From Streptomyces mirabilis (GTDB lineage Bacteria; Actinomycetota; Actinomycetes; Streptomycetales; Streptomycetaceae), in assembly GCF_039503195.1 (NCBI RefSeq), contig NZ_JBCJKP010000001.1, forward strand, positions 9,424,001-9,488,000: 64,000 nucleotides of DNA, in the 5' to 3' direction. Position numbers and translations under genes: made by a program. The notes under the pieces were generated by a model that saw only the letters and a program-made list of their open reading frames with translations, did no database searches and was not told the DNA's origin. Shown piece by piece: positions 1 through 64,000 of this stretch. Position 1 is the first letter of the stretch. Each line of letters opens with the position of its first letter.

Positions 1-1
1 C

Positions 2-736
2 GGCGAAGCCGTCACCTCACTGCCGGTCGACACCGGCTCCCGGCCGCTCGCGACGGGGGGCAGCCCGGTCGTCATCAGGCTTCCCGGGGGACGCCTGGTC
101 TACAACGCGGCCGGCAGCGGCAATGTGTGGGTCAACGAGAGCGGACGCAGCGACGGTACGTGGAAGGAGTACCAGACCACCTCGAAGGCCGGTTACAGCC
201 GTAGCCTGCAGTACGTCGACGACACGGGCCGTATCGCGGTCCTCAACAACCAGGGCACCTCGACGCTGGCCTACGCCGAGGTCGACCTCGGCCGATCGGG
301 CGGCGCCTACCACCAGTTGGTGAACCGCAGGACCGGCCAGGTGATCGGCACCGGGAACAAGACCAACGACGCGAACATCGGCAACGCGGACGTCCCCGAC
401 GTCGCCCTGGAGGCCCCCGGCTCCGCGGCGAACCCGGACACCCAGTACTGGCACGTGGTGACCGAGCCGAACGGCGGCGTGACCCTGCTGAACAAGTCCG
501 GCGGCCGCGCGGCGGCCGTCTGGACCGGCAACGCGACGGCCGGGCAGCGGATCGGCCAGTGGGTCGACAACAGCGCCACCGGCAGCTGGAACCTCGTCAA
601 GACCACCGACGGGTTCTACAGGTTCCAGTCGGTCAGGGACACGAACCTGTACCTGACCGGCCCGCCCAACAGCGCACCGCTCACCTTGCAGAACGCGCTC
701 ACGGACGGCTCGCAGGACTGGGAACTCGTCCAGTAG
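2..736 (+). CDS. C-terminal part of a secreted protein with a RICIN (beta-trefoil) domain
   Basis: The reading frame is open from the window edge and ends at TAG 734-736, so only the C-terminal ~244 residues are present. The last ~150 residues have the repeated pattern of a ricin-type beta-trefoil: YHQLVNRRTGQVIGTGN, then TQYWHVV, then SATGSWNLVKTTDGFYRFQS and a terminal QDWELV. These domains bind carbohydrate and usually form the C-terminus of secreted glycoside hydrolases in Streptomyces. The segment before it (VVIRLPGGRLVYNAAGSGNVWVN) could be the end of a catalytic or propeller domain, but the enzyme class cannot be told because the N-terminus is outside the window. RICIN assignment is fairly secure; overall function is unknown. 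Confidence 0.7.
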   Translation, partial: GEAVTSLPVDTGSRPLATGGSPVVIRLPGGRLVYNAAGSGNVWVNESGRSDGTWKEYQTTSKAGYSRSLQYVDDTGRIAVLNNQGTSTLAYAEVDLGRSGGAYHQLVNRRTGQVIGTGNKTNDANIGNADVPDVALEAPGSAANPDTQYWHVVTEPNGGVTLLNKSGGRAAAVWTGNATAGQRIGQWVDNSATGSWNLVKTTDGFYRFQSVRDTNLYLTGPPNSAPLTLQNALTDGSQDWELVQ

Positions 737-959
737 CCCCCTCAACCAGGCCACCGAGAGGCTCCGCCCCTGCCTGCGGAGCCTCAGGGGGTCCCCGGTG
801 TCGGTTGGCGGGTACAGGGAGCCGTAGATGAAGGGCACACCGGCGGCGGCCTTGACAAGGTCGGCGTCGAGCAGGAGAGGCCGGGTGGAGGAGCGGCCTG
901 GTGGTGAGCCACCGACGATGGTGAAGTGGTTCGGTCGGGCTGAGGACGTCCCCTGGGCC

Positions 960-1085
960 CCAGGGAATGCCGCTCGTATCGAGGGCTGAGTCCGCGGTAG
1001 CCGGACAGCCAGGAGATCGTGCGTTGACGACAGCAGGCGCCGGGCGGCTCCGGCGGACCCGGGCGGGTTGTCCTCCCGGAACAAC
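960..1085 (-). pseudogene. IS5-family transposase C-terminal remnant
   Basis: Read on the minus strand this stretch contains RTISWLSGYRGLSPRYERH. It matches the conserved end of IS5-family DDE transposases (typically VERTISWLxxYRRLxxRYERH), which carries the catalytic Glu region. No start, upstream DDE domain or inverted repeats survive, and the frame drifts on both sides. It is a fossil. Confidence 0.6.
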
Positions 1086-1260
1086 TCGGTCTCGGAGCGG
1101 TTCGGCTGGTTCGGGAGTTCTGGCGCCCGCTGTCAGTCGCCGATGCGATGATCCCCGCACACGACAGCGAAGGAGGCCCCTCTTGGGCGGCGGGGGGCAT
1201 CGAGCCCTTCGGCAACGACGTCAGGGCAATCGGGCTCGTGTGCAGACCGGGGCCACCGCA

Positions 1261-1329
1261 ATGAGCTACAGCCTGGGCGTCTACCGGTTCTTGGACGGTG
1301 AGCCGGCCGAGCCGGACGCATCACTGTGA
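1261..1329 (+). pseudogene. N-terminal stub of a hypothetical protein
   Basis: ATG 1261 opens a 22-codon frame (MSYSLGVYRFLDGEPAEPD...) ending at TGA 1327-1329. It looks like the first residues of small hypothetical proteins seen in Streptomyces, cut off by rearrangement. It sits between two transposase remnants. Low confidence; it may be chance. Confidence 0.2.
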
Positions 1330-1451
1330 GTCCCGCGAGAACCGACACTGGCGGTCCCGCGAGAGCCGACGGACATGTGGCAGCCGCCCAGCCGACTGAC
1401 CACCGAGTCGGCCCGCCGGGCCCTCGCACTCGCCACCGAGTTCACCTGCCG

Positions 1452-1750
1452 TCAGCGGACCGGTCGGCCGCCGCGGTTTCGTCGACGCTCACGCTCAACG
1501 GTCAGGGTGCTGCGGAAGCGGGCCTTGAAGTTCGGGGCGTCCGTCCGGCCGGCCCAGCGGTTTTTCCACGCCTGGCAATACGTCCTCAACACCGCCTGCG
1601 CGGCCTGCGCGAGAGGGACGGCGAGGAAGTCGACGTCCCTGCGGGCCCGGCGGATCGCGGGGTCCGCGTTCGCGTTCGCCAGGGTCCGCTTCTCCTTCGG
1701 CACCATCTGCCACCAGGCGTGCGGGAGATTGCACACCGTGCGGGCCGCGT
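1452..1750 (-). pseudogene. TnpB/OrfB (IS200/IS605 or IS607) N-terminal remnant
   Basis: The minus-strand frame contains DVDFLAVPLAQAAQAVLRTYCQAWKNRWAGRTDAPNFKAR split over its length. This corresponds to the TnpB N-terminal region in which an LxxVPxxxxQxALRxLxxAxxxFFxG segment is followed by a P-x-FKxR motif. TnpB proteins are RNA-guided nucleases encoded by insertion elements and run to ~400 residues. Here the RuvC-like and zinc-finger parts are missing and no start is convincing, so it is a dead fragment. Confidence 0.55.
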
Positions 1751-1836
1751 GTGCCTGATCGTCAGCCTTGACCGCCAGGGCAGGGGACAGCGCAAGCCGG
1801 GCGCGGTGCCCGAACTGCCGCGTCTCCAAGCCGCGA

Positions 1837-1998
1837 TCACTCGCGGACGACATACTGTGCGACGCGGTCCTCCCAGAGGGTGCGCACACCGCGGCCGAGC
1901 ATTTTGCGCAGGATCGGCCAATGCGCGATCAGTTGGGTGGCGTCGAGGTGGCAGGTGTAGCCCTCGCATCTGCCCTTGAGCAAGACGATCCGGTACAT
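1837..1998 (-). other. Unrecognised 53-residue coding remnant
   Basis: ATG 1998 to TGA 1837 encodes a short basic/hydrophobic peptide (begins MYRIVLLKGRCEGYTCHLD, ends EDRVAQYVVRE). The same frame stays open upstream to about 2055 without a start. I do not recognise it. It could be the C-terminus of another mobile-element protein, since it lies directly beside the TnpB-like remnant. Confidence 0.25.
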
Positions 1999-2163
1999 CC
2001 GCAGCAGCCGTTCCTCGTCACCGAGATCGCATGTGCGCAGCCCCGACCATGCCAGGCGAAGGAGGGAGGACGACCGCGCCCTGGGTGGGACCGGTGGCGG
2101 CGAAAGAATGGCCCCGCAGATGCCAGCCCAAAAGTGCTGTCCCGTAGTCGGAGGTGGCTCGGT

Positions 2164-2796
2164 TCAGGTGGTGGCAGTCAGGGGGGCGGTGGCTTCCCAG
2201 ACGAACCCGTCCGGGTCGCTGAACGGGCTGGCGGCGCCGGAGAGCACGAGCCGGTGCGATCCGCTGCCGTCGGCGGGGACACCCGCGTCCTTGGCGAGAG
2301 CGCGGCGCTTGTACAGGGCCAGTTTGACGGGGCCCGACCCGGTGGCGAACTCGACGTACTTGCCACCGAAGCTCTTGCCCACGGTGAGGCCCTGCTCGAC
2401 GTAGAACTGCTTGCTGGCTTTCACGTCCTCGACGCCCAGCAGGAGCACGAGCTCGTCGAAGTCCCGGGTGACCGGGCCCGTGTCCTTCTTCGTCGACGTC
2501 GCGATCTTCCAGATCGTGCCGTCCGGGGCCTGAACGACGCCGCCGTAGCCCCACAGCGACTTCGAGGTGGGCTTGAGGACGGTGGCGCCGGCGTCGAGGG
2601 CCGTGCCGACGAGGGCGTCGACGTTGCCCGGCTGGGACACCACGAGCGACAGGGTGAAACCGCGGAAGCCGGTCGTGGGGACTTCGCAGGCGCGCAGGCG
2701 CATGCGCGAGGAGTCCAGTCCGAAGGCGGTGGAGTAGAAGCGGGCGGCGGCCGTGGTGTCGGCCACTTCAAGGGTGACGGAGTCGATGGAGTTCAT
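2164..2796 (-). CDS. VOC (glyoxalase/bleomycin-resistance) family protein with two domains
   Basis: A 210-residue protein with two tandem vicinal-oxygen-chelate domains: about residues 1-100 (MNSIDSVTLEVADTTAAARFYSTAFGL ... GYGGVVQAPDGTIWKIA) and 110-210 (VLLLGVEDVKASKQFYVEQGL ... SDPDGFVWEA). The FY/Y and DPDG(F/T)xW patterns are typical of VOC folds, which bind a metal and act on small molecules or simply bind them. The ATG at 2796 is chosen because homology starts there; the frame stays open upstream through non-coding sequence. Substrate unknown. It stands alone among mobile-element debris. Confidence 0.8.
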   Translation of the reverse strand: MNSIDSVTLEVADTTAAARFYSTAFGLDSSRMRLRACEVPTTGFRGFTLSLVVSQPGNVDALVGTALDAGATVLKPTSKSLWGYGGVVQAPDGTIWKIATSTKKDTGPVTRDFDELVLLLGVEDVKASKQFYVEQGLTVGKSFGGKYVEFATGSGPVKLALYKRRALAKDAGVPADGSGSHRLVLSGAASPFSDPDGFVWEATAPLTATT

Positions 2797-2999
2797 GTCT
2801 TCGACGGTAGGGGCAGCCGGGTCGCCGATGCTTCTCCAAAACTGCTCAGTCTGGCCGCGGCCCGGCGCCATGGACCCGAGCGGCCCTCCGACCGCCGCCC
2901 CGCCCCCCCGAGCCGTGGTCGGCGTCGAGCAGCCGGGTTGTGCGGCGCGCACCGGCCACGAGGAGGCTGCCCGCAAGGTGATGCAGCGTGAGGGCAGCC

Positions 3000-3069
3000 T
3001 GATCCTGGTGATCCTGGTGATCCTGGTGATCCTGGTGATCCTGGTGATCCTGGTGATCCTGGTGATCCG
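3000..3069. repeat. 9-bp tandem repeat, 7 copies plus a partial copy
   Basis: Unit TGATCCTGG repeats perfectly seven times from 3000 to 3062, followed by TGATCCG. The length is a multiple of three, so it is translatable in all frames, but it lies between genes, about 200 bp upstream of the VOC gene start and 265 bp before the metallophosphoesterase. Confidence 0.95.
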
Positions 3070-3333
3070 GGGGAGGGCGGGTACGGCCCGATTCGCTCCG
3101 GGACCGGTGAAGTCTGCGGACTGTCCCGGGTCGGGCGGACGTCGGACGACGACAAGACGTCGCTGTTCGGCCGCGACGGGAAGTCGGCCAGGAGCGAGGC
3201 CGCCGAGCACGACCACGGCCCGCTGCACATGTACGAACTCGACGTCCACGCCCCCCCGGAGCGCGAAGAGACGACAGCGTCGCGGCATACCCCTTCCCCC
3301 CGTCCACTCCTGGATCGTTGCTACGGTTCACCG

Positions 3334-4836
3334 GTGTCTGACTCTTCACGCGATACCGCCGAAGGCGCCGGCTGGGGCACCCTGGAACACGGCGAATACA
3401 AGCACCTGATGCCGCACCAGGTCGACAAGCTCTCATGGCTCAACCCGAAGACCCTGTGGGCCGCACGCAACGGCGTGCTGGCTTCCTGGTTCGGGGACCC
3501 CACGGGCCGCACCCGCAGCCGCTGGGTGGCACAGCGGACGGCCGCCGGAGCTCCCGCCGCCAAGGTGATCCGGCGCGACGACCCGGACCACTTCTCCTTC
3601 ATGGTCATCGGAGACACCGGCGAGGGCGACGATCCCCAATACGCCGTCGTCCCCGGCTTCCTGAAGGTCAGTCAGGGAACGAAATTCGCCGTCATCGCCA
3701 GCGACGTGATCTACCCCGTCGGCCGGACGGACGACTACGGCACGAAGTTCTTCCGCCCGTACCAGGACTACCAGGCACCCATATACGCGATACCCGGCAA
3801 CCACGACTGGTACGAAGACCTCGGCGGCTTCATGCGCGTCTTCTGCGACGACGCCCCGCCACTCGCCCCACAGCCCGCGCCGCGCCCCCTCTCACGGGCT
3901 TGGCTGCGGTCGCTGCTGTGGCACCGGCCGCACCCGGCCGACGGACAACACCTCACCGAGGCGCGCAAGTTGCGCTCCTCGCCAGCCCAACAGGCCGTCC
4001 AGCCGGGCCCGTACTGGGCCATCGACGCCGGTCCGGTGCGGATCATAGGCATCGACACGGGACTGCTGGGAACCATCGACGCCGAGCAGGGCGCGTGGCT
4101 GCGCGAGGTGTCCAAGGGACCTCTCCCCAAGATCCTCGTCACCGGCTCGCCCCTGTACGTGGACGGCGAACACCACCCTTGCCCCATCGAAGGCGGCGGC
4201 ACCGTCGACGACCTCGTCCGCGACCCGGACCACCGCTACCTCGCGGCCATAGGCGGCGACATCCACAACTACCAGCGCTACCCGGTGCAGGTCGACGGCC
4301 GCACCATCCAGTACGTGGTGTCGGGCGGCGGCGGAGCCTTCATGCACGCCACCCACACCATCCCCCGCGTCTCCGTCGCGAACGTCACCGAGCAGGAGTT
4401 CCGCTGCTACCCGCTGCGCGGCGACTCCCTCGCCTTCTACAGCAGGCTCTACGGACACCGGCTCCGCCTGCGCCGCCTGTTCACCCTCAGCGAGGCCGAG
4501 GCGACAGCCGTCGTCGCCGAGCGCCTCGGCATCCCGCCGACCCGTACCCAGGGCCCGCCCGCCCGCGTCACCCGGCGCACCCGCCTGATCGCGACCCTGC
4601 TGGGCGCGGGCGGCCGCCCCGAACGCACCTCGCGCTTCCGCCTGCCCGTGCGGAAGATCTACACCCAGCTCTTCTCACCGAGCTCGGCGACCTACAGCCC
4701 GCCGTTCTTCAAGTGCTTCCTGCGCCTGGACGTCACCCCGGAGGCGGTCCGGCTGCGCTGCTTCGCGGCCACCGGGAACCGCGCGCAGGAACTCGACCCG
4801 CCGGTCGAGGACGAAGTCGTCATTCCGCTGACCTGA
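3334..4836 (+). CDS. Metallophosphoesterase (calcineurin-like)
   Basis: A 500-residue protein with calcineurin-type phosphoesterase motifs in order: MVIGDTGEGDD (metal-binding D), ASDVIYP, AIPGNHDWYED (the GNHD motif) and GGDIHNYQRY (the GDxHxY motif). These set up a dinuclear metal site. There is no signal peptide, so it is probably cytosolic. About 130 C-terminal residues form an extra domain I do not recognise. GTG 3334 is chosen because TACGGT at 3322-3327 ends 7 bp before it, which would give a leaderless transcript. The frame is open upstream to 3229 but that part looks non-coding. A small RNA candidate follows. Confidence 0.8.
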   Translation: MSDSSRDTAEGAGWGTLEHGEYKHLMPHQVDKLSWLNPKTLWAARNGVLASWFGDPTGRTRSRWVAQRTAAGAPAAKVIRRDDPDHFSFMVIGDTGEGDDPQYAVVPGFLKVSQGTKFAVIASDVIYPVGRTDDYGTKFFRPYQDYQAPIYAIPGNHDWYEDLGGFMRVFCDDAPPLAPQPAPRPLSRAWLRSLLWHRPHPADGQHLTEARKLRSSPAQQAVQPGPYWAIDAGPVRIIGIDTGLLGTIDAEQGAWLREVSKGPLPKILVTGSPLYVDGEHHPCPIEGGGTVDDLVRDPDHRYLAAIGGDIHNYQRYPVQVDGRTIQYVVSGGGGAFMHATHTIPRVSVANVTEQEFRCYPLRGDSLAFYSRLYGHRLRLRRLFTLSEAEATAVVAERLGIPPTRTQGPPARVTRRTRLIATLLGAGGRPERTSRFRLPVRKIYTQLFSPSSATYSPPFFKCFLRLDVTPEAVRLRCFAATGNRAQELDPPVEDEVVIPLT

Positions 4837-4929
4837 ACGCCTGGGGACCCGGACGCTGTCCCGCACGGCAGCCGGTCCGGTTCCTGCGCCGCCGCGTGAT
4901 CCGGGACACTGGGACTGCGCTACCATTGA

Positions 4930-5085
4930 TCTTGAGCAAGCCGCCGAACTTCCGGCAGTCGGCCTCGCGTTGGTGGTCCAAGGAAAGACGCCCCGCTTCC
5001 TGCGGGGAGATGCAGGTGCAAGGCCTGCCCGGCGCTCCGCACAGCCCCGCCTCCGGTCTCCCGGAGGCGGGGCTGCTTTTTGATC
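4930..5085 (+). ncRNA. Putative ~155-nt small RNA with intrinsic terminator
   Basis: Between the metallophosphoesterase stop and the next gene lies a compact stretch with structured RNA features. A -10-like TACCAT is at 4922-4927. A perfect 6-bp hairpin (CCCCGC, loop TTCCT, GCGGGG) lies at 4991-5007. It ends in a 14-bp terminator stem with a T-run. No reading frame in it looks coding. The size resembles conserved Streptomyces sRNAs such as scr5239, but I cannot confirm identity by eye. It could instead be the 3' UTR of the upstream gene. Confidence 0.45.
5044..5083 (+). terminator. Strong intrinsic terminator
   Basis: Arms 5044-5057 (AGCCCCGCCTCCGG) and 5062-5075 pair perfectly over 14 bp around a TCTC tetraloop, followed by TTTTT at 5078-5082. 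A T-tract this good is uncommon in high-GC actinobacterial DNA. Confidence 0.85.
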
Positions 5086-5160
5086 GCCGGGGGACCGCGG
5101 CGCCGCGCCAGGAGACCTCCCGGGCAGCCGGACGACAGTGCCGCCGACGAGTCCTGACCC

Positions 5161-5206
5161 GCTGACCGGCTGACCGGCTGACCGGCTGACCGGCTGACCG
5201 GCTGAC
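5161..5206. repeat. 8-bp tandem repeat
   Basis: GCTGACCG occurs five times perfectly from 5161 to 5200, then GCTGAC. It is followed by two GACGGCC units. It lies in a gene-free stretch (5090-5820) in which I see nothing else convincing. Confidence 0.9.
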
Positions 5207-5820
5207 GGCCGACGGCCGACGACGGGACGCTGAGGGCCTGCCGCTCGCGGGCAGGCCCCAGGAAAGGTGGCGGGGCCTGCCCGGCCCGCGTGAGCGGGGT
5301 TCGGCTGGAGGGCCCGCGCGAGCCGGGCGGACGGCCGGGCACAACTGCCGGCTCTGGAAGGGCGGCCCGTGCGAGGGGCGGCCCGTGCCAGGGGCGGCCG
5401 CTTCACGCTGTACGGCCACGACCCTCCTGCCTACGGCTGCTCCCGCCCCCCGGGCCGCGCCCCGGCGTGTGGCAGGACCGGACCGGACCCGGGGCTGGCG
5501 GAGCCGATTCCCCCCAGACGGCAGCGTTACGCGTGTTCGTCGGCCTCGTCGAACGGCTCCGGGCGTCTCCGACCGCAGCGGCCACGCAGAGGCCCGAGGG
5601 AGGGCAGGGCACCGGGGGAGAGGGAGGAGGGGGCAGAGGTCGAGCCGGCCGGGACAACGCACGCGAGCCGTTCTTCCGACGGCGCACCCCGCCTCGCACC
5701 GCAGCGAGGGAAGCCAAACGTGCGGCGAACAGAATGCGGCGTTCAGCTACCTGCCACCACATGGCCACGGCCGCTCAGGACCGTGCCTTGCGAACCCAAC
5801 GTTCCTCATCTGGAGGGCAC

Positions 5821-6190
5821 ATGAGCACAGCAGGGCACCACATCCGGCTGGACAGACGCGCACTGCTGCGGGCCGCTGTCACGGTACCCGCGGCCGGCGT
5901 GGTGGCGACCGTACTCGAGGCGACCGCGGCACACGCCGACACGGCAGCCCACAGCGGCGGCCGGTCCCACTTCGACACCGAGAGCCCCCGCTTCGCGCTG
6001 GCCGTCCTGCCCGACACGCAGTACCTCTTCGACGCCGACAGCTCCGACCCGGCACCCCCCGCGCGCCACGTTCCGCTACCTCGCCGCCGAGCGGGTGGAG
6101 GCGAACATCGCCTTCATGACGCACCTCGGTGACGTCACGGAACACGGCACGGAGCAGGAGATCGCACTCGCCGCCGACACCTTCAGGACG
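5821..6190 (+). pseudogene. Broken secreted metallophosphatase (Tat signal, N-terminus only)
   Basis: ATG 5821, 3 nt after GGAGGGCAC, begins a Tat-type leader (LDRRALLRAAVTVPAAGVVATVLEA ... AHA), then RFALAVLPDTQYLF, the first motif of secreted metallophosphoesterases. Near 6055-6065 the frame shifts: the continuation ATFRYLAAERVEANIAFMTHLGDVTEHG is in the next frame. That continuation contains HLGD, the second motif. After about 6190 the homology stops where an SDR fragment in the opposite strand begins. The gene is frameshifted and missing most of its length. Confidence 0.7.
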
Positions 6191-6385
6191 CCTTCTGAAG
6201 GGCGAACAGGTACGGGAAGAGCTTGCCGTCAAACGCCCCCTTGATATCAGCGAGGCACACGCCCGCCAACGGGCCCAGACCCAGGGCACCCGGGCTGAAC
6301 GCGAGCACCAGGTGGTCGAACGAACCGATCCGCTCGAAGAACTCCATGACGGCACTCTCGGAGGCACCATCGACCTGCTCCGATA
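6183..6385 (-). pseudogene. Internal fragment of a short-chain dehydrogenase (SDR)
   Basis: Minus-strand translation gives AVMEFFERIGSFDHLVLAFSPGALGLGP...IKGAFDGKLFPYLFALQKA. This is the middle of a classical SDR, between the Rossmann GxxxGxG motif and the catalytic Tyr-x-x-x-Lys. Both of those motifs are missing, and a stop at 6183 coincides with the junction to the metallophosphatase remnant. It cannot be a working enzyme. Confidence 0.6.
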
Positions 6386-6601
6386 CGCGTTGTACTGGTG
6401 GGATCGGTACCAGGAACGCACTGCTCGGCAGTCCCACCCGACGCCGAAGTCCTGCCGCCGGAACAGGGCAGCCGAGTGGTTCCTCCCGGACCACGCTTGA
6501 TCAGCACCCCTCCACGGACCAACTCGGAGCAGCACTCCTTCCAGCGTGCCGACGATTCCCTGGAACGGACCAGCACTGGGAGACCGGTGGCTCCTGCGGA
6601 C

Positions 6602-7111
6602 TCAGGCGCCCACTGTCCCGTCGACACCCTCACGCAGAAGGTCCGCGTGCCCGTTGTGGCGGCCGTACTCCAGGAGCACATGCACCATCACCATCCGCAG
6701 CGATACCTCCTCGCCCCATCTCGGCTGATACCCGGCCCGGTCCAGGGACGCGGCCTCCCGCTCGATACGGCGCGAGTTCTCCACCTCGGCCTCCCAGGCC
6801 ACGAACGCCTCGTCCCTGGTCGACGCGCTCGCGTCGTAGGCCGCCTGAAAGTCGATCTTGTCGGACCAGACCATGGGAGCGTCGTTGTCCTCGAACACTC
6901 GACGGAACCAAGCACGCTCCACCTCCGCCATGTGCCGCACCAGACCGAGCAGCGAAAGCGTGGACGGCGGCATCGACTGCTGCCGCAGCTCCTCGTCGGT
7001 AAGCCCTTCGCACTTCATGGCGAGGGTCGCGCGGTGGTAGTCGAGAAAAGCCCGCAGCATGTCGCGTTCGCTTCCAAAACTGGGCGGTCCTATGCGATTG
7101 TCACTGGTCAC
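6602..7111 (-). CDS. DinB/YfiT-like putative metalloenzyme (DUF664 type)
   Basis: A 169-residue, probably four-helix-bundle protein. FLDYHRATLAMKCEGLTDEELRQ, LSLLGLVRHMAEVERAWF and VMVHVLLEYGRHNGHADLLRE match the DinB/DUF664 pattern, in which three histidines (H of RHM, H of MVHV/YGRHNGH) bind a metal. Members of the superfamily include thiol-dependent S-transferases. GTG 7111 is preceded at good spacing by GAGGAG. Monocistronic; its neighbours are debris on both sides. The exact reaction is unknown. Confidence 0.8.
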   Translation of the reverse strand: MTSDNRIGPPSFGSERDMLRAFLDYHRATLAMKCEGLTDEELRQQSMPPSTLSLLGLVRHMAEVERAWFRRVFEDNDAPMVWSDKIDFQAAYDASASTRDEAFVAWEAEVENSRRIEREAASLDRAGYQPRWGEEVSLRMVMVHVLLEYGRHNGHADLLREGVDGTVGA

Positions 7112-7484
7112 TGGCCTTGCTCCTCATCCGCGCCTGTATTGAGGGCCAGAATCTACTCCCGTCGGCCGTCCTCAATCGAGGTCCGTCGACCGGACCTGAC
7201 TGTCACCACGAAGGGCGCCGGTCACAGGAATCAGCAAGGCTCATCGGTCACCCGCGGCCGCAACTACCCGGCGTAGGGCCCGACTCGTCTGCCGCTCCCT
7301 GCGGCTTTGCCTTGGAAAGGGCCTCTGATCTGCGACGGAGGCTCCGACGGAGGCTCTTTCCGATCCTTCAGGGGCTTGCCGCATTGGGTGGCGATAAGTC
7401 CCTCGGACAGCGCTGAAAGTCCCTGAAGAAAGGGCAAACCCCGGATCAGGGTGAACCCGTACACCATCTCCATGGACGCAACCC
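7112..7484. other. Gene-free stretch
   Basis: Between the DinB start and the IS701-type remnant I see no coding sequence I can support. Only the DinB promoter and the degraded edge of the insertion element are expected here. Confidence 0.4.
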
Positions 7485-8075
7485 GGCGGCCTTCCGGCGG
7501 TCGCTGCACTTGACGTCCGACGGCGCCTCGGCGGCCCTCGACTGGCGTTTGTTCCTGCCGGAGAGCTGGGATCCCGCTTCGCCTGGGCCTGGAAGAACGC
7601 CGGCTCACCTACGTGGTCGGCATCTCCACCACGACCACCGCCCTGTCGGAAGCGGCACGGCCCGCATACCCCGCCTCACGGCGGTCGCGGTCCCCGGCCT
7701 CAGCCCGTCTGCCCCGAGTCGGCCAGGACGGTGAAGAAGCCGGTCATTGAGACCGGCAAACGGGCCGCGAAGCCGTTGAAGTGGTGGGAAGGGGCCCGGC
7801 CCGGCAGCGGCCGCAGGGGCTTCAGACGCATGTACTCGCGGTTCGTGATCCTGCAGATCAGGCCCGCAGGCCGGGAGATCCGCAGAGCCGTCGGCAGTCC
7901 CGAACTTCCCGTGCGCCGGCTGCCGGCCGAATGGGCCGCCACCGAGGCCGAACCCGTGCAGTTCCGGCTGCCCAGCCTCCCCTCCGACACTCCGCTGGCC
8001 ACCCTCGTGCGCACCGCGAAACCGCGCTGGCGCATCGCGTACGACTACGGCGAGATGAGGTGGATGGGCCGCGCG
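7485..8075 (+). pseudogene. IS701-family transposase remnant, multiply frameshifted
   Basis: Three frames together give IS701-type DDE transposase segments in the right order: LTSDGASAALDWRLFLPESWD (about 7510), RRLTYVVGISTTTTALSEAARPAYP (about 7600) and REIRRAVGSPELPVRRLPAEWA ... LATLVRTAKPRWRIAYDYGEM (about 7880-8060). The DAGYG segment normally between the first two is missing, the N-terminus is absent and the end is cut. No terminal repeats are visible. Confidence 0.75.
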
Positions 8076-8118
8076 GTAGGGGGAGCCGCGGCGGGGCCTT
8101 GGCTCGTCTTCCCCGTCC

Positions 8119-9015
8119 TCAGCTCTTCGCGTCGCGGAAGGCGCCGGGGGTCTGGCCGGTCGCGCGGGTGAAGAACTTGCTGAAGTTGGTGGGCTCTGTG
8201 AAGCCGAGGCGGTGGCTGATGGCGGCAACAGGGATGTCGGTATGGGTCAGCAGGCGTTTGGCTTCCAGGGTGACGCGCGCGTCGATGAGGTGCTTGGCAG
8301 TGTGACCGGTGGCGCGTTGGCAGGAGCGGTTGAGGGTCTTGAGGGAGTAGCCGAGCCGGTCGGCGTAGTCGTGGGCCTGGCGCAGGGCGGCGAAGGAGCG
8401 TTCGAGTTCCCGCTGGAAGAGGCGGTACGGCTGCAGAGCGGCGAAGGCCGGCGCGTGGCCGTCGGGGGCGGGGAGGCGGGCGATGCGCAGCAGTACCCCG
8501 GCCAGCAGCTGGCGCAGGAGCTCTCTGGTGATCTCGGGTTCCTGGTCCGCGAGTCCGGCGTACTCGGTGGCGAGTTCGGCCAGTGCGCGGTGGAAGCGGC
8601 CGTAGTCGTCGGGGACGAGCTGCCAGGAGGCGGGGCCGAACGGGTCGTCGGTCACCCGCGCGGTCGCGGGGAGCCGGGGCGGGACGTCCGGCGTGAACAG
8701 CACCACTGTGGCGTCCAGGTCGGCGGGGTCACCGTCGAGCGCCGTGGGCAACCGCTGCACCTGCCCGGGGCGGATGTGCAGCAGAGTCCCCGGTCGGCAA
8801 GGGCGGTCGATGAAATCGACCATGCCGAGGCCTTCGCCGCGGTGGACCAGAGTGAGGTGATGGAAGTCCAGCCGGTGCACTCGCTTGAACTCCGTGCCCG
8901 GAAGACGGTGGACCAGATCGGCGAAGGTGAGGACCTCCAGTCTCAGATCTGGGCGCACGGGGTTGCGATAACCCCGCTCGACCACCGGAGTCTGTCCCCT
9001 TTCGACCATCACCAT
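8119..9015 (-). CDS. AraC-family transcriptional regulator
   Basis: A 298-residue protein: N-terminal cupin-like sensing domain (residues ~1-170) and C-terminal double helix-turn-helix. The C-terminal part reads ADRLGYSLKTLNRSCQRATGHTAKHLIDARVTLEAKRLLTHTDIPVAAISHRLGFTEPTNFSKFFTRATGQTPGAFR, the AraC signature. ATG 9015 is chosen because the N-terminal domain begins there; the frame stays open upstream into the neighbour's leader. It is divergent from the SnoaL-like gene at 9113 with 97 bp between, so it probably controls that gene and itself. Confidence 0.85.
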   Translation of the reverse strand: MVMVERGQTPVVERGYRNPVRPDLRLEVLTFADLVHRLPGTEFKRVHRLDFHHLTLVHRGEGLGMVDFIDRPCRPGTLLHIRPGQVQRLPTALDGDPADLDATVVLFTPDVPPRLPATARVTDDPFGPASWQLVPDDYGRFHRALAELATEYAGLADQEPEITRELLRQLLAGVLLRIARLPAPDGHAPAFAALQPYRLFQRELERSFAALRQAHDYADRLGYSLKTLNRSCQRATGHTAKHLIDARVTLEAKRLLTHTDIPVAAISHRLGFTEPTNFSKFFTRATGQTPGAFRDAKS

Positions 9016-9112
9016 GCCTGACTCTACCGTGTGCCCAGGCTGGTGTGCCGCGAGAGTGGGCTGCAGGCCGGTGAGTAAGGCGTCACCGGAACACGCAGAT
9101 CGGAGTCGTGCT

Positions 9113-9871
9113 GTGAGTAGCAAGGAAATCGTCCTCAAGGCCGCTGGCGAAATGTTCGGTGACAAGGACCCCGGCGCAGTGGATCGCTGGGTGGCCGCTG
9201 ACTACCGTCAGCACAGCAGCCTCGCCGCGGACGGGCCGGAGGCGCTGCGCCAGCTGGTGGAGGGTCTGTCGGCGAGCTTCCGTTACGAGGGCGCCCGGAT
9301 GATCGCCGACGGTGATTTGGTGGCTCTGCACGGCACGTATCACGGATTCGGACCGGAGCCGCTGGTGGCCTTCGACCTGTTCCGGGTCGATGAGGACGGC
9401 AGGCTGGCGGAGCACTGGGACGCGCTGACCCCGGTCGTCTCGGACACCGCCTCCGGCCGGTCACAGACCGACGGCCCCGCTGCGTCCTCCGACCCGGACC
9501 GGACGGAGGCCAACCGGAGGCTGGTGGCAGAGTTCGCGGAGAAGGTTCTCAAGGGCGCCGACTACTCGGTGCTGACCGACTTCATCTCCACCGAGACTTA
9601 CCTCCAGCACAACCCGGAGGCCGCCGACGGACTCGACGGCTTCGGGGCCGCGGCCGCCAAGTGGGCCGAGCAGGGCAAGAACCTGGTCTACAAGACCATC
9701 CACAAGGTCGTCGCCGAGGGAGACCTCGTGCTGCTGCAGTCCGAGGGCGAGTTCGGCGTGCCGGTTGCCTATTGGGACCTGTTCCGCGTCGCCGACGGAA
9801 AGATCGTCGAGCACTGGGACGTCATCGCGCCCGTCCCGGCAGAATTGCCGCACGGGAACGGCCTGTTCTGA
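9113..9871 (+). CDS. SnoaL-like protein with two NTF2-fold domains
   Basis: A 252-residue protein with a duplicated NTF2/SnoaL fold. Each half has a YxQHxxxxADG(x)E/L segment (YRQHSSLAADGPEAL and YLQHNPEAADGLDGF), then LHGTYHG or LLQSEGEF, and ends in a FDLFRVDEDGRLAEHWD or WDLFRVADGKIVEHWD motif. Such proteins are often annotated as SnoaL-like aldol-condensation enzymes; some bind small ligands only. GTG 9113 follows a weak ribosome site. Divergent from an AraC regulator that likely controls it. Confidence 0.75.
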   Translation: MSSKEIVLKAAGEMFGDKDPGAVDRWVAADYRQHSSLAADGPEALRQLVEGLSASFRYEGARMIADGDLVALHGTYHGFGPEPLVAFDLFRVDEDGRLAEHWDALTPVVSDTASGRSQTDGPAASSDPDRTEANRRLVAEFAEKVLKGADYSVLTDFISTETYLQHNPEAADGLDGFGAAAAKWAEQGKNLVYKTIHKVVAEGDLVLLQSEGEFGVPVAYWDLFRVADGKIVEHWDVIAPVPAELPHGNGLF

Positions 9872-10254
9872 GGGTCTGGCACCGTGAGCGATCCGACCTG
9901 CACCGAGAAGACCTTCCGGATGACCGTCCAGGACGGCGTCGCCTTCCACAACTCCGGCGCGCCCGGCGGGGCCACTGCACCATGAGACCGCCGCAGGAGG
10001 AACGAACGGCGCGGTCGCGGACGTCGACCTGCACGCCGCAGAGATCAGCCGCGGTGCCTTCCTTCCGTGCCGGCCGGACAGGCCGGGCACGGCCACCGCC
10101 CACGCCGTGAACCCCGACTCCAAGACGGTTCACGCCCGTTCCTCGCCCTTGCGGGCAGTCCTGACGGGGCCGCCGCAGCACACCGGCACCATCGCCGATG
10201 CGGGAGGCGAGCATCGGTGCCCGCCGCTCCCGGTGCCCCCTCCGCAGGCCCTGC
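9872..10254. other. Degraded stretch after the SnoaL-like gene
   Basis: A 33-codon frame from GTG 9884 (VSDPTCTEKTFRMTVQ...) has no recognisable family. The rest reads like decayed coding sequence leading into the aminotransferase remnant. Nothing here is functional as far as I can see. Confidence 0.3.
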
Positions 10255-10650
10255 TGTGGCCGGACTGCACTTGTCGATGGGCGACTTGCCGCTGTCCTAC
10301 GTCATCCAACGGCTGATCGCCCGTCAACTTGACGCCGACGAAGGCATCGAGGTCGATCCGGAGGCGGTTGTTGTCACCACCGGCAGCCAGGAGGCGCTCT
10401 TCCCCCTGGGGGTGCAGCGCCGCCGCGCCCGGGACGTGCCGCCGGCTGTCACACCCGCCGGCGCCGGCGTGACTGGCGCGGCGTGCCTGCTGGGCCCGCC
10501 GGTCCACCTCGTCGCCAAGGCGCCGGACGGAGGCGACCTGGCGGACCAACGGTGGCGCGTCCACCAGGTCCGCGCCGCCGGACTGGGACCCCGGGCCCTG
10601 TATGTCGTGACCGACCACGCCAACTCCTACGGCTTCCACATAGCGCCGTC
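10255..10650 (+). pseudogene. PLP-dependent aminotransferase (class I/II, MocR-like) remnant
   Basis: Translation gives LSYVIQRLIARQLDADEGIEVDPEAVVVTTGSQEALF, then DLADQRWRVHQVRAAGLGPRALYVVTDHANSYG. This resembles the cofactor domain of 2-aminoadipate-type aminotransferases (R-x-L-I-x-x-x-L, TxGSQEAL, YVVPDHxNPxG). No start is found and the PLP lysine region is lost. At about 10650 the sequence joins the truncated MFS gene running the other way. Confidence 0.65.
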
Positions 10651-10654
10651 AGTG

Positions 10655-11333
10655 CGCCGCGCTTCGCGGTCGGGAACCGAACACGGCGCAGCAGCACCAG
10701 GGAAAGTGCCGCACCGGCAGCGGTCAAGGCAAAGACGACACGCCAGTGCAACCAGGCGGCCAGGCCACCCGCTGCCAGTGTCGCCGCCGTCGTGCCCAGG
10801 GCGGTGAAGGTCTGGAGGCTGGATATCTCACGGGCCCTGGCCGCACCGGTGTAGGAATCGCCGACAATGGTCAGCACGCTCGGGAACAGTGAGCCGACGA
10901 ACAACCCGGTCATGGCTCGGATCACCAGGAGCGCGGCAGAGCCGGGGGCGGCGACACTGGCCGCACTGCCGAGAAGGGTGCCGACCAGAGCGAGCCGCAA
11001 GACACTCAGCCGACCCAGGCGATCAGCGAGCAGGCCCCATACCGGCTGGCCCAGCGCGTACGACAGTACGTAGGAGGTCACCAGTTGCACGGCGCCGTCG
11101 AGTGACACCCCCTCCTCTTCGGCGAGCAGCACCAGCATGGGTGCGGTCGCGAACCGGTCGTAAAAGGAGAGGAAGCCGATAGCGCGCATGAGAGACGCGG
11201 TGAGGAGCACAGCCGCCCGAGGCTGAGGCACGGTGGAACGGGCGACGGACCTGATGGTCCTGTCCGCGCCGGAGCCCGGGGAATCCGGTTTCCAGGGTGA
11301 CCGTGCGGCGGAACGACGTTCGACATGATTCAC
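10655..11333 (-). pseudogene. MFS transporter, N-terminal half only
   Basis: GTG 11333 with AGAGG just upstream starts a protein whose first half is a good MFS transporter: SLMRAIGFLSFYDRFATAPMLVLLAEEEG, then GQPVWGLLADRLGRLSVLRLALVGTLLG, then GLFVGSLFPSVLTIVGDSYTGAARAREIS. The GxLADRxGR loop motif is present. After six predicted membrane segments (about position 10655) homology ends and the frame continues into antisense aminotransferase sequence, adding a nonsense Arg/Pro tail. MFS proteins need ~12 segments, so it is a truncation. Confidence 0.75.
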
Positions 11334-11623
11334 ACGACCTCTCGAAGCAGCGCGGCGCGGGGCGAGGCCTCCGGGTTCGGTTCCGTGCGAGTGCGTGCCG
11401 TTCGCCCGGTCCTCCCCCGGTGGGAGGGCCGCGCACGTGACACCGCGGACTTCAGGTCGGCGACGCTGGTCAGAAAGGACACAGTCATCACGGGACGCCG
11501 GTGAGATCAAGCTGATCCGGGCTGGACCAGCCAAGTAGTCCGTGCGTGCACTCCTTTGTTCCCCTACGTGCCAGCTGCGGAACGCGACCGTGACCGACTG
11601 GGCACCCCTGCGGTGGCAGACGT

Positions 11624-14398
11624 CTATTCGGGAGGTTGACCGGTGCCGGGGAAAAGGAGGTCCCGCAGCTGGTGCCGGCTGCTGATGCCGAGCTTGGGGA
11701 AGATCTTGTGCAGGTGGTAGCCGACGGTCCGGGGCGACACGTAGAGCCGGGCGGCGATGTCGCGGTTGGTCAGGCCCTGCGCGGCCAGTTCCGCGATCTG
11801 CCGCTCCTGCGGCGTGAGTTCGACCTCAGGGCCCGCGGCCGGTAGGGACACCGGGGCACCGGCGGCCCGGAGTTCCGCCGCCGCGCGCTCGGCCCAGGGC
11901 TGAGCGCCCAAGCGCTGGAAGATCTCCAGCGCCCCGCTCAGCATCGGGCGTGCCTCCGTGGCACGTCGGCGGCGGCGCAGCCACTCGCCGAAGTCCAGCC
12001 GGGTGAGGGCGAGTTCGAAGGGCCAGCGGGCGCATGCCGGATCGGCGAGAGCGGCGAGGAAGTGCTGCTCAGCGTCCTCGGAGTCGCCGAGCAGGGCGGC
12101 GGCACGCCGGACGACGGCGTGGACGCGGGAGGACCGCGTGGCGCCGAGGCTTTGCTCGGCGGCTTCGAGCACGGAGCGGGCATCGTCCGTCCGGTCGGCC
12201 CGGACGGCCGCGGCGGCGAGGTCGCCCAGGCAGTACACGGACGCGTGGTAGTGAACGGGCAGCGGCTTGAAGTCGCGGGTGAAAGTGCCCCGCAGCAGGT
12301 CATAGGCGTTGTCGTGGTCGCCTGCCACGACGGCGGCAAGGCCCAGAGCGTGTCGGTAACGCACATGCAGGCTGCGGGACTGGCGCAGGTCGATGCCACG
12401 GACCGCCTCCTGCGCCTGGGCGCGAGCGGCCTCGTGGTCGCCGCACACGGCGTGCAGGGTGGCCTGGAGCAGAGGCGAGCCGACGGTGACGTTGTCGGCC
12501 CCCGCTTCCGCGGCCGCTCGGTAGGCGTCCTCGGCGGCGGTCAGGGCGGCCGTCCAGGAGCCGGTCTCGAAGAGGCCGAGTGCGAGGGCCTGTCCGACGG
12601 TCGCGTTCGTGCCGGCGGTCGCGGCCCGCCGCAACTGGTCCATGGCCTGACCGAGCACGCGGACCGCGAGTTCGCTCTCGTCCAGGACCCACGCGGCGGC
12701 GCCCAGGGCGGCGAGGACGCCGACCGAGTCGTCCGGCTTGCCGGCCAGCGCACGTTCGAGCCGGTGGAGCGCGTCCGTTCGCCGGGTGTGCGGGTGGAGC
12801 GCGGCATGAATCCATGCCTGTGCGACGGGGTCGTCCGCGTGGTCGACCAGCGTGCAGAGGCGGTCGAACTCGCCCTGGTAGAAAGGGTCTCCGGAGTTGT
12901 AGGCGGAGGTGGCTGCGGTGCTCAGGGCGCCGAGGGCCAGCGCCGGCGCCGGGCCGGCCATGGACTCGGCCACGGGGAGCAGGACCGCCAGCGCGTCGTC
13001 GTGGCGCAGGGTGACACCCAGGGCCCAGCCGCCCAGGAGCGCGGCCCTGGCGCGGAGGGCGGGGTCCTCGGTAAGCCCGGGGACGCGGTCGGTGAGCTCA
13101 CCGACCCATTGCGGATGCCCTGCGTACATGGCGGATTCCGCCGCCGCCAGCAGACGCTCGGTGTGCTGTGCCGGATCGGGGGTCAGCTCGGCGGCGCGTT
13201 CCAGGGCCGCCGCCGCGGCGGCGTGTCCGCCCCGGGCGCGGGAGCGCTCGGCGGTCTCGGCCAGAGCGTCGGCCACCTCCTGGTCCGGTCCGAGCGCGGC
13301 GGCGGCCAGGTGCCAGGCCCGGCGGTCGGGTTCGTGTGCCAGCGCAGCGGCCAGCGCCAGGTGCGCCTCGCGTCGTTCGGCGAACGCGGCGGCCTGGAGG
13401 ACGGCGGAGCGCACCAGCGGGTGACGGAGCGTCACCTGCCCGCCCTCGACCCGTACCAGACCTGCCTCCTCGGCCGGGAGCAGCGCCTTCGCCGCGTCTA
13501 GGTCGGGAGCGGCGAGCAGGATGTCCGACAGCCGGGCGGTGCCCGCCGTGGCGACGAGCAGCAGGGCACGCCGTGCCTCCAGGGGAAGCGTGGGCAGGTC
13601 GGCGGCGAAAAGGTTTTCCAGACGGCTGGTGAGCGGAAGGGGCCGAACGTGGGCGGTGGTGCTGCCGTCCCGGGCGAGAGCGCGGCTCAGCTCGATCAGG
13701 GCCAGCGGGTTGCCCGCGGCCTGCTGGAGGATCTCGGAGCGCGCCCGGCCCTGTGGCGGGGACGGCTGGGCGTCCAGCAGTCGGACGGCGGCCATGGGTT
13801 CCAGGGGGCCGACCACCAGATGGGGGAAGTCGCGGTCGAAACGGGCCGGAACCGCCTCCTCCCGCGAGGCGAGCAGCAGCACGGCCCGCTCGGGGTCGAG
13901 GCGGCGCGCGAGGAAGGCCAGGAGGTCGAGCGAGCCGAGGTCCAGCCACTGGGCGTCGTCCACGAGCAGCAGCAGCGGCTGCCGGGCGGCGGCATCGGAG
14001 AGCAGGGTCAGTGCGCCCAGGCGCAGCAGCAGCGGATCCACTGGCTCTTCGCCGTCCGCGTCGCCGAGACCGAACGCGGCGGACAGCGCGTCGCGCTGCC
14101 GCTCCGGCAGCTCGTCCACGGCCCCCAGCAACGGTCGCAGCAGCTGGTGCACCCCCGCGAGGCACAGGCCGGACTCGCCCTCGCTGCCCCGTACGCGAAA
14201 CGTCCGCAGGCGGCGCGACCCGGCTTGGGCGGCGGCCCACTCGACCAGAGTGCTCTTGCCCGAGCCCGGCTCGCCGGTGAGCACCAGGACCTTCGGGCCC
14301 GCGCCGTCCGCGGCATCGAGGAGCCGGGCCAGACCGGACAGCTCCCGATCCCTGCCCATGATCTCCGGGCCGGACGGGGGTCGGTCAGGGGGGTGCAC
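11624..14398 (-). CDS. LAL-type (large ATP-binding LuxR) transcriptional regulator
   Basis: About 924 residues: N-terminal AAA/STAND ATPase with Walker A GEPGSGKS (about residue 42-49) and Walker B LLLLVDDAQWLD, a long TPR-like middle, and a C-terminal LuxR helix-turn-helix (LTPQERQIAELAAQGLTNRDIAARLYVSPRTVGYHLHKIFPKLGI). LALs bind ATP/inducer and activate secondary-metabolism or sugar genes. GTG 14398 is preferred because AGGA lies just upstream; an in-frame GTG at 14476 has no ribosome site. Divergent from a second LAL, sharing a 178-bp promoter region. Confidence 0.85.
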   Translation of the reverse strand: MHPPDRPPSGPEIMGRDRELSGLARLLDAADGAGPKVLVLTGEPGSGKSTLVEWAAAQAGSRRLRTFRVRGSEGESGLCLAGVHQLLRPLLGAVDELPERQRDALSAAFGLGDADGEEPVDPLLLRLGALTLLSDAAARQPLLLLVDDAQWLDLGSLDLLAFLARRLDPERAVLLLASREEAVPARFDRDFPHLVVGPLEPMAAVRLLDAQPSPPQGRARSEILQQAAGNPLALIELSRALARDGSTTAHVRPLPLTSRLENLFAADLPTLPLEARRALLLVATAGTARLSDILLAAPDLDAAKALLPAEEAGLVRVEGGQVTLRHPLVRSAVLQAAAFAERREAHLALAAALAHEPDRRAWHLAAAALGPDQEVADALAETAERSRARGGHAAAAAALERAAELTPDPAQHTERLLAAAESAMYAGHPQWVGELTDRVPGLTEDPALRARAALLGGWALGVTLRHDDALAVLLPVAESMAGPAPALALGALSTAATSAYNSGDPFYQGEFDRLCTLVDHADDPVAQAWIHAALHPHTRRTDALHRLERALAGKPDDSVGVLAALGAAAWVLDESELAVRVLGQAMDQLRRAATAGTNATVGQALALGLFETGSWTAALTAAEDAYRAAAEAGADNVTVGSPLLQATLHAVCGDHEAARAQAQEAVRGIDLRQSRSLHVRYRHALGLAAVVAGDHDNAYDLLRGTFTRDFKPLPVHYHASVYCLGDLAAAAVRADRTDDARSVLEAAEQSLGATRSSRVHAVVRRAAALLGDSEDAEQHFLAALADPACARWPFELALTRLDFGEWLRRRRRATEARPMLSGALEIFQRLGAQPWAERAAAELRAAGAPVSLPAAGPEVELTPQERQIAELAAQGLTNRDIAARLYVSPRTVGYHLHKIFPKLGISSRHQLRDLLFPGTGQPPE

Positions 14399-14576
14399 GG
14401 TGGTCCTCGTCTCGGTCGCCTGATCCTGCAGGGGGGATTCTGCCAGCCGCACGGTGCCACGCCCGGCGACTGCCACTGGTCACGTGACAGATGCGTACCG
14501 CCCCCGGAGCCCCGAAGATCATTCCATCGGAGTCGGTGGCCGAACAGACGTGCAGTGCGATGTCCGGGGTACACGA

Positions 14577-17428
14577 ATGACGATCGAGACAGTAGGCAGG
14601 ACAACCTCTGGTGCGACTGCCGGCTCACATCACCGGGAGCCCGCGGGTACCGGGCTGTTCGGCCGAGAGGCCGAACTCGGGCGGATCCTCCAGAGCGCCG
14701 GGCCGGGGCAGAGCACCTCGTCCCGGGGTCTACTGCTGCTCGGAGAGGAAGGCATAGGCAGGAGCCGGCTGTTGCGCGCCGCCGGGGAGCAGGCCGCCCA
14801 CGACGGCGCGCTGGTGTTGTGGGCGCACGGCTGGGCCGTGGAGCGAGACCGCCCCTACGCCTGCCTACGCCAGTTGCTCACCCTGGTTCTGGACGAGACC
14901 GGCGGTCTGCCCGAGCCCCAGCGTCGGGTTCTGGTGACAATGGTCGCCGCGAGGCCCGGGCCGCCCCCGGTCGATGCCCGGCCGGTTCAGATGGCGGTGC
15001 TGGTGCTGCTTCAGCACCTTGCCGCCTCAGCACCGGTGCTGCTGACGGTGGACGACATCCAGGACTGCGACCAGGCCTCAATGGACGTGATCGGCTCGGT
15101 CATCCGCCACCTGCCCGGCCGCGGTGTGTCGGTGCTCCTCGCAGCGCGCGGCGAGGCCGTCCCGACGGGGCTGCCGACGGAATTGGGCCTGATGCACCTG
15201 GCGCCACTGACGCCGAGGGCTGCCGCCGCGCTCCTGGACGAACAGCCTGGTGCACCCCGGGGTCGCCGTAGGCTGGAACTGCTGGAGGAGGCAAGAGGAA
15301 ACCCGCAGGCGTTGCTGGAGCTGTGCCGACGGGGACGGTCGGTTGCAGACCGGGCCGTCCCCGGCGGGAAGCTGCCCCCCTTCGTTTCGCGCAGGACGAG
15401 TTCGAGTCCCGGCTCGCCGCCCTGCCTGCCGCTACGCAGCACGCGCTGCTCTACGCGGCGCTCGCGGATCCCGGCGAGGACCTGTGGACAGTCATGACCG
15501 CCCTGGACACGCCGGACCTCGATGTCTGGGCCCCGGCGGAGGCGGCCGGCATCGTCACCGTGGCCGACGGAGGGATCTCGTTCCGGCACGCACTGGTACG
15601 CCGTTCCGCGGGAGCGCGGCACCCCGCCCAGCTCCGCCGCACGGCCTACCTGGCCCTGGCTGAGGCAGCCGGCCCGCACGCGTCCCGCGCCCGCTACCGG
15701 GCGGCGGCCGCACTCGGACCCGATGAGTCGATCGCCGCCGCACTCGAAGGAGCCGCCTGGGACGCGCAGGACGCCTTCACCGCGGCGGCCGCCCTGCAAC
15801 AGGCTGCCCGGCTCAGCCCCGGCGTGCGCGACCGCGCCCGACGGCTGGCCGAGGCACTGGCCGCCGCCCACCTCGTCGGGGACCCGGACTGGGTGGGGGA
15901 CCTGTACCAGGAGTTCACCAGGATCGATGCGGACGCCGAGACGACCTTTCTGGCCGCCACCGCCATGAGCACCGCCCTCTCGCTGTCCTCCTTCCAGGAA
16001 GAAGCCTTCGACCTGTTGCTGGACGTCTCCGAGCGCACCCTGCCCGGCGACGGCTCCCTCACGCTCGCCCTGGCCTCGCTGGCCGCAGCCGTCGCCGACC
16101 AGTCCGCACTGCCGCAGCACCGCAACCGATTGGCGGCACTGCTCGCGCGGACCGAGGGCAGGACCCGGGCCGGCTCGGAGTCCATCGGGTCGCTGGCACG
16201 GCTCGACGACCCCGAGGTGCGGTCGGCCCTGCGCGCCGTCGTGTCCCTGGTGGCGACGCCCCCGGGCTCCGCCGCCCGGCTCCTGCGCGGGCTCGAACAG
16301 CCGCGCCTCGGGGCCCTTCCGGACAGTCCGGGCATGCTGGTCCAGCGGCTCGCCGTAGCCTGGGTCGCCTACCAGGCGGACGAAGCCGACGCCTGCCTGC
16401 GGCAGTACCGCAAGGCCGACGCACAGCTGTGCACCCGCAAGGCGCTCGGTCTGCGGGCCTGGTCACTGGCGCCGATGGCGGACACGCTCCTGGCGACAGG
16501 CCGGTGGACGGAGGCGGAGGCGCTGCTCGAGGAAAGCAGCGAGGGTTCCGCTGTCCTCGGGCAGTCCCGCGTTCAGGCAGATCTCGACGCGCTCGCCCTG
16601 ATCCTGTCCGCGCTGCGCGGCGGGACCGTCCCGGATCCGTCTGCGGCCGAGGCGCGTTGGCGTGCCCTTGACCTTGAGGGAAACCGCGCGACCCAGGCGC
16701 GCATCCTGCGGGCCCGTGCCCTGGCGGCAACCGCCCAGGGTGACTGGGCCCGGGCCTTCCGCCAGTGGCGGGCGCTGTTCGACGCGGACGGTTCGCCGCT
16801 GCACCCGTTCCTGTCGCCGCGTGCCATCGCCGAACTCGCCGTCGCCGCCAAGCGGACGGGGCGGGAGGAGGAGACGGCGCGAATTCTGGCCCGGGTCCGC
16901 TCGCAGCAGGGCGAGCGGCCCACCACGCGGATGACGCTGCTGCTCCACCACGCGGCCGCACTGGTGGACTTCGAGGGTGACCCCGAGCAGCACTTCCAGC
17001 TGGCGGTGGTCAACCCCGAGAGTGAGCAATGGCCGTGGGAGCGAGCCCAGGCCCGGCTCAGCTACGCGGTCTGGCTCCGGCGTGGCCGCCGGCCGCTGGA
17101 GGCACGGGAGCAGCTGACCGCGGCCCTGGAGATGGCCGAACAGCTCGGCGCGGATCCGCTGGCCGCGGCCGCCCGGGCCGAGCTGCGCGCCAGCGGAGCG
17201 GCCTGCGCCGCCGATCCTGATGTCGCGCTGGTCGAACTGACCGCTCAGCAGCGGCAGATCGTCCGGCTGGCGGCCAGTGGCCTGTCGAATCGTGAGATCG
17301 GTGAGCAGCTGTTTCTGTCACCGCGTACGGTGGGCACACATCTGTACAACGTCTATCCCAAACTCGGTGTGAGTCGGCGCCACCAACTGCGCGATCTGTT
17401 GTCCGCGGCGGAGACCGACATCGCCTGA
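14577..17428 (+). pseudogene. Second LAL-type LuxR regulator, interrupted by one frameshift
   Basis: ATG 14577 starts an ATPase domain that runs in one frame to a run of six C at 15375-15380. The rest continues in another frame to TGA 17428. One extra C would restore GGKLPPLRFAQDEFESRL and a ~950-residue protein. The Walker A is GEEGIGRSR, with Arg where Lys is essential, and Walker B is VDDIQD. The C-terminal LuxR HTH (LTAQQRQIVRLAASGLSNREIGEQLFLSPRTVGTHLYNVYPKLG) is intact. Either a decaying gene or a sequencing error in the C-run; the Walker change argues for relaxed ATPase function. Confidence 0.75.
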
Positions 17429-17532
17429 CGAAGTATTTCAGCGGTGCGATGCGGGTGCCGGTGTTTCTTCGTCTCCCGGCTGCTGGGGCGTCGGAGAGAG
17501 CCTTCAGGGGCCGAGCGAGAGGTGAGAGTGGA

Positions 17533-18519
17533 ATGCAGTCGGACTCCAGCGACGGCGCAGCCGGGTTCCTGCCGCCCGTCGTTGTGCTCGACCAGGCGGT
17601 GGAACGGCTGGTGGCAGCCTCGGCCACACCGCCCTACCTGGACGAACTGGGCCCGGTGCTCGGTCGTCAGGCGCTGCGCGAGTCGCAGGCGGACCGAGTC
17701 GACGACTTTGAGATGGACGCCGTCTTCCGGGTGGCCCCGGTCGGTCCTTCGGGGCTCGTCGGCTTCTGGTCCTTCCGTCCCGTCGGTGTGACCGGGCCGC
17801 TGCCGACGCTGTTCTACGTCCACGGTGGCCGCTGGATGCTCGGGGACGCCCAGACGCATGCCCGCCTGATCAGCGAGTTCGTCCGGGACCTGGGAGTCAC
17901 CGCCATCGTTCCCGAGTACAGCCGCGCTCCCGAGGCTCGGTATCCCGTGGCGCTGGAGGAGTGCTACGACCTGCTGGCCTGGACCGTCGAACACGCCGGG
18001 GAACTGGACCTGGACCCCGGCCGGCTGGCCGTGGCCGGGGACTGCGCCGGGGCCACCCTCGCCACCGCGCTCACCATGCTGGCCCGAGCGCGCGGCGGGT
18101 CGGCGATCCGGGCTCAACTGCTCTACTACCCGCTCACCGACTCCCGCTGCGACAGTGACTCCCAGCAGCGTTTCGCCACTGGCTACCTGCTCACCCGACA
18201 AGCCCTCCACAGGTACTGGCAGCAATATGCGCCGGACCCGGGGCAGCTGGCCGAGCCCACCGCGTCCCCGCTGCGGGCGACCCGTGCGGACCTGACGGGA
18301 CTCCCGCCCGCGTTGGTGGTCACCGCGGAGGCGGACGTGGCCAGGGACGAAGGGGAGCAGTACGCACGACGGCTGCGCGACGCAGATGTCGAGGTGACGG
18401 CCGTACGAGTCCTCGGAACCGTCCACGACTTCGTCTCGCTGAACGCCCTGCGCGACAGCCCGCCCACCCGTGCCGCGGTGCGGCAGGGATGCGATTTCCT
18501 GCGGGCGAAGCTGAGCTGA
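17533..18519 (+). CDS. HSL-type alpha/beta hydrolase with Cys in place of the nucleophile Ser
   Basis: A 328-residue member of the hormone-sensitive-lipase (GDSAG) esterase family. The oxyanion loop is HGGRW (from H97) rather than HGGG. The nucleophile elbow is GDCAG with Cys171 (codon TGC, one base from the TCC used in its paralog). Asp268 (TAEADVARDEG) and His298 (VHDF) complete the triad. ATG 17533 has GAGGTGAG upstream. It is ~45% similar by eye to the esterase at 20747, and follows the broken LAL by 105 bp. Cys nucleophiles in this family usually give poor esterases, so activity is uncertain. Confidence 0.8.
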   Translation: MQSDSSDGAAGFLPPVVVLDQAVERLVAASATPPYLDELGPVLGRQALRESQADRVDDFEMDAVFRVAPVGPSGLVGFWSFRPVGVTGPLPTLFYVHGGRWMLGDAQTHARLISEFVRDLGVTAIVPEYSRAPEARYPVALEECYDLLAWTVEHAGELDLDPGRLAVAGDCAGATLATALTMLARARGGSAIRAQLLYYPLTDSRCDSDSQQRFATGYLLTRQALHRYWQQYAPDPGQLAEPTASPLRATRADLTGLPPALVVTAEADVARDEGEQYARRLRDADVEVTAVRVLGTVHDFVSLNALRDSPPTRAAVRQGCDFLRAKLS

Positions 18520-18615
18520 ACCCGGCCCGTTCGACGCGAGTCGGCCGGGGACTGGGACGCCAACCAGTCGGCTGACGTATTCAGTCGCGTTCCGACCTCG
18601 GAGCAGACTGCTCCC

Positions 18616-19668
18616 ATGTCAGCATTGATCAGCCCCATCGACGAGGGAACCGGGCGACGCGGGCTCACCGCGAGGCCGCCGGCCCAGGTGCTGTCGACCC
18701 GCTCGGTTCCGCCGCACGAGAGCCTGGAGTTCTGGCACGACGCCGTGCTCGCCACCCTGGTCGGCATGGACATCAGCACCGACGGGCGGACCTATGACGC
18801 CACCATGCGCACGGATCGCCTCGCCGAGCTGCGGATCACCACGGTCGAGTGTGATCCCGGCGAGGTGCACCGGTCCCCGAGATTCATAGCCGCCGGCGAC
18901 GGCCGCCAGGTCTTCGTGGCGGTACAGGCCAGGGGCGTCGCGCAGGTGGAACAGGACGGCCGGATGACGGAGCTGCGACCGGGCGACATCGCGTTCTTCG
19001 AGACGATCCGCCCGTTCCGCACCCGCTTCCCCGAGCGGTTCCAGCTGAAGATCTTCGCGGTTCCTCGGACCCTGCTCTGTCAGGAGGAGGCGGAGCTGCA
19101 CGACATCACCGCGCGTGCGTGGCGCCCCACCGGGGGACTCCCGGCGCTGCTCTCCCCATTCCTGTCCCGGCTCGCCGACGCGTCCGACTCCTACAGCGCC
19201 CCCGTCGGCGAACGGCTCGCGGCCAACGTCGTAGACCTGATGGCGGCCACCGCGGCCCAGTGCGCGGGACGGGAGACCGGTGAGCTTCCCGGCGCGGGGC
19301 GTGTGTTGCTGCTGCGCGTGCAGAACTTCATCCGCTGGCACCTGTCCGACCCCGACCTGACCCCGCAGGTCGTGGCCCGTGCCCACGGCATCTCGGTCCG
19401 CTACCTGCACCGGCTGTTCGAGGGCGAGGGCACCACCGTCTGCCAGTGGATCCGCGACCTACGACTTCAGGAATGCTGCGTCGACCTCGCCACGGCGGCC
19501 GCGGGAACCGCCGACCTGGGGAGAGTCGCCCGCCGCTGGGGATTCAACGGCTCCGCCCACCTGGGACGGGTCTTCCGCTCCTCCCTCGGCCTCTCCCCGA
19601 CGGACTGGCTCCGACGCGAGCACGCCCGGCGCGGACGTGGGGAGCAGCCGTGGCCGAACCCCAACTGA
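18616..19668 (+). CDS. AraC-family regulator with AraC-binding-like N-terminal domain
   Basis: A 350-residue regulator. Residues ~30-200 form the AraC_binding_2-type sensor (SLEFWHDAVLATLVGMDI ... LRPGDIAFFETIRPFRTRFPERFQLKIFAVPR). The C-terminus is an AraC HTH pair (VVARAHGISVRYLHRLFEGEGTTVCQWIRDLRLQECCVDL ... GRVARRWGFNGSAHLGRVFRSSLGLSPTDW). Its last 19 bp overlap the next AraC gene, a close paralog, so the two are translated from one transcript. Both are flanked by HSL esterases, which are their likely targets. Confidence 0.85.
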   Translation: MSALISPIDEGTGRRGLTARPPAQVLSTRSVPPHESLEFWHDAVLATLVGMDISTDGRTYDATMRTDRLAELRITTVECDPGEVHRSPRFIAAGDGRQVFVAVQARGVAQVEQDGRMTELRPGDIAFFETIRPFRTRFPERFQLKIFAVPRTLLCQEEAELHDITARAWRPTGGLPALLSPFLSRLADASDSYSAPVGERLAANVVDLMAATAAQCAGRETGELPGAGRVLLLRVQNFIRWHLSDPDLTPQVVARAHGISVRYLHRLFEGEGTTVCQWIRDLRLQECCVDLATAAAGTADLGRVARRWGFNGSAHLGRVFRSSLGLSPTDWLRREHARRGRGEQPWPNPN

Positions 19669-20705
19669 CCACAAACGCCGATGCGCTCGTGTTCTCGACC
19701 CGGAAGCTGGCCCCCGAGGACAGGACGGCCGCCTGGCAGGAGGCGCTCTCCCGCGTCCTCGTCGAGGTCGAGGTGTCGCCGGTGCCCGGCACCGACCCCT
19801 GGACGGGGACACTGCGCGCCGAGCGGTTCGGAGCCCTTCAGATCGCCACCGAGGAGACCGGCGCCCCGGTGACGATCGTGCGCACCTCGGCCGCCGTGGC
19901 CGCCGACAGCCGCTCGCATGTGCTGCTTCGCCAGCAGCTGCACGGCTCCGTCCTGTTGTTGCAGGACGGGCGGGCCACGCGGCTGGACCCGGGTGGCCTG
20001 GCGTTCCACGACGCGAGCCGACCGTTCAAGCTCGTCATCACCTCCGACCAGCGCGCCCGGATCCTGATGCTGCCGCGGGCGCTGCTCCGGCTGGAGGAAG
20101 CGCAGCTGCGCCGCCTCACCGCGACGGTCCTGGACGACGCCGAGGATGCCCCGGCCGGCCTGTTGCTGCCGCTGCTGTCCGGTCTGGCCGAGGAGTCCCT
20201 CGCCGCCGCGCCGGCCCTGCGTGAGCGGCTCGCCCGCGCCACGGCGGACCTGGTCGCGGTCCTGGCGCTGCACCAGGCGGGGGCTCAGGAGGCGGAGCAG
20301 CGGCGGCCCGGGGCAGAACTTCTGGACCGGATCAAGGCCCATATGGAGACCCGCCTGGGCGAGCCGGGACTCTCCCCGCAGGACATCGCCGACCGCAACG
20401 GCGTCTCCCTGCGCTACCTGCACCGGCTCTTCCAGCGGGAGGGGACCACCGTCAACTCCTGGGTGCGTGCCCGCCGCCTGGAGGCTGCGAGCGAGGAACT
20501 GGCCCGGCCCGACGCGGCCCGGCGCACGATCGCCGTCGTAGCGGCGCGCTGGGGCTTCGCCAGCTCCGCGCACTTCAGCCGGGTCTTCCGCGAGGCCTAC
20601 GACATGTCGCCGGTCGAGTGGCGACGAGCGTCCTGGGCGGCGCGGTGCACTGGCGGTCCGGAAGCCGTGCACGGGCGGACAAGCCTCCACGCCGCCGATT
20701 CCTAG
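19650..20705 (+). CDS. AraC-family regulator, paralog of the upstream gene
   Basis: A 351-residue protein of the same design as its neighbour: sensor domain (AAWQEALSRVLVEVEVSPV ... GGLAFHDASRPFKLVITSDQRARILMLPR) and AraC HTH (IADRNGVSLRYLHRLFQREGTTVNSWVRARRLEAASEEL ... VVAARWGFASSAHFSRVFREAYDMSPVEW). GTG 19650 is chosen because GGGGAG lies 7 bp upstream; it overlaps the previous gene by 19 bp. The shared promoter element of the stress island begins inside its 3' end (20645) and drives the esterase that follows. Confidence 0.85.
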   Translation: MAEPQLTTNADALVFSTRKLAPEDRTAAWQEALSRVLVEVEVSPVPGTDPWTGTLRAERFGALQIATEETGAPVTIVRTSAAVAADSRSHVLLRQQLHGSVLLLQDGRATRLDPGGLAFHDASRPFKLVITSDQRARILMLPRALLRLEEAQLRRLTATVLDDAEDAPAGLLLPLLSGLAEESLAAAPALRERLARATADLVAVLALHQAGAQEAEQRRPGAELLDRIKAHMETRLGEPGLSPQDIADRNGVSLRYLHRLFQREGTTVNSWVRARRLEAASEELARPDAARRTIAVVAARWGFASSAHFSRVFREAYDMSPVEWRRASWAARCTGGPEAVHGRTSLHAADS

Positions 20706-20708
20706 CCT
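20645..20708 (+). promoter_or_regulatory. Promoter E of the shared 14-mer regulon (esterase)
   Basis: Sites GTGCACTGGCGGTC (20645-20658) and GTGCACGGGCGGAC (20667-20680) are 22 bp apart. TAGCCT at 20703-20708 begins 36 bp after the proximal site. Transcription would start near 20714, 33 bp before the esterase ATG. Most of it lies in the coding end of the AraC gene. Confidence 0.65.
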
Positions 20709-20746
20709 GGATACCGATGTCAGTCACAACATCCAGGGAGCAGAAA

Positions 20747-21718
20747 ATGTCTGACGACACGTCAGTAGTCGCCCCCTTGCTGGAGCCGGAGGCGCAGGCC
20801 TTCGTGGAGGCCACCGCCAATCCGCCGTACCTGTTCGACCTCGCCCCGGCGGAGGGTCGCAAGGCCGTCGACGAGGTGCAGTCCGGCGAGATCGAGATGC
20901 CGGACATCGACGAGGAGTGGGTCACCGTCCCGGGCGGTCCGACGGGCAGCGTCCGGGCCCGGATCGTCAAGCCCGCCGGCGTCACCGGCACCCTCCCGGT
21001 GATCCTCTACATCCACGGTGCGGGCTGGGTGTTCGGCAACGCCCACACCCACGACCGCCTGGTCCGCGAACTGGCCGTGGGCGCCGAGGCCGCGGTGGTC
21101 TTCCCCGAGTACGACCTCTCGCCCGAGGCCCGCTACCCGGTCGCCATCGAGCAGAACTACACGGTCGCCCAGTGGGTCGTGCAGCAGGGCGCGTCCAAGG
21201 GCCTGGACGGCAGCCGCCTCGCGGTGGCCGGCGACTCCGTCGGCGGCAACATGACCGCCGCGCTGACCCTGATGGCCAAGGAGCGCGGCGATGTCCCGCT
21301 GCTCCAGCAGGTCCTGTTCTACCCGGTCACCGACGCGAACTTCGACACCGGCTCCTACCACCAGTTCGCGGAGGGCTACTTCCTGCGCCGCGACGGCATG
21401 CAGTGGTTCTGGGACCAGTACACGACCGACGAGGCCGACCGCGCCCAGATCACCGCCTCCCCGCTGCGCGCCACCACCGAGCAGCTCACCGGCCTGCCCC
21501 CGGCCCTGGTCATCACCGGCGAGGCCGACGTCCTGCGCGACGAGGGCGAGGCCTACGCGGGCAAGCTGCGTACGGCCGGAGTGCCCGTCACCGCCGTGCG
21601 CTTCCAGGGCATCATCCACGACTTCGTGATGCTCAACGCCCTGCGCGGCACCCACGCCGCCGAGGCCGCGCTGACGATGGCCACCCGCACGCTGCACACC
21701 GCGCTGCACGCGGGCTGA
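20747..21718 (+). CDS. HSL-type alpha/beta hydrolase (esterase)
   Basis: A 323-residue esterase with HGAGW oxyanion motif, GDSVGG nucleophile elbow (Ser164, codon TCC), the acid in ITGEADVLRDEG and the base in IIHDFVMLNALRG. No signal peptide, so cytosolic. ATG 20747 is preceded by AGGGAG at good spacing. It carries the intact Ser that the paralog at 17533 lacks. The upstream promoter has the same two-site element as dps, cydA and poxB, which puts a plain carboxylesterase into that regulon. Natural substrate unknown; family acts on short acyl esters. Confidence 0.85.
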   Translation: MSDDTSVVAPLLEPEAQAFVEATANPPYLFDLAPAEGRKAVDEVQSGEIEMPDIDEEWVTVPGGPTGSVRARIVKPAGVTGTLPVILYIHGAGWVFGNAHTHDRLVRELAVGAEAAVVFPEYDLSPEARYPVAIEQNYTVAQWVVQQGASKGLDGSRLAVAGDSVGGNMTAALTLMAKERGDVPLLQQVLFYPVTDANFDTGSYHQFAEGYFLRRDGMQWFWDQYTTDEADRAQITASPLRATTEQLTGLPPALVITGEADVLRDEGEAYAGKLRTAGVPVTAVRFQGIIHDFVMLNALRGTHAAEAALTMATRTLHTALHAG

Positions 21719-21899
21719 CGATCCGGATCGAGGTCCCCACGCGGGGCTACGCGCCACCGTCCGCCCTCCCGTGGCCTCGTCCCCACCCCTGTTCCGTAGG
21801 AAGGCAGGGGCGGGACCGACGTCTCCGTCGGCACCACCTGGTTCCGGGCGACTTGCGTGGCCGGCGTCGAGGGACGAGGCCGGCTTCTCGCATCTGCCA

Positions 21900-22067
21900 G
21901 CACAGGAGAACATCCTCGCCGACGCCCGCGACGCGACCGCCCGCATGAATGAGTTGGGGGACGACGGGACGCAGGACCTGCCCGTCGCGCAGGTCATTCG
22001 CACCGGCGAGTTCCCAAACCGGTTCCTGGCGGAGCAGTTGGCGGTCACCACTTTTGTCCACAGCTGA
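21900..22067 (+). pseudogene. C-terminal fragment of a Dps-family gene
   Basis: The frame ILADARDATARMNELGDDGTQDLPVAQVIRTGEFPNRFLAEQLAVT matches, almost residue for residue, the end of the intact Dps at 25466-26044 (ILVDAHDAASRTAELGDDGTNDLLVSQVIRTGERQAWFLAEHLVDT). The ferroxidase N-terminal half is missing. It ends at TGA 22067, 16 bp before the WhiB start. It is a remnant of a second dps copy. Confidence 0.75.
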
Positions 22068-22083
22068 GCGAAGGGGCAGTGCG

Positions 22084-22341
22084 ATGAAGCCACTTGGCGC
22101 GAAGCCCCTCCTCGACGAGTGGGACTGGCAGAGTGCGGCGTCCTGCCGCGGCATGGACAGCTCCGTCTTCTTCTCCTCGTCCCACGAACGCGGCAGCAAG
22201 CGACGGCAGCGCGAACTGCGCGCCCAGGCCATCTGCCGCTACTGCCCGGTCCGACGGCCCTGCGCCGACTTCGCGCTGCGGACCGCCCAGACCTACGGAG
22301 TGTGGGGAGGCCTCACCGAGGCCGACCGCAACGCCGGTTGA
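22084..22341 (+). CDS. WhiB-family Fe-S transcriptional regulator
   Basis: An 85-residue protein with the four WhiB cysteines: C21 (AASCRGMD), C51, C54 and C60 (ICRYCPVRRPC), which ligate a [4Fe-4S] cluster. It also has the GVWGG turn (consensus G(I/V)WGG) followed by a basic-acidic tail. Wbl proteins sense O2 or NO and bind sigma factor to steer transcription. ATG 22084 has AAGGGG nearby. Placed beside a dps fragment and upstream of a redox-stress island, it is a candidate sensor for those genes, but the sequence does not prove it. Confidence 0.9.
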   Translation: MKPLGAKPLLDEWDWQSAASCRGMDSSVFFSSSHERGSKRRQRELRAQAICRYCPVRRPCADFALRTAQTYGVWGGLTEADRNAG

Positions 22342-22411
22342 AGGTCCCAACTCCACCTATTGGTCCACCTCTTCACCCCGCCCCGTGCGGGGTCCCAGTA
22401 CAGGAGACCTC

Positions 22412-23296
22412 ATGCGTATCCTCCCCTCGGCCCGCCGGGCACTCGTCCTCACCTGCACGGCAGCCGCCGCCGGTGCCCTGGCCTTCTCGGCGCCCGTCAC
22501 GGCAGCGACCTCGCAGACCGCAGCGGCCCAGACCGCCACCGAGCACAGCGAGGCGCAGACCAAGCCCACGATCGTGCTCGTGCACGGCGCCTGGGCCGAC
22601 GCGTCGAGCTGGAACGCCGTCATGTCCCGCCTGCTGCACGCGGGCTACACGGTCTACGCGCCGCCGAACCCGCTGCGCGGAGTGAGCGCCGACGCGGAGA
22701 CGATCCGTGACTTCGTCGCCTCGATCCCGGGCCCGGTCGTGCTGGTGGGCCACTCCTACGGTGGGATGGTCATCACCAACGCGGCCGCCGGCAGCTCGAA
22801 CGTGCGCGCTCTGGTCTACGACGACGCCTACATCCCCGACGAGGGCGAGACCGTGTTCCAGATCAACGCCGCCCAGCCCGGGTCGTGCGTCACCGCGGAC
22901 CCGGCGACCTTCCTCAATCTCGTGCCGTACCCGGGCGCCCCGGCCGGCGATGCCGACGCCTACCTCAAGTACGCCCCCAACGGCAGCTACCGGGGCTTCA
23001 CCGGCTGCTTCGCCAACGGCGTCCCGGCCGCGCGGGCCAGACTGCTGGCCGCAGGACAGCGGCCCTTCGCCGTCAGCGCGGGCTCGCAGCCCTCGGGGAC
23101 GCCCGCATGGAAGTCGCTCCCGTCCTGGGCGGTCGTCGGCACCGAGGACCACGTCATCCCGCCGGCTGAGCAGCTCTTCATGGCGAAGCGGGCCGGCGCG
23201 CACGTCGTCGAGGTCGCCGCGGGCCACCTGTCCCTGATCACCCGTGCCGACACCGTCGCCGACACGATCATCACGGCGGCCCGGTCCGCCGGCTGA
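22412..23296 (+). CDS. Secreted alpha/beta hydrolase
   Basis: A 294-residue protein. Residues 1-32 are a Sec signal peptide (RRALVLTCTAAAAGALAFSAPVTAA). The fold motifs are VLVHGAWADASSW, the nucleophile elbow GHSYGG, an acid in VVGTEDHVIPP and a base in AAGHLSLI. Two cysteines (in GSCVTA and TGCFA) may form a disulfide. ATG 22412 has CAGGAG 6 bp upstream. It resembles the esterase/salicylate-type alpha/beta hydrolases often exported by Streptomyces. Followed by a strong terminator facing the FMN reductase. Confidence 0.85.
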   Translation: MRILPSARRALVLTCTAAAAGALAFSAPVTAATSQTAAAQTATEHSEAQTKPTIVLVHGAWADASSWNAVMSRLLHAGYTVYAPPNPLRGVSADAETIRDFVASIPGPVVLVGHSYGGMVITNAAAGSSNVRALVYDDAYIPDEGETVFQINAAQPGSCVTADPATFLNLVPYPGAPAGDADAYLKYAPNGSYRGFTGCFANGVPAARARLLAAGQRPFAVSAGSQPSGTPAWKSLPSWAVVGTEDHVIPPAEQLFMAKRAGAHVVEVAAGHLSLITRADTVADTIITAARSAG

Positions 23297-23314
23297 GACC
23301 TGGCCGTTCGGCAA

Positions 23315-23352
23315 GGGTCAGGGGTCGCCACCGAGGTGGCGACCCCTGACCC
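23315..23352. terminator. Bidirectional hairpin terminator
   Basis: An 18-bp perfect inverted repeat (arms 23315-23332 and 23335-23352, centre GA) lies between the convergent stops of the secreted hydrolase (23296) and the FMN reductase (23361). No T-run, as is common in Streptomyces. Confidence 0.8.
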
Positions 23353-23360
23353 GGACGCGT

Positions 23361-23975
23361 TCAGTCGAAGCGCAGATCGGAGAGCCGCTTCCTGGACGAG
23401 GCGGGGTCGTCTTCGGAGAGCGGCCCATCTGCTCTGGTGACCAGGATTGAGGCCATCTCCCGGCCGGCCCGCTGTATACGTGCCCGCAGCCCCTCCGTGT
23501 GTGCGCTGCCGCCGGTTCCCCAGTCCTCGGACGCGGCGTAGACACCGGTCGGGACGACCACGGCACGCACGTGGGCGAAGAGCGGACGCAGTGCGTGATC
23601 CAGGACCAGCGAGTGGCGGGGAGTGCCTCCCGTCGCCGCGATCAGGACCGGTTTGCCCGTGAGAGCGTCCGGATCGATCAGATCGAAGAAGGACTTGAAC
23701 AGCCCGCTGTACGAGGCGCTGAACACCGGTGTCACGGCGACCAGGCTGTCTGCGTCCGTCACCGCTGCGATCGCAGTGGCCAGTTGCGCTGCGGGGAAAC
23801 CGGTCACGAGGCTGTTGGCGATGGCGACAGCCAGGGCACGCAACTCGATGACATCCACGTCCCCCTTGTGGCCTTGATCGGCGAGTTCATCGCAGACCGC
23901 GTCAGCGAGGCGGTCTGCGAGCAGGCGTGTGGAGGACGGGACGCTCAGCCCCGCCGAGACGACTACGACCTTCAT
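23361..23975 (-). CDS. NAD(P)H-dependent FMN reductase (flavodoxin-like, CE1759 type)
   Basis: A 204-residue flavodoxin-fold FMN reductase: VVVVSAGLSVPSSTRLLADRL at the N-terminus (phosphate loop), LVAVTPVFSASYSGLFKSFFDLIDPDALTGKPVLIAATGG in the middle. Such proteins supply reduced FMN to a partner monooxygenase. The ATG overlaps the stop of the LLM gene upstream by 4 bp (ATGA 23972-23975), so the two are translationally coupled and probably form one two-component system. Confidence 0.85.
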   Translation of the reverse strand: MKVVVVSAGLSVPSSTRLLADRLADAVCDELADQGHKGDVDVIELRALAVAIANSLVTGFPAAQLATAIAAVTDADSLVAVTPVFSASYSGLFKSFFDLIDPDALTGKPVLIAATGGTPRHSLVLDHALRPLFAHVRAVVVPTGVYAASEDWGTGGSAHTEGLRARIQRAGREMASILVTRADGPLSEDDPASSRKRLSDLRFD

Positions 23976-25075
23976 ACAACGGTCACCGCTTTCGAAGAGG
24001 CTTCTGCGGCGGAAGCGAGCAGGGACTGGTGGGTCGGTGCCTCCGGAACGTTCGCAGGGCGGCCGTTCGCGAACTCCTTGCGCAGTACGGGTACGACCTC
24101 CTCGCCGAGCAGGTCGAGCTGCTCGAGGACCGTCTTCAGCGGCAGCCCGGCGTGGTCCACCAGGAACAGCTGGCGCTGGTAGTCACCGGCGTACTCGCGG
24201 AAGGCCAGGGTCTTCTCGATGACCTCCTGCGGGGAGCCGACGGTCAGCGGGGTCTGGTCGGTGAACTCCTCCAGGGAGGGTCCGTGCCCGTAGACCGGCG
24301 CGTTGTCGAAGTACGGCCGGAACTCGCGCACGGCGTCCTGGGAGTTCTTCCGCATGAACACCTGCCCGCCGAGACCGACGATCGCCTGCTCGGGCGTGCC
24401 GTGCCCGTAGTGCGCGTACCGCTCCCGGTACAACTCGACCATCCGCTGGGTGTGGTCGGCCGGCCAGAAGATGTTGTTGTGGAAGAAGCCGTCGCCGTAG
24501 TAGGCGGCCTGTTCGGCGATCTCCGTGGAGCGGATGGAGCCGTGCCAGACGAACGGCGCCACACCGTCCAGCGGACGCGGGGTGGAGGTGAAGCCCTGCA
24601 GCGGGCTGCGGAACTTGCCCTCCCAGTTGACGACGTCCTCGCGCCACAGCCGGCGCAGCAGGGCGTAGTTCTCGATGGCGAGGTTGATGCCTTGGCGGAT
24701 GTCCTGGCCGAACCAGGGGTAGACCGGCCCGGTGTTGCCGCGGCCCATCATCAGGTCCACCCGGCCGTCGGCCAGGTGCTGGAGCATGGCGAAGTCCTCG
24801 GCGATCTTCACCGGGTCGTTGGTGGTGATCAGGGTGGTCGAGGTGGAGAGGATCAGCTTCTCCGTCTGCGCGGCTATGTGGCCGAGCATCGTCGTCGGCG
24901 ACGAGGGCACGAACGGCGGGTTGTGGTGCTCGCCGGTCGCGAAGACGTCCAGGCCGACCTCCTCGGCCTTCAGCGCGATGGCGACCATGGCCTTGATGCG
25001 CTCGCGTTCGGTCGGCGTCCGGCCCGTGGTGGGGTCCGGTGTGACGTCGCCGACGCTGAAGATCCCGAACTGCAC
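23972..25075 (-). CDS. LLM-class flavin-dependent monooxygenase (CE1758 type)
   Basis: A 367-residue luciferase-like monooxygenase. It has the F420/FMN-binding TIM-barrel motifs QFGIFSVGD, LDVFATGEHHNPPF, TEKLILSTSTTLITTNDPVKIAEDFAMLQHLADGRVDLMMGRGN and YPWFGQD. GTG 25075 is chosen because GGAGGA lies 4 bp upstream. The downstream FMN reductase provides its flavin. The family acts on diverse small molecules; the substrate is unknown. Upstream (25076-25465) there is a ~390-bp gene-free stretch with no other features I can support. Confidence 0.85.
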   Translation of the reverse strand: MQFGIFSVGDVTPDPTTGRTPTERERIKAMVAIALKAEEVGLDVFATGEHHNPPFVPSSPTTMLGHIAAQTEKLILSTSTTLITTNDPVKIAEDFAMLQHLADGRVDLMMGRGNTGPVYPWFGQDIRQGINLAIENYALLRRLWREDVVNWEGKFRSPLQGFTSTPRPLDGVAPFVWHGSIRSTEIAEQAAYYGDGFFHNNIFWPADHTQRMVELYRERYAHYGHGTPEQAIVGLGGQVFMRKNSQDAVREFRPYFDNAPVYGHGPSLEEFTDQTPLTVGSPQEVIEKTLAFREYAGDYQRQLFLVDHAGLPLKTVLEQLDLLGEEVVPVLRKEFANGRPANVPEAPTHQSLLASAAEASSKAVTVV

Positions 25076-25465
25076 GATTCCTCCGTTTATCAGGTGATTG
25101 AATGGTTCTCGAAACGGCAGGAGTCCACTGCTCGGTCGGGAGGACGGTGCGTGCACGGTAAGTGGTCCCACGGCGTTGTCCTCCGCTGCCCCGTCGCACC
25201 GGGGGTCCGCGCCTTGCTCGCGTGGAACCCCCGGCCGACGTCAGGTGATGTGCCGCAACAGCGCGGTGACCGCCGGAGGTCTCTCGCCAGGAGGTCGTGC
25301 CACCATGATCTTCCAGCTCGTCGCCGTTCGGCGTCGCCCCGGCGAGCGCCCGCCAGGGTTATGTCAACAGCATCATGTTCCAGCGCCGGGTCGGCGGCCC
25401 GGCGTGCCGCACGTGCGGCCGTGACGAACGCGCACCGGCGAGCAGCGGCGGTCCGAGACCAGTGT

Positions 25466-26044
25466 TCAGGCGCGGACCAGCGGTGTGTCGACCAGGTGCT
25501 CGGCCAGGAACCACGCCTGCCGTTCACCGGTCCTGATCACCTGGGACACCAGCAGGTCGTTGGTGCCGTCGTCGCCCAGCTCGGCGGTCCGTGAGGCGGC
25601 GTCGTGGGCGTCGACGAGAATGGTCTCGTGGGCCTCCAGCAGCCGTGACAGCATGGCCGGCACCTCCTCCACCCCGTCCGGGGGCCGCGGAATCGACGTG
25701 ATCTCCGCGACGTGCCTGGGGTCGCCCACCGCGACTCCGCCCAGGGACTGGACGCGTTCGGCGATGGTGTCGATGATCTCAAGCTGTTCGCCCGCGTGCT
25801 TGTCCAGGACCAGGTGCAGCTGGTAGAAGGTCGCGCCGCGCATCAGCCAGTGGTGCTTCTTGTAGAGGCCGTAGAGGATCTGCGTGTCCGCGAGGGCCTT
25901 GTTCAGTCGCTGGCAGGAGTACATCCGTGCCTCGTAGGACAGAGCGACCGGGAACTGCTTGACGGTTCCGAACTCCTGGATCACCTCGCCCTTCTGGTGC
26001 AGCCATGGCTGGCTGCCGTTCACGGGCGTGGAATTGGTGGTCAT
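25466..26044 (-). CDS. dps: Dps-family DNA-binding ferritin
   Basis: A 192-residue Dps protein. YGLYKKHHWLMRGATFYQLHLVLDKHAGEQLEIIDTIAERVQSLGG carries the ferroxidase His/Asp/Glu residues shared between subunits of the dodecamer. The C-terminus ends in VRTGERQAWFLAEHLVDT, also seen in the fragment at 21900. Dps binds DNA, oxidises Fe(II) with H2O2 and protects against oxidative stress. ATG 26044 has GGGAGG 8 bp upstream. Its promoter is half of the divergent two-site array shared with the flavin oxidoreductase. Confidence 0.9.
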   Translation of the reverse strand: MTTNSTPVNGSQPWLHQKGEVIQEFGTVKQFPVALSYEARMYSCQRLNKALADTQILYGLYKKHHWLMRGATFYQLHLVLDKHAGEQLEIIDTIAERVQSLGGVAVGDPRHVAEITSIPRPPDGVEEVPAMLSRLLEAHETILVDAHDAASRTAELGDDGTNDLLVSQVIRTGERQAWFLAEHLVDTPLVRA

Positions 26045-26084
26045 GGTGCGCCTCCCGCGGTGCTGTGCTGTGTATACCCCGATG

Positions 26085-26149
26085 ACGCTAGGTGCCCGTT
26101 CGAGGGGCGGCTTGACCGGCAGTGCACGCGGTGGTGCCCGCCAGCGCAC
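26085..26149 (-). promoter_or_regulatory. Promoter A-minus of the shared 14-mer regulon (dps)
   Basis: On the minus strand: distal site GTGCGCTGGCGGGC (complement 26136-26149), proximal GTGCACTGCCGGTC (complement 26114-26127), 22 bp apart, and TAGCGT (complement 26085-26090) beginning 37 bp after the proximal site. Confidence 0.7.
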
Positions 26150-26172
26150 TGTGGCCGGTGCCCGTCCTCGGC

Positions 26173-26236
26173 GTTCGCTCTCGGGCAGGTATTCGTGCGC
26201 TGGCGGACCAGGGCCGTTGTCGGGCCGCTCTAGCCT
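26173..26236 (+). promoter_or_regulatory. Promoter A-plus of the shared 14-mer regulon (flavin oxidoreductase)
   Basis: Distal GTTCGCTCTCGGGC (26173-26186), proximal GTGCGCTGGCGGAC (26195-26208), 22 bp apart, and TAGCCT at 26231-26236, 36 bp after the proximal site. Expected start of transcription near 26243, 40 bp before the ATG. Confidence 0.7.
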
Positions 26237-26282
26237 CACCGGGACAGTCCAGGTCCGGAGAGCCGGTGGAGCGAGGAGAGAC

Positions 26283-27650
26283 ATGAGCGCGAACGAGCAG
26301 GTGGATGTGGTGGTCGTCGGGCTGGGGCCGGGCGGCGAATACGTCGCCGGCACGCTGGCCGAAGCGGGACTGGACGTCGTGGGGATCGAGGCGGAACTTG
26401 TCGGGGGCGAATGTCCGTACTGGGCTTGTGTGCCCAGCAAGATGATGATCCGGGCCGGGAACCTGCTCGCCGAGGCGGGCCGGGTTCCCGCCCTCGCCGG
26501 TGAGGCGGTGGTGAGCCCGGACTGGACCAGGGTCGCAGGACGTATCCGCGACGAGGCCACCGACGACTGGAACGACCAGGTGGCCGCGGACCGCTTCGCG
26601 GCGAAGGGCGGGCGGCTCGTGCGGGGGAGGGGGCGTCTCGTCGGGCCGCGCCGGGTGATGGTCGGGGACCGCACGTTCGAGGCCCGGCGCGGTGTCGTCC
26701 TGGCCACCGGCACCCGCCCACGGATCCCCGCAGTCCCGGGTCTGGAAGGAACGCCGTACTGGACCAACCGGGACGCCGTGGCTGCCAAGAAGCTGCCCGC
26801 GTCGATGCTGGTTCTGGGTGGGGGCGCCATCGGCGCCGAACTCGCCCAGGTCTTCGCCCGCTTCAAGTGCGCGGTCACCGTGATCGAGGGGCAGGACGGG
26901 CTGCTGGCGCAGGAGGAGCCGGAAGCGGGGGAGTTGGCCGCGGAGGTGCTGCGGGCGGACGGCGTCACCGTCTTCACGGGCGCACGGGCGAGGCAAGTCA
27001 GCCATGACGGCACCTCGTTCACCGTCCACCTTGACGGTGATGAGCAACTGCTCAGTGCCGAACGGCTTCTGGTCGCCGCCGGACGCCACGCCGACCTGAC
27101 CCCACTGGGGGTCGACACGGTGGGGCTCGATCCGACGGCGGGAGCTGTGCCCACGGACGGGCAGATGCGGGCCGGCGAGGGGTTGTGGGCGATCGGCGAC
27201 ATCACCGGCCGTGGAGCCTTCACACACATGTCGATGTACCAGGCGGAGATCGCCGTCCGGGACATCCTCGGGCAGCCGGGTCCCGGCGCCGACTACCGCG
27301 CGTTGCCTCGTGTCACCTTCACCGATCCGGAGATCGGGGCGGTGGGGCTGACGGAACGTCAGGCGCGGGAGCGGGGGCTGCGCGTGCGCACCAGCTTGGT
27401 GACCATCGCCTCATCCACCCGCGGCTGGATCCACGGGCCGGGCAACGAGGGGTTCATCAAGCTTGTCGAGGACGCCGACCGGGGCGTCCTGATCGGCGCG
27501 ACCTCGGCGGGGCCGGCGGGAGGCGAGGTGCTCTACGGGCTGAACGTGGCCGTCCATGCCGAGGTGCCCGTCGACCGGCTTCAGCACATGATCTACACCT
27601 ATCCCACCTTCCACCGGACGATCGAGGCGGCCCTGGGAGCCCTCCGCTGA
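26283..27650 (+). CDS. FAD-dependent NAD(P)-disulfide oxidoreductase (lipoamide-dehydrogenase/mercuric-reductase type)
   Basis: A 455-residue group-I pyridine-nucleotide disulfide oxidoreductase. FAD motif VVVVGLGPGGEYVAGTLAEAG, redox pair GGECPYWACVPSK (CxxxxC), NAD(P) motif VLGGGAIGAELAQVFARF, and GLWAIGDITG. The C-terminal dimer domain ends in HMIYTYPTFHRTIEAALGAL; it carries the His and a conserved Pro but lacks extra substrate cysteines of MerA. ATG 26283 has GGAG close by. Divergent from dps; 14 bp to the ltrA pseudogene, so one transcript is likely. Substrate (a disulfide or quinone) unknown. Confidence 0.85.
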   Translation: MSANEQVDVVVVGLGPGGEYVAGTLAEAGLDVVGIEAELVGGECPYWACVPSKMMIRAGNLLAEAGRVPALAGEAVVSPDWTRVAGRIRDEATDDWNDQVAADRFAAKGGRLVRGRGRLVGPRRVMVGDRTFEARRGVVLATGTRPRIPAVPGLEGTPYWTNRDAVAAKKLPASMLVLGGGAIGAELAQVFARFKCAVTVIEGQDGLLAQEEPEAGELAAEVLRADGVTVFTGARARQVSHDGTSFTVHLDGDEQLLSAERLLVAAGRHADLTPLGVDTVGLDPTAGAVPTDGQMRAGEGLWAIGDITGRGAFTHMSMYQAEIAVRDILGQPGPGADYRALPRVTFTDPEIGAVGLTERQARERGLRVRTSLVTIASSTRGWIHGPGNEGFIKLVEDADRGVLIGATSAGPAGGEVLYGLNVAVHAEVPVDRLQHMIYTYPTFHRTIEAALGALR

Positions 27651-27664
27651 ACCGCGCCCCGACC

Positions 27665-28827
27665 ATGGAGGCGGACCCGGGTGCCAGGCGGTGGCGCACC
27701 ATGGTGGGCCGCAACCCGGGCGAGCCGCACAGGTCCGCCACCTCGCTGGAGCTCTTCTCCGACCTGTGTTTCGTCGTCGCGGTGGCGCAGGCGTCCACGA
27801 GCCTGCACGGGGCACTGACGGAGGGGGACTACGCCACCGGCGTCCTGCGCTTCGCGCTGGTCTTCTTCACCATCTGGTGGGCGTGGATGAACTTCACCTG
27901 ATTCGCCTCCGCCTACGACCCGGACGACGTCCCGTACCGGGTGACAGTGCTGGCCCAGATCACCGGCTCCCTGGTCCTCGCCGCCGGCGTGCGCCGCGCG
28001 TTCGAGGACGGGGATCTGCACGTCATCACCCTCGGCTACGTTCTGATGCGCACGGCGCCGGCCGCACTCTGGTTGCGCGCCGCGCTGTCCGACCCTGCCC
28101 GCCGAAGGACCACGCTGCGCTTCGCCGCCGGGGTCACGGCGTGTCAGTTCGGCTGGGTGGGGCTGCTCCTCCTCCCGGCGCCGGTGCGGCTGCCCGGCGT
28201 CGTGGTGATGATCGCGGCCGAGTTGTCCGTTCCGTATGGGCGCAGTCCGCCGGGATGACGCCCTGGCACCCGCACCACATCGCCGAGCGCTACGAACTGT
28301 TCACCCTCATCGTCCTCGGCGAGTCTGTCGCGGCCGCCGCCGTCGCCGTCCGGAGCGCCTTCGACCGGCACCACGGCACCGGTTCGCTGTACGCGCTGGC
28401 GGCCGGTGGCCTGCTCATGGCCTACGCCATGTGGTGGCTGTACTTCGCCAGACCCGCGCACACCCTGCTGGCCACGACGCACCAGGCCCGCCGCAGGAGA
28501 TTCCCCTGGGCCTACGGTCACTACCTGATCTTCGCCTCGGCGACCGCCGAGGGCGCCGGCCTGGCCGCGTACGCCGATCACGTCACGCGGCACACCGGGG
28601 CCTCGCCGATGGCCGCCGGAGCCGCGGTCACTGTTCCGGCAGCGGTCTTCCTGATCACGGTCTGGGCGGTGCACCTCCGGCCACACCAAAGGAACATGGC
28701 CGAGCGGGCACCGTTTCCCGTCGCCGCGGCAGGTGTCCTGTCGGCCACCTGGTCCCCGGCACCCGCGCTACCTGCCGGTGCGCTACTGGCGGTCCTGGCC
28801 GTCGTGATCACGTTGCCACGTCGGTGA
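27665..28827 (+). pseudogene. ltrA: Low-temperature-requirement A (LtrA) family membrane protein, broken
   Basis: Read through two lesions this is a full LtrA protein of ~390 residues with eight or more membrane segments: LELFSDLCFVVAVAQ, FFTIWWAWMNFT*FASAYDPDDVPYR, and (after the shift) MTPWHPHHIAERYELFTLIVLGES. Lesion 1: TGA at 27899-27901 where the family has Trp (TGG). Lesion 2: one base lost near 28236, which shifts the frame. The in-frame TGA alone might be one error, but two lesions make a decayed gene likely. Confidence 0.85.
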
Positions 28828-28966
28828 CCAGGCCCGCGGTGGTACCGCGTAGTTCGTCGTCCACGTTGCACATCCGATTCCCCACGACCCGCGAACGGCC
28901 GGAGCAGAGGCGGTGGAAATTGTCCACGAGCGCACCGGACTCGGCCTCACGGTGCACGGAGAGGCA

Positions 28967-29031
28967 GTGCACTGTCCGGACGCAGCCAGTGCACTGCCGG
29001 AATACTCGGGCACTTCGGCTCGAAATAGCCT
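28967..29031 (+). promoter_or_regulatory. Promoter B of the shared 14-mer regulon (amidohydrolase)
   Basis: Distal GTGCACTGTCCGGA (28967-28980), proximal GTGCACTGCCGGAA (28989-29002), 22 bp apart, and TAGCCT at 29026-29031, 37 bp after the proximal site. The leader to the amidohydrolase ATG would be about 200 nt. The rest of 28828-29241 has no gene. Confidence 0.55.
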
Positions 29032-29241
29032 GGAGGCGAAGCAGTCGCCGGGCGCAAGGCGTCCGGACCTTTGCATCGCACAGAAGTCCCACCCGTAATT
29101 CGGATCGGTTCATCGGTCCGGCGTGGGCGCAGTAACGCGCATCCCTGGTTCTCTCCCACCCGCCGCTGTCGCTCACATGGAAGTCGATCCGATGAAATCG
29201 ACGCCGTTCATTCCGCAGGAGGTTGTCGAAAGGTGTCCACG

Positions 29242-31119
29242 ATGCCGGTCGGTGGGCTGGTTCCCCGCGCCACCGACAACGCCGCGGACCTGGTCGTCCG
29301 CAATGCGAAGATCCACACCGGAGACCCGGTCCGCCCACAGGCCGAAGCGATCGCCGTCCGCGATGGTGTCATCACGGTTGTCGGCGACGACAACGACGTC
29401 GCCCCCCAGGTCGGCTCGGCCACAAAGGTGGTCGACGCCCTGGGCCGCCGACTGATACCCGGTCTCAACGACGCGCACCTGCATGTCATCCGAGGCGGGC
29501 TCAACTACGTACTGGAGTTGCGCTGGGACGGTGTCCCCACGCTGCGGCAGGGCCTGGCGATGCTGCGTGAGCAGGCCGCACGCACGCCCAAGGGCCAGTG
29601 GGTGCGGGTGGTGGGCGGATGGTCGGCCGAGCAGTTTGCCGAACGGCGGCTGCCGACCGTCGCCGAGCTGAACGCCGCCGCGCCGGACACCCCGGTGTTC
29701 GTCCTGCACCTGTACCAGGCGGCGGTCCTCAACCGGGCGGCGCTCAAGGCCGCCGGATTCACCCGGGACACCCCAGACCCCAGAGGCGGTCAGATAGTAA
29801 GGGGCAGGGACGGTGAACCCACGGGCATGCTGCTGGCCGCACCCAGCGCCCTGATCCTCTACTCGACCCTGGCCAAGGCCCCGGTGCTGGAGGGTGAGGA
29901 CAAGAAGACCTCCACCCGTCACTTCCTGCGGGAACTGAACAGGTTCGGACTCACGTCGGCGATCGACGCGGCCGGGGGATTCCAGAACTTCCCCGACAAC
30001 TACAGCACCGTCGTCGAACTGGCGAAGACGGGTCAACTGTCGCTGCGCATCGCCTACCACCTCTTCCCGCAGACCGCCGGTCAGGAAATCGACGACCTCA
30101 CCCGCTGGATCGAAATGGCCCGCCCCGAGGACGGGGACGAATGGCTGCGCCTCAATGGTGCCGGAGAGAATCTCACCTGGGCGGCGGCGGATTTCGAGAA
30201 CTTCGCCCAGCCGCGCCCGGAACACGCCGACTACGAGGCGGAATTCGAGAAGGCCGTGCGCCTCCTCATGGAGAACGGCTGGGGTTTCCGGCTGCATGCC
30301 ACCTATGACGAGACCATCCGCCGGGACCTCGCGGTGTTCGAGAAGCTCGCCGCGGAGGGGCTCTTCCCGGCCGGAAACAGGTGGCTGTTCGACCATGCGG
30401 AGACCGTCTCCGTGGACAGCCTGGACCGCATCGCCGCCCTCGGCGGCGCCATGTCCGTGCAGAACCGGCTGTCCTTCCAGGGCGAGGCGTTCGTGCGCCG
30501 CTACGGTCCCGGTGCTGCCGCGGACGCCCCGCCGATCCGGGCCATGCTGGAGCGCGGCCTGACCGTCGGCGCCGGCACCGACGCCACCCGGGTCTCCACC
30601 TACAACCCCTGGGTCGCCCTGCACTGGCTGGTCACCGGCCGCACCGTCGGAGACCTGGTCGTCCGCCCGCCGCACAACCGGGTGGACCGCCGCACCGCGC
30701 TGGCGATGTTCACCGAAGCGGGTGCCGCGCTGAGCGGCGAGGAGGGACTCAAGGGCATCCTGCGACCGGGCTGCTTCGGAGACCTGGCGGTCCTGTCCGA
30801 GGACTACTTCACCGTCCCCGAGCCGGACATCGCGCACATCGAGTCCCTGCTGACGGTAGTCGGCGGCCGGATCGTCTATGCCACTGCCGAATACGAGGGC
30901 CTGGACGAGGAGCTGCCGCCGGTCAGCCCGGAGTGGAGCCCGGTGGCGCACTTCGGCGGCTACCAGGCCACGCCCGGCACGGGCCTGTCGGGCGCTCGCC
31001 AGGCCGAACTACTCGGCCAGGCCGTCGCCGAGTCGGAGCAGCAACGCCAGTGGCGCGCCCGACGCGGGCTCACCCCCGAATCCGCGAGCTCGTTCTTCGA
31101 CCCCTGCTTCTCGCTCTGA
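29242..31119 (+). CDS. Amidohydrolase family protein (YtcJ/Amidohydro_3 type)
   Basis: A 625-residue metal-dependent hydrolase of the YtcJ-type branch. Features: N-terminal LVVRNAKIHTGDPVRPQAEAIAVRDGVITVVGDD, then IPGLNDAHLHV (the metal-binding HxH region), a middle with HATYDETIRRDLAVFE, FDHAETV and VGAGTDATRVSTYNPW (late Asp), and C-terminal LAVLSEDYFTVPE. The family hydrolyses amide or related bonds on unknown substrates. ATG 29242 is preceded by AAGGTG 8 bp upstream. A GC-rich hairpin (31122-31159) follows the stop. Its promoter carries the same two-site element as dps and poxB. Confidence 0.8.
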   Translation: MPVGGLVPRATDNAADLVVRNAKIHTGDPVRPQAEAIAVRDGVITVVGDDNDVAPQVGSATKVVDALGRRLIPGLNDAHLHVIRGGLNYVLELRWDGVPTLRQGLAMLREQAARTPKGQWVRVVGGWSAEQFAERRLPTVAELNAAAPDTPVFVLHLYQAAVLNRAALKAAGFTRDTPDPRGGQIVRGRDGEPTGMLLAAPSALILYSTLAKAPVLEGEDKKTSTRHFLRELNRFGLTSAIDAAGGFQNFPDNYSTVVELAKTGQLSLRIAYHLFPQTAGQEIDDLTRWIEMARPEDGDEWLRLNGAGENLTWAAADFENFAQPRPEHADYEAEFEKAVRLLMENGWGFRLHATYDETIRRDLAVFEKLAAEGLFPAGNRWLFDHAETVSVDSLDRIAALGGAMSVQNRLSFQGEAFVRRYGPGAAADAPPIRAMLERGLTVGAGTDATRVSTYNPWVALHWLVTGRTVGDLVVRPPHNRVDRRTALAMFTEAGAALSGEEGLKGILRPGCFGDLAVLSEDYFTVPEPDIAHIESLLTVVGGRIVYATAEYEGLDEELPPVSPEWSPVAHFGGYQATPGTGLSGARQAELLGQAVAESEQQRQWRARRGLTPESASSFFDPCFSL

Positions 31120-31121
31120 TC

Positions 31122-31159
31122 TCCCGGGAGGGGCCGGTCACGAGCCGCCCCTCCCGGGA
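31122..31159 (+). terminator. GC-rich hairpin after the amidohydrolase
   Basis: Perfect 13-bp arms 31122-31134 and 31147-31159 around a 12-nt loop, 3 bp after the stop. No T-run. It may terminate or attenuate transcription into the next gene. Confidence 0.5.
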
Positions 31160-31250
31160 CGCCACCCCAACTCGCGCCGTCCACCGGGCGGTTGCTCTCA
31201 CCAGCGGACGTCCGTCCGTGATCGCGTCGCACATGGAAAGGCTCACTCTC

Positions 31251-31913
31251 ATGGTCAACATCGCCGAGGTCACCGCCGCCCCCAGCCCGGACCTGCTCAC
31301 CCCGGACAACTGCGCGGTGTTGTTCGTGGACCATCAGCCGCAGATGTTCTTCGGCACGGGCAGCGGCGACCGCACCGCCATCATCAACTCCACCGTGGGC
31401 CTGGCGAAGTCCGCGAAGGTGTTCGACGTGCCCGTCGTGCTGAGCACGGTGGCCGCCGAGTCCTTCTCCGGTCCGATCATGCCGCAGCTGGAGGACGTCT
31501 TCCCCGAGAAGAAGATCATCGACCGCACCACGATGAACGCCTGGGAGGACCTCGCCTTCGTCGAGGCGGTCAAGGCGACCGGCCGCAAGAAGCTCGTCAT
31601 CGCCGGCCTGTGGACCGAGGTATGCGTCGTCCTGCCGGCGCTCTCCGCCATCGCCCAGGGCTACGAGGTCTACGTGGTCACCGACGCGTCCGGCGGTGTC
31701 AGCCCGCAGGCCCACGAGCACGCGATCCAGCGCATGGTGCAGGGCGGCGCGGTCCCGGTGACCTGGGTGCAGGTACTGCTGGAGCTGCAGCGCGACTGGG
31801 CTCGCACCGAGACGTACGCCGCCGTGGGCGACGTGGTCAAGGAGCACGGCGGCGCCTACGGCCTCGGCCTCGTCTACGCCCAGGCGGTCATCGGCGCCCA
31901 CGCGGCTGGCTGA
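31251..31913 (+). CDS. Isochorismatase-like cysteine hydrolase (YcaC type)
   Basis: A 220-residue cysteine hydrolase of the isochorismatase superfamily. Asp27 (LFVDHQPQMF) and Cys125 (AGLWTEVCV) of the catalytic triad are visible, with Lys in the TGRKKLVIAG segment. The family includes YcaC, nicotinamidase and others; exact substrate unknown. ATG 31251 has GGAAAGG upstream; an in-frame ATG at 31233 is possible. It follows the amidohydrolase by 131 bp and precedes DoxX and YoaK, suggesting one functional group. Confidence 0.8.
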   Translation: MVNIAEVTAAPSPDLLTPDNCAVLFVDHQPQMFFGTGSGDRTAIINSTVGLAKSAKVFDVPVVLSTVAAESFSGPIMPQLEDVFPEKKIIDRTTMNAWEDLAFVEAVKATGRKKLVIAGLWTEVCVVLPALSAIAQGYEVYVVTDASGGVSPQAHEHAIQRMVQGGAVPVTWVQVLLELQRDWARTETYAAVGDVVKEHGGAYGLGLVYAQAVIGAHAAG

Positions 31914-31962
31914 CCTCTTCACTCAGGCCATTGACGGAACGTCAGGAACGGGCAGGAACGTA

Positions 31963-32487
31963 GTGGATACCGGACTGTTGGTGCTCCGGCTGGTGGCGGG
32001 TCTTCTCATCGCCGGGCATGGAGTGCAGAAGGTCAGTTTCCGGCTGGGGGGCAACGGCTTGACGGGCGGAACAGAGGAGTTCAGGCACGACGGCTTCCGC
32101 GGCGGCCGGCTCACCGCGCTCGCCGCGGGCGGCAGCCAGGTCGGCGCCGGCCTGTTCCTGGCGGCCGGTCTACTCACTCTCGCGGCGGCGACGGCCGCCA
32201 TGGGGGTGATGACGGTCGCGGGCACCGTCAAGTGGCACAACGGGCTCTGGGTGCAGAACGACGGCTACGAGTACCCGATGGTCCTCGTCGTCGTCTCCGC
32301 GGTGCTGGCGCTCACCGGTCCCGGACGCTGGTCGGTCGACCACGTCCTCGGCTTGACCCCCTGGCCGCTGTGGGTCTCCGTCGTGGCGATCGTGATCGGC
32401 CCGGCCAGCGGACTGCTCACCCGGGCGGTACTGCACCGCCCGCCCGCTCCCGGCAGGAGGACCCCGCATGTACAAGCTGCTGACTGA
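31963..32487 (+). CDS. DoxX-family membrane protein
   Basis: A 174-residue membrane protein with four hydrophobic segments (VLRLVAGLLIAGHGVQKV, GGSQVGAGLFLAAGLLTLAAATAAMGVMTVAGTV, YPMVLVVVSAVLALTG, WVSVVAIVIGPASGLL). The RLxxGLLxxxHGxQK start is the DoxX/DUF signature. Such proteins are linked to thiol redox or quinol metabolism, but the exact role is unclear. GTG 31963 follows AGGA. Its end overlaps the YoaK gene by 20 bp. Confidence 0.75.
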   Translation: MDTGLLVLRLVAGLLIAGHGVQKVSFRLGGNGLTGGTEEFRHDGFRGGRLTALAAGGSQVGAGLFLAAGLLTLAAATAAMGVMTVAGTVKWHNGLWVQNDGYEYPMVLVVVSAVLALTGPGRWSVDHVLGLTPWPLWVSVVAIVIGPASGLLTRAVLHRPPAPGRRTPHVQAAD

Positions 32488-33205
32488 CGCGGCCCGCACT
32501 CTGGCCCCGCCCCGGGGAGACCGGCACGGCCCGCTGCCCCCTCTCATGCTGACGCTGACCGCGGTGACCGGTCTCGTCGACGCCGTGAGCTATCTGGCGC
32601 TCGGGCACGTCTTCGTCGCCAACATGACCGGCAACGTGGTCTTCCTCGGGTTCGCGCTGGCGGGGGCCAAGGGTCTGTCCGCGCCCGCCTCCGTCGTCGC
32701 GATGGGCGCGTTCCTCGCCGGCGCGCTGGCGGGTGGACGGCTCGGCACGCGGTTCGCGGCACACCGCGGGCGGCTGCTGACCATGGCCACGGCGCTGCAG
32801 GTCGTGCTCGTCGCCGCTGCCGTCGTCACGGCCGCGGTGACCCACGGCAGAGTGAGCACCACGGTCCAGTACACCCTGATCGTGCTCCTCGGCCTCGCCA
32901 TGGGACAACAGAACGCGGTCGCCCGGCGCCTCGGCGTCCCCGACCTGACCACGACCGTCCTGACCCTCACCCTGACGGGGCTGGCCGCGGACTCCGCCCC
33001 GGCCGGCGGGACGGCACCGCGGCCCGGCCGACGGATCCTGTCTGTGCTGGCCATGTTCCTCGGAGCCCTCGCCGGTGCCGCGCTCTTGTTGCACGCCGAA
33101 CTCGCCCTCACCTTGGGCCTGGCGCTGGTGCTGCTCTCGGTGACCTCCCTGGTCACCCAACGCCTTTCGGCCTCGGACGCCGCCTGGATCAGGCCACAGT
33201 CATGA
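32468..33205 (+). CDS. YoaK-family (DUF1275) membrane protein
   Basis: A 245-residue protein with six predicted membrane segments: LMLTLTAVTGLVDAVSYLALGHVFVANMTGNVVFLG (the DUF1275 hallmark), ASVVAMGAFLAGALAGG, and several more with conserved MGQQNAVARRLGVPDLTTTVLT. The function is unknown. ATG 32468 lies inside the end of DoxX (20-bp overlap), so translation is probably coupled. It ends 295 bp before a bidirectional terminator and cydC. Confidence 0.85.
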   Translation: MYKLLTDAARTLAPPRGDRHGPLPPLMLTLTAVTGLVDAVSYLALGHVFVANMTGNVVFLGFALAGAKGLSAPASVVAMGAFLAGALAGGRLGTRFAAHRGRLLTMATALQVVLVAAAVVTAAVTHGRVSTTVQYTLIVLLGLAMGQQNAVARRLGVPDLTTTVLTLTLTGLAADSAPAGGTAPRPGRRILSVLAMFLGALAGAALLLHAELALTLGLALVLLSVTSLVTQRLSASDAAWIRPQS

Positions 33206-33393
33206 ACGCGGCATCGGCCCCTCGTCCGAATCACGGACGAGGGGCCGACGCGTACATCAGCACTGGCCGCGTCGTCCCGCGTGGTCAGAAAGGGATCTTC
33301 CTTCGCCGAGAAGGGCGAAGCGGCAGTCGAGATGGACAGGCGCCGGCACCCGGCCCGGCCCCGGCTGGTCCGCGGGCGGGCTGTTCCGGTGTG

Positions 33394-33483
33394 GGCCCGT
33401 ACACCTCTCCGGCCCGCACCAGCGTGATGGTGCAGTTCCCCGGCGGCTACGTGGCCGAACTCCACCAGGGCGACGACCGCTGA
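33394..33483 (+). other. Possible C-terminal remnant of a VOC protein
   Basis: The frame ends VMVQFPGGYVAELHQGDDR then TGA 33483, resembling the F-P-G-G-Y-V-A-E-x-H strand of glyoxalase-fold proteins. No upstream domain. Could be chance; the stretch 33206-33499 otherwise holds no gene I can support. Confidence 0.25.
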
Positions 33484-33499
33484 TCCTCGGTAGCAGCCG

Positions 33500-33540
33500 C
33501 CGCCCTGGGCGATGACTGTCACAGTCCTCGCCCAGGGCGG
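33500..33540. terminator. Bidirectional hairpin between the yoaK and cydC ends
   Basis: Arms 33500-33512 (CCGCCCTGGGCGA) and 33528-33540 pair perfectly, with an inner GACTG/CAGTC stem (33514-33518 with 33522-33526). It lies 20 bp past the cydC stop (minus strand) and 295 bp after yoaK. Confidence 0.8.
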
Positions 33541-33560
33541 CACATCGCTCTCCGCCCCGA

Positions 33561-35225
33561 CTACTCGACGGTTGCTGCCTGAGAAGTGGGCTTCAGCCGC
33601 AGGATGCGGGTGGCGGCAAAGGGCATCAGGTCGTGGTGCCGGTCCGGCAGGGCGATCACCAGGGCGCTGTCCGGCAGGGCGAGGCGGACACCCGTCAGCA
33701 TCCGTACCGCCGTTCGGACGTCGAGGCCGGCCGTCGGTTCGTCGAGCAGGAGGACCGCGGGTGCCCGCAGGACCGCTCTCGCGATCACCAGTCGGCGTCG
33801 CTGGCCCTGAGAGAGAGCACTGCCCAGCGGGCCCGTCGGGGTGTGGAGGGGGAGCTGCTCCAGGGCCGCGGCCGCCAGCGCGGCCCGGAGCGTGTCGTCG
33901 TCCGCGCCGGGGGCGGCCTGTCGCAGGTTCTCGGCGATGGTCGCTTCGGCGATCCAGTCTTCCGCCTCGACGAGGGTGAGCGTATCGGCGATCGCGCCGG
34001 CGGGCAGGGACTCGATGGGCACGCCACCGAGGAGCACCGCGCCGGGGGCGGCAGGGGTGATGCGTCCCGCCAGAGTCTCCAACACGGTGCTCTTCCCACT
34101 GCCGTTGGGCCCGGTGACCACAACGACGCTGCGGGGCGCGATCACGGCGGACCACAGGGTGCGGTCTTCGCCTACGCCCACGGGCACCTCGTGGGCCACC
34201 AGGGCACTTTTCGGCCCGGCGAGCTGCGGCGTCGCAGGGGATGCGGTCCTCGGCCCCTCTGGGAGCGTGCGGCCGGCCAGATCCGTCAGCCGTAGGGCGG
34301 AGTCGGTTGCCAGGCCCTGGTCGCGGAGTACCTGAGGGAGCGTCTCCATCAGTTCGTAGGCTGCCGCGACCAGCAGCACCTCGCCGATGGAGTCGGCGGC
34401 CGGCTGGGTGGACACAGGACCGGACAGGGCCAGGAGCAGCACCGCCGTCTGGCCGGCCATGGCGAGCAGCCGCAGCCGGAGCCGGGTCCGGCGCATCACC
34501 GACGCGGCCGCGGCCTCGGCCCGCCGGGCCCGGCCGAGCGCTTGCGCGACCTGATCGCGGACCAGATCGACCGCGTCCAGGCAGCGCAGTTCCGGAAGTG
34601 CGGAGCGCCCACTGAGCAGCGCGGTGCGTGCACTGGCCCACGCATCCGCGGCCGTCTGCTGATGGCCGCGGGTCCGCCGCTCGGCGGCCACTGCCGTGGC
34701 TGCGGACAGCGCGAGCAGCAGCAGTTCGGCCGCGCCTGCCGGCGGACTCGCCACCAGGAGCAGAGTGACGACGACGGTGGCGGTCAGGCCGATGCCGGCC
34801 AGCGGCGGGACGACCTGGCCGGCCATCCCGCCCACCGCGCCGACGTCGCTGGTGAGCCGGGTCATCAGGGCGCCGTCACGTTGGTTGCGCAGTTCGCGCG
34901 CCGGCACGGTGGTCGCGGTGCGGACCAGTCGTGAGCGCAGCGAGACGGTCGCGCCGAGCAGGGCGCCATGGCTGACCAGGCGCTCCGAGTAGCGCAGACC
35001 GGTGCGGCCCAGGGCGAGCGCGCGGACCGTCCCCGAGGGGTACATCCACGACCAGGTGGTGTTCGCCTGTGCGGTGACCACCGCGCAGGAGGTGAGGAAC
35101 CAGCCGGACACGCCCAACAGGCCGGCGGCGCAGAGTTCGGCGGTCCCGGCGAGCACCGCCGCGAACAGCAGGTCGCGCCGTACCCCGCGGTCCGCCGCCG
35201 TCCACAGCAGTCTGAACGCGGTCAC
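33561..35225 (-). CDS. cydC: Thiol reductant ABC exporter subunit CydC
   Basis: A 554-residue fused membrane-ATPase half-transporter. Membrane part 1-300; nucleotide domain with Walker A VTGPNGSGKST, signature LSQGQRRRLVIARAVL and Walker B VLLLDEPTAGLD. With CydD it exports cysteine/glutathione-type thiols to the periplasmic side and is needed to assemble heme b/d oxidase CydAB. GTG 35225 overlaps the cydD stop by 4 bp (35222-35225). It is the last gene of a cydA-B-D-C operon. Confidence 0.9.
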   Translation of the reverse strand: MTAFRLLWTAADRGVRRDLLFAAVLAGTAELCAAGLLGVSGWFLTSCAVVTAQANTTWSWMYPSGTVRALALGRTGLRYSERLVSHGALLGATVSLRSRLVRTATTVPARELRNQRDGALMTRLTSDVGAVGGMAGQVVPPLAGIGLTATVVVTLLLVASPPAGAAELLLLALSAATAVAAERRTRGHQQTAADAWASARTALLSGRSALPELRCLDAVDLVRDQVAQALGRARRAEAAAASVMRRTRLRLRLLAMAGQTAVLLLALSGPVSTQPAADSIGEVLLVAAAYELMETLPQVLRDQGLATDSALRLTDLAGRTLPEGPRTASPATPQLAGPKSALVAHEVPVGVGEDRTLWSAVIAPRSVVVVTGPNGSGKSTVLETLAGRITPAAPGAVLLGGVPIESLPAGAIADTLTLVEAEDWIAEATIAENLRQAAPGADDDTLRAALAAAALEQLPLHTPTGPLGSALSQGQRRRLVIARAVLRAPAVLLLDEPTAGLDVRTAVRMLTGVRLALPDSALVIALPDRHHDLMPFAATRILRLKPTSQAATVE

Positions 35226-36991
35226 ACTGTCTCCCTGATCCGGGACACCCGTCCCTGGTTCAACCGAACGATGTCGTCGGCGATTTCGAGCAGTGCCGGG
35301 CTGTGTGTCGTGAGCAGCACGGTGCGGCTGCGCGAAAGTGTCCGAATGGCGGCGATGACGCGGGCCTCGCCGTCCGGGTCCAGATGGGCCGTGGGTTCGT
35401 CCAGGCACAGCAGTGGCGTGTCGCGGAGCAGCGCGCGGACCAGTACCAGCTGCTGCATCTGTCCGGAGGACAGTCCCCAGCCGCGCTCCCCGACTCGGGT
35501 CGCCAGGCCCTGGGGGAGTGCGGCCAGTAGGTCCTCGAAGCCCAGTGCCGCGAATGCCGCGGTCAGTTGCTCGTCGTCGGCGTAACGGCGGGCCAGCAGC
35601 AAGTTGTCGCGGAGCGTTCCCGGGAGGAGGTAGGAGGGCTGGCCGGCCCACGCTGTCAGAGCGGGTGAGGCGGGCAGGACTTCGGAACCGGTGGTGTGCA
35701 GGCACCGCCCGTGGTCCGGTTCGCGCAGGCCTGCCGCAACGGAGAGCAGGGTGGTCTTGCCGGCGCCGCTGGGCCCGCCGATGGCCACGATCGAACCCGG
35801 CCGAACAGTCAGGGTGACGCTGTCCAGGGCCGCTTCGTCGCGACCCGGGTATCGAACCCCGACGTCGTCCAGGATCACACCGGCCGGACCCGGCCGACTC
35901 GGACGGTGCGAGGCGGGTACTCGCGCCGGGGGACCGTCGACCGCCGCGGCCGGAGCGTGGTCGACGATCTCCGAGAGCAGCTCGGCCGCCGCGGCCGCCT
36001 CGGCACGGGCGTGGTAGCCGCGGGCGAGTTCCCGGGCGGGGGCGAAGTACGGCGGTGTCAGGACGAGCACGAACAGCGCGGTGCCCAGACTCATGCTGGA
36101 CGGGACCACCGGCAGGTCGAGGTAGCCGAGCAGGGCGAGCCCGCAGTACGTCGCGACGACAGCCATGGCCACCGTGATGAGGAGCTCGATCCAGGCGGTC
36201 GAAAGGAAGGCCACCCGCAGTACGGTCTGGGTGCGCCCGGCCAGTTCCCTGTCGGCTGCTTCGGTTGCCCGTACCGCTTCCTCGCCGGCCCCGAGGCCGA
36301 CAAGTGTGGGCAGTCCGCGCAGTTGGTCCAGCAGGTGGGTGCTCAGCGTCCGGGTTGCGGTGAGCTGGGCGTGCACGGCGGCGCGGGTGCCCAGGCCGAT
36401 CACCTTCAGGTTGAACGGCAAAAGCGGGGTCGCCAGCACCAGCATCAGCGCCACGGCCCAACTGCCGGCCGTGACGGCGGCCAGGACGATGCCGCTGCCC
36501 AGCAGCATCGCCCGCCGGGCGGGGACGTACGTCGTCAACCACTGGTTCAGCCTGCCCACCTCGCTGTCGAGCGCCTCACCGAGAGCGGCGTCGGACATCT
36601 CCGCGCCGGGCACGCCGACTGCCGGAAGGGCGCCCAGGAGAAGGCGGGCACGCAGGTGGTCCTGGACGGCGGCCGCTCCCTCGTCGGCGACCCGGTCGGC
36701 CGCCGCCAGCAGGACCGCGCGCAGCAGCAGACCCGCGGCGACCAGCGCCGTACCGGAGAGCACCGGAGCCAGGGCAACGCCCCCGTGCGGGGCGCGCAGG
36801 GCGGCCTGGGCCGCCCTGCCCAGCCCAGCGGCCCACAGGACATGGCCCGCGGCCGCGAGTCCCCGCAGTGTGCCGGCTCGCCGGAACGCCGGTTCGCCGG
36901 CTGCTGCCCATGCGGTCAGCAGCCCGGCTGTCCGCTGCTGACCTTCGTCGTCCCGGCCGAGCCGGGCGAGCTGGTCGGGGATGTCGGTCAC
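35222..36991 (-). CDS. cydD: Thiol reductant ABC exporter subunit CydD
   Basis: A 589-residue partner of CydC with the same plan: membrane domain, then Walker A AIGGPSGAGKTTLL, a shortened signature LSSGQMQQLVLVRALLRD and Walker B LLCLDEPTAHLD. GTG 36991 overlaps the cydB stop by 4 bp. The pair is split here; some actinobacteria fuse cydC and cydD into one gene. Function follows from context: assembly of the bd oxidase encoded upstream. Confidence 0.9.
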   Translation of the reverse strand: MTDIPDQLARLGRDDEGQQRTAGLLTAWAAAGEPAFRRAGTLRGLAAAGHVLWAAGLGRAAQAALRAPHGGVALAPVLSGTALVAAGLLLRAVLLAAADRVADEGAAAVQDHLRARLLLGALPAVGVPGAEMSDAALGEALDSEVGRLNQWLTTYVPARRAMLLGSGIVLAAVTAGSWAVALMLVLATPLLPFNLKVIGLGTRAAVHAQLTATRTLSTHLLDQLRGLPTLVGLGAGEEAVRATEAADRELAGRTQTVLRVAFLSTAWIELLITVAMAVVATYCGLALLGYLDLPVVPSSMSLGTALFVLVLTPPYFAPARELARGYHARAEAAAAAELLSEIVDHAPAAAVDGPPARVPASHRPSRPGPAGVILDDVGVRYPGRDEAALDSVTLTVRPGSIVAIGGPSGAGKTTLLSVAAGLREPDHGRCLHTTGSEVLPASPALTAWAGQPSYLLPGTLRDNLLLARRYADDEQLTAAFAALGFEDLLAALPQGLATRVGERGWGLSSGQMQQLVLVRALLRDTPLLCLDEPTAHLDPDGEARVIAAIRTLSRSRTVLLTTHSPALLEIADDIVRLNQGRVSRIRETV

Positions 36992-38265
36992 TTCTCGGCT
37001 GCCTGGAGGTTGAAATCACCTGCGGCTGCGGAGCGGCGGTCGGACCGGATCCAGAGGGCGAGTGCGGTGACGGAGAAGACGGCGACACCGGCTGGGTCGA
37101 TCCAGGCGCGCACGCCACCGAAGATGTCCTGGGAGACGGCGGCCACCGCGACGGCCAGGAGGGTCAGAAGCACGCGCCGGACGACGACGGCCGCCCACGG
37201 ACCGTCTTCCGTGGCCGACGCCACCGCCGTGGGCCGCTCCGCGGCAGTCGTGCTGTCGGACGGGACCGCCGCTTCGGTGCCGGCCGTTGGCTGGGCGAAC
37301 TTCCCGCGGAAGACCCACCACGCGTAGATGTTGTAGGTGAGGACGACCGGCATGCACCCGCCCACCCCGATGAGCAGGAACAGCTGTGAACCGTGCGGGC
37401 TGGCCGCGGCGTGCACGGTCAGGCCGGGCGGGACGACGACGGGTGCGGTGGCGGCGACGATCGCGAGCAGCCCTGCGGCCTCCGTACCGGCCACGGCGAC
37501 GAACGGACGCCAGTCCGGCCGGCGGCCGAAGCCGTACCAGGCGATCGAGGCACAGACCACCGCCACCGCCACCGCGAGCCCGAACAGGGTCGCGCGGAGC
37601 GGCTGGTCGAAGCGCAGATGCTGCGGGTCGGCGACGCGGAGCCCGAATCCCAGGACCAGGCCGGCCGCCGCGACCGCCACGAGCAGCGGCCGGCCCAGGC
37701 GGCCCGCGCGGTCGTGGGCGGTGCCCGTGGTCTTGTCCTGCAGCCATGCGGCACCTGCCAGCAGGTAGACGGCCACCAGCCCCAGGGCGCACAGCATGCT
37801 GTAGGGCGTCAGCCAGTCCCGGGTGCCCCCGGTGAACACCCCGCCGCGGTGGGGCAGTCCAGACAGGACGCCTCCGGCCACGAGGCCCTGGCACACAGTG
37901 GCCACCAGGGACGAGATTCCGAAGACGAGGCCCCAGCCGCGCCGATAGTCGGGGGCGGCGCTCTGCAGCTCTATGGCCGTGCCGCGCAGCACGATCGCCA
38001 GCAGCATGACCACGAGCGGCAGGTAGACGCCCGGCAGCACGGTGGCGTAGACACCGGGCAGGCCCGCCCACAGAGCCACGCCCGCCAGGATGATCCAGCT
38101 CTCGTTGGCGTCCCAGGCGGTCGCGATCAGTTCGTTGTACTCCTTGCGCCGCTGGTCGCTGCGGTCGAACAGGCTCAGGATGCCGATGCCCAGGTCGTAA
38201 CCGTCGAGCAGCACATAGGCGCCGAGTGCGAGCAGGACCAAGCCGTATGACGCGTACTCAAGCAT
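36988..38265 (-). CDS. cydB: Cytochrome bd ubiquinol oxidase subunit II (CydB)
   Basis: A 425-residue multi-spanning protein beginning MLEYASYGLVLLALGAYVLLDGYDLGIGIL (the CydB signature with the D-G-Y-D-L-G motif), followed by NELIATAWDANESWIILAGVALWAGLPGVYATVL. It pairs with CydA in the O2 reductase. It overlaps cydA by 8 bp and cydD by 4 bp. The C-terminal ~50 residues are less conserved. Confidence 0.92.
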   Translation of the reverse strand: MLEYASYGLVLLALGAYVLLDGYDLGIGILSLFDRSDQRRKEYNELIATAWDANESWIILAGVALWAGLPGVYATVLPGVYLPLVVMLLAIVLRGTAIELQSAAPDYRRGWGLVFGISSLVATVCQGLVAGGVLSGLPHRGGVFTGGTRDWLTPYSMLCALGLVAVYLLAGAAWLQDKTTGTAHDRAGRLGRPLLVAVAAAGLVLGFGLRVADPQHLRFDQPLRATLFGLAVAVAVVCASIAWYGFGRRPDWRPFVAVAGTEAAGLLAIVAATAPVVVPPGLTVHAAASPHGSQLFLLIGVGGCMPVVLTYNIYAWWVFRGKFAQPTAGTEAAVPSDSTTAAERPTAVASATEDGPWAAVVVRRVLLTLLAVAVAAVSQDIFGGVRAWIDPAGVAVFSVTALALWIRSDRRSAAAGDFNLQAAEK

Positions 38266-39622
38266 GGCTGACCTCCGGGGGGTGGACAGTGGTGTCGGCG
38301 TCGGTCACCAGGTGCTCGGGGCCGGTCCGCACCGTGCGGACGATGGAGCGGATCCACAGCCCGAGCAGGAGCGCGTAGACGGTGACGAAGCCGATGAGGC
38401 TCGCGAGCGCCGCGCCGAGGGAGAGGTGCGAAACGGCTTCACTGGTCCGGATCAGGCCGTAGACGACCCAGGGCTGCCGGCCCGTCTCCGCGGTGATCCA
38501 GCCGCCGCTGATGGCCACGACACCGGCGGGGGCCATCCAGACCATCAGCCGGAGAAACCGCCGGGCCGTGTACAGCCTGCCGCGCAGCCGCAACACCAGC
38601 CCGGCGAAGGCCATGCCGAACATCGCCAGCGCGGTGAAGTACATCGCCCGGAAGCCGTAGAAGGCGGACCACATGTTGGGGCGGTCGTCCTTCGGTGTCT
38701 GCAGCAGTCCGGGGACTTCCGCCTTTCCGGACAGGTCCTTGCCGATGACGGCGCCCAGGTGCGGTATCTCGACATGGACCTTGTTCTCGCCCTTGTCCGT
38801 GTCGGGCACCACGAGCAGGTTGTAGCCGTTGTTGTCGGTCTTCCAGTTGCCCTCGAAGGCTTCGAGTTTCGCGGGCTGGTGTGCACCCATGAACGCGGCG
38901 GTGGCATCGCCCACGTACAGCTGTACGGGCATCAGGACCGCCAGCACCCCGAGAGCGATCGACAGCGTGCGACGCGCGAAGGGCAGCGCTCGCCGCTTGA
39001 CCAGGTACCAGGCGGCGATCCCGCCGATGAACCAACCGGCACTGATCAGTACCGCCAACAGAATGTGCGGGTACCGGTAGGAGAACGCCGGGTTGAACAA
39101 CACATGCCACCAGTTGCTCGCCCGGAACTGGCCGTTGACCTCGGTGAACCCCACGGGGTCCTGCATCCAGCTGTTGGCGGAGAGGATCCACGTCGTGGAC
39201 AGCAGCGTGCCGACGACGAGCATCCAGCAGGCCAACGCCATGGTCCGGGGACGCACCCGGCCGTCGCCGTACAGCATGATGCCGATGAACCCGGCCTCCA
39301 GGAAGAAGGCCGTGATGACCTCCATTCCGATCGTGACACCGAGGATCGGGCCGACCGCGTGAGCGTAGCTTCCCCAGTTGAGACCGAATTCGAAGGTCAT
39401 GACGGTTCCGGCGACTACTCCGAGGCCGAATCCGACGGCGAATATCTTCTTCCAGAAGCGGAATATCTGAAGGTACAGCGGATTTCCGGTCTTGAGGTGG
39501 GCCGTGTACATCACGGCCAGAAAGACGGAGAGTCCGACAGTCAGCGCGGGAAAGCTCATGTGAAAGACCGCGGTGATGGCGAACTGCCATCGCGAGATCT
39601 CCACCACTGCGGGCGAGGCCAC
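38258..39622 (-). CDS. cydA: Cytochrome bd ubiquinol oxidase subunit I (CydA)
   Basis: A 454-residue CydA. EISRWQFAITAVFHMSFPALTVGLS carries the heme b595 His; GLNWGSYAHAVGPILGVTIGMEVITAFFLEAGFIGIMLYG holds the conserved Glu pair; GWITAETGRQPWVVYG is the family signature near the quinol site. The enzyme oxidises quinol with very high O2 affinity and is used under microaerobic or NO stress. GTG 39622 has AGAGGAG 6 bp upstream. It heads cydABDC. Its promoter is one arm of a divergent two-site array; a Rex operator was not found. Confidence 0.92.
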   Translation of the reverse strand: MASPAVVEISRWQFAITAVFHMSFPALTVGLSVFLAVMYTAHLKTGNPLYLQIFRFWKKIFAVGFGLGVVAGTVMTFEFGLNWGSYAHAVGPILGVTIGMEVITAFFLEAGFIGIMLYGDGRVRPRTMALACWMLVVGTLLSTTWILSANSWMQDPVGFTEVNGQFRASNWWHVLFNPAFSYRYPHILLAVLISAGWFIGGIAAWYLVKRRALPFARRTLSIALGVLAVLMPVQLYVGDATAAFMGAHQPAKLEAFEGNWKTDNNGYNLLVVPDTDKGENKVHVEIPHLGAVIGKDLSGKAEVPGLLQTPKDDRPNMWSAFYGFRAMYFTALAMFGMAFAGLVLRLRGRLYTARRFLRLMVWMAPAGVVAISGGWITAETGRQPWVVYGLIRTSEAVSHLSLGAALASLIGFVTVYALLLGLWIRSIVRTVRTGPEHLVTDADTTVHPPEVSHA

Positions 39623-39812
39623 GGGGTCTCCTCTGGTCGATTCGGGTCGGTCCGGCAGCCCTGGCGGAATTGCCTACGAGGTTGGGCCCTCCGGCGGTGA
39701 CACCACGACAGGCGCGAGGCCCCGTGGGCGTGAACGACGACCGAACTCCTCCGCTAGTAGCGGCTTGTAGCGGTCGGCATTTCGTCCCGGCGTTTCCCCG
39801 GCTTCCGAGGCC

Positions 39813-39877
39813 ACCGTAGGGCCGGCCGGTGGACACCCTTTGCCCCTGTGCGCATCGCTCGTGTCCCCGCAGCGCAC
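39813..39877 (-). promoter_or_regulatory. Promoter D-minus of the shared 14-mer regulon (cydABDC)
   Basis: Minus strand: distal GTGCGCTGCGGGGA (complement 39864-39877), proximal ATGCGCACAGGGGC (complement 39842-39855, weak), 22 bp apart, TACGGT (complement 39813-39818) 37 bp after the proximal start. Leader to cydA would be ~180 nt. Confidence 0.5.
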
Positions 39878-39901
39878 TTCGCGGGACGCAGCGCGGCCGC
39901 A

Positions 39902-39966
39902 GTTCGCTTCCGGACCGAAGACAGTGCACCGCCGGGCAACAGGGGTACGCCGGAGCGCCCTACGGT
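39902..39966 (+). promoter_or_regulatory. Promoter D-plus of the shared 14-mer regulon (MFS gene)
   Basis: Distal GTTCGCTTCCGGAC (39902-39915), proximal GTGCACCGCCGGGC (39924-39937), 22 bp apart, TACGGT at 39961-39966, 37 bp after the proximal start. Expected transcription start about 39973. Confidence 0.6.
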
Positions 39967-40046
39967 GAGCACCGGCTATGCCCCCACGGCGCCTGAGACA
40001 TTGCCGGATGCGAGGCGCCCGCGTCCTCGATCCGGTATGGACCAGC

Positions 40047-41735
40047 ATGAGTACTGCACCGTCACCGAAAGACCGTCCTGAGCCGGATTCTCCCTGGGCC
40101 CCGCTCGCGGCGCGCGTCTTCCGCGCGCTGTGGATAGCGCAACTGGTTTCCAACATCGGCAGTTGGATGCAGACGGTGGGCGCCCAGTGGCTGCTGGTCG
40201 GGCACGGCGCTGCGCTGGTAACGCTCGTCCAGACCGCCTCCAGTCTCCCCGTTGTGCTGCTGGCCCTGCCCTCGGGCGTGCTGGCAGACCGCTACGACCG
40301 TCGTACGGTGCTGCTGGTCGCCCAGTTCGCCATGCTCGCCGTCTCCACCGCGCTGACCGTCCTGGCGTTCGCGGACGCGCTCACCCCGGAGCTGCTGCTC
40401 GGCCTCACCTTCCTGTTGGGATGCGGCACCGCGCTGATGGGCCCGGCCTGGCAGGCGATCCAGCCGGAGCTCGTGGAGCGCCGCCAGTTGGGACAGGCGG
40501 CCGCGCTCGGCGCCGTGAACATGAATCTGGCACGCGCCGTCGGTCCGGCACTCGGCGGAGCGGTGGTCGCGGCGGCGGGCGCGGGCTGGGTATTCGCCTT
40601 CAACGCCGCGTCCTACCTCGGTATCGCAGCCGTTCTCACGCTGTGGCGGCGGCCCCGGACCCTAGTGCCCACGGCTCAGGGCGAGAAGCTCCTGACGGCT
40701 CTGCACGCGGGCCGTCGCTACGTGTGGTACGCGCCCGGAGTCCGCCGAGTCCTGCTGCGTACGCTGCTGTTCATACCCGGCGGCGCCGCGCTGTGGTCAC
40801 TGCTTCCCCTGGTCGCGAGCCGTTCCCTGGGCCTGGGCTCGGGAGGGTACGGGCTGCTGCTCGGCGCGGTCGGTGCCGGAGCCGTCGGCGGGGCCTTCGT
40901 ACTGCCTGCCGTCCGCCGCGCTCTCGGCGCCAACGGCACTCTGGCCGCGGGGGCCCTCGTCTTCGCCGCCGTGCTCGCGGTGCTGGCCACCACCCGGCTC
41001 CCCTGGCTCGCGGTGGGCGCGCTACTGCCCGCCGGACTGGCCTGGATCGGCGTACTGTCCACCCTCAACACGGCCCTCCAGACGCGGCTGCCCGGCTGGG
41101 TCAGGGCCCGGGGACTCGCCGTCTACCTCCTGGTCTTCCAGGGCGGGCAGGCACTGGCGGCACCCCTGTGGGGCGCGCTGGCCGATGGGCTGGGCCTGAC
41201 CGTCTCGCTCCTGGTCGGCAGCGGGCTGCTCGTGGCCGGCGCGGTGACCGTGCGCCGCTGGCCGCTGCACGGCACGGACGCCATCGATCCGACTCCGTCC
41301 GACCACTGGCCGGTTCCGCCCCTGCTGTTCGAGCCCGGACCCGCCGACGGCCCCGTGCTGGTCTCCGTCGCCTACCGGGTCGGCCCCGGGAACAGAGCCG
41401 CCTTCACCGACTGCATGGACAATGTGGCCCGCTCGCGCCGCCGCACGGGAGCCCTCACCTGGGGCCTCTACCAGGACGGCAACGATCCGGAGCGATTCAT
41501 CGAGAACTACCTGGTCGCCTCATGGGCGGAGCACCTCGCCCAGCACCACAGCCGGATCACGGCCACCGACCGCCGTCACGAAGAACGGGCCCGCCGCCTG
41601 CTCGTACCGGGCACCGTCCCGGAGGTGACCCATGCCTTCGATGCCGCCGAGGGTCCTGTCGTGCCCGAGACAGAGACTGGCGCCACCGCCGCCGACCAGG
41701 TCAAGCCCGACGCCCCGCTCGGCAACACGCCATAG
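40047..41735 (+). CDS. MFS transporter (DHA3/EntS-like) with a C-terminal monooxygenase-like domain
   Basis: A 562-residue protein. Residues ~20-410 form a 12-segment MFS transporter (VFRALWIAQLVSNIGSWMQTVGAQWLL ... GVLADRYDRRTVLL ... LPGWVRARGLAVYLLVFQGGQALAAPLWGALADG). The last ~110 residues are a separate domain (VSVAYRVGPGNRAAFTDCMDNVARSRRRTGALTWGLYQDGNDPERFIENYLVASWAEHLAQHHSRITATD), resembling ABM-type antibiotic-biosynthesis monooxygenases. ATG 40047 fits the domain start. Divergent from cydA on a shared promoter array. Exported substrate unknown. Confidence 0.85.
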   Translation: MSTAPSPKDRPEPDSPWAPLAARVFRALWIAQLVSNIGSWMQTVGAQWLLVGHGAALVTLVQTASSLPVVLLALPSGVLADRYDRRTVLLVAQFAMLAVSTALTVLAFADALTPELLLGLTFLLGCGTALMGPAWQAIQPELVERRQLGQAAALGAVNMNLARAVGPALGGAVVAAAGAGWVFAFNAASYLGIAAVLTLWRRPRTLVPTAQGEKLLTALHAGRRYVWYAPGVRRVLLRTLLFIPGGAALWSLLPLVASRSLGLGSGGYGLLLGAVGAGAVGGAFVLPAVRRALGANGTLAAGALVFAAVLAVLATTRLPWLAVGALLPAGLAWIGVLSTLNTALQTRLPGWVRARGLAVYLLVFQGGQALAAPLWGALADGLGLTVSLLVGSGLLVAGAVTVRRWPLHGTDAIDPTPSDHWPVPPLLFEPGPADGPVLVSVAYRVGPGNRAAFTDCMDNVARSRRRTGALTWGLYQDGNDPERFIENYLVASWAEHLAQHHSRITATDRRHEERARRLLVPGTVPEVTHAFDAAEGPVVPETETGATAADQVKPDAPLGNTP

Positions 41736-41775
41736 TGAACACCGGCGGTCTCAGAGGCCGAGCTCCAGGCGCATC

Positions 41776-42177
41776 TCAGTCCTGCCTGTCGGTGAGCTCG
41801 TCGAGGACACGGTCCAAGTCGACGTGAAGGCTCTCGGCCCCCGGGGGCACGAGTGAGACCGTCCGTCGCAGGAACGCGGCGACCGCGGACGCCGCGATGT
41901 CGACCTGCGCCACACCGGCGCCCGACCTCAACACAATGCGTACGGAGACGGGATGGCAGCGATGCGGGGGAATCACCAGCACGTCTCCGGTGCCGGTGGG
42001 CCGGTGCAGGCCTTCCGTGAGCAGCGAGCGGGCGAACACCCAGTCCACGGGTCTGGCCGCGGGCGCGCCGATGGAGAGTCGGACGGCGTAGGGGTCGCTC
42101 ATGTCGTAGTGCAGCTCCGCGGGCAGCGGCGTCGACAGCTCGTTCGGAACGCTCACGAGTACCGTCACCATGCACAT
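41776..42177 (-). CDS. SsgA-like sporulation/cell-division protein (SALP)
   Basis: A 133-residue protein of the SsgA/SsgB family, found only in sporulating actinomycetes. It has LPAELHYDMSDPYAVRLSIG, VDWVFARSLLTEGLHRPTGTGDVLVIP and a C-terminal VSLVPPGAESLHVDLDRVLDEL, all typical. SALPs position FtsZ during sporulation. ATG 42177 is chosen because the family aligns there; the frame is open upstream to 42258. No clear ribosome site. It follows a GNAT gene whose stop is at 42231, so both may be one transcript. Confidence 0.8.
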   Translation of the reverse strand: MCMVTVLVSVPNELSTPLPAELHYDMSDPYAVRLSIGAPAARPVDWVFARSLLTEGLHRPTGTGDVLVIPPHRCHPVSVRIVLRSGAGVAQVDIAASAVAAFLRRTVSLVPPGAESLHVDLDRVLDELTDRQD

Positions 42178-42230
42178 GACCGACGGAATGTCGAAATCGC
42201 CCGCCACGGCGGCGGCGCCGAAGCTGGCGG

Positions 42231-42572
42231 TCACCGCGTATGAACGGTCTCCAGCCACATCAGGACTTCTGGGGTCACGGGGTCGGCCAGGTCGGCGAAC
42301 TCGCCGTGCTTCTTGAGGAACTTCGCCACGTAGGGGCAGACCGGCACGATGCGTTTCCCGGCGGCGCGTGTGTCGGTCAGCGCCTGCTGGACGAGCAGCG
42401 AGGCCAGGCCCTGACCGGCGAAGGCGTCGTCGATCTCGGTGTGGTAGAAGACGCGCTGGTCATCGCGGTCAAGGTAGGCGGTGAGGCCGGCGGTTTCGCC
42501 GGCGACCAGGATTTCGTAGTGGTGTTTGGCGTCCACTCGCCGGACGGTCGGAGCGGCGGCGTGCTGTGTCAT
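42231..42572 (-). CDS. GNAT-like acetyltransferase (short)
   Basis: A 113-residue YjdJ-type GNAT protein. AGLTAYLDRDDQRVFYHTEIDDAFAGQGLASLLVQQALTDTRAAGKRIVPVCPYVAKFLKKHGEFADL matches the family in which a short GCN5 fold binds acetyl-CoA (GQGLASLL) and ends in CPYVAxFLKKHxE. ATG 42572 has an AGGG-type site. Substrate unknown; these often act on small molecules or proteins. Confidence 0.8.
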   Translation of the reverse strand: MTQHAAAPTVRRVDAKHHYEILVAGETAGLTAYLDRDDQRVFYHTEIDDAFAGQGLASLLVQQALTDTRAAGKRIVPVCPYVAKFLKKHGEFADLADPVTPEVLMWLETVHTR

Positions 42573-42663
42573 CTGGGGCCCTTCAGCGGCGCATCGGGTT
42601 CCTGCGCGACGAGTTGGTGGCATACGGAGGGGCAGGCGCGAGAAATCGGTCGCTGACGAGAGG

Positions 42664-42912
42664 CTAGCCGTGCAGATTCGGTGGCTCCTTCTCGAGGCCG
42701 AGATCACGGTCCACGTCGTAGCCGACCGGCCCCTCGGTCGGCGTGGGGTGCCCGATGTCGGAACCCAGGTCGAAGGCGGCCGTGCCGATGGCGTCGGCCA
42801 GCTCCTCTTCCTCGCGTCGGCTTTCGACCTGCTCGTGATGCCTGGCCAGCCGCTCCGCCAGATTCCGGATGTGCCCGTGCTGCGGATCCGAGTTCGATTC
42901 GTCCTTGCTCAT
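42664..42912 (-). CDS. Small acidic hypothetical protein
   Basis: An 82-residue very polar, acidic protein (EEEELADAIGTAAFDLGSDIGHPTPTEGPVGYDVDRDLGLEKEPPNLHG) with no membrane or secretion signal. ATG 42912 has an excellent AGGAGGAG 7 bp upstream, which supports it as a real gene. It lies 71 bp after poxB on the same strand, so they are likely co-transcribed. Family unknown. Confidence 0.65.
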   Translation of the reverse strand: MSKDESNSDPQHGHIRNLAERLARHHEQVESRREEEELADAIGTAAFDLGSDIGHPTPTEGPVGYDVDRDLGLEKEPPNLHG

Positions 42913-42983
42913 GGCAAGCTCCTCCTGCTGGTGCCCTGGCTCGGGACGGTTGCCGCTGCCCCTGCCGGACACACCTTCGTCGG

Positions 42984-44726
42984 TCAGGGGCGCGGAAGGT
43001 TCCGCAGGTTTGTCCGTGCCAGATGGATCATCCGCCCCACTCCTCCGCTGAGGACGGTCCGGCTGGCGGACAGGGCGAAGCCGGTCACCTGTTCAGAGGT
43101 GATCTTGGGGGGTACTGCAAGGGCGTTGGGGTCGGTGACCACATCGACCAGTGCCGGCCCTTCGTGAGCGAAGGCCTCGCGCAGGGCGTCGCGCACGTCC
43201 CCGGGCTTGTCGACCCGGATGCCGCGTGCGCCGGCGGCGGTGGCGATGGCCGCGTAGTCGGTGTGCGGGTAACCGGTGCCGTACGGAGGGAGACCGTCGA
43301 CCATCATCTCCAGGTCGACCATGCCCAGGGACGAGTTGTTGAAGACGACCACCTTCACCGGCAGGCCGTACTGGACGAGGGTCAGGAAGTCGCCCATCAG
43401 CATGGAGAACCCGCCGTCGCCCGAGAGGGAGACCACCTGTCGGCCGCGGTCGAGGAACTGCGCGCCGATGGCCTGGGGCAGTGCGTTGGCCATCGAGCCG
43501 TGGACGAACGACCCGAGGATACGGCGGCGTCCGTTCGGCGTCAGATACCGGGCGGCCCAGACGCAGCACATGCCGGTGTCCACGGTGAACACCGCGTCGT
43601 CGGCGGCCTCCTCGTCCAGCACGGACGCCACGTACTCGGGGTGGATCGGAATGTGCTTCTCGACCTTGCGCGTGTAGGCGCTCACGGCGCCTTCGAGCGC
43701 GTGCAGGTGACGGTCCAGCATGCGGTCGAGGAACCGGCGGGACGGCTTCTCCCGAACCTCCGGGGTCAGGCACTTGAGCGTCTCGCGGACGTCCCCCCAC
43801 ACCGCGAGGTCCAAGTGCGTTCGCCGGCCCAGCCGTTCGGGCTGGATGTCGACCTGGACGGTCCGCACGTCGCGGGGCAGGAACTCCGTGTAGGGGAAGT
43901 CGGTGCCCAGGAGCAGCAGCAGGTCGCACTCGTGCATCGCCTGGTAGGCGGCGCCGTATCCCAGGAGTCCGGACATCCCGACGTCGTACGGATTGTCGTA
44001 CTGGATGTGCTCCTTGCCGCGCAGCGCGTGGCCCACCGGGGCCTTGACCTTCTCGGCGAAGGCCATCACCTCCGCATGGGCACCCTCGACGCCCCGGCCG
44101 CAGAAGACCGTCACCTTCTTCGCGGCGTCCACGAGCTGGACCAGACGCGCCAGTTCCTCGTCGCCGGGACGGACGGCGGGCCGATCCAGCGGAATCGCGA
44201 GTTCGGCGCCGGTGTCCGGGGATTCCTGGGAGGCGATGTCCCCGGGCATGGCCACGACCGACACGCCTCGCCTGCCGACCGCGTGCTGGATCGCCGTCTG
44301 CACCACACGGGGCATCTGGTGGCGCGAGGAAACCAGTTCCGAGTAGTGACTGCACTCTTCGAACAACCGGTCCGGATGTGTCTCCTGGAAGTACCCGGTG
44401 CCGATCTCGCTGCTGGGGATCTGCGCGGCCAGCGCGAGCACCGGTGCCATCGAACGGTGTGCGTCGAACAGGCCGTTGACCAGGTGTAGATTGCCCGGGC
44501 CGCAGGATCCCGCGCACGCGGCCAGCCGGCCGGTGAGCTGTGCCTCGGCGCCGGCGGCGAAGGCGGCGACCTCCTCGTGCCGGACCTGGACCCATTCGAG
44601 GGCGTCGTGCCGCCTGACCGCGTCGACGACCGGGTTCAGGCTGTCGCCGACGACGCCGTACAGCCGGCGCACCCCGGCGCGGGCCAGGAGGTCGACGTAC
44701 TGCTCGGCAACGGTCTGCTGGGGCAT
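42984..44726 (-). CDS. poxB: Pyruvate oxidase / pyruvate dehydrogenase (quinone)
   Basis: A 580-residue thiamine-diphosphate enzyme. N-terminal catalytic Glu in WVQVRHEEVAAFAAGAEAQLTG, middle FAD-binding domain, C-terminal ThDP motif GDGGFSMLMGDFLTLVQYGLPVKVVVFNN. It decarboxylates pyruvate to acetate + CO2 and passes electrons to quinone, feeding the same quinol pool used by the cytochrome bd oxidase. ATG 44726 has AGGAG upstream. A divergent alpha/beta hydrolase pseudogene shares its two-site promoter region. Confidence 0.85.
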   Translation of the reverse strand: MPQQTVAEQYVDLLARAGVRRLYGVVGDSLNPVVDAVRRHDALEWVQVRHEEVAAFAAGAEAQLTGRLAACAGSCGPGNLHLVNGLFDAHRSMAPVLALAAQIPSSEIGTGYFQETHPDRLFEECSHYSELVSSRHQMPRVVQTAIQHAVGRRGVSVVAMPGDIASQESPDTGAELAIPLDRPAVRPGDEELARLVQLVDAAKKVTVFCGRGVEGAHAEVMAFAEKVKAPVGHALRGKEHIQYDNPYDVGMSGLLGYGAAYQAMHECDLLLLLGTDFPYTEFLPRDVRTVQVDIQPERLGRRTHLDLAVWGDVRETLKCLTPEVREKPSRRFLDRMLDRHLHALEGAVSAYTRKVEKHIPIHPEYVASVLDEEAADDAVFTVDTGMCCVWAARYLTPNGRRRILGSFVHGSMANALPQAIGAQFLDRGRQVVSLSGDGGFSMLMGDFLTLVQYGLPVKVVVFNNSSLGMVDLEMMVDGLPPYGTGYPHTDYAAIATAAGARGIRVDKPGDVRDALREAFAHEGPALVDVVTDPNALAVPPKITSEQVTGFALSASRTVLSGGVGRMIHLARTNLRNLPRP

Positions 44727-44763
44727 GACTCTCCTCGAAGTGCTCTGTCCTGAGTCCCCCGTC

Positions 44764-44827
44764 AGGCTAGGAGGCGCCGCTCCGGCGGCTTGCCCGCCAG
44801 CGCACGGCTCGGTGCCCGACAGCGCAC
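44764..44827 (-). promoter_or_regulatory. Promoter C-minus of the shared 14-mer regulon (poxB)
   Basis: Minus strand: distal GTGCGCTGTCGGGC (complement 44814-44827), proximal GTGCGCTGGCGGGC (complement 44792-44805), 22 bp apart, TAGCCT (complement 44764-44769) 36 bp after the proximal start. Confidence 0.7.
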
Positions 44828-44851
44828 TCGTCCCGGCTCTCCGGTCGCCGG

Positions 44852-44915
44852 GTTCCTTGGCGGACCTTGGCCCGTGCGCTCCCGGACAAGCCGCTCCGCG
44901 ACTGGGTCCTAGGTT
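44852..44915 (+). promoter_or_regulatory. Promoter C-plus of the shared 14-mer regulon (hydrolase pseudogene)
   Basis: Distal GTTCCTTGGCGGAC (44852-44865), proximal GTGCGCTCCCGGAC (44874-44887), 22 bp apart, TAGGTT at 44910-44915, 36 bp after the proximal start. Transcription would start near 44922. Confidence 0.6.
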
Positions 44916-45010
44916 CCAGTGCAGGGATCCGCCGCCCCTGCGGCCTGAGGTGACGGCAGGGCCGCGCCCTGCGCTCCGCCCGTCCCCTTCGACTTCACGA
45001 GCGAGTACCC

Positions 45011-45566
45011 ATGACGGAACTGACAGGCATCACTCACCACACCGCCGAACTCGACGGAATCAAGCAGCACTGGGTCAGCGCGGGGCAGGGGCCGCCGGTC
45101 TACCTGCTCCACGGCTTCCCCGAGACCTGGTACGGCTTGGCGGAAACAGATTCCCGTACTGGCCGGGCAGTTCATCGTGATCGCACCGGACCTTCGCGGC
45201 TACGGCGACACGGACAAGCCGGCGTCCGGCTCTGACAAGCGGACCATGGCCAACGATCTCGTCGCGTTGATGGACCACCTGGGGCATGAGCGGATCGTGC
45301 TGATCGGCCACGACCGCGGGGCCCATGTCGGCACCAGGTTCGCCAAGGACCATCGCGACCGGATCGACCGGTTCGTGGCCATGGACAACATCCCTACCCG
45401 GATCGTGGCGGACACGTACGACGCGACGCTCGCCCGGCAGGGCTACTGGTTCTTCACCTTCCTCGGTGTGCCCGACCTGCCTGAGGCGTTGATCGCGGGC
45501 CGCGAGGAGATCTGGCTGACCCACTTCTACCGCAGGCTCAGCTTCGGCTGGCGGGAGGGGCCGTAG
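45011..45566 (+). pseudogene. Alpha/beta hydrolase (epoxide-hydrolase-like), frameshifted and truncated
   Basis: ATG 45011 starts [33 protein letters not shown]. One extra T at about 45137-45138 then shifts the frame; removing it gives [31 protein letters not shown]. The elbow GHDRGAHVG follows. At about 45540 the ~290-residue family stops short (HFYRRLSFGWREGP), so the last third, with the catalytic acid and base, is missing. The gene is dead twice over, although its promoter still carries a good copy of the shared sites. Confidence 0.8.
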
Positions 45567-46267
45567 ATGCCCGGTACGAGCGCGTCGGGGTCGCTGCCCC
45601 AGGCGCAGGCCGACGTCGAACCGTCCAGGGCGGCGGGCGTCTCCTCGCCGGCCGGAAGGGTGCAGCGCCCCAGTTGTGCGTCGGTGAGGTGCGGGACGGC
45701 CGAGGAGTCGGCGGTGGCCGTGGTCGGTGACGACGATTGTGAGCGTCCAGTCCTCCTGCGGGTGCGTGACTAGCTCGCGCACCGCCGCGAGCAGGCGGCC
45801 GGGGCGGGCGTCGGCGCGTGTGGCCGCGACCTACCTGGTACTCCGCGTCGCGGCCCAGGACCTGGCCGCTCGCGTCGACCGCACCGAGGCAGACGTCCTC
45901 AGACGGTTGCGGACTGGTACCGGCAGGCACCACCGTGCTCTTCCATGCTCGTCCACTCCGGCAGGCACATGCGGCCGGACGCCGGGGGCAGTGCCGGACC
46001 GGCCGCCTTCGGCGCCGTCGCCACGTCCGCGCAGCGCGCCGCGGGCGGCCGTTGCGCTCGCCGGCAGCGCACCGAAGCGTGGGCCGTGGTACTTCGTGTG
46101 GACCCGGTGCCTTTTGAGGTTGCCCAACTCTGGCTCGATGCTGGCCATTTTGTGCACCCGGACTTGCCGACGCCTTGACGATCCGTTTCCTGGACGTTCA
46201 GCCAGCCGCCTGTGTCTGCGTTGTGTGCCGTCCCTAAGGTCCCTGAGTGTTTCGGAGGAAGGGGCTC
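45567..46267. other. Decayed stretch before the ABC operon
   Basis: No gene I can support. Minus-strand translation around 45580-45780 contains fragments (RELVTHPQEDWTLTIVVTDHGH, then in another frame VPHLTDAQLGRCTLPAGEE) that look coding but belong to no family I can name. Only the ABC gene's ribosome site (GGAGGAAGGGG, 46254-46264) is clear. Confidence 0.4.
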
Positions 46268-47209
46268 ATGGACACACCTCTCGCAGTTCAGGCTCGCGGG
46301 ATCACCAAGTGTTTCGGTGACGTCGTGGCACTCGACGGCGTCGATCTGGACGTGGCACAGGGCCAGATCCACGGCCTGGTCGGACCGAACGGCGCCGGCA
46401 AGACGACGCTGCTCGGTCTCCTGCTGGGCCTGGCCGTCGCCGACAGCGGCCACCTCGAGATCCTGGGCACACCGCTCAGGCGCGCGCTCGCCGCCCCCGA
46501 CGGCGTCGCCGGCTTCGTGGACGGACCCGGCCTCTACCCCTCGCTCACCGCCCGGCAGAACCTCGCCGCACTGGCTGCTCTGCGAGGCCACGACGCACGG
46601 ACGGCGGGAGTCGACGACGTGCTCGACCAGGTCGGGCTCACCGATGTCGCCGACGACCAGGCCCGCGGTTTCTCCCTCGGCATGCGCCAGCGGCTCGGAC
46701 TCGCGGCCGCCCTGCTCACCAAGCCCCGGCTGCTCGTGCTCGACGAACCCTCCAACGGCCTCGACCCGGCCGGCAAAAGACACGTACACGGTGTCCTCAC
46801 CCGGCTCGCCGCGGACGGGACCAGCGTCGTGCTCTCCAGCCACCGCATGGACGACCTCCAGGCGCTGTGCTCCGAGGCCACCATCCTCGCCACCGGACGG
46901 GTCGTCTTCTCCGGCCCGCTGAGCAAGCTGGCCGCCGAGAACCGTGAACTCGACTACCGGCTGCTCACCTCCGACCCGCAGGCCGCCCGCCGGCTGGCCC
47001 TCGATGCGGCCGCAATCCGCGTCGTCGACGACACCGGGACACGCCACGACGCCGAGGCACTCGTCGTACGCGCACCGGTGGCCGCCCTCGACGAACTGGT
47101 GGTGCGGCTCGTACAGGCGGGCATCGCGCTGCGCGAGCTCGCCCCCCTGGTGTCGCCGCTCGAGGCGGCGTTCCTCGCCCTCACCGAGCAGAAGGAGACC
47201 GGCCGGTGA
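46268..47209 (+). CDS. ABC transporter ATP-binding protein
   Basis: A 313-residue ATPase: Walker A GPNGAGKTT, signature FSLGMRQRLGLAAALL, Walker B LLVLDEPSNGLDPAG and the switch SSHR. ATG 46268 has GGAGGAAGGGG just upstream. Its stop overlaps the permease gene by 4 bp. C-terminal ~90 residues are typical of multidrug-type exporters. It forms a three-gene operon with the permease and a secreted phosphoesterase. Confidence 0.85.
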   Translation: MDTPLAVQARGITKCFGDVVALDGVDLDVAQGQIHGLVGPNGAGKTTLLGLLLGLAVADSGHLEILGTPLRRALAAPDGVAGFVDGPGLYPSLTARQNLAALAALRGHDARTAGVDDVLDQVGLTDVADDQARGFSLGMRQRLGLAAALLTKPRLLVLDEPSNGLDPAGKRHVHGVLTRLAADGTSVVLSSHRMDDLQALCSEATILATGRVVFSGPLSKLAAENRELDYRLLTSDPQAARRLALDAAAIRVVDDTGTRHDAEALVVRAPVAALDELVVRLVQAGIALRELAPLVSPLEAAFLALTEQKETGR

Positions 47210-48561
47210 CCGCGACCCTCACCCACGACAACGTTGCCGCGGCCCGCCGCGTCTCCGTTCCGCGCGCCTACCGCTTCGAGCTGGTCAAACTCGTCTCGCA
47301 ATGGCGGATCCGGCTGCTGGTCCTCGCCTGCTGGATCGCGCCGGCGCTCTTCGTCGCCGCGGTGAGCCAGCAGAGCACACTCCCCTCCGACACCCTCTTC
47401 GGCCGCTGGATGCACGCCACCGGGTGGGCCGGCACGCTGGTGATGCTCGGCTTCGCGGGCACCTGGGCGCTCCCGCTGCTGACCTCGGTGGTCGCCGGCG
47501 ACGTGTTCGCCTCCGAGGACCGGCTCGGCACCTGGCGCCACCTGCTCGTGGCGGTCCGCTCACCCCGGCGGATCTTCGCGGCGAAGGCACTGGCCAGCCT
47601 CACCGTCATCCTGCTGCTCGTGGCCGGACTGGCCGCATCCAGCACGGCCGGCGGGATCGTCGCGGTCGGCAACCGGCCGCTGGCAGGCCTCGACGGCCAC
47701 CTGCTGAGCCCGGCGGACGCCGCAGGCAAGGTCCTGCTCGCCTGGATCTGCGTCCTCGCCCCGACGCTGGCCCTCGCCGCGATCGGACTGCTCGGGTCCG
47801 TCACTTTGGGGCGCTCCCCGATGGGACTGCTGCTGCCCGCGCTCGTCGCGCTCGCGATGCAGCTCGCCCAGATGATGCCGCTGCCCGTCGCCGTACGCCT
47901 CGCCCTGCCCAGCTACGCCTTCATCGCCTGGAACGGCCTGTTCACCAGCCCCATGCAGCTCGGCCCGCTCCTGATCGGCATCGGGGTCAGCCTGCTGTGG
48001 ACTGTGACCGCGACCGCGCTGGCCTACGTGCTTTTCCTGCGGCGCGACTTCACCAACCCGACCTACGACGGCTCGGGGCGCCGCGCGGTCACCGCCGCAG
48101 GCCTGCCGCTCGCCGCTCTGGTCTCCGTCACGGTCGCGGTGCTCGCCTCGGCGAGCGGGGCCTCGGGCTCCGGGATCGAGCAGGACAAAGTGCAGCGCTC
48201 GGTTGCCACGGCGTTCGCCCACCTCTATCGCCTGCAGACCGAGCAGCTCAACCGCCCCGCCGTCACAGAAGCGCAGTTGAAAGCCACGGCGACGTGCGAC
48301 AAGGGCAGCGTCAAGGTCGCCGCCGAGGGGCCGGGCAACGACTGGCGCTGCGTCGTGTCCTGGCATCTGCCCGGCATCGACGTCGTGGGGACGGCGATCT
48401 ACCAGCTCGACCTCACACCTGACGGTCGTTTCATGGCCGACGGCGACGGACCGAAGGAAGTCAACGGCTACTTCCTGGTCCGCACCCCGACCGGGGACGC
48501 ACCCAACCCGCTGTGGCAGTTCGACGGCAACGTCGACCTGCTCGCCACCCCGAAGGGATAA
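47206..48561 (+). CDS. ABC transporter permease with extracytoplasmic C-terminal region
   Basis: A 451-residue protein with six predicted membrane segments in the first ~320 residues, then ~130 hydrophilic residues after a last helix (LAALVSVTVAVLASASGASG). This C-terminal part (DKVQRSVATAFAHLYRLQTEQLNRPAV ... CDKGSVKVAAEGPGNDWRCVVSW ... YQLDLTPDGRFMADGDGP) is likely outside the membrane and contains two cysteines. GTG 47206 overlaps the ATPase stop by 4 bp. The export substrate is unknown; coupling with the next gene suggests a role in phosphoesterase action or its substrate. Confidence 0.8.
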   Translation: MTATLTHDNVAAARRVSVPRAYRFELVKLVSQWRIRLLVLACWIAPALFVAAVSQQSTLPSDTLFGRWMHATGWAGTLVMLGFAGTWALPLLTSVVAGDVFASEDRLGTWRHLLVAVRSPRRIFAAKALASLTVILLLVAGLAASSTAGGIVAVGNRPLAGLDGHLLSPADAAGKVLLAWICVLAPTLALAAIGLLGSVTLGRSPMGLLLPALVALAMQLAQMMPLPVAVRLALPSYAFIAWNGLFTSPMQLGPLLIGIGVSLLWTVTATALAYVLFLRRDFTNPTYDGSGRRAVTAAGLPLAALVSVTVAVLASASGASGSGIEQDKVQRSVATAFAHLYRLQTEQLNRPAVTEAQLKATATCDKGSVKVAAEGPGNDWRCVVSWHLPGIDVVGTAIYQLDLTPDGRFMADGDGPKEVNGYFLVRTPTGDAPNPLWQFDGNVDLLATPKG

Positions 48562-48565
48562 CTCC

Positions 48566-51319
48566 ATGCAGGTAGCACGGCAGCGTCGGAGCAACGAGAA
48601 GGAACAGATCAACCTCTTTGGCAGACGCTTCGGCCGCCGGAGCACTCTGGTAGCGGCGGGCATCGCTGTGGCCCTCGCTGTCACGGGCACCGCCGTTGCC
48701 TCGACGAGCCAGTTCGCCACCCAGCAGGTCGGCCAGGTCACCGCCAACGGCCAGGTCATCTCGAGCGACCAGTACATCGCCCCGTACGGCAGCCGCACCG
48801 TCATCAACAACGGCAAGATCATGTCGTCCGCGGTCAGCCCGGACGGGAGCCATCTCGCGGCCTCGGTCACCGACGGCGATGCGTCGCTGGTCGTCATGGA
48901 CCTCAAGACCGGGCAGGTGCAGCAGCGCGTGGGCACCGCCTCGACGGACGACCTGCGCATCACGAGCGGCGCCGTCGGCCAGGAGGGCCCGACGTACTCG
49001 CCGGACGGTTCGCAGCTGTGGCTGGGCCAGAGCGACGGCTACACCAAGTTCACCGTGAACCCGGACGGCACCCTCTCCGGCCCGACGACCATCTCGATCC
49101 CGGCCGACGGCTCCAAGCACGCACTCGTGGGTGCCGCGGTGTTCTCGGCGGACGGCTCCACCGTGTACGGCGCGGTCAACGGCCAGAACCGGGTGGCCGC
49201 CATCGACGCGGCGACCGGGACCATCAAGCAGAGCTGGGCCGTTGGCAACGCACCCCGTGGCATCGCCATGGTCGGCAACAAGCTCTACGTCAGCAACGAG
49301 GGCGGGCGCCCGGCCAAGGCCGGCGACACCACGATCAACTCCTACGGCACCCAGGTTCCGGCCAACCCGCAGACCGGTGCCACCACCACCGGCACGGTCA
49401 GCGTCATCGACCTGGCGGACCCGACCGCAACCGTCGGGAGCATCGACGTCGGTCTGCACCCGACGGCTCTGTACGCCAAGAACGGGGCGGTGTTCGTCAC
49501 CAACACCGCCGACAACAACGTGTCGGTCATCGACACCCGCAAGAACAAGGTCGTGCAGACCATCGCCACCCAGCCGTGGCCGGAGGCGTCGGTGGGCTAC
49601 GAGCCCAACGCGGTGACGCTCACCGACGACGGCCGTCTGCTGGTGACGCTCGGCCGCGCCAACGCCGTCGCCGTCTACCGCTACAAGTCCCCGCAGGAGC
49701 CCGCCAGTTACGTCGGCCTGCTCCCGACGGACTACTTCCCCGCGGAGATCACCACCGTGGGCAAGAAGGTGATCGTCTCCAACACCCGCGGTATCGACGC
49801 CCGCCGCCCCACCAGCAAGGCCGGGCACGGCACCCACGACACCACGTCGAGCCTGACGCAGTTCACGCTGCCGGACGACAGCGTCATCAGGTCCCAGACG
49901 GGCAAGGTCTTCCAACAGAACGGCTGGACGCGGGGCTCGGTCTCGCTGGCCCATGGCAAGGGCGACCAGAAGCAGGTGCCGGTCCCGGCGCGGCTCGGCG
50001 CCCCCTCGACGATCAAGCACGTCTTCATGATCGTCAAGGAGAACCGGACCTACGACCAGGTCTTCGGTGACATGCCGCAGGGCAACGGCGACCCGTCGGT
50101 GACGCAGTTCGGCGAGAACGTGACGCCGAACCAGCACGCGCTGGCCTCGCAGTTCGGGCTGTACGACAACACCTACGACATCGGCACGAACTCCGCCGAG
50201 GGTCACAACTGGCTGATGCAGGCCGACGACCCGGAGTACACCGAGTCCTCGGCCGGTGAGTACACGCGCAGCTACGACACCGAGGACGACGTTCTGGGCC
50301 ACCAGAAGTCCGGCTTCATCTGGACCGGTGCGCAGGCGGCCGGGAAGTCCGTCAAGGACTTCGGCGAGTTCCAGTCGTTCGAGAGCAAGCCGGCCGGCGC
50401 GTCCTGGCAGAACCTGTACTGCGACACCAAGAACATGGAGGCGACCGGGCAGAACACCGCCTACCCCATCCAAACGGGTTCGGCGATCCCGTCGCTCAAC
50501 AAGGTGTCGGTGCCCGGCTTCCCGCTGTTCGACACCAGCGTCCCGGACGTCTACAAGGAGCAGATCTGGAAGCAGGACTTCGAGAAGAACGGTCCGGCGA
50601 ACCTGAACATGTTCTGGCTCTCCAACGACCACACCGGTGGCCCGGCGAACGCGGCCGCCCAGGTCGCGGACAACGACCTCGCGGTCGGCCGGATGGTCGA
50701 TGAGATCTCGCACAGCAAGTACTGGAAGGACTCGGCGATCTTCGTCGTCGAGGACGACTCCCAGGCCGGCCTGGACCACGTCGACGGGCACCGTGCCCCC
50801 ATCCAGATCATCAGCCCCTGGGCCCAGCACGCCACCGTCGACAGCCACTACTACTCGCAGATCACGATGATCCGGACCATCGAGCAGATTCTCGGGATCC
50901 ACCCGATGAACCAGAAGGACAGCGCGGCCAGCCCGATGCGCGGGGCGTTCACCCGGCACCCCGACTTCACGCCGTTCAAGGCACTGCCCAACCGGACCTC
51001 GCTGACCGACGGCCTGAAGACCCCGCCCGCCTGCGGCGTGGACACCCCGGCACCGCAGGACCCCAGCGCGGCGCCCGTGCCCTCGGCCAAGGTGCCGGCG
51101 GCCAAGCGGGCACTCGCGGCGACGTGGGAGGAGTGGAAGACGCACCAGCGGCTGACCGGACCGGGCGCCATTCCCGACTTCGCGAACCCCGCACAGATGA
51201 ACCACTTCACCTGGTACCAGACCCACGGATGGACCAAGCCCTACCCCGGCGAGAGCAAGATCTTCGCGCCCAAGGACGTCCCGGGCGCCTACATCCCCTC
51301 CTCGGAGTCCGACGGCTGA
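48566..51319 (+). CDS. Secreted YncE-like beta-propeller fused to an alkaline-phosphatase-superfamily phosphoesterase
   Basis: A 917-residue exported protein. Residues ~24-48 are a membrane/signal segment (GRRSTLVAAGIAVALAVTGTAVA). Residues ~80-440 form a YncE-type beta-propeller (repeats such as SVIDLADPTATVGSIDVG, NVSVIDTRKNKVVQTIATQPWPEA). From ~480 a phosphoesterase domain: HVFMIVKENRTYDQVFGD, EGHNWLMQADDPEY, WLSNDHTGG, FVVEDDSQAGLDHVDGHRAPIQIISPWA. Metal ligands D, N, H fit the superfamily. Members cleave phosphomono/diesters. ATG 48566 is 4 bp after the permease stop; a terminator follows. Confidence 0.85.
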   Translation: MQVARQRRSNEKEQINLFGRRFGRRSTLVAAGIAVALAVTGTAVASTSQFATQQVGQVTANGQVISSDQYIAPYGSRTVINNGKIMSSAVSPDGSHLAASVTDGDASLVVMDLKTGQVQQRVGTASTDDLRITSGAVGQEGPTYSPDGSQLWLGQSDGYTKFTVNPDGTLSGPTTISIPADGSKHALVGAAVFSADGSTVYGAVNGQNRVAAIDAATGTIKQSWAVGNAPRGIAMVGNKLYVSNEGGRPAKAGDTTINSYGTQVPANPQTGATTTGTVSVIDLADPTATVGSIDVGLHPTALYAKNGAVFVTNTADNNVSVIDTRKNKVVQTIATQPWPEASVGYEPNAVTLTDDGRLLVTLGRANAVAVYRYKSPQEPASYVGLLPTDYFPAEITTVGKKVIVSNTRGIDARRPTSKAGHGTHDTTSSLTQFTLPDDSVIRSQTGKVFQQNGWTRGSVSLAHGKGDQKQVPVPARLGAPSTIKHVFMIVKENRTYDQVFGDMPQGNGDPSVTQFGENVTPNQHALASQFGLYDNTYDIGTNSAEGHNWLMQADDPEYTESSAGEYTRSYDTEDDVLGHQKSGFIWTGAQAAGKSVKDFGEFQSFESKPAGASWQNLYCDTKNMEATGQNTAYPIQTGSAIPSLNKVSVPGFPLFDTSVPDVYKEQIWKQDFEKNGPANLNMFWLSNDHTGGPANAAAQVADNDLAVGRMVDEISHSKYWKDSAIFVVEDDSQAGLDHVDGHRAPIQIISPWAQHATVDSHYYSQITMIRTIEQILGIHPMNQKDSAASPMRGAFTRHPDFTPFKALPNRTSLTDGLKTPPACGVDTPAPQDPSAAPVPSAKVPAAKRALAATWEEWKTHQRLTGPGAIPDFANPAQMNHFTWYQTHGWTKPYPGESKIFAPKDVPGAYIPSSESDG

Positions 51320-51336
51320 CGCAGACTCACCGCGTC

Positions 51337-51378
51337 AAGGGGCCCTTGGCCGGCGTCACCGCCGGCCAGGGGCCCTTT
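51337..51378 (+). terminator. Intrinsic hairpin terminator
   Basis: 19-bp arms (51337-51355 and 51360-51378) with one mismatch and one wobble around a short loop, ending in TTT. It follows the phosphoesterase stop by 18 bp. Confidence 0.8.
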
Positions 51379-51719
51379 CCGTCCCCTGTACGGCCCATAC
51401 AGGAGCGCCGCCTCGGAACGCGAGCCGCCTCTCCTGCCGCGGCCAGGAGAGCGCCGTGACGGATGCCGGATTCCGGACGACGATCCGCCGGCAACCCCAA
51501 CGGCCCCTCGTCCAGGTTGCGTCGGTACGAGCCGTACACACCTCCCGCCCCCACCCGGCAGCTCGGGCACAGGCCCCGCCCACCAGGGCGCGGCGCCGGC
51601 CGCGCCGAGGCCCGCAACAGCAGGGGGGCAACAAGACATTGCGCCTCCGCCGCCCGGTTCCAGGGCGCTGAAACCATCGTGAAACCGTGCTGAATGCGCC
51701 GTGCCGCAACCTCCTCGGC

Positions 51720-52721
51720 ATGACGACAACGACCTCGCACTCACTCGCCATCGCGGCCCAGGGGCTGCGCAAGGCCTACGGCGACAAGACGGTCCTCGAC
51801 GGCATCGACCTGGCGGTGCCGGCCGGCACGGTCTTCTCCCTGCTCGGCCCGAACGGCGCCGGCAAGACCACCGCCGTGAAGATCCTCTCCACCCTCATCA
51901 CCGCCGACGCCGGCGAGCTGCGGGTCGGCGGCCACGACCTCGCCGCCGACCCCCAGGCCGTACGGGCCGCGATCGGCGTCACCGGACAGTTCTCCGCCGT
52001 CGACGGCCTGATCACCGGAGAGGAGAACATGCTCCTCATGGCGGACCTGCACCATCTCTCCCGCAGCGAGGGCCGCCGCACCGCCGCCGAACTACTGGAG
52101 CGCTTCGACCTCACCGAGGCCGCGAAGAAGCCCGCCTCCACCTACTCCGGCGGCATGAAGCGCCGCCTCGACCTCGCCATGACGCTGGTCGGCGACCCGA
52201 GGATCATCTTCCTCGACGAGCCGACCACCGGCCTCGACCCGCGCAGCCGCCACAACATGTGGCAGATCATCCGCGAGCTCGTCTCCGACGGCGTCACCGT
52301 CTTCCTCACCACCCAGTACCTGGACGAGGCCGACGAACTAGCCGACCGCATCGCGGTGTTGAACGACGGCAAGATCGCCGCCGAAGGCAGTGCCGAGGAG
52401 CTGAAGCGGCTCATCCCCGGCGGCCACGTCCGGCTCCGCTTCACCGACCCCGCCGCCTACCAGTCCGCCGCCGTCGCCCTGCGCGAGGTCACCCGCGACG
52501 ACGAGGCACTGGCGCTGCAGATCCCCAGCGACGGCAGCCAGCGCGAACTGCGCGCCATCCTCGACTGGCTCGACTCCACCGGCATCGAGGCGGACGAGCT
52601 GACCGTGCACACCCCCGACCTCGACGACGTGTTCTTCGCCCTGACCGGCCCCACCACCGGCCCCACCACCATCCCCACCCAGCCCACGCAGCCGAACCAG
52701 TCCAAGGAGAACGTCCGATGA
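51720..52721 (+). CDS. Daunorubicin-resistance (DrrA-type) ABC ATP-binding protein
   Basis: A 333-residue ATPase: Walker A GPNGAGKTT, signature YSGGMKRRLDLAMTLVGDP, Walker B IIFLDEPTTGLDPRSR, and the DrrA hallmark TQYLDEADELADRI. The C-terminal tail repeats TGPTT/TQPTQP. It exports drug-like molecules with the DrrB-type permease, whose gene overlaps its stop by 4 bp (ATGA). ATG 51720 is likely. Natural substrate unknown. Confidence 0.85.
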   Translation: MTTTTSHSLAIAAQGLRKAYGDKTVLDGIDLAVPAGTVFSLLGPNGAGKTTAVKILSTLITADAGELRVGGHDLAADPQAVRAAIGVTGQFSAVDGLITGEENMLLMADLHHLSRSEGRRTAAELLERFDLTEAAKKPASTYSGGMKRRLDLAMTLVGDPRIIFLDEPTTGLDPRSRHNMWQIIRELVSDGVTVFLTTQYLDEADELADRIAVLNDGKIAAEGSAEELKRLIPGGHVRLRFTDPAAYQSAAVALREVTRDDEALALQIPSDGSQRELRAILDWLDSTGIEADELTVHTPDLDDVFFALTGPTTGPTTIPTQPTQPNQSKENVR

Positions 52722-53503
52722 GCGCCCTCTCCGTCGCCGTCCGCGACTCGAACACCATGCTGCGCCGCAACCTCCTGCACGCGCGCCGCTACCCGTCCCT
52801 CACCCTGAACCTGCTGCTCACCCCGATCATGCTGCTGCTGCTCTTCGTCTACATCTTCGGCGACGTGATGAGCACGGGCATCGGCGGCGCCGACCGCTCC
52901 GACTACATCGCCTACATCGTCCCGGGCATCCTGATGATGACCATCGGCGGCACCGTCATCGGGACCGCGGTGTCCGTCGCCACCGACATGAACGAGGGCA
53001 TCATCGCCCGCTTCCGCACGATGGCCATCCACCGCGGGTCCGTGCTCGTCGGGCACGTCGTCGGCAGCGTGCTGCAGTGCATCGCCAGCGTGGTCCTCGT
53101 CGGCGCCGTCGCCGTCGCCATCGGCTTCCGGTCCACGGGCGCAACCGCCCTGGAATGGCTGGCGGCGTTCGGCCTGCTCGCGCTGTTCGCCCTGGCACTC
53201 ACCTGGATCGCCGTCGGGATGGGCATGGCCAGCCCGAACGCCGAGGCGGCCAGCAACAGCGCACAGCCGCTGATCCTCCTGCCGCTCATCTCCAGCGCCT
53301 TCATCCCGGCCGACACGATGCCGGGCTGGTTCCAGCCGATCGCCGAGTACCAGCCGTTCACCCCGGCCATCGAGACCCTGCGCGGCCTGCTGCTCGGCAC
53401 CGAGATCGGCAACAACGGGTGGATCGCCATCGCCTGGTGCGTCGGCCTGACCGTGCTCGGCTACCGCTGGTCGACGGCGTCCTTCAACCGCGACCCGAAG
53501 TAG
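52718..53503 (+). CDS. DrrB-type ABC transporter permease
   Basis: A 261-residue ABC-2 permease with six membrane segments: LLLTPIMLLLLFVYIFGDVM, YIVPGILMMTIGGTVIGTAVSVATDMNEGIIARFRTMAI (the EGIxxRFRTMP loop), SVLQCIASVVLVGAVAVAIGF and the final WCVGLTVLGYRWSTASFNRD. Its stop (53501-53503) lies inside the 3' end of the SARP gene on the other strand: a 20-bp convergent overlap. Confidence 0.85.
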   Translation: MSALSVAVRDSNTMLRRNLLHARRYPSLTLNLLLTPIMLLLLFVYIFGDVMSTGIGGADRSDYIAYIVPGILMMTIGGTVIGTAVSVATDMNEGIIARFRTMAIHRGSVLVGHVVGSVLQCIASVVLVGAVAVAIGFRSTGATALEWLAAFGLLALFALALTWIAVGMGMASPNAEAASNSAQPLILLPLISSAFIPADTMPGWFQPIAEYQPFTPAIETLRGLLLGTEIGNNGWIAIAWCVGLTVLGYRWSTASFNRDPK

Positions 53504-56500
53504 CCGCCATGACAGCGCGGGCCGCTTCCCGCAACTCGTCCCGCTCCAGGGCGGCGTACTCCGACAGCGCGTCGGTGTACGCCGCCCTGTCGGCGTCTTC
53601 CGCCGCCTTCCGGGCGCGGTCCGCCGACATCGTCGGCTGGAACTCGCGCATCACCCCCAGCCGTTCGGCCAGCGCGATCATCCGTACGGCACTCGTGTCG
53701 CCGGACGCGAGCCCGGCCATGCCAAGGGCGTGCAACACCGTGCCGAGCAAGGGGAGTTCGGAGGGCGAGCCGACCGGATCGCGCAGCAGCGTCCACAGCC
53801 GCTGCCGCAGCCGGTCGACCACCTGCGCGACCAGCCCGAGCCGGCCGGCGTGCGCGTGCGCCGTCACCGCCACCGACTGGATCAGGAACGCCCACGGGTC
53901 GAGCCGGGCGTCGCCGCCGCGCAGCGAGCCGGCCGCGAGCATCCGCTCCACAGCACCGCGCCACAGGCCCAGCCCGACCTCCGTCAGCCCGCGGGCGAGC
54001 GCGATCTCGGCGCGCCCGCCGAGGTCGGGCCGGTAGAAGTCGTCCTCCTGCGCGGTGTTGTCACTCTCCGCCTGCCGCAGCCAGTCCTCCGCCTCGTCGG
54101 TCTCGCCGCGCTGCAGACAGGCGAGAACCAGGAGCGAGCGGATGCTGATGTAGTCCTGCCCGTCCCCGAGCCGCGGCAGCACCTTGAGCGCCGCCAGGAG
54201 ATGCTCGTACGCCTCCTCGCCCCGCGCCGTCCGCAGACACAGCTCGCTCAGCCGGGAATGCACCATCAGCTGCACGGACGGATTGTCGACCGCCGCCAGT
54301 CCGGCGACCGCCCGCCGTGCCGAGACGAGCGCGCGGTCGATGTCGTGCTCGAACTCCCAGACGTAGCAGGCGACGCACTCGGCGATGCCGGAGAGCAACG
54401 GCTGCGCGCTGCCGCCGTCGCCCTCGCCCTCGCCCTCGCCCTCGCCCTCGCCCTCGCAGAGCCTCCGCAGCACGTCGTAGCCGGGAGGCCGTATCTCGGG
54501 GACCGCGCTCAGGACGATCGCGGTGGCACGCATCAGCGTGTCCGGCGGGGCCGGAGGCAGCCGCCGCAGGGTGACGAGCTGGCGCACGGCGCGCGGGCCG
54601 GGGCCCATGAACACGGTCGCCGTGCCCAACACCGCGGCGGTGCGGGCGACTTCGACGTACTCGGGCTCGGGACGGTAGTGCGACAGCGGCGGCCCGGTGT
54701 CCGCGGCGAGGGCGGCGAGGCGGGGAAAACTGGTCCCGGTGGACCACAGACTGGCGAGGACGGCGGTGACGGCGGCAATGGCGGGGTGGTCCGTACGGGC
54801 CAGGGCATGGCGCAGCGCCAGCACGAGGTTGTCCTGCTCGGCCTTGATCCGCTCCCAGGCGGCCTGCGCATCCGAGCCGAAGAGCGCGTCGTGGTACGCG
54901 ACCCCGAAGTCCCGCGCCCACGCGAGGAACCGGCCCACGGCCTCCTCGTCCCCGCCCGCCTCCGCACGCCGGGCCGCGCTGAACTCCCGTACGGTCTCCA
55001 GCATCCGGAACCGCACCCCGGCCGGAGTCTCGGCGACGGTGAGCAGCGACTGACCGGCCAACTGTTCAAGGAGCAACAGCGCATCCTCGCCGAGGACCCG
55101 CTCCGCCGCGTCACCGCCGAAACCGCCGGGGAACACGGACAGCGTGCGCAGCGCCGCCCGGGCGTCCTGCGCAAGCAGGTTCCAGCTCCACTCCACGACC
55201 GCGTGCAGCGTGCGGTGACGCTCCGGCATGCCCCGCACCCCGCCGCGCAGCAGCGCGAACCGGTCACCGAGGCGGCGGGCGATCTCCGGCACCGACAGCA
55301 CCCGTACCCGAGCCGCGGCCAGCTCCACGGCGAGCGGCAGCCCGTCGAGGTGACGGCACAGCCCGGCCACCGCGTCCGGCGGCAGCTCCACGCCGGGCCG
55401 CGCCGCCCGGGCCCGCTGCGTGAACAGCTCGACGGAGATGCCGAGACCCAGCTCCGGCAGCGCGTACACCGCCTCCGACGTCAGGCCCAGCGGGGCCCGA
55501 CTGGTGGCCAGCACCCGCAGGTCCTTCGAGGACGAGACCAGCGCCTGTACGAGGCCGGCGGCACCGGCGATGACCTGCTCACAGTTGTCGAGGACCAGCA
55601 GCGCGGACCCGGAGCCGAGCACACCGAGGATGCCGGACACCGGGTCGTGACCGCGCACGGCGCCGGGCCGCCCCTCGCCGGCGCCGAGCGCTGACGCCAC
55701 CTCCGCGGCCACGTCCTCGTCCGCCGTGACACCGGCGAGCGGCACGAAATACACCACGCGCTGCTCGGCGCGGCGGCTGACGGCGTGCGCGAGCCGGGTC
55801 TTGCCGAGGCCGCCGGGGCCGACGACGGTGACGGCGCGGGAGGTCCGCAGCAGCCGCTCCACCGCCGCGACGTCCTCGTCCCGGCCCAGCAGCGGGTTCG
55901 GCTCGTGCGGCACACCATGCCGGACCACGGGCGACTCGCCGCGCAGCAGCTCCTGCTGTACGGCCTTGAGCCCGGCGCCCGGATCCGTGCCCAGCGTCTC
56001 GCGCAGCTCACGCCGGTACGCCTCGTACCGCATCAGGGCGGCGGACGGCCCCGCCGTCGCCGCCTCACCGCGCAGCAGCTCGGCGAGCACTTCCTCGTCC
56101 CGCGGATGCTCCGCGGCGGCCACGGCCAGCGGCCCGGCCGCCTCCGCGTGCCGCCCCAGCCGGGCGAGCGCGAGCGCCCGCGCGCGTACGAGCGCGCCGC
56201 GGACCGGGGCGCGCTCGGCGCGCAGCGCGGCCACGGGGTCGTCGGGGCTGCCGGTCCCGTCAGGAGTGCCCTCCCACAGCGCGAGCCCGGCCTCGGCCGC
56301 GGCCAGCGATCCCGCGTGGTCCCCGGCCCTGGCCCGCTCCGCGCCGGCGGCGGCGTGCAGCAGCAGGGCGGAGCTGTCGACCTGGTCCTCGGCGAGCGCG
56401 AGCCGGTATCCGGCCGGTGTGCTCGCGAGGACGCCGGCGCCCAGCTGCGCCCGCGCCCTGGACACGAGGACCTGCACCGCCTTTCCCGGCCGCTCCGGCA

Positions 56501-56654
56501 GCTCGTCCGGCCACAGCCCGGCCACCAGCCGCTCGGTGCTGCAGCCCGTGCGCAAGTCGCCCGCGAGCAGCGCGAGGAGACCGCGGAGCCGGGGCGCGGT
56601 GACCTCCTGCCCGCGATAGGCGACACGTGGCAGCAGGGTCAGGTCGGTGGTCAC
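53484..56654 (-). CDS. SARP/AfsR-type regulator with NB-ARC ATPase and TPR region
   Basis: A 1056-residue regulator. N-terminal DNA-binding plus BTAD domain (CSTERLVAGLWPDELPERPGKAVQVLVSRARAQL ... LAERSALLHAAAGAERA). Then a STAND ATPase: LLGRDEDVAAVERLL, Walker A GPGGLGKTRL, Walker B LLVLDNCEQ. A TPR-like C-terminal half follows. A Glu-Gly microsatellite (six CCCTCG units at 54421-54456) lies between them. AfsR-type proteins activate antibiotic genes. GTG 56654 fits. Adjacent to the DrrAB-type exporter, which it might control. Confidence 0.85.
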   Translation of the reverse strand: MTTDLTLLPRVAYRGQEVTAPRLRGLLALLAGDLRTGCSTERLVAGLWPDELPERPGKAVQVLVSRARAQLGAGVLASTPAGYRLALAEDQVDSSALLLHAAAGAERARAGDHAGSLAAAEAGLALWEGTPDGTGSPDDPVAALRAERAPVRGALVRARALALARLGRHAEAAGPLAVAAAEHPRDEEVLAELLRGEAATAGPSAALMRYEAYRRELRETLGTDPGAGLKAVQQELLRGESPVVRHGVPHEPNPLLGRDEDVAAVERLLRTSRAVTVVGPGGLGKTRLAHAVSRRAEQRVVYFVPLAGVTADEDVAAEVASALGAGEGRPGAVRGHDPVSGILGVLGSGSALLVLDNCEQVIAGAAGLVQALVSSSKDLRVLATSRAPLGLTSEAVYALPELGLGISVELFTQRARAARPGVELPPDAVAGLCRHLDGLPLAVELAAARVRVLSVPEIARRLGDRFALLRGGVRGMPERHRTLHAVVEWSWNLLAQDARAALRTLSVFPGGFGGDAAERVLGEDALLLLEQLAGQSLLTVAETPAGVRFRMLETVREFSAARRAEAGGDEEAVGRFLAWARDFGVAYHDALFGSDAQAAWERIKAEQDNLVLALRHALARTDHPAIAAVTAVLASLWSTGTSFPRLAALAADTGPPLSHYRPEPEYVEVARTAAVLGTATVFMGPGPRAVRQLVTLRRLPPAPPDTLMRATAIVLSAVPEIRPPGYDVLRRLCEGEGEGEGEGEGDGGSAQPLLSGIAECVACYVWEFEHDIDRALVSARRAVAGLAAVDNPSVQLMVHSRLSELCLRTARGEEAYEHLLAALKVLPRLGDGQDYISIRSLLVLACLQRGETDEAEDWLRQAESDNTAQEDDFYRPDLGGRAEIALARGLTEVGLGLWRGAVERMLAAGSLRGGDARLDPWAFLIQSVAVTAHAHAGRLGLVAQVVDRLRQRLWTLLRDPVGSPSELPLLGTVLHALGMAGLASGDTSAVRMIALAERLGVMREFQPTMSADRARKAAEDADRAAYTDALSEYAALERDELREAARAVMAATSGRG
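54421..54456. repeat. Hexanucleotide repeat, six perfect units
   Basis: CCCTCG ×6, encoding a Glu-Gly stretch in the SARP protein on the minus strand. In-frame slippage would lengthen or shorten the linker between the ATPase and the TPR region. Confidence 0.9.
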
Positions 56655-56699
56655 CCGTGCAGATTAGCCAAGGCGCCGGCCGCGGGAACGCCCACCTCG

Positions 56700-57190
56700 G
56701 GCCGAACTCCCGCCGCCCGTGCGGCCCTGCCCCCCGCGCGCCCCCGCCGGGGCGGCTGCCGCAGCCGCGCCGACCGTTCCCGCCCCCCCGCGCCGACCGT
56801 TCCTGCCTCCGCGCGCCGACCGTTCCCGCGCCCGTGGGCCGCTGCTCCTGCCCCTGCGGGCCGACTGATCCCGGTCGTGGCGGCCGGCCGTCCTGCTCGG
56901 CCTTCGCGCCGGCCGAGTTCGATGAGCGACTCTTCTCCGCTTCCGCGACCTCCGTCTCGGCGACCACGTCGTAGCGGGCGGCGACGATCTGGCTGCGGGA
57001 GGCGAAGCCGCGGCGGCCTCCGGTGAACGCGTGGCCGGCGAAGCCGAAGAGCGCACCGAAGATCGCGCCGTAGAACAGGCCGCTGATCGTCAGCACCAGG
57101 ACGTGGGGGTTGCCCGCGGCGAACAGCGACAGGAGCAGGCCGATGAGCACGTCTTCCCGCCTGCCAGGCAGCCCGCCCACCCGACCCCAT
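56700..57190 (-). pseudogene. Truncated general-stress-protein (GlsB/DUF-like) membrane gene
   Basis: Minus-strand frame ILGLLLSLFAAGNPHVLVLTISGLFYGAIFGALFGFAGHAFTGGRRGFASRSQIVAARYDVVAE resembles the C-terminal part of general stress proteins: a glycine-rich double membrane hairpin, then HAxTGGRRxFxS and RYDV. The normal N-terminus is missing (cut near 57190), and the C-terminal continues without stop into repeats and the antisense of the SARP gene. So it is a broken copy. Confidence 0.65.
56767..56826. repeat. 15-bp repeat, three perfect copies at 22-23-bp spacing
   Basis: CGCGCCGACCGTTCC starts at 56767, 56789 and 56812, separated by short GC-rich spacers. It lies between the SARP start and the broken general-stress gene. 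It may be low-complexity or a binding-site array upstream of the SARP gene. Confidence 0.85.
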
Positions 57191-58119
57191 CAAGCCCCGC
57201 CGCTGAGAAGGCTCACACTCCGTGGGACCGACGCCCGCAGTTCCCTCACCAAGGCGCGCACGACAGCGGATCCGGCCAGTTCGGAAGTGGTGACATAGCC
57301 GACCTGGCGGGTCGGGCGCTCGGGGCCGAGATCAGTGATCCCGACCGAATCCGGTGCCCCGACCAGGGACAGCGCCGGCATGATCGCCATTCCGTGGCCC
57401 GCGCTCACCAAGGAGAGCACCGCTCCGTCGTCCTCGGCCTCGACGGTTGCCTTCGGGATCCAGTCCTGTGCAGCCCACCAGCCGCGGGTGTACGAGCCAC
57501 AGTTCTCGGCCCAGTCGACCAGCGGCAGCGAGCGCGGGGCAGCATGACCCGTCGCGTGCACCAGCGCATACGGCTCTTCAAGGAGCCCGCTCGCGACCAG
57601 ACCAGGCGGAAGCGGCACGGAGCCGCCCAGCGTGGCGATGGCGATGTCGGCCTTCCCGTCGGCCACTTCGCCCGCGGTGCCGCGCCCCACCTCGCGCACG
57701 ATCCGCACCTGCGGCTCGATCCCGGGGTACCGGGCGCGCAGCCGCTCCAGGACGGCCGGCAGCAGGTGGAGAGCCGCGCTGCGAAAAGCCGCGATCCGCA
57801 GCGGCCCCTGCGCAGCACCGGGCCGGGCCGCGCCGCGCGCCTCGGCGGTCAGGACGTCCAGGAGGCGCAGGACGCGGCGGGCATACGCGACGGCCTGCTC
57901 TCCGGCAGGGGTGGGGCGGGCGCCGGTGCGGCCGCGTTCGAAGAGAACCGCACCGATCCTGCGCTCGCTGCCGCGCACCGAGTGGGAGACCGCCGACTGG
58001 GTCAGACCGAGTGTGCCGGCCGCGGCCGAGAAGCCGCCGCTGTCCGCGACCGCCACCAGGACGCGCAGTTCCTGCGGGGTGAGATCGGAGTCGGTCGTGC
58101 GGGTCACGGGGGCGCTCAC
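57190..58119 (-). CDS. LysR-family transcriptional regulator
   Basis: A 309-residue LysR protein: N-terminal winged HTH (LTPQELRVLVAVADSGGFSAAAGTLGLTQSAVSHSVRGSERRIGAVLFERGRTGARPTPAGEQ) and a periplasmic-binding-like effector domain (GPLRIAAFRSAALHLLPAVLERLRARYPGIEPQVRI ...). GTG 58119 is chosen over an open upstream region; an alternative GTG is at 58107. Divergent from the oxidoreductase at 58209 with a T-N11-A palindrome between, so it probably controls that gene. Confidence 0.85.
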   Translation of the reverse strand: MSAPVTRTTDSDLTPQELRVLVAVADSGGFSAAAGTLGLTQSAVSHSVRGSERRIGAVLFERGRTGARPTPAGEQAVAYARRVLRLLDVLTAEARGAARPGAAQGPLRIAAFRSAALHLLPAVLERLRARYPGIEPQVRIVREVGRGTAGEVADGKADIAIATLGGSVPLPPGLVASGLLEEPYALVHATGHAAPRSLPLVDWAENCGSYTRGWWAAQDWIPKATVEAEDDGAVLSLVSAGHGMAIMPALSLVGAPDSVGITDLGPERPTRQVGYVTTSELAGSAVVRALVRELRASVPRSVSLLSGGA

Positions 58120-58127
58120 CTCGACGT

Positions 58128-58142
58128 ATGAGAACTGCTCAT
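58128..58142. promoter_or_regulatory. LysR-type T-N11-A operator
   Basis: ATGAG-AACTG-CTCAT is a perfect 5-bp palindrome with a 5-bp centre; T58129 to A58141 gives the T-N11-A spacing of LysR boxes. It lies 9 bp upstream of the LysR start and 67 bp before the oxidoreductase ATG. Confidence 0.65.
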
Positions 58143-58208
58143 GGAACGGTGTGTCGCATGAGCCCAACCGGCTGCCCGGGGGGCGCATTCCCGCCCTACG
58201 GTCCGGGC

Positions 58209-59225
58209 ATGAACGAGACCGCGCTCACCGTCCACCAGACCGCCCGCCCCCACGGCCTTCCCACCGCCGGGCACTTCGCCTTCGTCGAGTCCGCACTTCC
58301 CGGCCCCGCGGCCGGCAGCGCGCTCGTGGAAAACCTCTACTGGTCCGTCGACCCCTACCACCGCGAGATGATGGACGACGTGCCCGGCGGCTTCGCGCTC
58401 GGCGCACCGCTGGAGGGCCGCACCATCGGGCGGGTCATCGCCTCGCGCGCGCCCCGGCTGACCGAGGGCGAGATCGTGTTCCACCGGCAGGGCTGGCGCA
58501 CGCACGCGGTGGTCACGCCCGAGGAGATCCGGCAGCTGCCCCGCTTCGACAAGGTGCCCCTGACCGCGTACTTGAGCGCACTCGGCGGCACCGGCCTGAC
58601 CGCCTATGTGGGCCTGACCCGGATCGCCCGGCTCCGGGAGGGGGAGGACCTGTTCGTGTCGGCCGCCGCGGGCGGGGTCGGCACGGCGACCGGGCGGTTC
58701 GCCAGACTGCTGGGCGCCGGACGGCTCGTGGGCAGCGCGGGCTCGGCGGCGAAGGCCGCCCACCTCACGCGGGAGGTGGGCTATGACGCCGTCTTCGACT
58801 ACCACGACGGGCCCGCCGCCGACCTGCTCGGCAAGGCCGCGCCGGGCGGCATCGACGTGTTCGTCGACAACGTCGGCGGCGCCCAGCTGGCCGCGGCGGT
58901 GGGAGCGCTGCGGGAGTTCGGGCGTATCGTCCGCGTCGGCACGATCAGCCAGTACAACGCCCCCGACGCGCCGCCACCGCGCTTCAACTACGCGGACATC
59001 GTGGAGAAGAGCCTGCGCATGGAGGGCTTCCTGGTCAGCAACTACCGTGACACGCAGGAGGAGTTGTACGAGTTCGCGGTGCCGCATCTGCAGAGCGGCC
59101 GGCTCGCTCTGGACGAGACGGTGGTTGACGGCTTCGAACACATCGTGGACGCGTTCCTGGGCATGCTGCGCGGCGAGAACACCGGAAAGATCATCGTACG
59201 AGACCGCACGCAAGCCCACCCGTAA
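58209..59225 (+). CDS. NADP-dependent MDR-family oxidoreductase (leukotriene B4 dehydrogenase-like)
   Basis: A 338-residue zinc-free medium-chain dehydrogenase. YWSVDPYHREMM ... GGTGLTAYVGLTRIARLREGEDLFVSAAAGGVGTATGRFARLLGAGRLVGSAGS is the characteristic Rossmann entrance (AAxGGVG). C-terminal DVFVDNVGGAQLAAAVGALREFGRIVRVGTISQYN fits the family. It reduces alpha,beta-unsaturated ketones or quinones with NADPH. ATG 58209 is the start of homology. Controlled by the LysR divergently encoded; targets unknown. Confidence 0.85.
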   Translation: MNETALTVHQTARPHGLPTAGHFAFVESALPGPAAGSALVENLYWSVDPYHREMMDDVPGGFALGAPLEGRTIGRVIASRAPRLTEGEIVFHRQGWRTHAVVTPEEIRQLPRFDKVPLTAYLSALGGTGLTAYVGLTRIARLREGEDLFVSAAAGGVGTATGRFARLLGAGRLVGSAGSAAKAAHLTREVGYDAVFDYHDGPAADLLGKAAPGGIDVFVDNVGGAQLAAAVGALREFGRIVRVGTISQYNAPDAPPPRFNYADIVEKSLRMEGFLVSNYRDTQEELYEFAVPHLQSGRLALDETVVDGFEHIVDAFLGMLRGENTGKIIVRDRTQAHP

Positions 59226-59274
59226 ACCGACACCCAAACTCCGGTGTCATGACGTGAATCCGTACCCCCAGTTC

Positions 59275-59560
59275 ACGCGGAGCCGCGCCGCTTCCAGGAC
59301 TTCGGCACTGCTGCCCCGCGACCGGCCTCAGGAACTGGATGGCGCCGGCGATCTCCGGGTCGATCAGCCGCTGCGCCCCGACCGTGGGGTGGCCGAACAC
59401 GCCGGTGAGTTCGAGGCTCACGATCCCGTGGACCCGCGTCCAGACCAGGATGGCGGCACAAGCCACGCCCGGTGTGGTGTCCCTCCGCTCCTGCGAGCGG
59501 GGCCGCCGTGGCGATCACCGGGGCCGTGCCGGGTTCGGCGGCGGCACCGCGGAGAACCGA
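59275..59560 (-). pseudogene. TetR-family regulator, C-terminal remnant with a frameshift
   Basis: Two minus-strand frames give TetR C-terminal sequence: LMSVLRGAAAEPGTAPVIATAAPLAG and, after a shift, MACAAILVWTRVHGIVSLELTGVFGHPTVGAQRLIDPEIAGAIQFLRP. WTRVHGIVSLEL is typical of WHG-type TetR C-domains. The N-terminal DNA-binding part is gone. It is non-functional. Confidence 0.6.
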
Positions 59561-59619
59561 CATCAGAGCGCGTGGCACCGCCGCTGTCCCGGCCGCTCTT
59601 ATTGACGCCGTGTCATCAA

Positions 59620-59652
59620 CAGTGGTTCAGTGGCTGAGCCACTGAACCACTG
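59620..59652. promoter_or_regulatory. Long perfect palindrome upstream of the FadR-type regulator
   Basis: Arms 59620-59634 (CAGTGGTTCAGTGGC) and 59638-59652 pair perfectly over 15 bp around TGA. It ends 17 bp before the GTG 59670 start. It lacks the T-run expected of a terminator, and its position suits an autoregulatory operator. Confidence 0.7.
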
Positions 59653-59669
59653 AATCATTGGGGGCCGGG

Positions 59670-60386
59670 GTGGAGGCACTGCCACGCGAGACGATCGTCG
59701 ACGTGCTGGAGAAGCGGCTGCGCGAGGACATCCTCGCCGGGCGTCATCCCGCCGGGAGATACCTGCCTCCCGAACGTGAACTCGCCGACGGATTCGGGGT
59801 CACCCGCACCTCCCTCAAGCACGCCTTCGGCCGACTGGCGCACGCCGGGCTGCTGGAGACGCGCCACGGAGTGGGTACCCGGGTACGGGATTTCCTGCGC
59901 CTGGGCGGAGCGGACCTCCTGCCGATGCTCGTGCGCCACAGCCCCGACTGGATCGGTGAGATCTTCGAAGTCCGGCGCAGCATCGGTGAGCTGATCGTGG
60001 AACGCGCAGCGACCCGTGCCACGGCGGCCCAGGTCGCCGAACTGCGTCTGCTGCTTGCGGCCGTCGGGGATGCGGCGGGGGGCGAGCCCGTGCAGCTGGC
60101 GGACGTGGAGGTGCACCGAGCGCTGGCCCGTGCCACGGGCAACCGGGTGTACGTCCTGCTGACCAACACCCTGTTCAACGCGTACCTGCCGGTGCGCGGG
60201 GCACTGGTCGGGCCCTTCGAGGATCCCTGGGCCGCCCATGACCGTCTGGCACCGGTCGTCGAGGCGGTGGCCGCCGGCGACCAGGAGGCGGCACGCACCG
60301 CCGCGGGCGACTATCTGTCGGCAACGGAACGCATCATGCTCAAGGGGCTGGCACGCTCCGGCGGACGCGGGGAAGGTGCCCTGTGA
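59670..60386 (+). CDS. GntR/FadR-family transcriptional regulator
   Basis: A 238-residue regulator. N-terminal wHTH (DVLEKRLREDILAGRHPAGRYLPPERELADGFGVTRTSLKHAFGRLAHAGLLETRHGVGTRVRD) and C-terminal helical FadR domain (IGEIFEVRRSIGELIVERAATRA ... VEVHRALARATGN). The latter often binds acyl-CoA or carboxylates via D/H residues. GTG 59670 follows a GGGGG run; a TTG at 59658 is possible. The palindrome just upstream is its probable site. Its stop overlaps the next gene by 4 bp. Confidence 0.85.
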   Translation: MEALPRETIVDVLEKRLREDILAGRHPAGRYLPPERELADGFGVTRTSLKHAFGRLAHAGLLETRHGVGTRVRDFLRLGGADLLPMLVRHSPDWIGEIFEVRRSIGELIVERAATRATAAQVAELRLLLAAVGDAAGGEPVQLADVEVHRALARATGNRVYVLLTNTLFNAYLPVRGALVGPFEDPWAAHDRLAPVVEAVAAGDQEAARTAAGDYLSATERIMLKGLARSGGRGEGAL

Positions 60387-61777
60387 GCGCACACGGGACG
60401 GTGTTCAAGGAGACCATGCTGGGCCGTGTACGCCTGGCCGACGAGGACGGCGACCGCCCCGTGCGGCTGGACCTGCTGGCCAGCGCCGACGCCGTGCTGC
60501 TGCCCCACCGTACGACGCGGGCGCACGTGAGCGGACGGGTACGCATAGCGGGGCGGGCCGACGACGCCGAAGCCGAGGGCGAGCTGGAGATAGCACCCCT
60601 GTCGCGCCGCAGGATCCGCTACCGGATCACCTTCGTGATGGAAGGTCGGCGCCTCACTCTGGACGGCTGGAAGTCGGTGTCGCCCAAGCGTCCGCTCGCC
60701 TCGCTGACCGTACTGCCGTACACCCTGTACGAGGACGGTGACCGCGTGGGCGAGGGCACGCTGCGCTTCCCCCTCGCCACCGGCCTGCTGCCCTTCCTCG
60801 CGAGCTTCCGGTTCCCTCGTGCGGCCGCTTCCCCTGCCGACCGGCATCTGACGTCGCGCTGGGACGGCACACCGGGGCGGACCGAGGTCTGGTACACGAC
60901 CCTGACCGATCCGGCCACCGACAGCGGGATCTGGCTGCACCACGAACTGGTGGCGCCCTCCGACGGTTCCGCCGCCTACGCGCACGGCTGGATCGCCGTC
61001 TTCCCCAAGGACGGCCCCGCCCAACACACACGGTTCGGCCCCGTACCGTGGACGGCGCATCCGGAGGGCTTCACCGCCGAGGGCATCTGCGTCCGACCCG
61101 GCCGGCTCACCGGCTCCGCCGGGACGTTCACCTGGGCACTCACCGAGAGACCCGAAGGTCCGCCGCTTCACACCTTCCCCCGCTGGTCCTGGCGACGTCC
61201 CTGGCTGCCGGCCTCGCACATGCTCCCCGCCGCCCGCGCCCGCTACAGCGGAACCATCCGGTACGGCACCGGTGAGCTGCGGCTCGACGACGCTCCGGGA
61301 GCCGGCGCCCGCATCTACGGCCACGGCAACGCCCGCCGCTGGGCCTGGCTCCACGCCGACCTGGGTGGAGGCGACGTCCTGGAAATCATCGCCGCGGTAT
61401 CCATGCGACGCGGACTCGACAGGCTGCCGCCCCTGGTCTTCCTGCGCCTGCACCGAAACGGCCGTACCTGGCCTCGACGCGCGGAACGCTCTGCCGTGGG
61501 CTGGGCGGGCATCGGCCGGTTCCGCGCGGACATCCGCCTGCCCGAGTGGCGGGTCGAGGGCAGGGCGGGCCTGAGCCGCGTACAGGTGACGGTCACCCAG
61601 CCGCCGCAACAGACACTGACGCTCGGCTACACCGACCCCGACGGCTCCACCGCGGTCTGCCGCAACAGCGAGAGGGCGGACGCGGTGGTCAGCCTGGAAC
61701 GCTGGTGGGGCACATGGCGGCGGGAGGCTGTATGGCGGCTGTCGGGCACCGCGCACGCGGAGGTCGGCGACCGATGA
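60383..61777 (+). CDS. Hypothetical two-part beta-rich protein, partner of the GMC oxidoreductase
   Basis: A 464-residue protein I do not recognise well. Residues 1-150 (FKETMLGRVRLADEDGDRPVRLDLLASADAVLLPHRTTRAHVSGRVRIAGRADDAEAEGELEIAPLSRRRIRYRITFVMEGRRLTLDGWKSV) resemble a domain found at the front of some long GMC-type oxidoreductases. Residues ~180-460 look like a lipocalin/AttH-type beta barrel (HHELVAPSDGSAAYAHGWIAVF ... ARIYGHGNARRWAWLHADLGGGDVLEI). No signal or membrane segment. GTG 60383 and ATGA 61774 overlaps with both neighbours mean it is coupled to FadR and GMC. Confidence 0.7.
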   Translation: MSAHGTVFKETMLGRVRLADEDGDRPVRLDLLASADAVLLPHRTTRAHVSGRVRIAGRADDAEAEGELEIAPLSRRRIRYRITFVMEGRRLTLDGWKSVSPKRPLASLTVLPYTLYEDGDRVGEGTLRFPLATGLLPFLASFRFPRAAASPADRHLTSRWDGTPGRTEVWYTTLTDPATDSGIWLHHELVAPSDGSAAYAHGWIAVFPKDGPAQHTRFGPVPWTAHPEGFTAEGICVRPGRLTGSAGTFTWALTERPEGPPLHTFPRWSWRRPWLPASHMLPAARARYSGTIRYGTGELRLDDAPGAGARIYGHGNARRWAWLHADLGGGDVLEIIAAVSMRRGLDRLPPLVFLRLHRNGRTWPRRAERSAVGWAGIGRFRADIRLPEWRVEGRAGLSRVQVTVTQPPQQTLTLGYTDPDGSTAVCRNSERADAVVSLERWWGTWRREAVWRLSGTAHAEVGDR

Positions 61778-63636
61778 ACTCCCGACGTCCCACCGCCTTG
61801 GCGGGACTCGCGGCCGCCCTGCTCGCGGACGACGGCACCTCCGCGTGGACGCGGGCCGTGCCCCGCAGGGCCGAGATGCTGCTCGACACCATGCCCGCTG
61901 CGGTACGGACGGCCGTGCGCGCCGCGGCCGCGGCGATCGACGCCTACACCGTGGCCCGAACGGGCAGGCGGCTGTCCGCGCTGAGCGCGGCGCAACGGGA
62001 GCAGGTCATGGGCTCGCTCGGTTCCCACCGGGCCCTGCTGCCGCTCCTGGACGCGGTCAAAGTACCGCTGCTGCTGGCGGCCGGTACCGAACGGACGCTG
62101 CATCAGCACCGACCGGCGCCCCCGGCGTCCGGCCCCGACGACCCGCCGCTCGACTGTACTCCGTCCCGCGACTGGCCCACGCGTTCAAGTGCCGACGCCG
62201 TCGTTGTCGGCTCGGGCGCCGGCGGAGCCATGGCTGCCCGGACACTCGCCCGCGTCGGGATGCGTGTCGTCGTCCTCGAGGAGGGGGAGCACCACACCAG
62301 TGCGTCGTTCGGGCGCCGGGCCCCGCTCGACCGCTTCACCGACCTGTACCGGGACGGCGGCGCGACGATCGTCCTCGGCAACCCCCCGCTGGTCCTGCCC
62401 GTGGGCCGCGCGGTCGGCGGCACCACTGTCGTCAACTCCGGAACGTGCTATCGCACACCGAACCACGTCCTCACCCGCTGGCTGGACCATCACGGCTTCG
62501 CGGCGGCCGAAGGCTTCGACGTCCACCTCGACGAGGTGGAACGCACCCTGCAAGTAGCACCCCAGCCGCTGCAGGTGCTGGGCAACAACGGGCTGCTCGC
62601 ACTGGCCGGAGCGAAGGCACTCGGCTGGGCCGCGGCACCCTTGCGTCGCAACGCCCCGGGTTGCAGGGGCTCTTGCCAGTGTGTCGTCGGCTGCCCCACC
62701 GGTGCCAAACAGAGCGTCCAGCTGTCCGTGCTTCCCGAGGCCTGCGCGTTCGGCGCCCGCATCGTGACGGGCGCTCGCGTCCGGCGGATCCTCGTCGACG
62801 GCGACCGGCCGGGCGGCCCACGCGCTGCCGGGGTGCTGGTTCGCCGCCCGGACGGCAGCGAACTGGAGATCCTCAGCCCCTTGGTCGTGGTCGCCGCGGG
62901 GGCCCTGCAGACCCCGCCGCTCCTGCGCCGCTCCGGCCTCGGGGGACACCCGCGGCTCGGCCGCAACCTCAGCGTGCACCCGGCGATCAGCGTCGCGGGA
63001 CGCTTCGGCCGCCCGGTCACCGGCTGGAAGGGCGTCCTGCAGAGCGTCGGCGTGGAGCACCTGCGCGACGACGGCATCCTGATCGAAGCCACCGCGGCGC
63101 CGGCAGGCATGAGTTCGTTCGTGCTGCCCGGCATCGGACGCGAGCTGCGCCGCGAACTGGAAGGGACGGATCAGCTCGCGACACTCGGTGCCATGATCGC
63201 CGACCGGCCCTCGGGGCGCATCCTCGGCAGGGACCGCACAGTGCTGCGCTACGACCTGACGCCGCGCGACGCCGGCCGCCTGCTCCGGGCCCAACGAGCC
63301 ATGGGCCGCCTGCTGTTCGCGGCGGGCGCCGAGGAGGTGCTGACCGGTGTACCGCAGGTGCCGCGAGCCCGCACCCCGGCCCAGCTCGAGGCGCTGCTGG
63401 ACACGGTGACCGCGCGCCATCTGCATGTGTCCGCGTTTCACCCCACGGGCACGGCGGCTGCCGGTGCCGACCCCGAGCTGTCACCCGCCGACCCGGACGG
63501 GCGCCTGCGCGGCGTCGACGGCGTGTTGATCTCGGACGGCTCCGTGCTGCCCAGTTGCCCGGAGGTGAATCCGCAACTGAGCATCATGGCGGCCGCCCTG
63601 GCCGTCGCCGAACGCTTCGTGACGAAGGCGTCGTGA
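61774..63636 (+). CDS. GMC-family FAD oxidoreductase
   Basis: A 620-residue flavoenzyme. FAD motif ADAVVVGSGAGGAMAARTLARVGMRVVVLEEGEHH (about residues 145-180), VGRAVGGTTVVNSGTCYRTP, and the C-terminal HVSAFHPTGTAAAGADPELSPADPDGRLRGVDGVLISDGSVLPSCPEVNPQLSIMAAALAVAE with the GMC His/Asn active-site region (H of SAFHPTGT and N of EVNPQ). It oxidises an alcohol group on a hydrophobic substrate; sterols or fatty alcohols are usual. A cysteine-rich loop (CRGSCQCVVGCPTGAKQ) is present, as in fatty-alcohol-oxidase-like members. 4-bp overlaps with neighbours. Confidence 0.85.
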   Translation: MNSRRPTALAGLAAALLADDGTSAWTRAVPRRAEMLLDTMPAAVRTAVRAAAAAIDAYTVARTGRRLSALSAAQREQVMGSLGSHRALLPLLDAVKVPLLLAAGTERTLHQHRPAPPASGPDDPPLDCTPSRDWPTRSSADAVVVGSGAGGAMAARTLARVGMRVVVLEEGEHHTSASFGRRAPLDRFTDLYRDGGATIVLGNPPLVLPVGRAVGGTTVVNSGTCYRTPNHVLTRWLDHHGFAAAEGFDVHLDEVERTLQVAPQPLQVLGNNGLLALAGAKALGWAAAPLRRNAPGCRGSCQCVVGCPTGAKQSVQLSVLPEACAFGARIVTGARVRRILVDGDRPGGPRAAGVLVRRPDGSELEILSPLVVVAAGALQTPPLLRRSGLGGHPRLGRNLSVHPAISVAGRFGRPVTGWKGVLQSVGVEHLRDDGILIEATAAPAGMSSFVLPGIGRELRRELEGTDQLATLGAMIADRPSGRILGRDRTVLRYDLTPRDAGRLLRAQRAMGRLLFAAGAEEVLTGVPQVPRARTPAQLEALLDTVTARHLHVSAFHPTGTAAAGADPELSPADPDGRLRGVDGVLISDGSVLPSCPEVNPQLSIMAAALAVAERFVTKAS

Positions 63637-63685
63637 CCAGCCGTCGCCCTTGGTCTCACCGCCCCCGCCCGACCGGAGCGTTGCT

Positions 63686-63960
63686 GTGATCCCGGCTCAG
63701 AGGACGCGGACGGACAGGGACCTGCGGGCCGTGGTCGTCGGAGCGGGGTGGTCCGGGGTCGGCGCCGCCGTCCGGCTTCGCGGAGCAGGGTTCAACGATG
63801 TGCTTGTTCTGGAGAAGGGCTCGCAACTCGGCGGCACGGCTTGATGACATGCTGCGCTGCGGTGTTCAGGTGCTGGGGGCCCGGTGGGACGGGGCGGCCG
63901 GCCGCTGGCTGCTGGAGACCAGCGACGGGCCCTACATCGCGGCGGTACTGGTCCTGGCGA
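63686..63960 (+). pseudogene. Flavin-binding (Baeyer-Villiger-type) monooxygenase, N-terminus with internal deletion
   Basis: GTG 63686 opens LRAVVVGAGWSGVGAAVRLRGAGFNDVLVLEKGSQLGGTA, the FAD motif of flavin-containing/BV monooxygenases, and then stops at TGA 63842. A later stretch (DDMLRCGVQVLGARWDGAAGRWLLETSDGPYIAAVLVLA) matches a region normally ~70 residues further on. So the middle (GTWYWNRYPG...) is deleted. It continues past the window edge. It is downstream of the GMC gene, so the operon once included it. Confidence 0.6.
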
Positions 63961-64000
63961 GGTCGGATCCGGGCGTGGATCCTGGCGACGTTGCGGCCTG

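What the first reader, a model, noticed from the sequence alone, without database searches (positions are those of the whole stretch)
20645..44915. A shared two-site promoter signal links eight promoters of a redox/stress island
Eight promoters each carry two 14-mers close to GTGCRCTGNCGGRC, starting exactly 22 bp apart (two helical turns), with TAGCCT, TAGCGT, TAGGTT or TACGGT starting 36-37 bp after the proximal site. They serve an esterase (20645), dps and a flavin disulfide oxidoreductase (26085-26236), an amidohydrolase (28967), cydABDC and an MFS transporter (39813-39966), and poxB and a hydrolase pseudogene (44764-44915). Two sites plus a fixed distance to -10 is strong evidence for a class-II-type activator acting on all. 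I could not match it to Rex or to the DevR/DosR (OsdR) box.
Basis: seen in the sequence. Interest (0 to 1): 0.9.

Follow-up and report, generated by a model that had tools for sequence, protein, structure and literature searches.

The report
AraC-type stress regulon in Streptomyces
Eight promoters in a Streptomyces stress-gene island carry the same pair of protein-binding sites, the pair recurs before the same genes in many other streptomycetes, and the likely switch is an AraC/XylS-type activator encoded beside them.

Summary
All eight pairs lie where stated, exactly 22 bp apart, with a TANNNT box 36 or 37 bp after the proximal site, far above chance. Most own-genome hits fall in this island. 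In 22 of 25 fetched 13-20-kb loci the pair and box precede the same genes in changed orders; 63 of 80 named esterase promoters have it, as do five cydA promoters.

"Class-II-type activator" can be sharpened: the layout is that of dimeric AraC/XylS activators. AraC-subfamily genes lie in 37 of 63 esterase loci with the pair and 0 of 17 without; 14 of those 17 carry a MarR-type gene instead. PF14525 (1-12 per genome) lies within 20 kb of the pair in 15 of 24 genomes, 0.56 expected. The window's candidates are 18625-19668 and 19689-20705. Binding, activation and signal are not shown, and the linkage is not established after correction for ancestry. My literature searches found no description of this regulon. 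It is a new regulon of a known regulator kind.

The parts
20645..20708 (+). Pair 1 plus -10: distal 20645-20658, proximal 20667-20680, TAGCCT 20703-20708; before the HSL-type esterase; overlaps the 3' end of the upstream AraC gene
   Evidence: 63 of 80 named esterase loci carry the pair
26085..26149 (-). Pair 2 plus -10: distal 26149-26136, proximal 26127-26114, TAGCGT 26090-26085; before dps
   Evidence: 31 Dps-type downstream genes
26173..26236 (+). Pair 3 plus -10: distal 26173-26186, proximal 26195-26208, TAGCCT 26231-26236; before the flavin disulfide oxidoreductase
   Evidence: 15 such downstream genes
28967..29031 (+). Pair 4 plus -10: distal 28967-28980, proximal 28989-29002, TAGCCT 29026-29031; before the amidohydrolase operon
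   Evidence: 36 such downstream genes
39813..39877 (-). Pair 5 plus -10 (weakest proximal site of the eight): distal 39877-39864, proximal 39855-39842, TACGGT 39818-39813; before cydABDC
   Evidence: scores 27-36 before cydA orthologues in L189-L192
39902..39966 (+). Pair 6 plus -10: distal 39902-39915, proximal 39924-39937, TACGGT 39961-39966; before the MFS_3 transporter
   Evidence: 12 such downstream genes
44764..44827 (-). Pair 7 plus -10: distal 44827-44814, proximal 44805-44792, TAGCCT 44769-44764; before poxB
   Evidence: 11 such downstream genes
44852..44915 (+). Pair 8 plus -10 (weakest distal site of the eight): distal 44852-44865, proximal 44874-44887, TAGGTT 44910-44915; before an apparently broken alpha/beta hydrolase
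   Evidence: no such downstream gene among the 213 sites; seen again only in the 97%-identical plasmid copy L173
18625..19668 (+). AraC-family regulator 1 (AraC_binding_2 + HTH_18), candidate regulator
   Evidence: linkage
19689..20705 (+). AraC-family regulator 2 (AraC_binding_2 + HTH_18), leading local candidate, directly upstream of the esterase
   Evidence: linkage
20747..21718 (+). esterase / HSL-type alpha/beta hydrolase (target); ATG at 20747 read from sequence
25466..26044 (-). dps (target); ATG at 26044 read from sequence
26283..27650 (+). pyridine nucleotide-disulphide oxidoreductase (target)
29233..33205 (+). amidohydrolase_3, isochorismatase, DoxX, DUF1275 (target, taken as one operon from spacing and strand)
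33561..39607 (-). cydABDC (target operon)
40167..41735 (+). MFS_3 transporter (target); start codon uncertain
42984..44726 (-). poxB, pyruvate dehydrogenase (quinone) (target)
28922..28957 (-). Relic pair without a -10 box and without a gene called downstream on that strand; probably left from a divergent esterase promoter as in relatives
   Evidence: divergent esterase/amidohydrolase arrangement in L040, L044, L051, L052, L057
11515..11573 (-). Degenerate further pair before an MFS gene; stronger in plasmid copy L173

Best explanation
These are eight operators of one regulon. Two monomers of an AraC/XylS-family activator bind head to tail on one face of the DNA, one on each GTGCRCTGnCGGrC site 22 bp apart. 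The proximal site ends at the -35 region (about -49 to -33 if the -10 box starts at -12), so bound protein can recruit RNA polymerase to promoters that have a TAGCGT-like -10 but no conserved -35 beyond the CAA that closes the proximal site. The regulator is most likely one of the AraC-subfamily proteins encoded beside the regulon: in this window the two genes at 18625-20705, with a further relative at 8.017 Mb beside a second esterase copy. The targets (Dps, flavin disulfide oxidoreductase, PoxB, cytochrome bd, amidohydrolase/isochorismatase/DoxX, esterases, MFS) suggest a response to a redox-active or toxic small molecule. Shown: the sites, spacing, box, conservation and genetic linkage. Inferred: binding by AraC proteins, activation, and the signal.
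For: Sites, spacing and box. Loci chosen on the pair alone still have TANNNT at 36-37 bp in 23 of 28 (counted by eye over L010-L037; L031 and L037 overlap). Over 105 loci (2.04 Mb) 218 hits at 22 bp against at most 4 at any other spacing from 16 to 29 bp and 0 in reversed sequence (the matrix was trained on 25 of these loci). Same target genes in differing order in 22 of 25 loci. 63 of 80 named esterase promoters, reversed control maximum -0.4. Scores 27-42 upstream of cydA in L188-L192. Regulator: AraC subfamily in 37 of 63 loci with the pair and 0 of 17 without. In an unbiased clustering of all genes in those loci the AraC cluster (36 of 63 against 0 of 17) is the only regulator cluster in more than 11 loci with the pair, while a MarR-type cluster marks loci without it (14 of 17 against 0 of 63, one member identified). 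PF14525 within 20 kb of the pair in 15 of 24 genomes, 0.56 expected. 12 of 17 loci of the closest orthologues of the 8.017-Mb AraC (own copy included) hold a pair (up to 6 mismatches) plus box in the fetched stretch of about 1.5 kb either side. An AraC gene lies next upstream of cydABDC in L190 and L192 and one small SsgA-like gene away in L191. Architecture: P. fluorescens MtlR, an AraC/XylS activator, uses AGTGC-N5-AGTAT-N7-AGTGC-N5-AGGAT, two 15-bp blocks at -72..-58 and -50..-36, i.e. 22 bp apart (PMC4514859, passages). XylS uses TGCA-N6-GGNTA repeats 21 bp apart (PMC4514859, passages; PMC5481539, passages). Window AraC 2 models with mean pLDDT 90.3 and pTM 0.63; best fold match is the AraC-like activator CuxR.
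Against: No binding or expression data. 26 of 63 loci with the pair have no AraC gene in the stretch held (mostly 10 kb either side, some shorter). Non-regulator island genes are associated with the pair too, e.g. a neighbouring hydrolase in 42 of 63 against 2 of 17, so linkage alone does not prove the regulator. The linked AraC proteins are diverged (32-84% identity among the longer ones), so several paralogues would have to read one operator code, or only one is the true regulator. The association is not established after correction for ancestry: only 2 independent pairs on well-supported branches. Three of 12 window-type cydA loci have no hit above 14 and two only weak hits of 19-21. No AraC gene was found as the gene downstream of a pair, so no autoregulation was seen. 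SARP and LuxR-type regulator genes also occur near some sites.
Confidence: 0.8

Rival explanations
1. A SARP (BTAD) regulator, small or AfsR-like, binds the repeats, since SARP repeats are 11 or 22 bp apart and large SARP genes occur in the window (53484-56654) and near several AraC genes.
For: 22-bp period fits; BTAD proteins lie near sites in L056 and L060 and a cluster whose checked member has BTAD in 11 of 63 loci with the pair.
Against: [quoted passage not shown] Here the proximal 14-mer ends 22-23 bp before the -10. The BTAD cluster is not significantly associated (11 of 63 against 0 of 17, p=0.11). The BTAD proximity search printed a cut list, so it was not scored.
Confidence: 0.06
2. 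A distant global regulator (response regulator, CRP-like or other) encoded elsewhere controls the regulon, and the AraC genes are only passengers of the island.
For: 26 of 63 loci with the pair lack an AraC gene in the stretch held; other island genes are linked as well; the linked AraC proteins are diverged; DevR-type activators also use tandem sites (recalled).
Against: AraC linkage recurs in different gene orders and beside different targets: esterase, amidohydrolase operon, cydABDC. Loci without the pair mostly have MarR and no AraC. Few pairs were found elsewhere in the own genome, unlike a global regulon.
Confidence: 0.12
3. The pairs are a chance or compositional artefact of GC-rich sequence, or spread as a mobile repeat.
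For: A few pattern hits without a box occur (L020, L021, L023, L036), about as many as the 3 reversed-pattern hits.
Against: Reversed and Markov controls empty at the matrix thresholds used; fixed -10; sequence between the two sites and after them is little conserved, so it is not a copied element.
Confidence: 0.01

Closest known systems
MtlR/PmtlE of Pseudomonas fluorescens (AraC/XylS family)
   Same: Two 15-bp direct repeats 22 bp apart at -72..-58 and -50..-36, half-site beginning AGTGC (PMC4514859, passages)
   Different: Other bases in the second half of each site; the paper treats one mannitol promoter, here many promoters of stress genes
XylS/Pm of Pseudomonas putida TOL plasmid
   Same: Dimer on two 15-bp direct repeats with TGCA then GG, RNA polymerase contact (PMC5481539, passages; full site formula in PMC4514859)
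   Different: 21-bp period, different sequence, aromatic catabolism; effector here unknown
FeaR (NCBIfam NF007243) and CuxR (PDB 5nla)
   Same: Nearest named models of the window AraC proteins by profile (163.6 and 143.3 bits) and, for AraC 2, by structure and PDB sequence
   Different: Below the FeaR cut-off of 199 bits; 23% identity to CuxR in the fold alignment; ligand not predicted
SARP/AfsR operators in Streptomyces
   Same: Direct repeats 11 or 22 bp apart at weak promoters
   Different: 3' repeat 8 bp from -10; here 22-23 bp (passages)
OsdR/DevR regulon
   Same: Stress/dormancy-type targets
   Different: 16-bp palindrome AGGGCCGATCGGCCCT (PMC5069765) instead of direct repeats

Membership tests
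AraC/XylS-type activator promoters | Two direct half-sites about 21-22 bp apart | tested here: met
   22 bp is the only clearly enriched spacing among those tried
AraC/XylS-type activator promoters | Proximal half-site next to or overlapping the -35, about 36-38 bp before the -10 | tested here: met
   37 bp in 50 and 36 bp in 15 of 65 sites (the box was a selection criterion); 23 of 28 without that criterion. Transcription starts not mapped
AraC/XylS-type activator promoters | Regulator with two helix-turn-helix motifs (HTH_18) encoded nearby | tested here: met
   window; relatives: 37 of 63 loci with the pair, 15 of 24 genomes within 20 kb
AraC/XylS-type activator promoters | Direct binding and activation by that regulator | not testable with these tools
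   needs EMSA, footprinting and mutants
SARP operators | Repeats 11 or 22 bp apart | tested here: met
SARP operators | 3' repeat 8 bp upstream of the -10 | tested here: not met
   against PMC10936776 (passages): 22-23 bp here
OsdR/DevR boxes | Palindrome AGGGCCGATCGGCCCT | tested here: not met
   compared by eye: the matrix is a direct repeat with another consensus; published consensus; no OsdR matrix was run
Rex operators | Rex operator palindrome | not tested
FeaR equivalog (NF007243) | Score over curated cut-off 199 bits | tested here: not met
   163.6 and 143.3 bits

The most novel reading that the evidence does not exclude
A set of diverged, often paired AraC/XylS paralogues in streptomycetes shares one operator code. 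Together they run a movable regulon that couples DNA protection (Dps), thiol/flavin redox chemistry, quinone-linked respiration (PoxB with a second cytochrome bd) and hydrolases, and individual target genes switch regulators (AraC to MarR) by swapping promoters.
Probability: 0.4. Interest if true: 0.75.

Novelty: new member of a known kind. Interest (0 to 1): 0.6.

Why it matters
It defines, from sequence alone, a conserved promoter code that predicts transcription starts and co-regulated genes across many Streptomyces and a few relatives (Embleya, Actinacidiphila, Streptacidiphilus). It names candidate regulators for a rare cytochrome bd operon and for poxB and dps-type genes. Every target promoter and regulator can be tested directly.

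Tried and rejected
OsdR/DevR box: published consensus is a palindrome and does not match. SARP: spacing to -10 fails and association is weak; the BTAD proximity search gave a cut list and was not scored. The first own-genome pattern with a box used the wrong gap and found nothing. The test of association on the esterase tree was inconclusive for lack of supported branches (one row, L153, was dropped by the program). L140 was counted among the 17 loci without the pair, but it has a pair 1.7 kb upstream of the esterase with an ISL3-type transposase between; it has no AraC gene, so moving it would give 37 of 64 against 0 of 16. The pair at G000:C1:10506906 (L183) has a TAGGCT box and lies before a DUF5709 gene; left as a possible extra member. 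Literature searches that showed no description of this regulon: (search listings only).
Full report
Observation. Reading the five stretches shows all eight pairs at the stated places. Boxes start 36 bp (20645+, 26173+, 44827-, 44852+) or 37 bp (26149-, 28967+, 39877-, 39902+) after the proximal site. With a matrix of both sites and the box the eight score 37-56 and the next window hit 18. Sixty first-order Markov sequences of window length reached at most 9.8. The matrix was trained on relatives plus the window.

Extent in the genome. The window lies in an 11.1-Mb genome. A 34-base pattern with <=3 mismatches gave 9 hits, 7 in the window: six of the eight pairs and one reverse-strand overlap of pair 4; the reversed pattern gave 1. 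A 38-base pattern gave 11 hits, 9 in the window: all eight pairs and 28957-; the reversed pattern gave 2. Outside the window the credible ones are the promoter of a second esterase copy at 8.017 Mb (99% identical protein) and a pair with TAGGCT before a DUF5709 gene at 10.507 Mb. Patterns limited to 3 mismatches miss weak pairs, so this is a lower bound.

Conservation. In 295 genomes of the genus (own included) 26 have a pair with <=1 mismatch: 34 matches, four of them own, against 3 for the reversed pattern. Of 28 loci chosen on the pair alone, 23 have TANNNT at 36-37 bp (counted by eye; L031 and L037 overlap). I fetched 25 stretches of 13-20 kb, 24 from other genomes and one from the own genome; the 26th pair-bearing genome, G084, was left out for its 3.4-kb contig. 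In 22 of 25 the pair and box stand before an orthologue of a window target, in changed orders; not in L055, L061 and L062. Sixty-five distinct box-bearing sites gave the consensus GTGCRCTGnCGG(r)(c) - 22 bp - GTGCRCTGnCGGrCAA, with boxes TAGCGT 28, TAGCCT 12, TACGGT 8, TAACGT 8 and others 9, offset 37 (50) or 36 (15). The box was a selection criterion there. The columns after CAA, where a -35 would continue, carry little information. A one-time scan of named genomes with the esterase kept the best 80 of more loci. In 63 of 80 the pair lies upstream of the esterase (score 24-55); the other 17 score below -23, and the reversed control never exceeds -0.4. Over all 105 loci (2.04 Mb) 218 hits score above 28 at 22 bp, at most 4 at any other spacing from 16 to 29 bp, and none in reversed sequence. 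The 213 distinct sites above 22 precede esterase 73, amidohydrolase 36, Dps 31, flavin disulfide oxidoreductase 15, MFS 12, PoxB 11, LtrA 6, LuxA-like 5, SsgA 2, isochorismatase 1, GNAT 1, other 6, and no called gene within 700 bp 14. The esterase count is inflated because 80 loci were fetched by it.

Cytochrome bd. The window-type cydA is rare: 12 of 295 genomes at E<=1e-200, 9 of them among the 26 pair-bearing genomes. Scores of 27-42 stand upstream of cydA in L188-L192 (L188 is the window's own) and 24.3 in L196. In L195 the pair precedes dps just upstream of cydA. L193 and L194 have only weak hits of 19-21 about 1 kb upstream, and L197-L199 have none above 14; the reversed control stays below -10.

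Regulator. The window encodes two AraC_binding_2 + HTH_18 proteins directly upstream of the esterase. Among proteins near the sites one AraC cluster recurs in 11 of 25 loci. In the 80 esterase loci AraC-subfamily genes occur in 37 of 63 with the pair and 0 of 17 without, Fisher p=4e-6, not corrected for ancestry. Clustering all genes without choosing families gives AraC 36 of 63 against 0 of 17, and a MarR-type cluster 0 of 63 against 14 of 17 (one member of each unlabelled cluster identified). So most esterases without the pair sit beside a different regulator. Other island genes are associated too, for example a neighbouring hydrolase (42 of 63 against 2 of 17), so this test shows linkage, not function. 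One of the 17, L140, has a pair farther up, cut off by a transposase gene. On the best esterase tree the pair changes 11 times, but starred branches force only 2; only 2 independent pairs stand on starred branches, AraC then going the same way or not differing, never the opposite way. PF14525 has 1-12 matches per genome in 24 pair-bearing genomes (G184 and G208 were left out because their pair lacked a box). One lies within 20 kb of the pair in 15 of 24, expected 0.56 (positions copied by hand, some matches below the Pfam cut-off). For the AraC at 8.017 Mb, 38 of 295 genomes have a match at E<=1e-60; 17 of the 26 pair-bearing genomes are among them, against 21 of 269 others. Of its 17 closest loci (61% identity or more, own copy included) 12 hold a pair (up to 6 mismatches) plus box within the fetched stretch, one more a pair with TACTGT, four none; of 13 more distant ones 3 do; the reversed control had none. 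An AraC gene lies next upstream of cydABDC in L190 and L192, and with one small SsgA-like gene between in L191. The linked AraC proteins are diverged, so which paralogue reads the operator is open.

Mechanism and comparison. If the -10 begins at -12, the proximal site starts near -49 and the distal near -71. P. fluorescens MtlR (AraC/XylS) uses blocks at -72..-58 and -50..-36 with consensus AGTGC-N5-AGTAT-N7-AGTGC-N5-AGGAT, a 22-bp period (PMC4514859, passages). XylS uses TGCA-N6-GGNTA repeats with a 21-bp period (PMC4514859, passages; PMC5481539, passages). Our consensus has TGCR at the start and GG near the end, but GG is one base nearer than in XylS. SARPs need the 3' repeat 8 bp from the -10 (PMC10936776, passages); here it is 22-23 bp. 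The OsdR consensus is a palindrome (PMC5069765, passages). A model of AraC 2 has mean pLDDT 90.3 and pTM 0.63, with a strand-rich N-terminal half and C-terminal helices. The best fold and sequence match is CuxR, 5nla, a c-di-GMP-responsive activator by recall; ligand residues were not compared. NCBIfam's nearest is FeaR, below cut-off.

Function (inference). Dps, a flavin disulfide reductase, quinone-linked PoxB and cytochrome bd with hydrolases and a transporter fit a response to a redox-active or toxic compound. No tool result identifies the signal.

Novelty. Searches of the held library listed no paper on this regulon; most subscription papers are not in it. The kind of control is known; the regulon and its operator code appear new.

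Noticed in passing
window 20774-21719 and L060 (G000:C1 about 8.016 Mb): The esterase coding sequence is 98.8% identical in DNA to the second copy in the same genome, while its flanks match a 97%-identical plasmid locus (L173) and not that second copy. This looks like gene conversion of the coding sequence only.
   Followed up: partly
window 10662-23844 and 40998-45535: The linear plasmid NZ_CP108366.1 (Streptomyces sp. NBC_01340) carries both stretches at about 93-98% identity but, in the part fetched (L173), lacks 23845-40997; its FMN reductase and MFS genes are cut at the junction.
   Followed up: partly
window 11624-14452 (-) and 15323-17428 (+): Two large LuxR-type regulators lie near the AraC pair; similar LuxR or SARP genes accompany AraC genes in some other loci.
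   Followed up: partly
window 28922-28957 (-): Relic tandem pair without a -10 box and without a called gene downstream, likely left from a divergent esterase promoter seen in relatives.
   Followed up: partly
window 45011-45566 (+): The hydrolase after pair 8 appears broken; a longer relative of 288 aa (87% identity to the fragment) exists in L047.
   Followed up: no
L174 (NZ_CP108010.1): A conjugative Streptomyces plasmid carries a Dps-type gene and this esterase side by side, with no pair scoring above 16 in the 23-kb stretch.
   Followed up: no
L140 8324-9933: An ISL3-type transposase gene separates a pair from the esterase, a natural promoter disruption.
   Followed up: no
window 53484-56654 (-): A 1056-aa protein with BTAD and a weak AAA_16 match, SARP-like by domains.
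   Followed up: no
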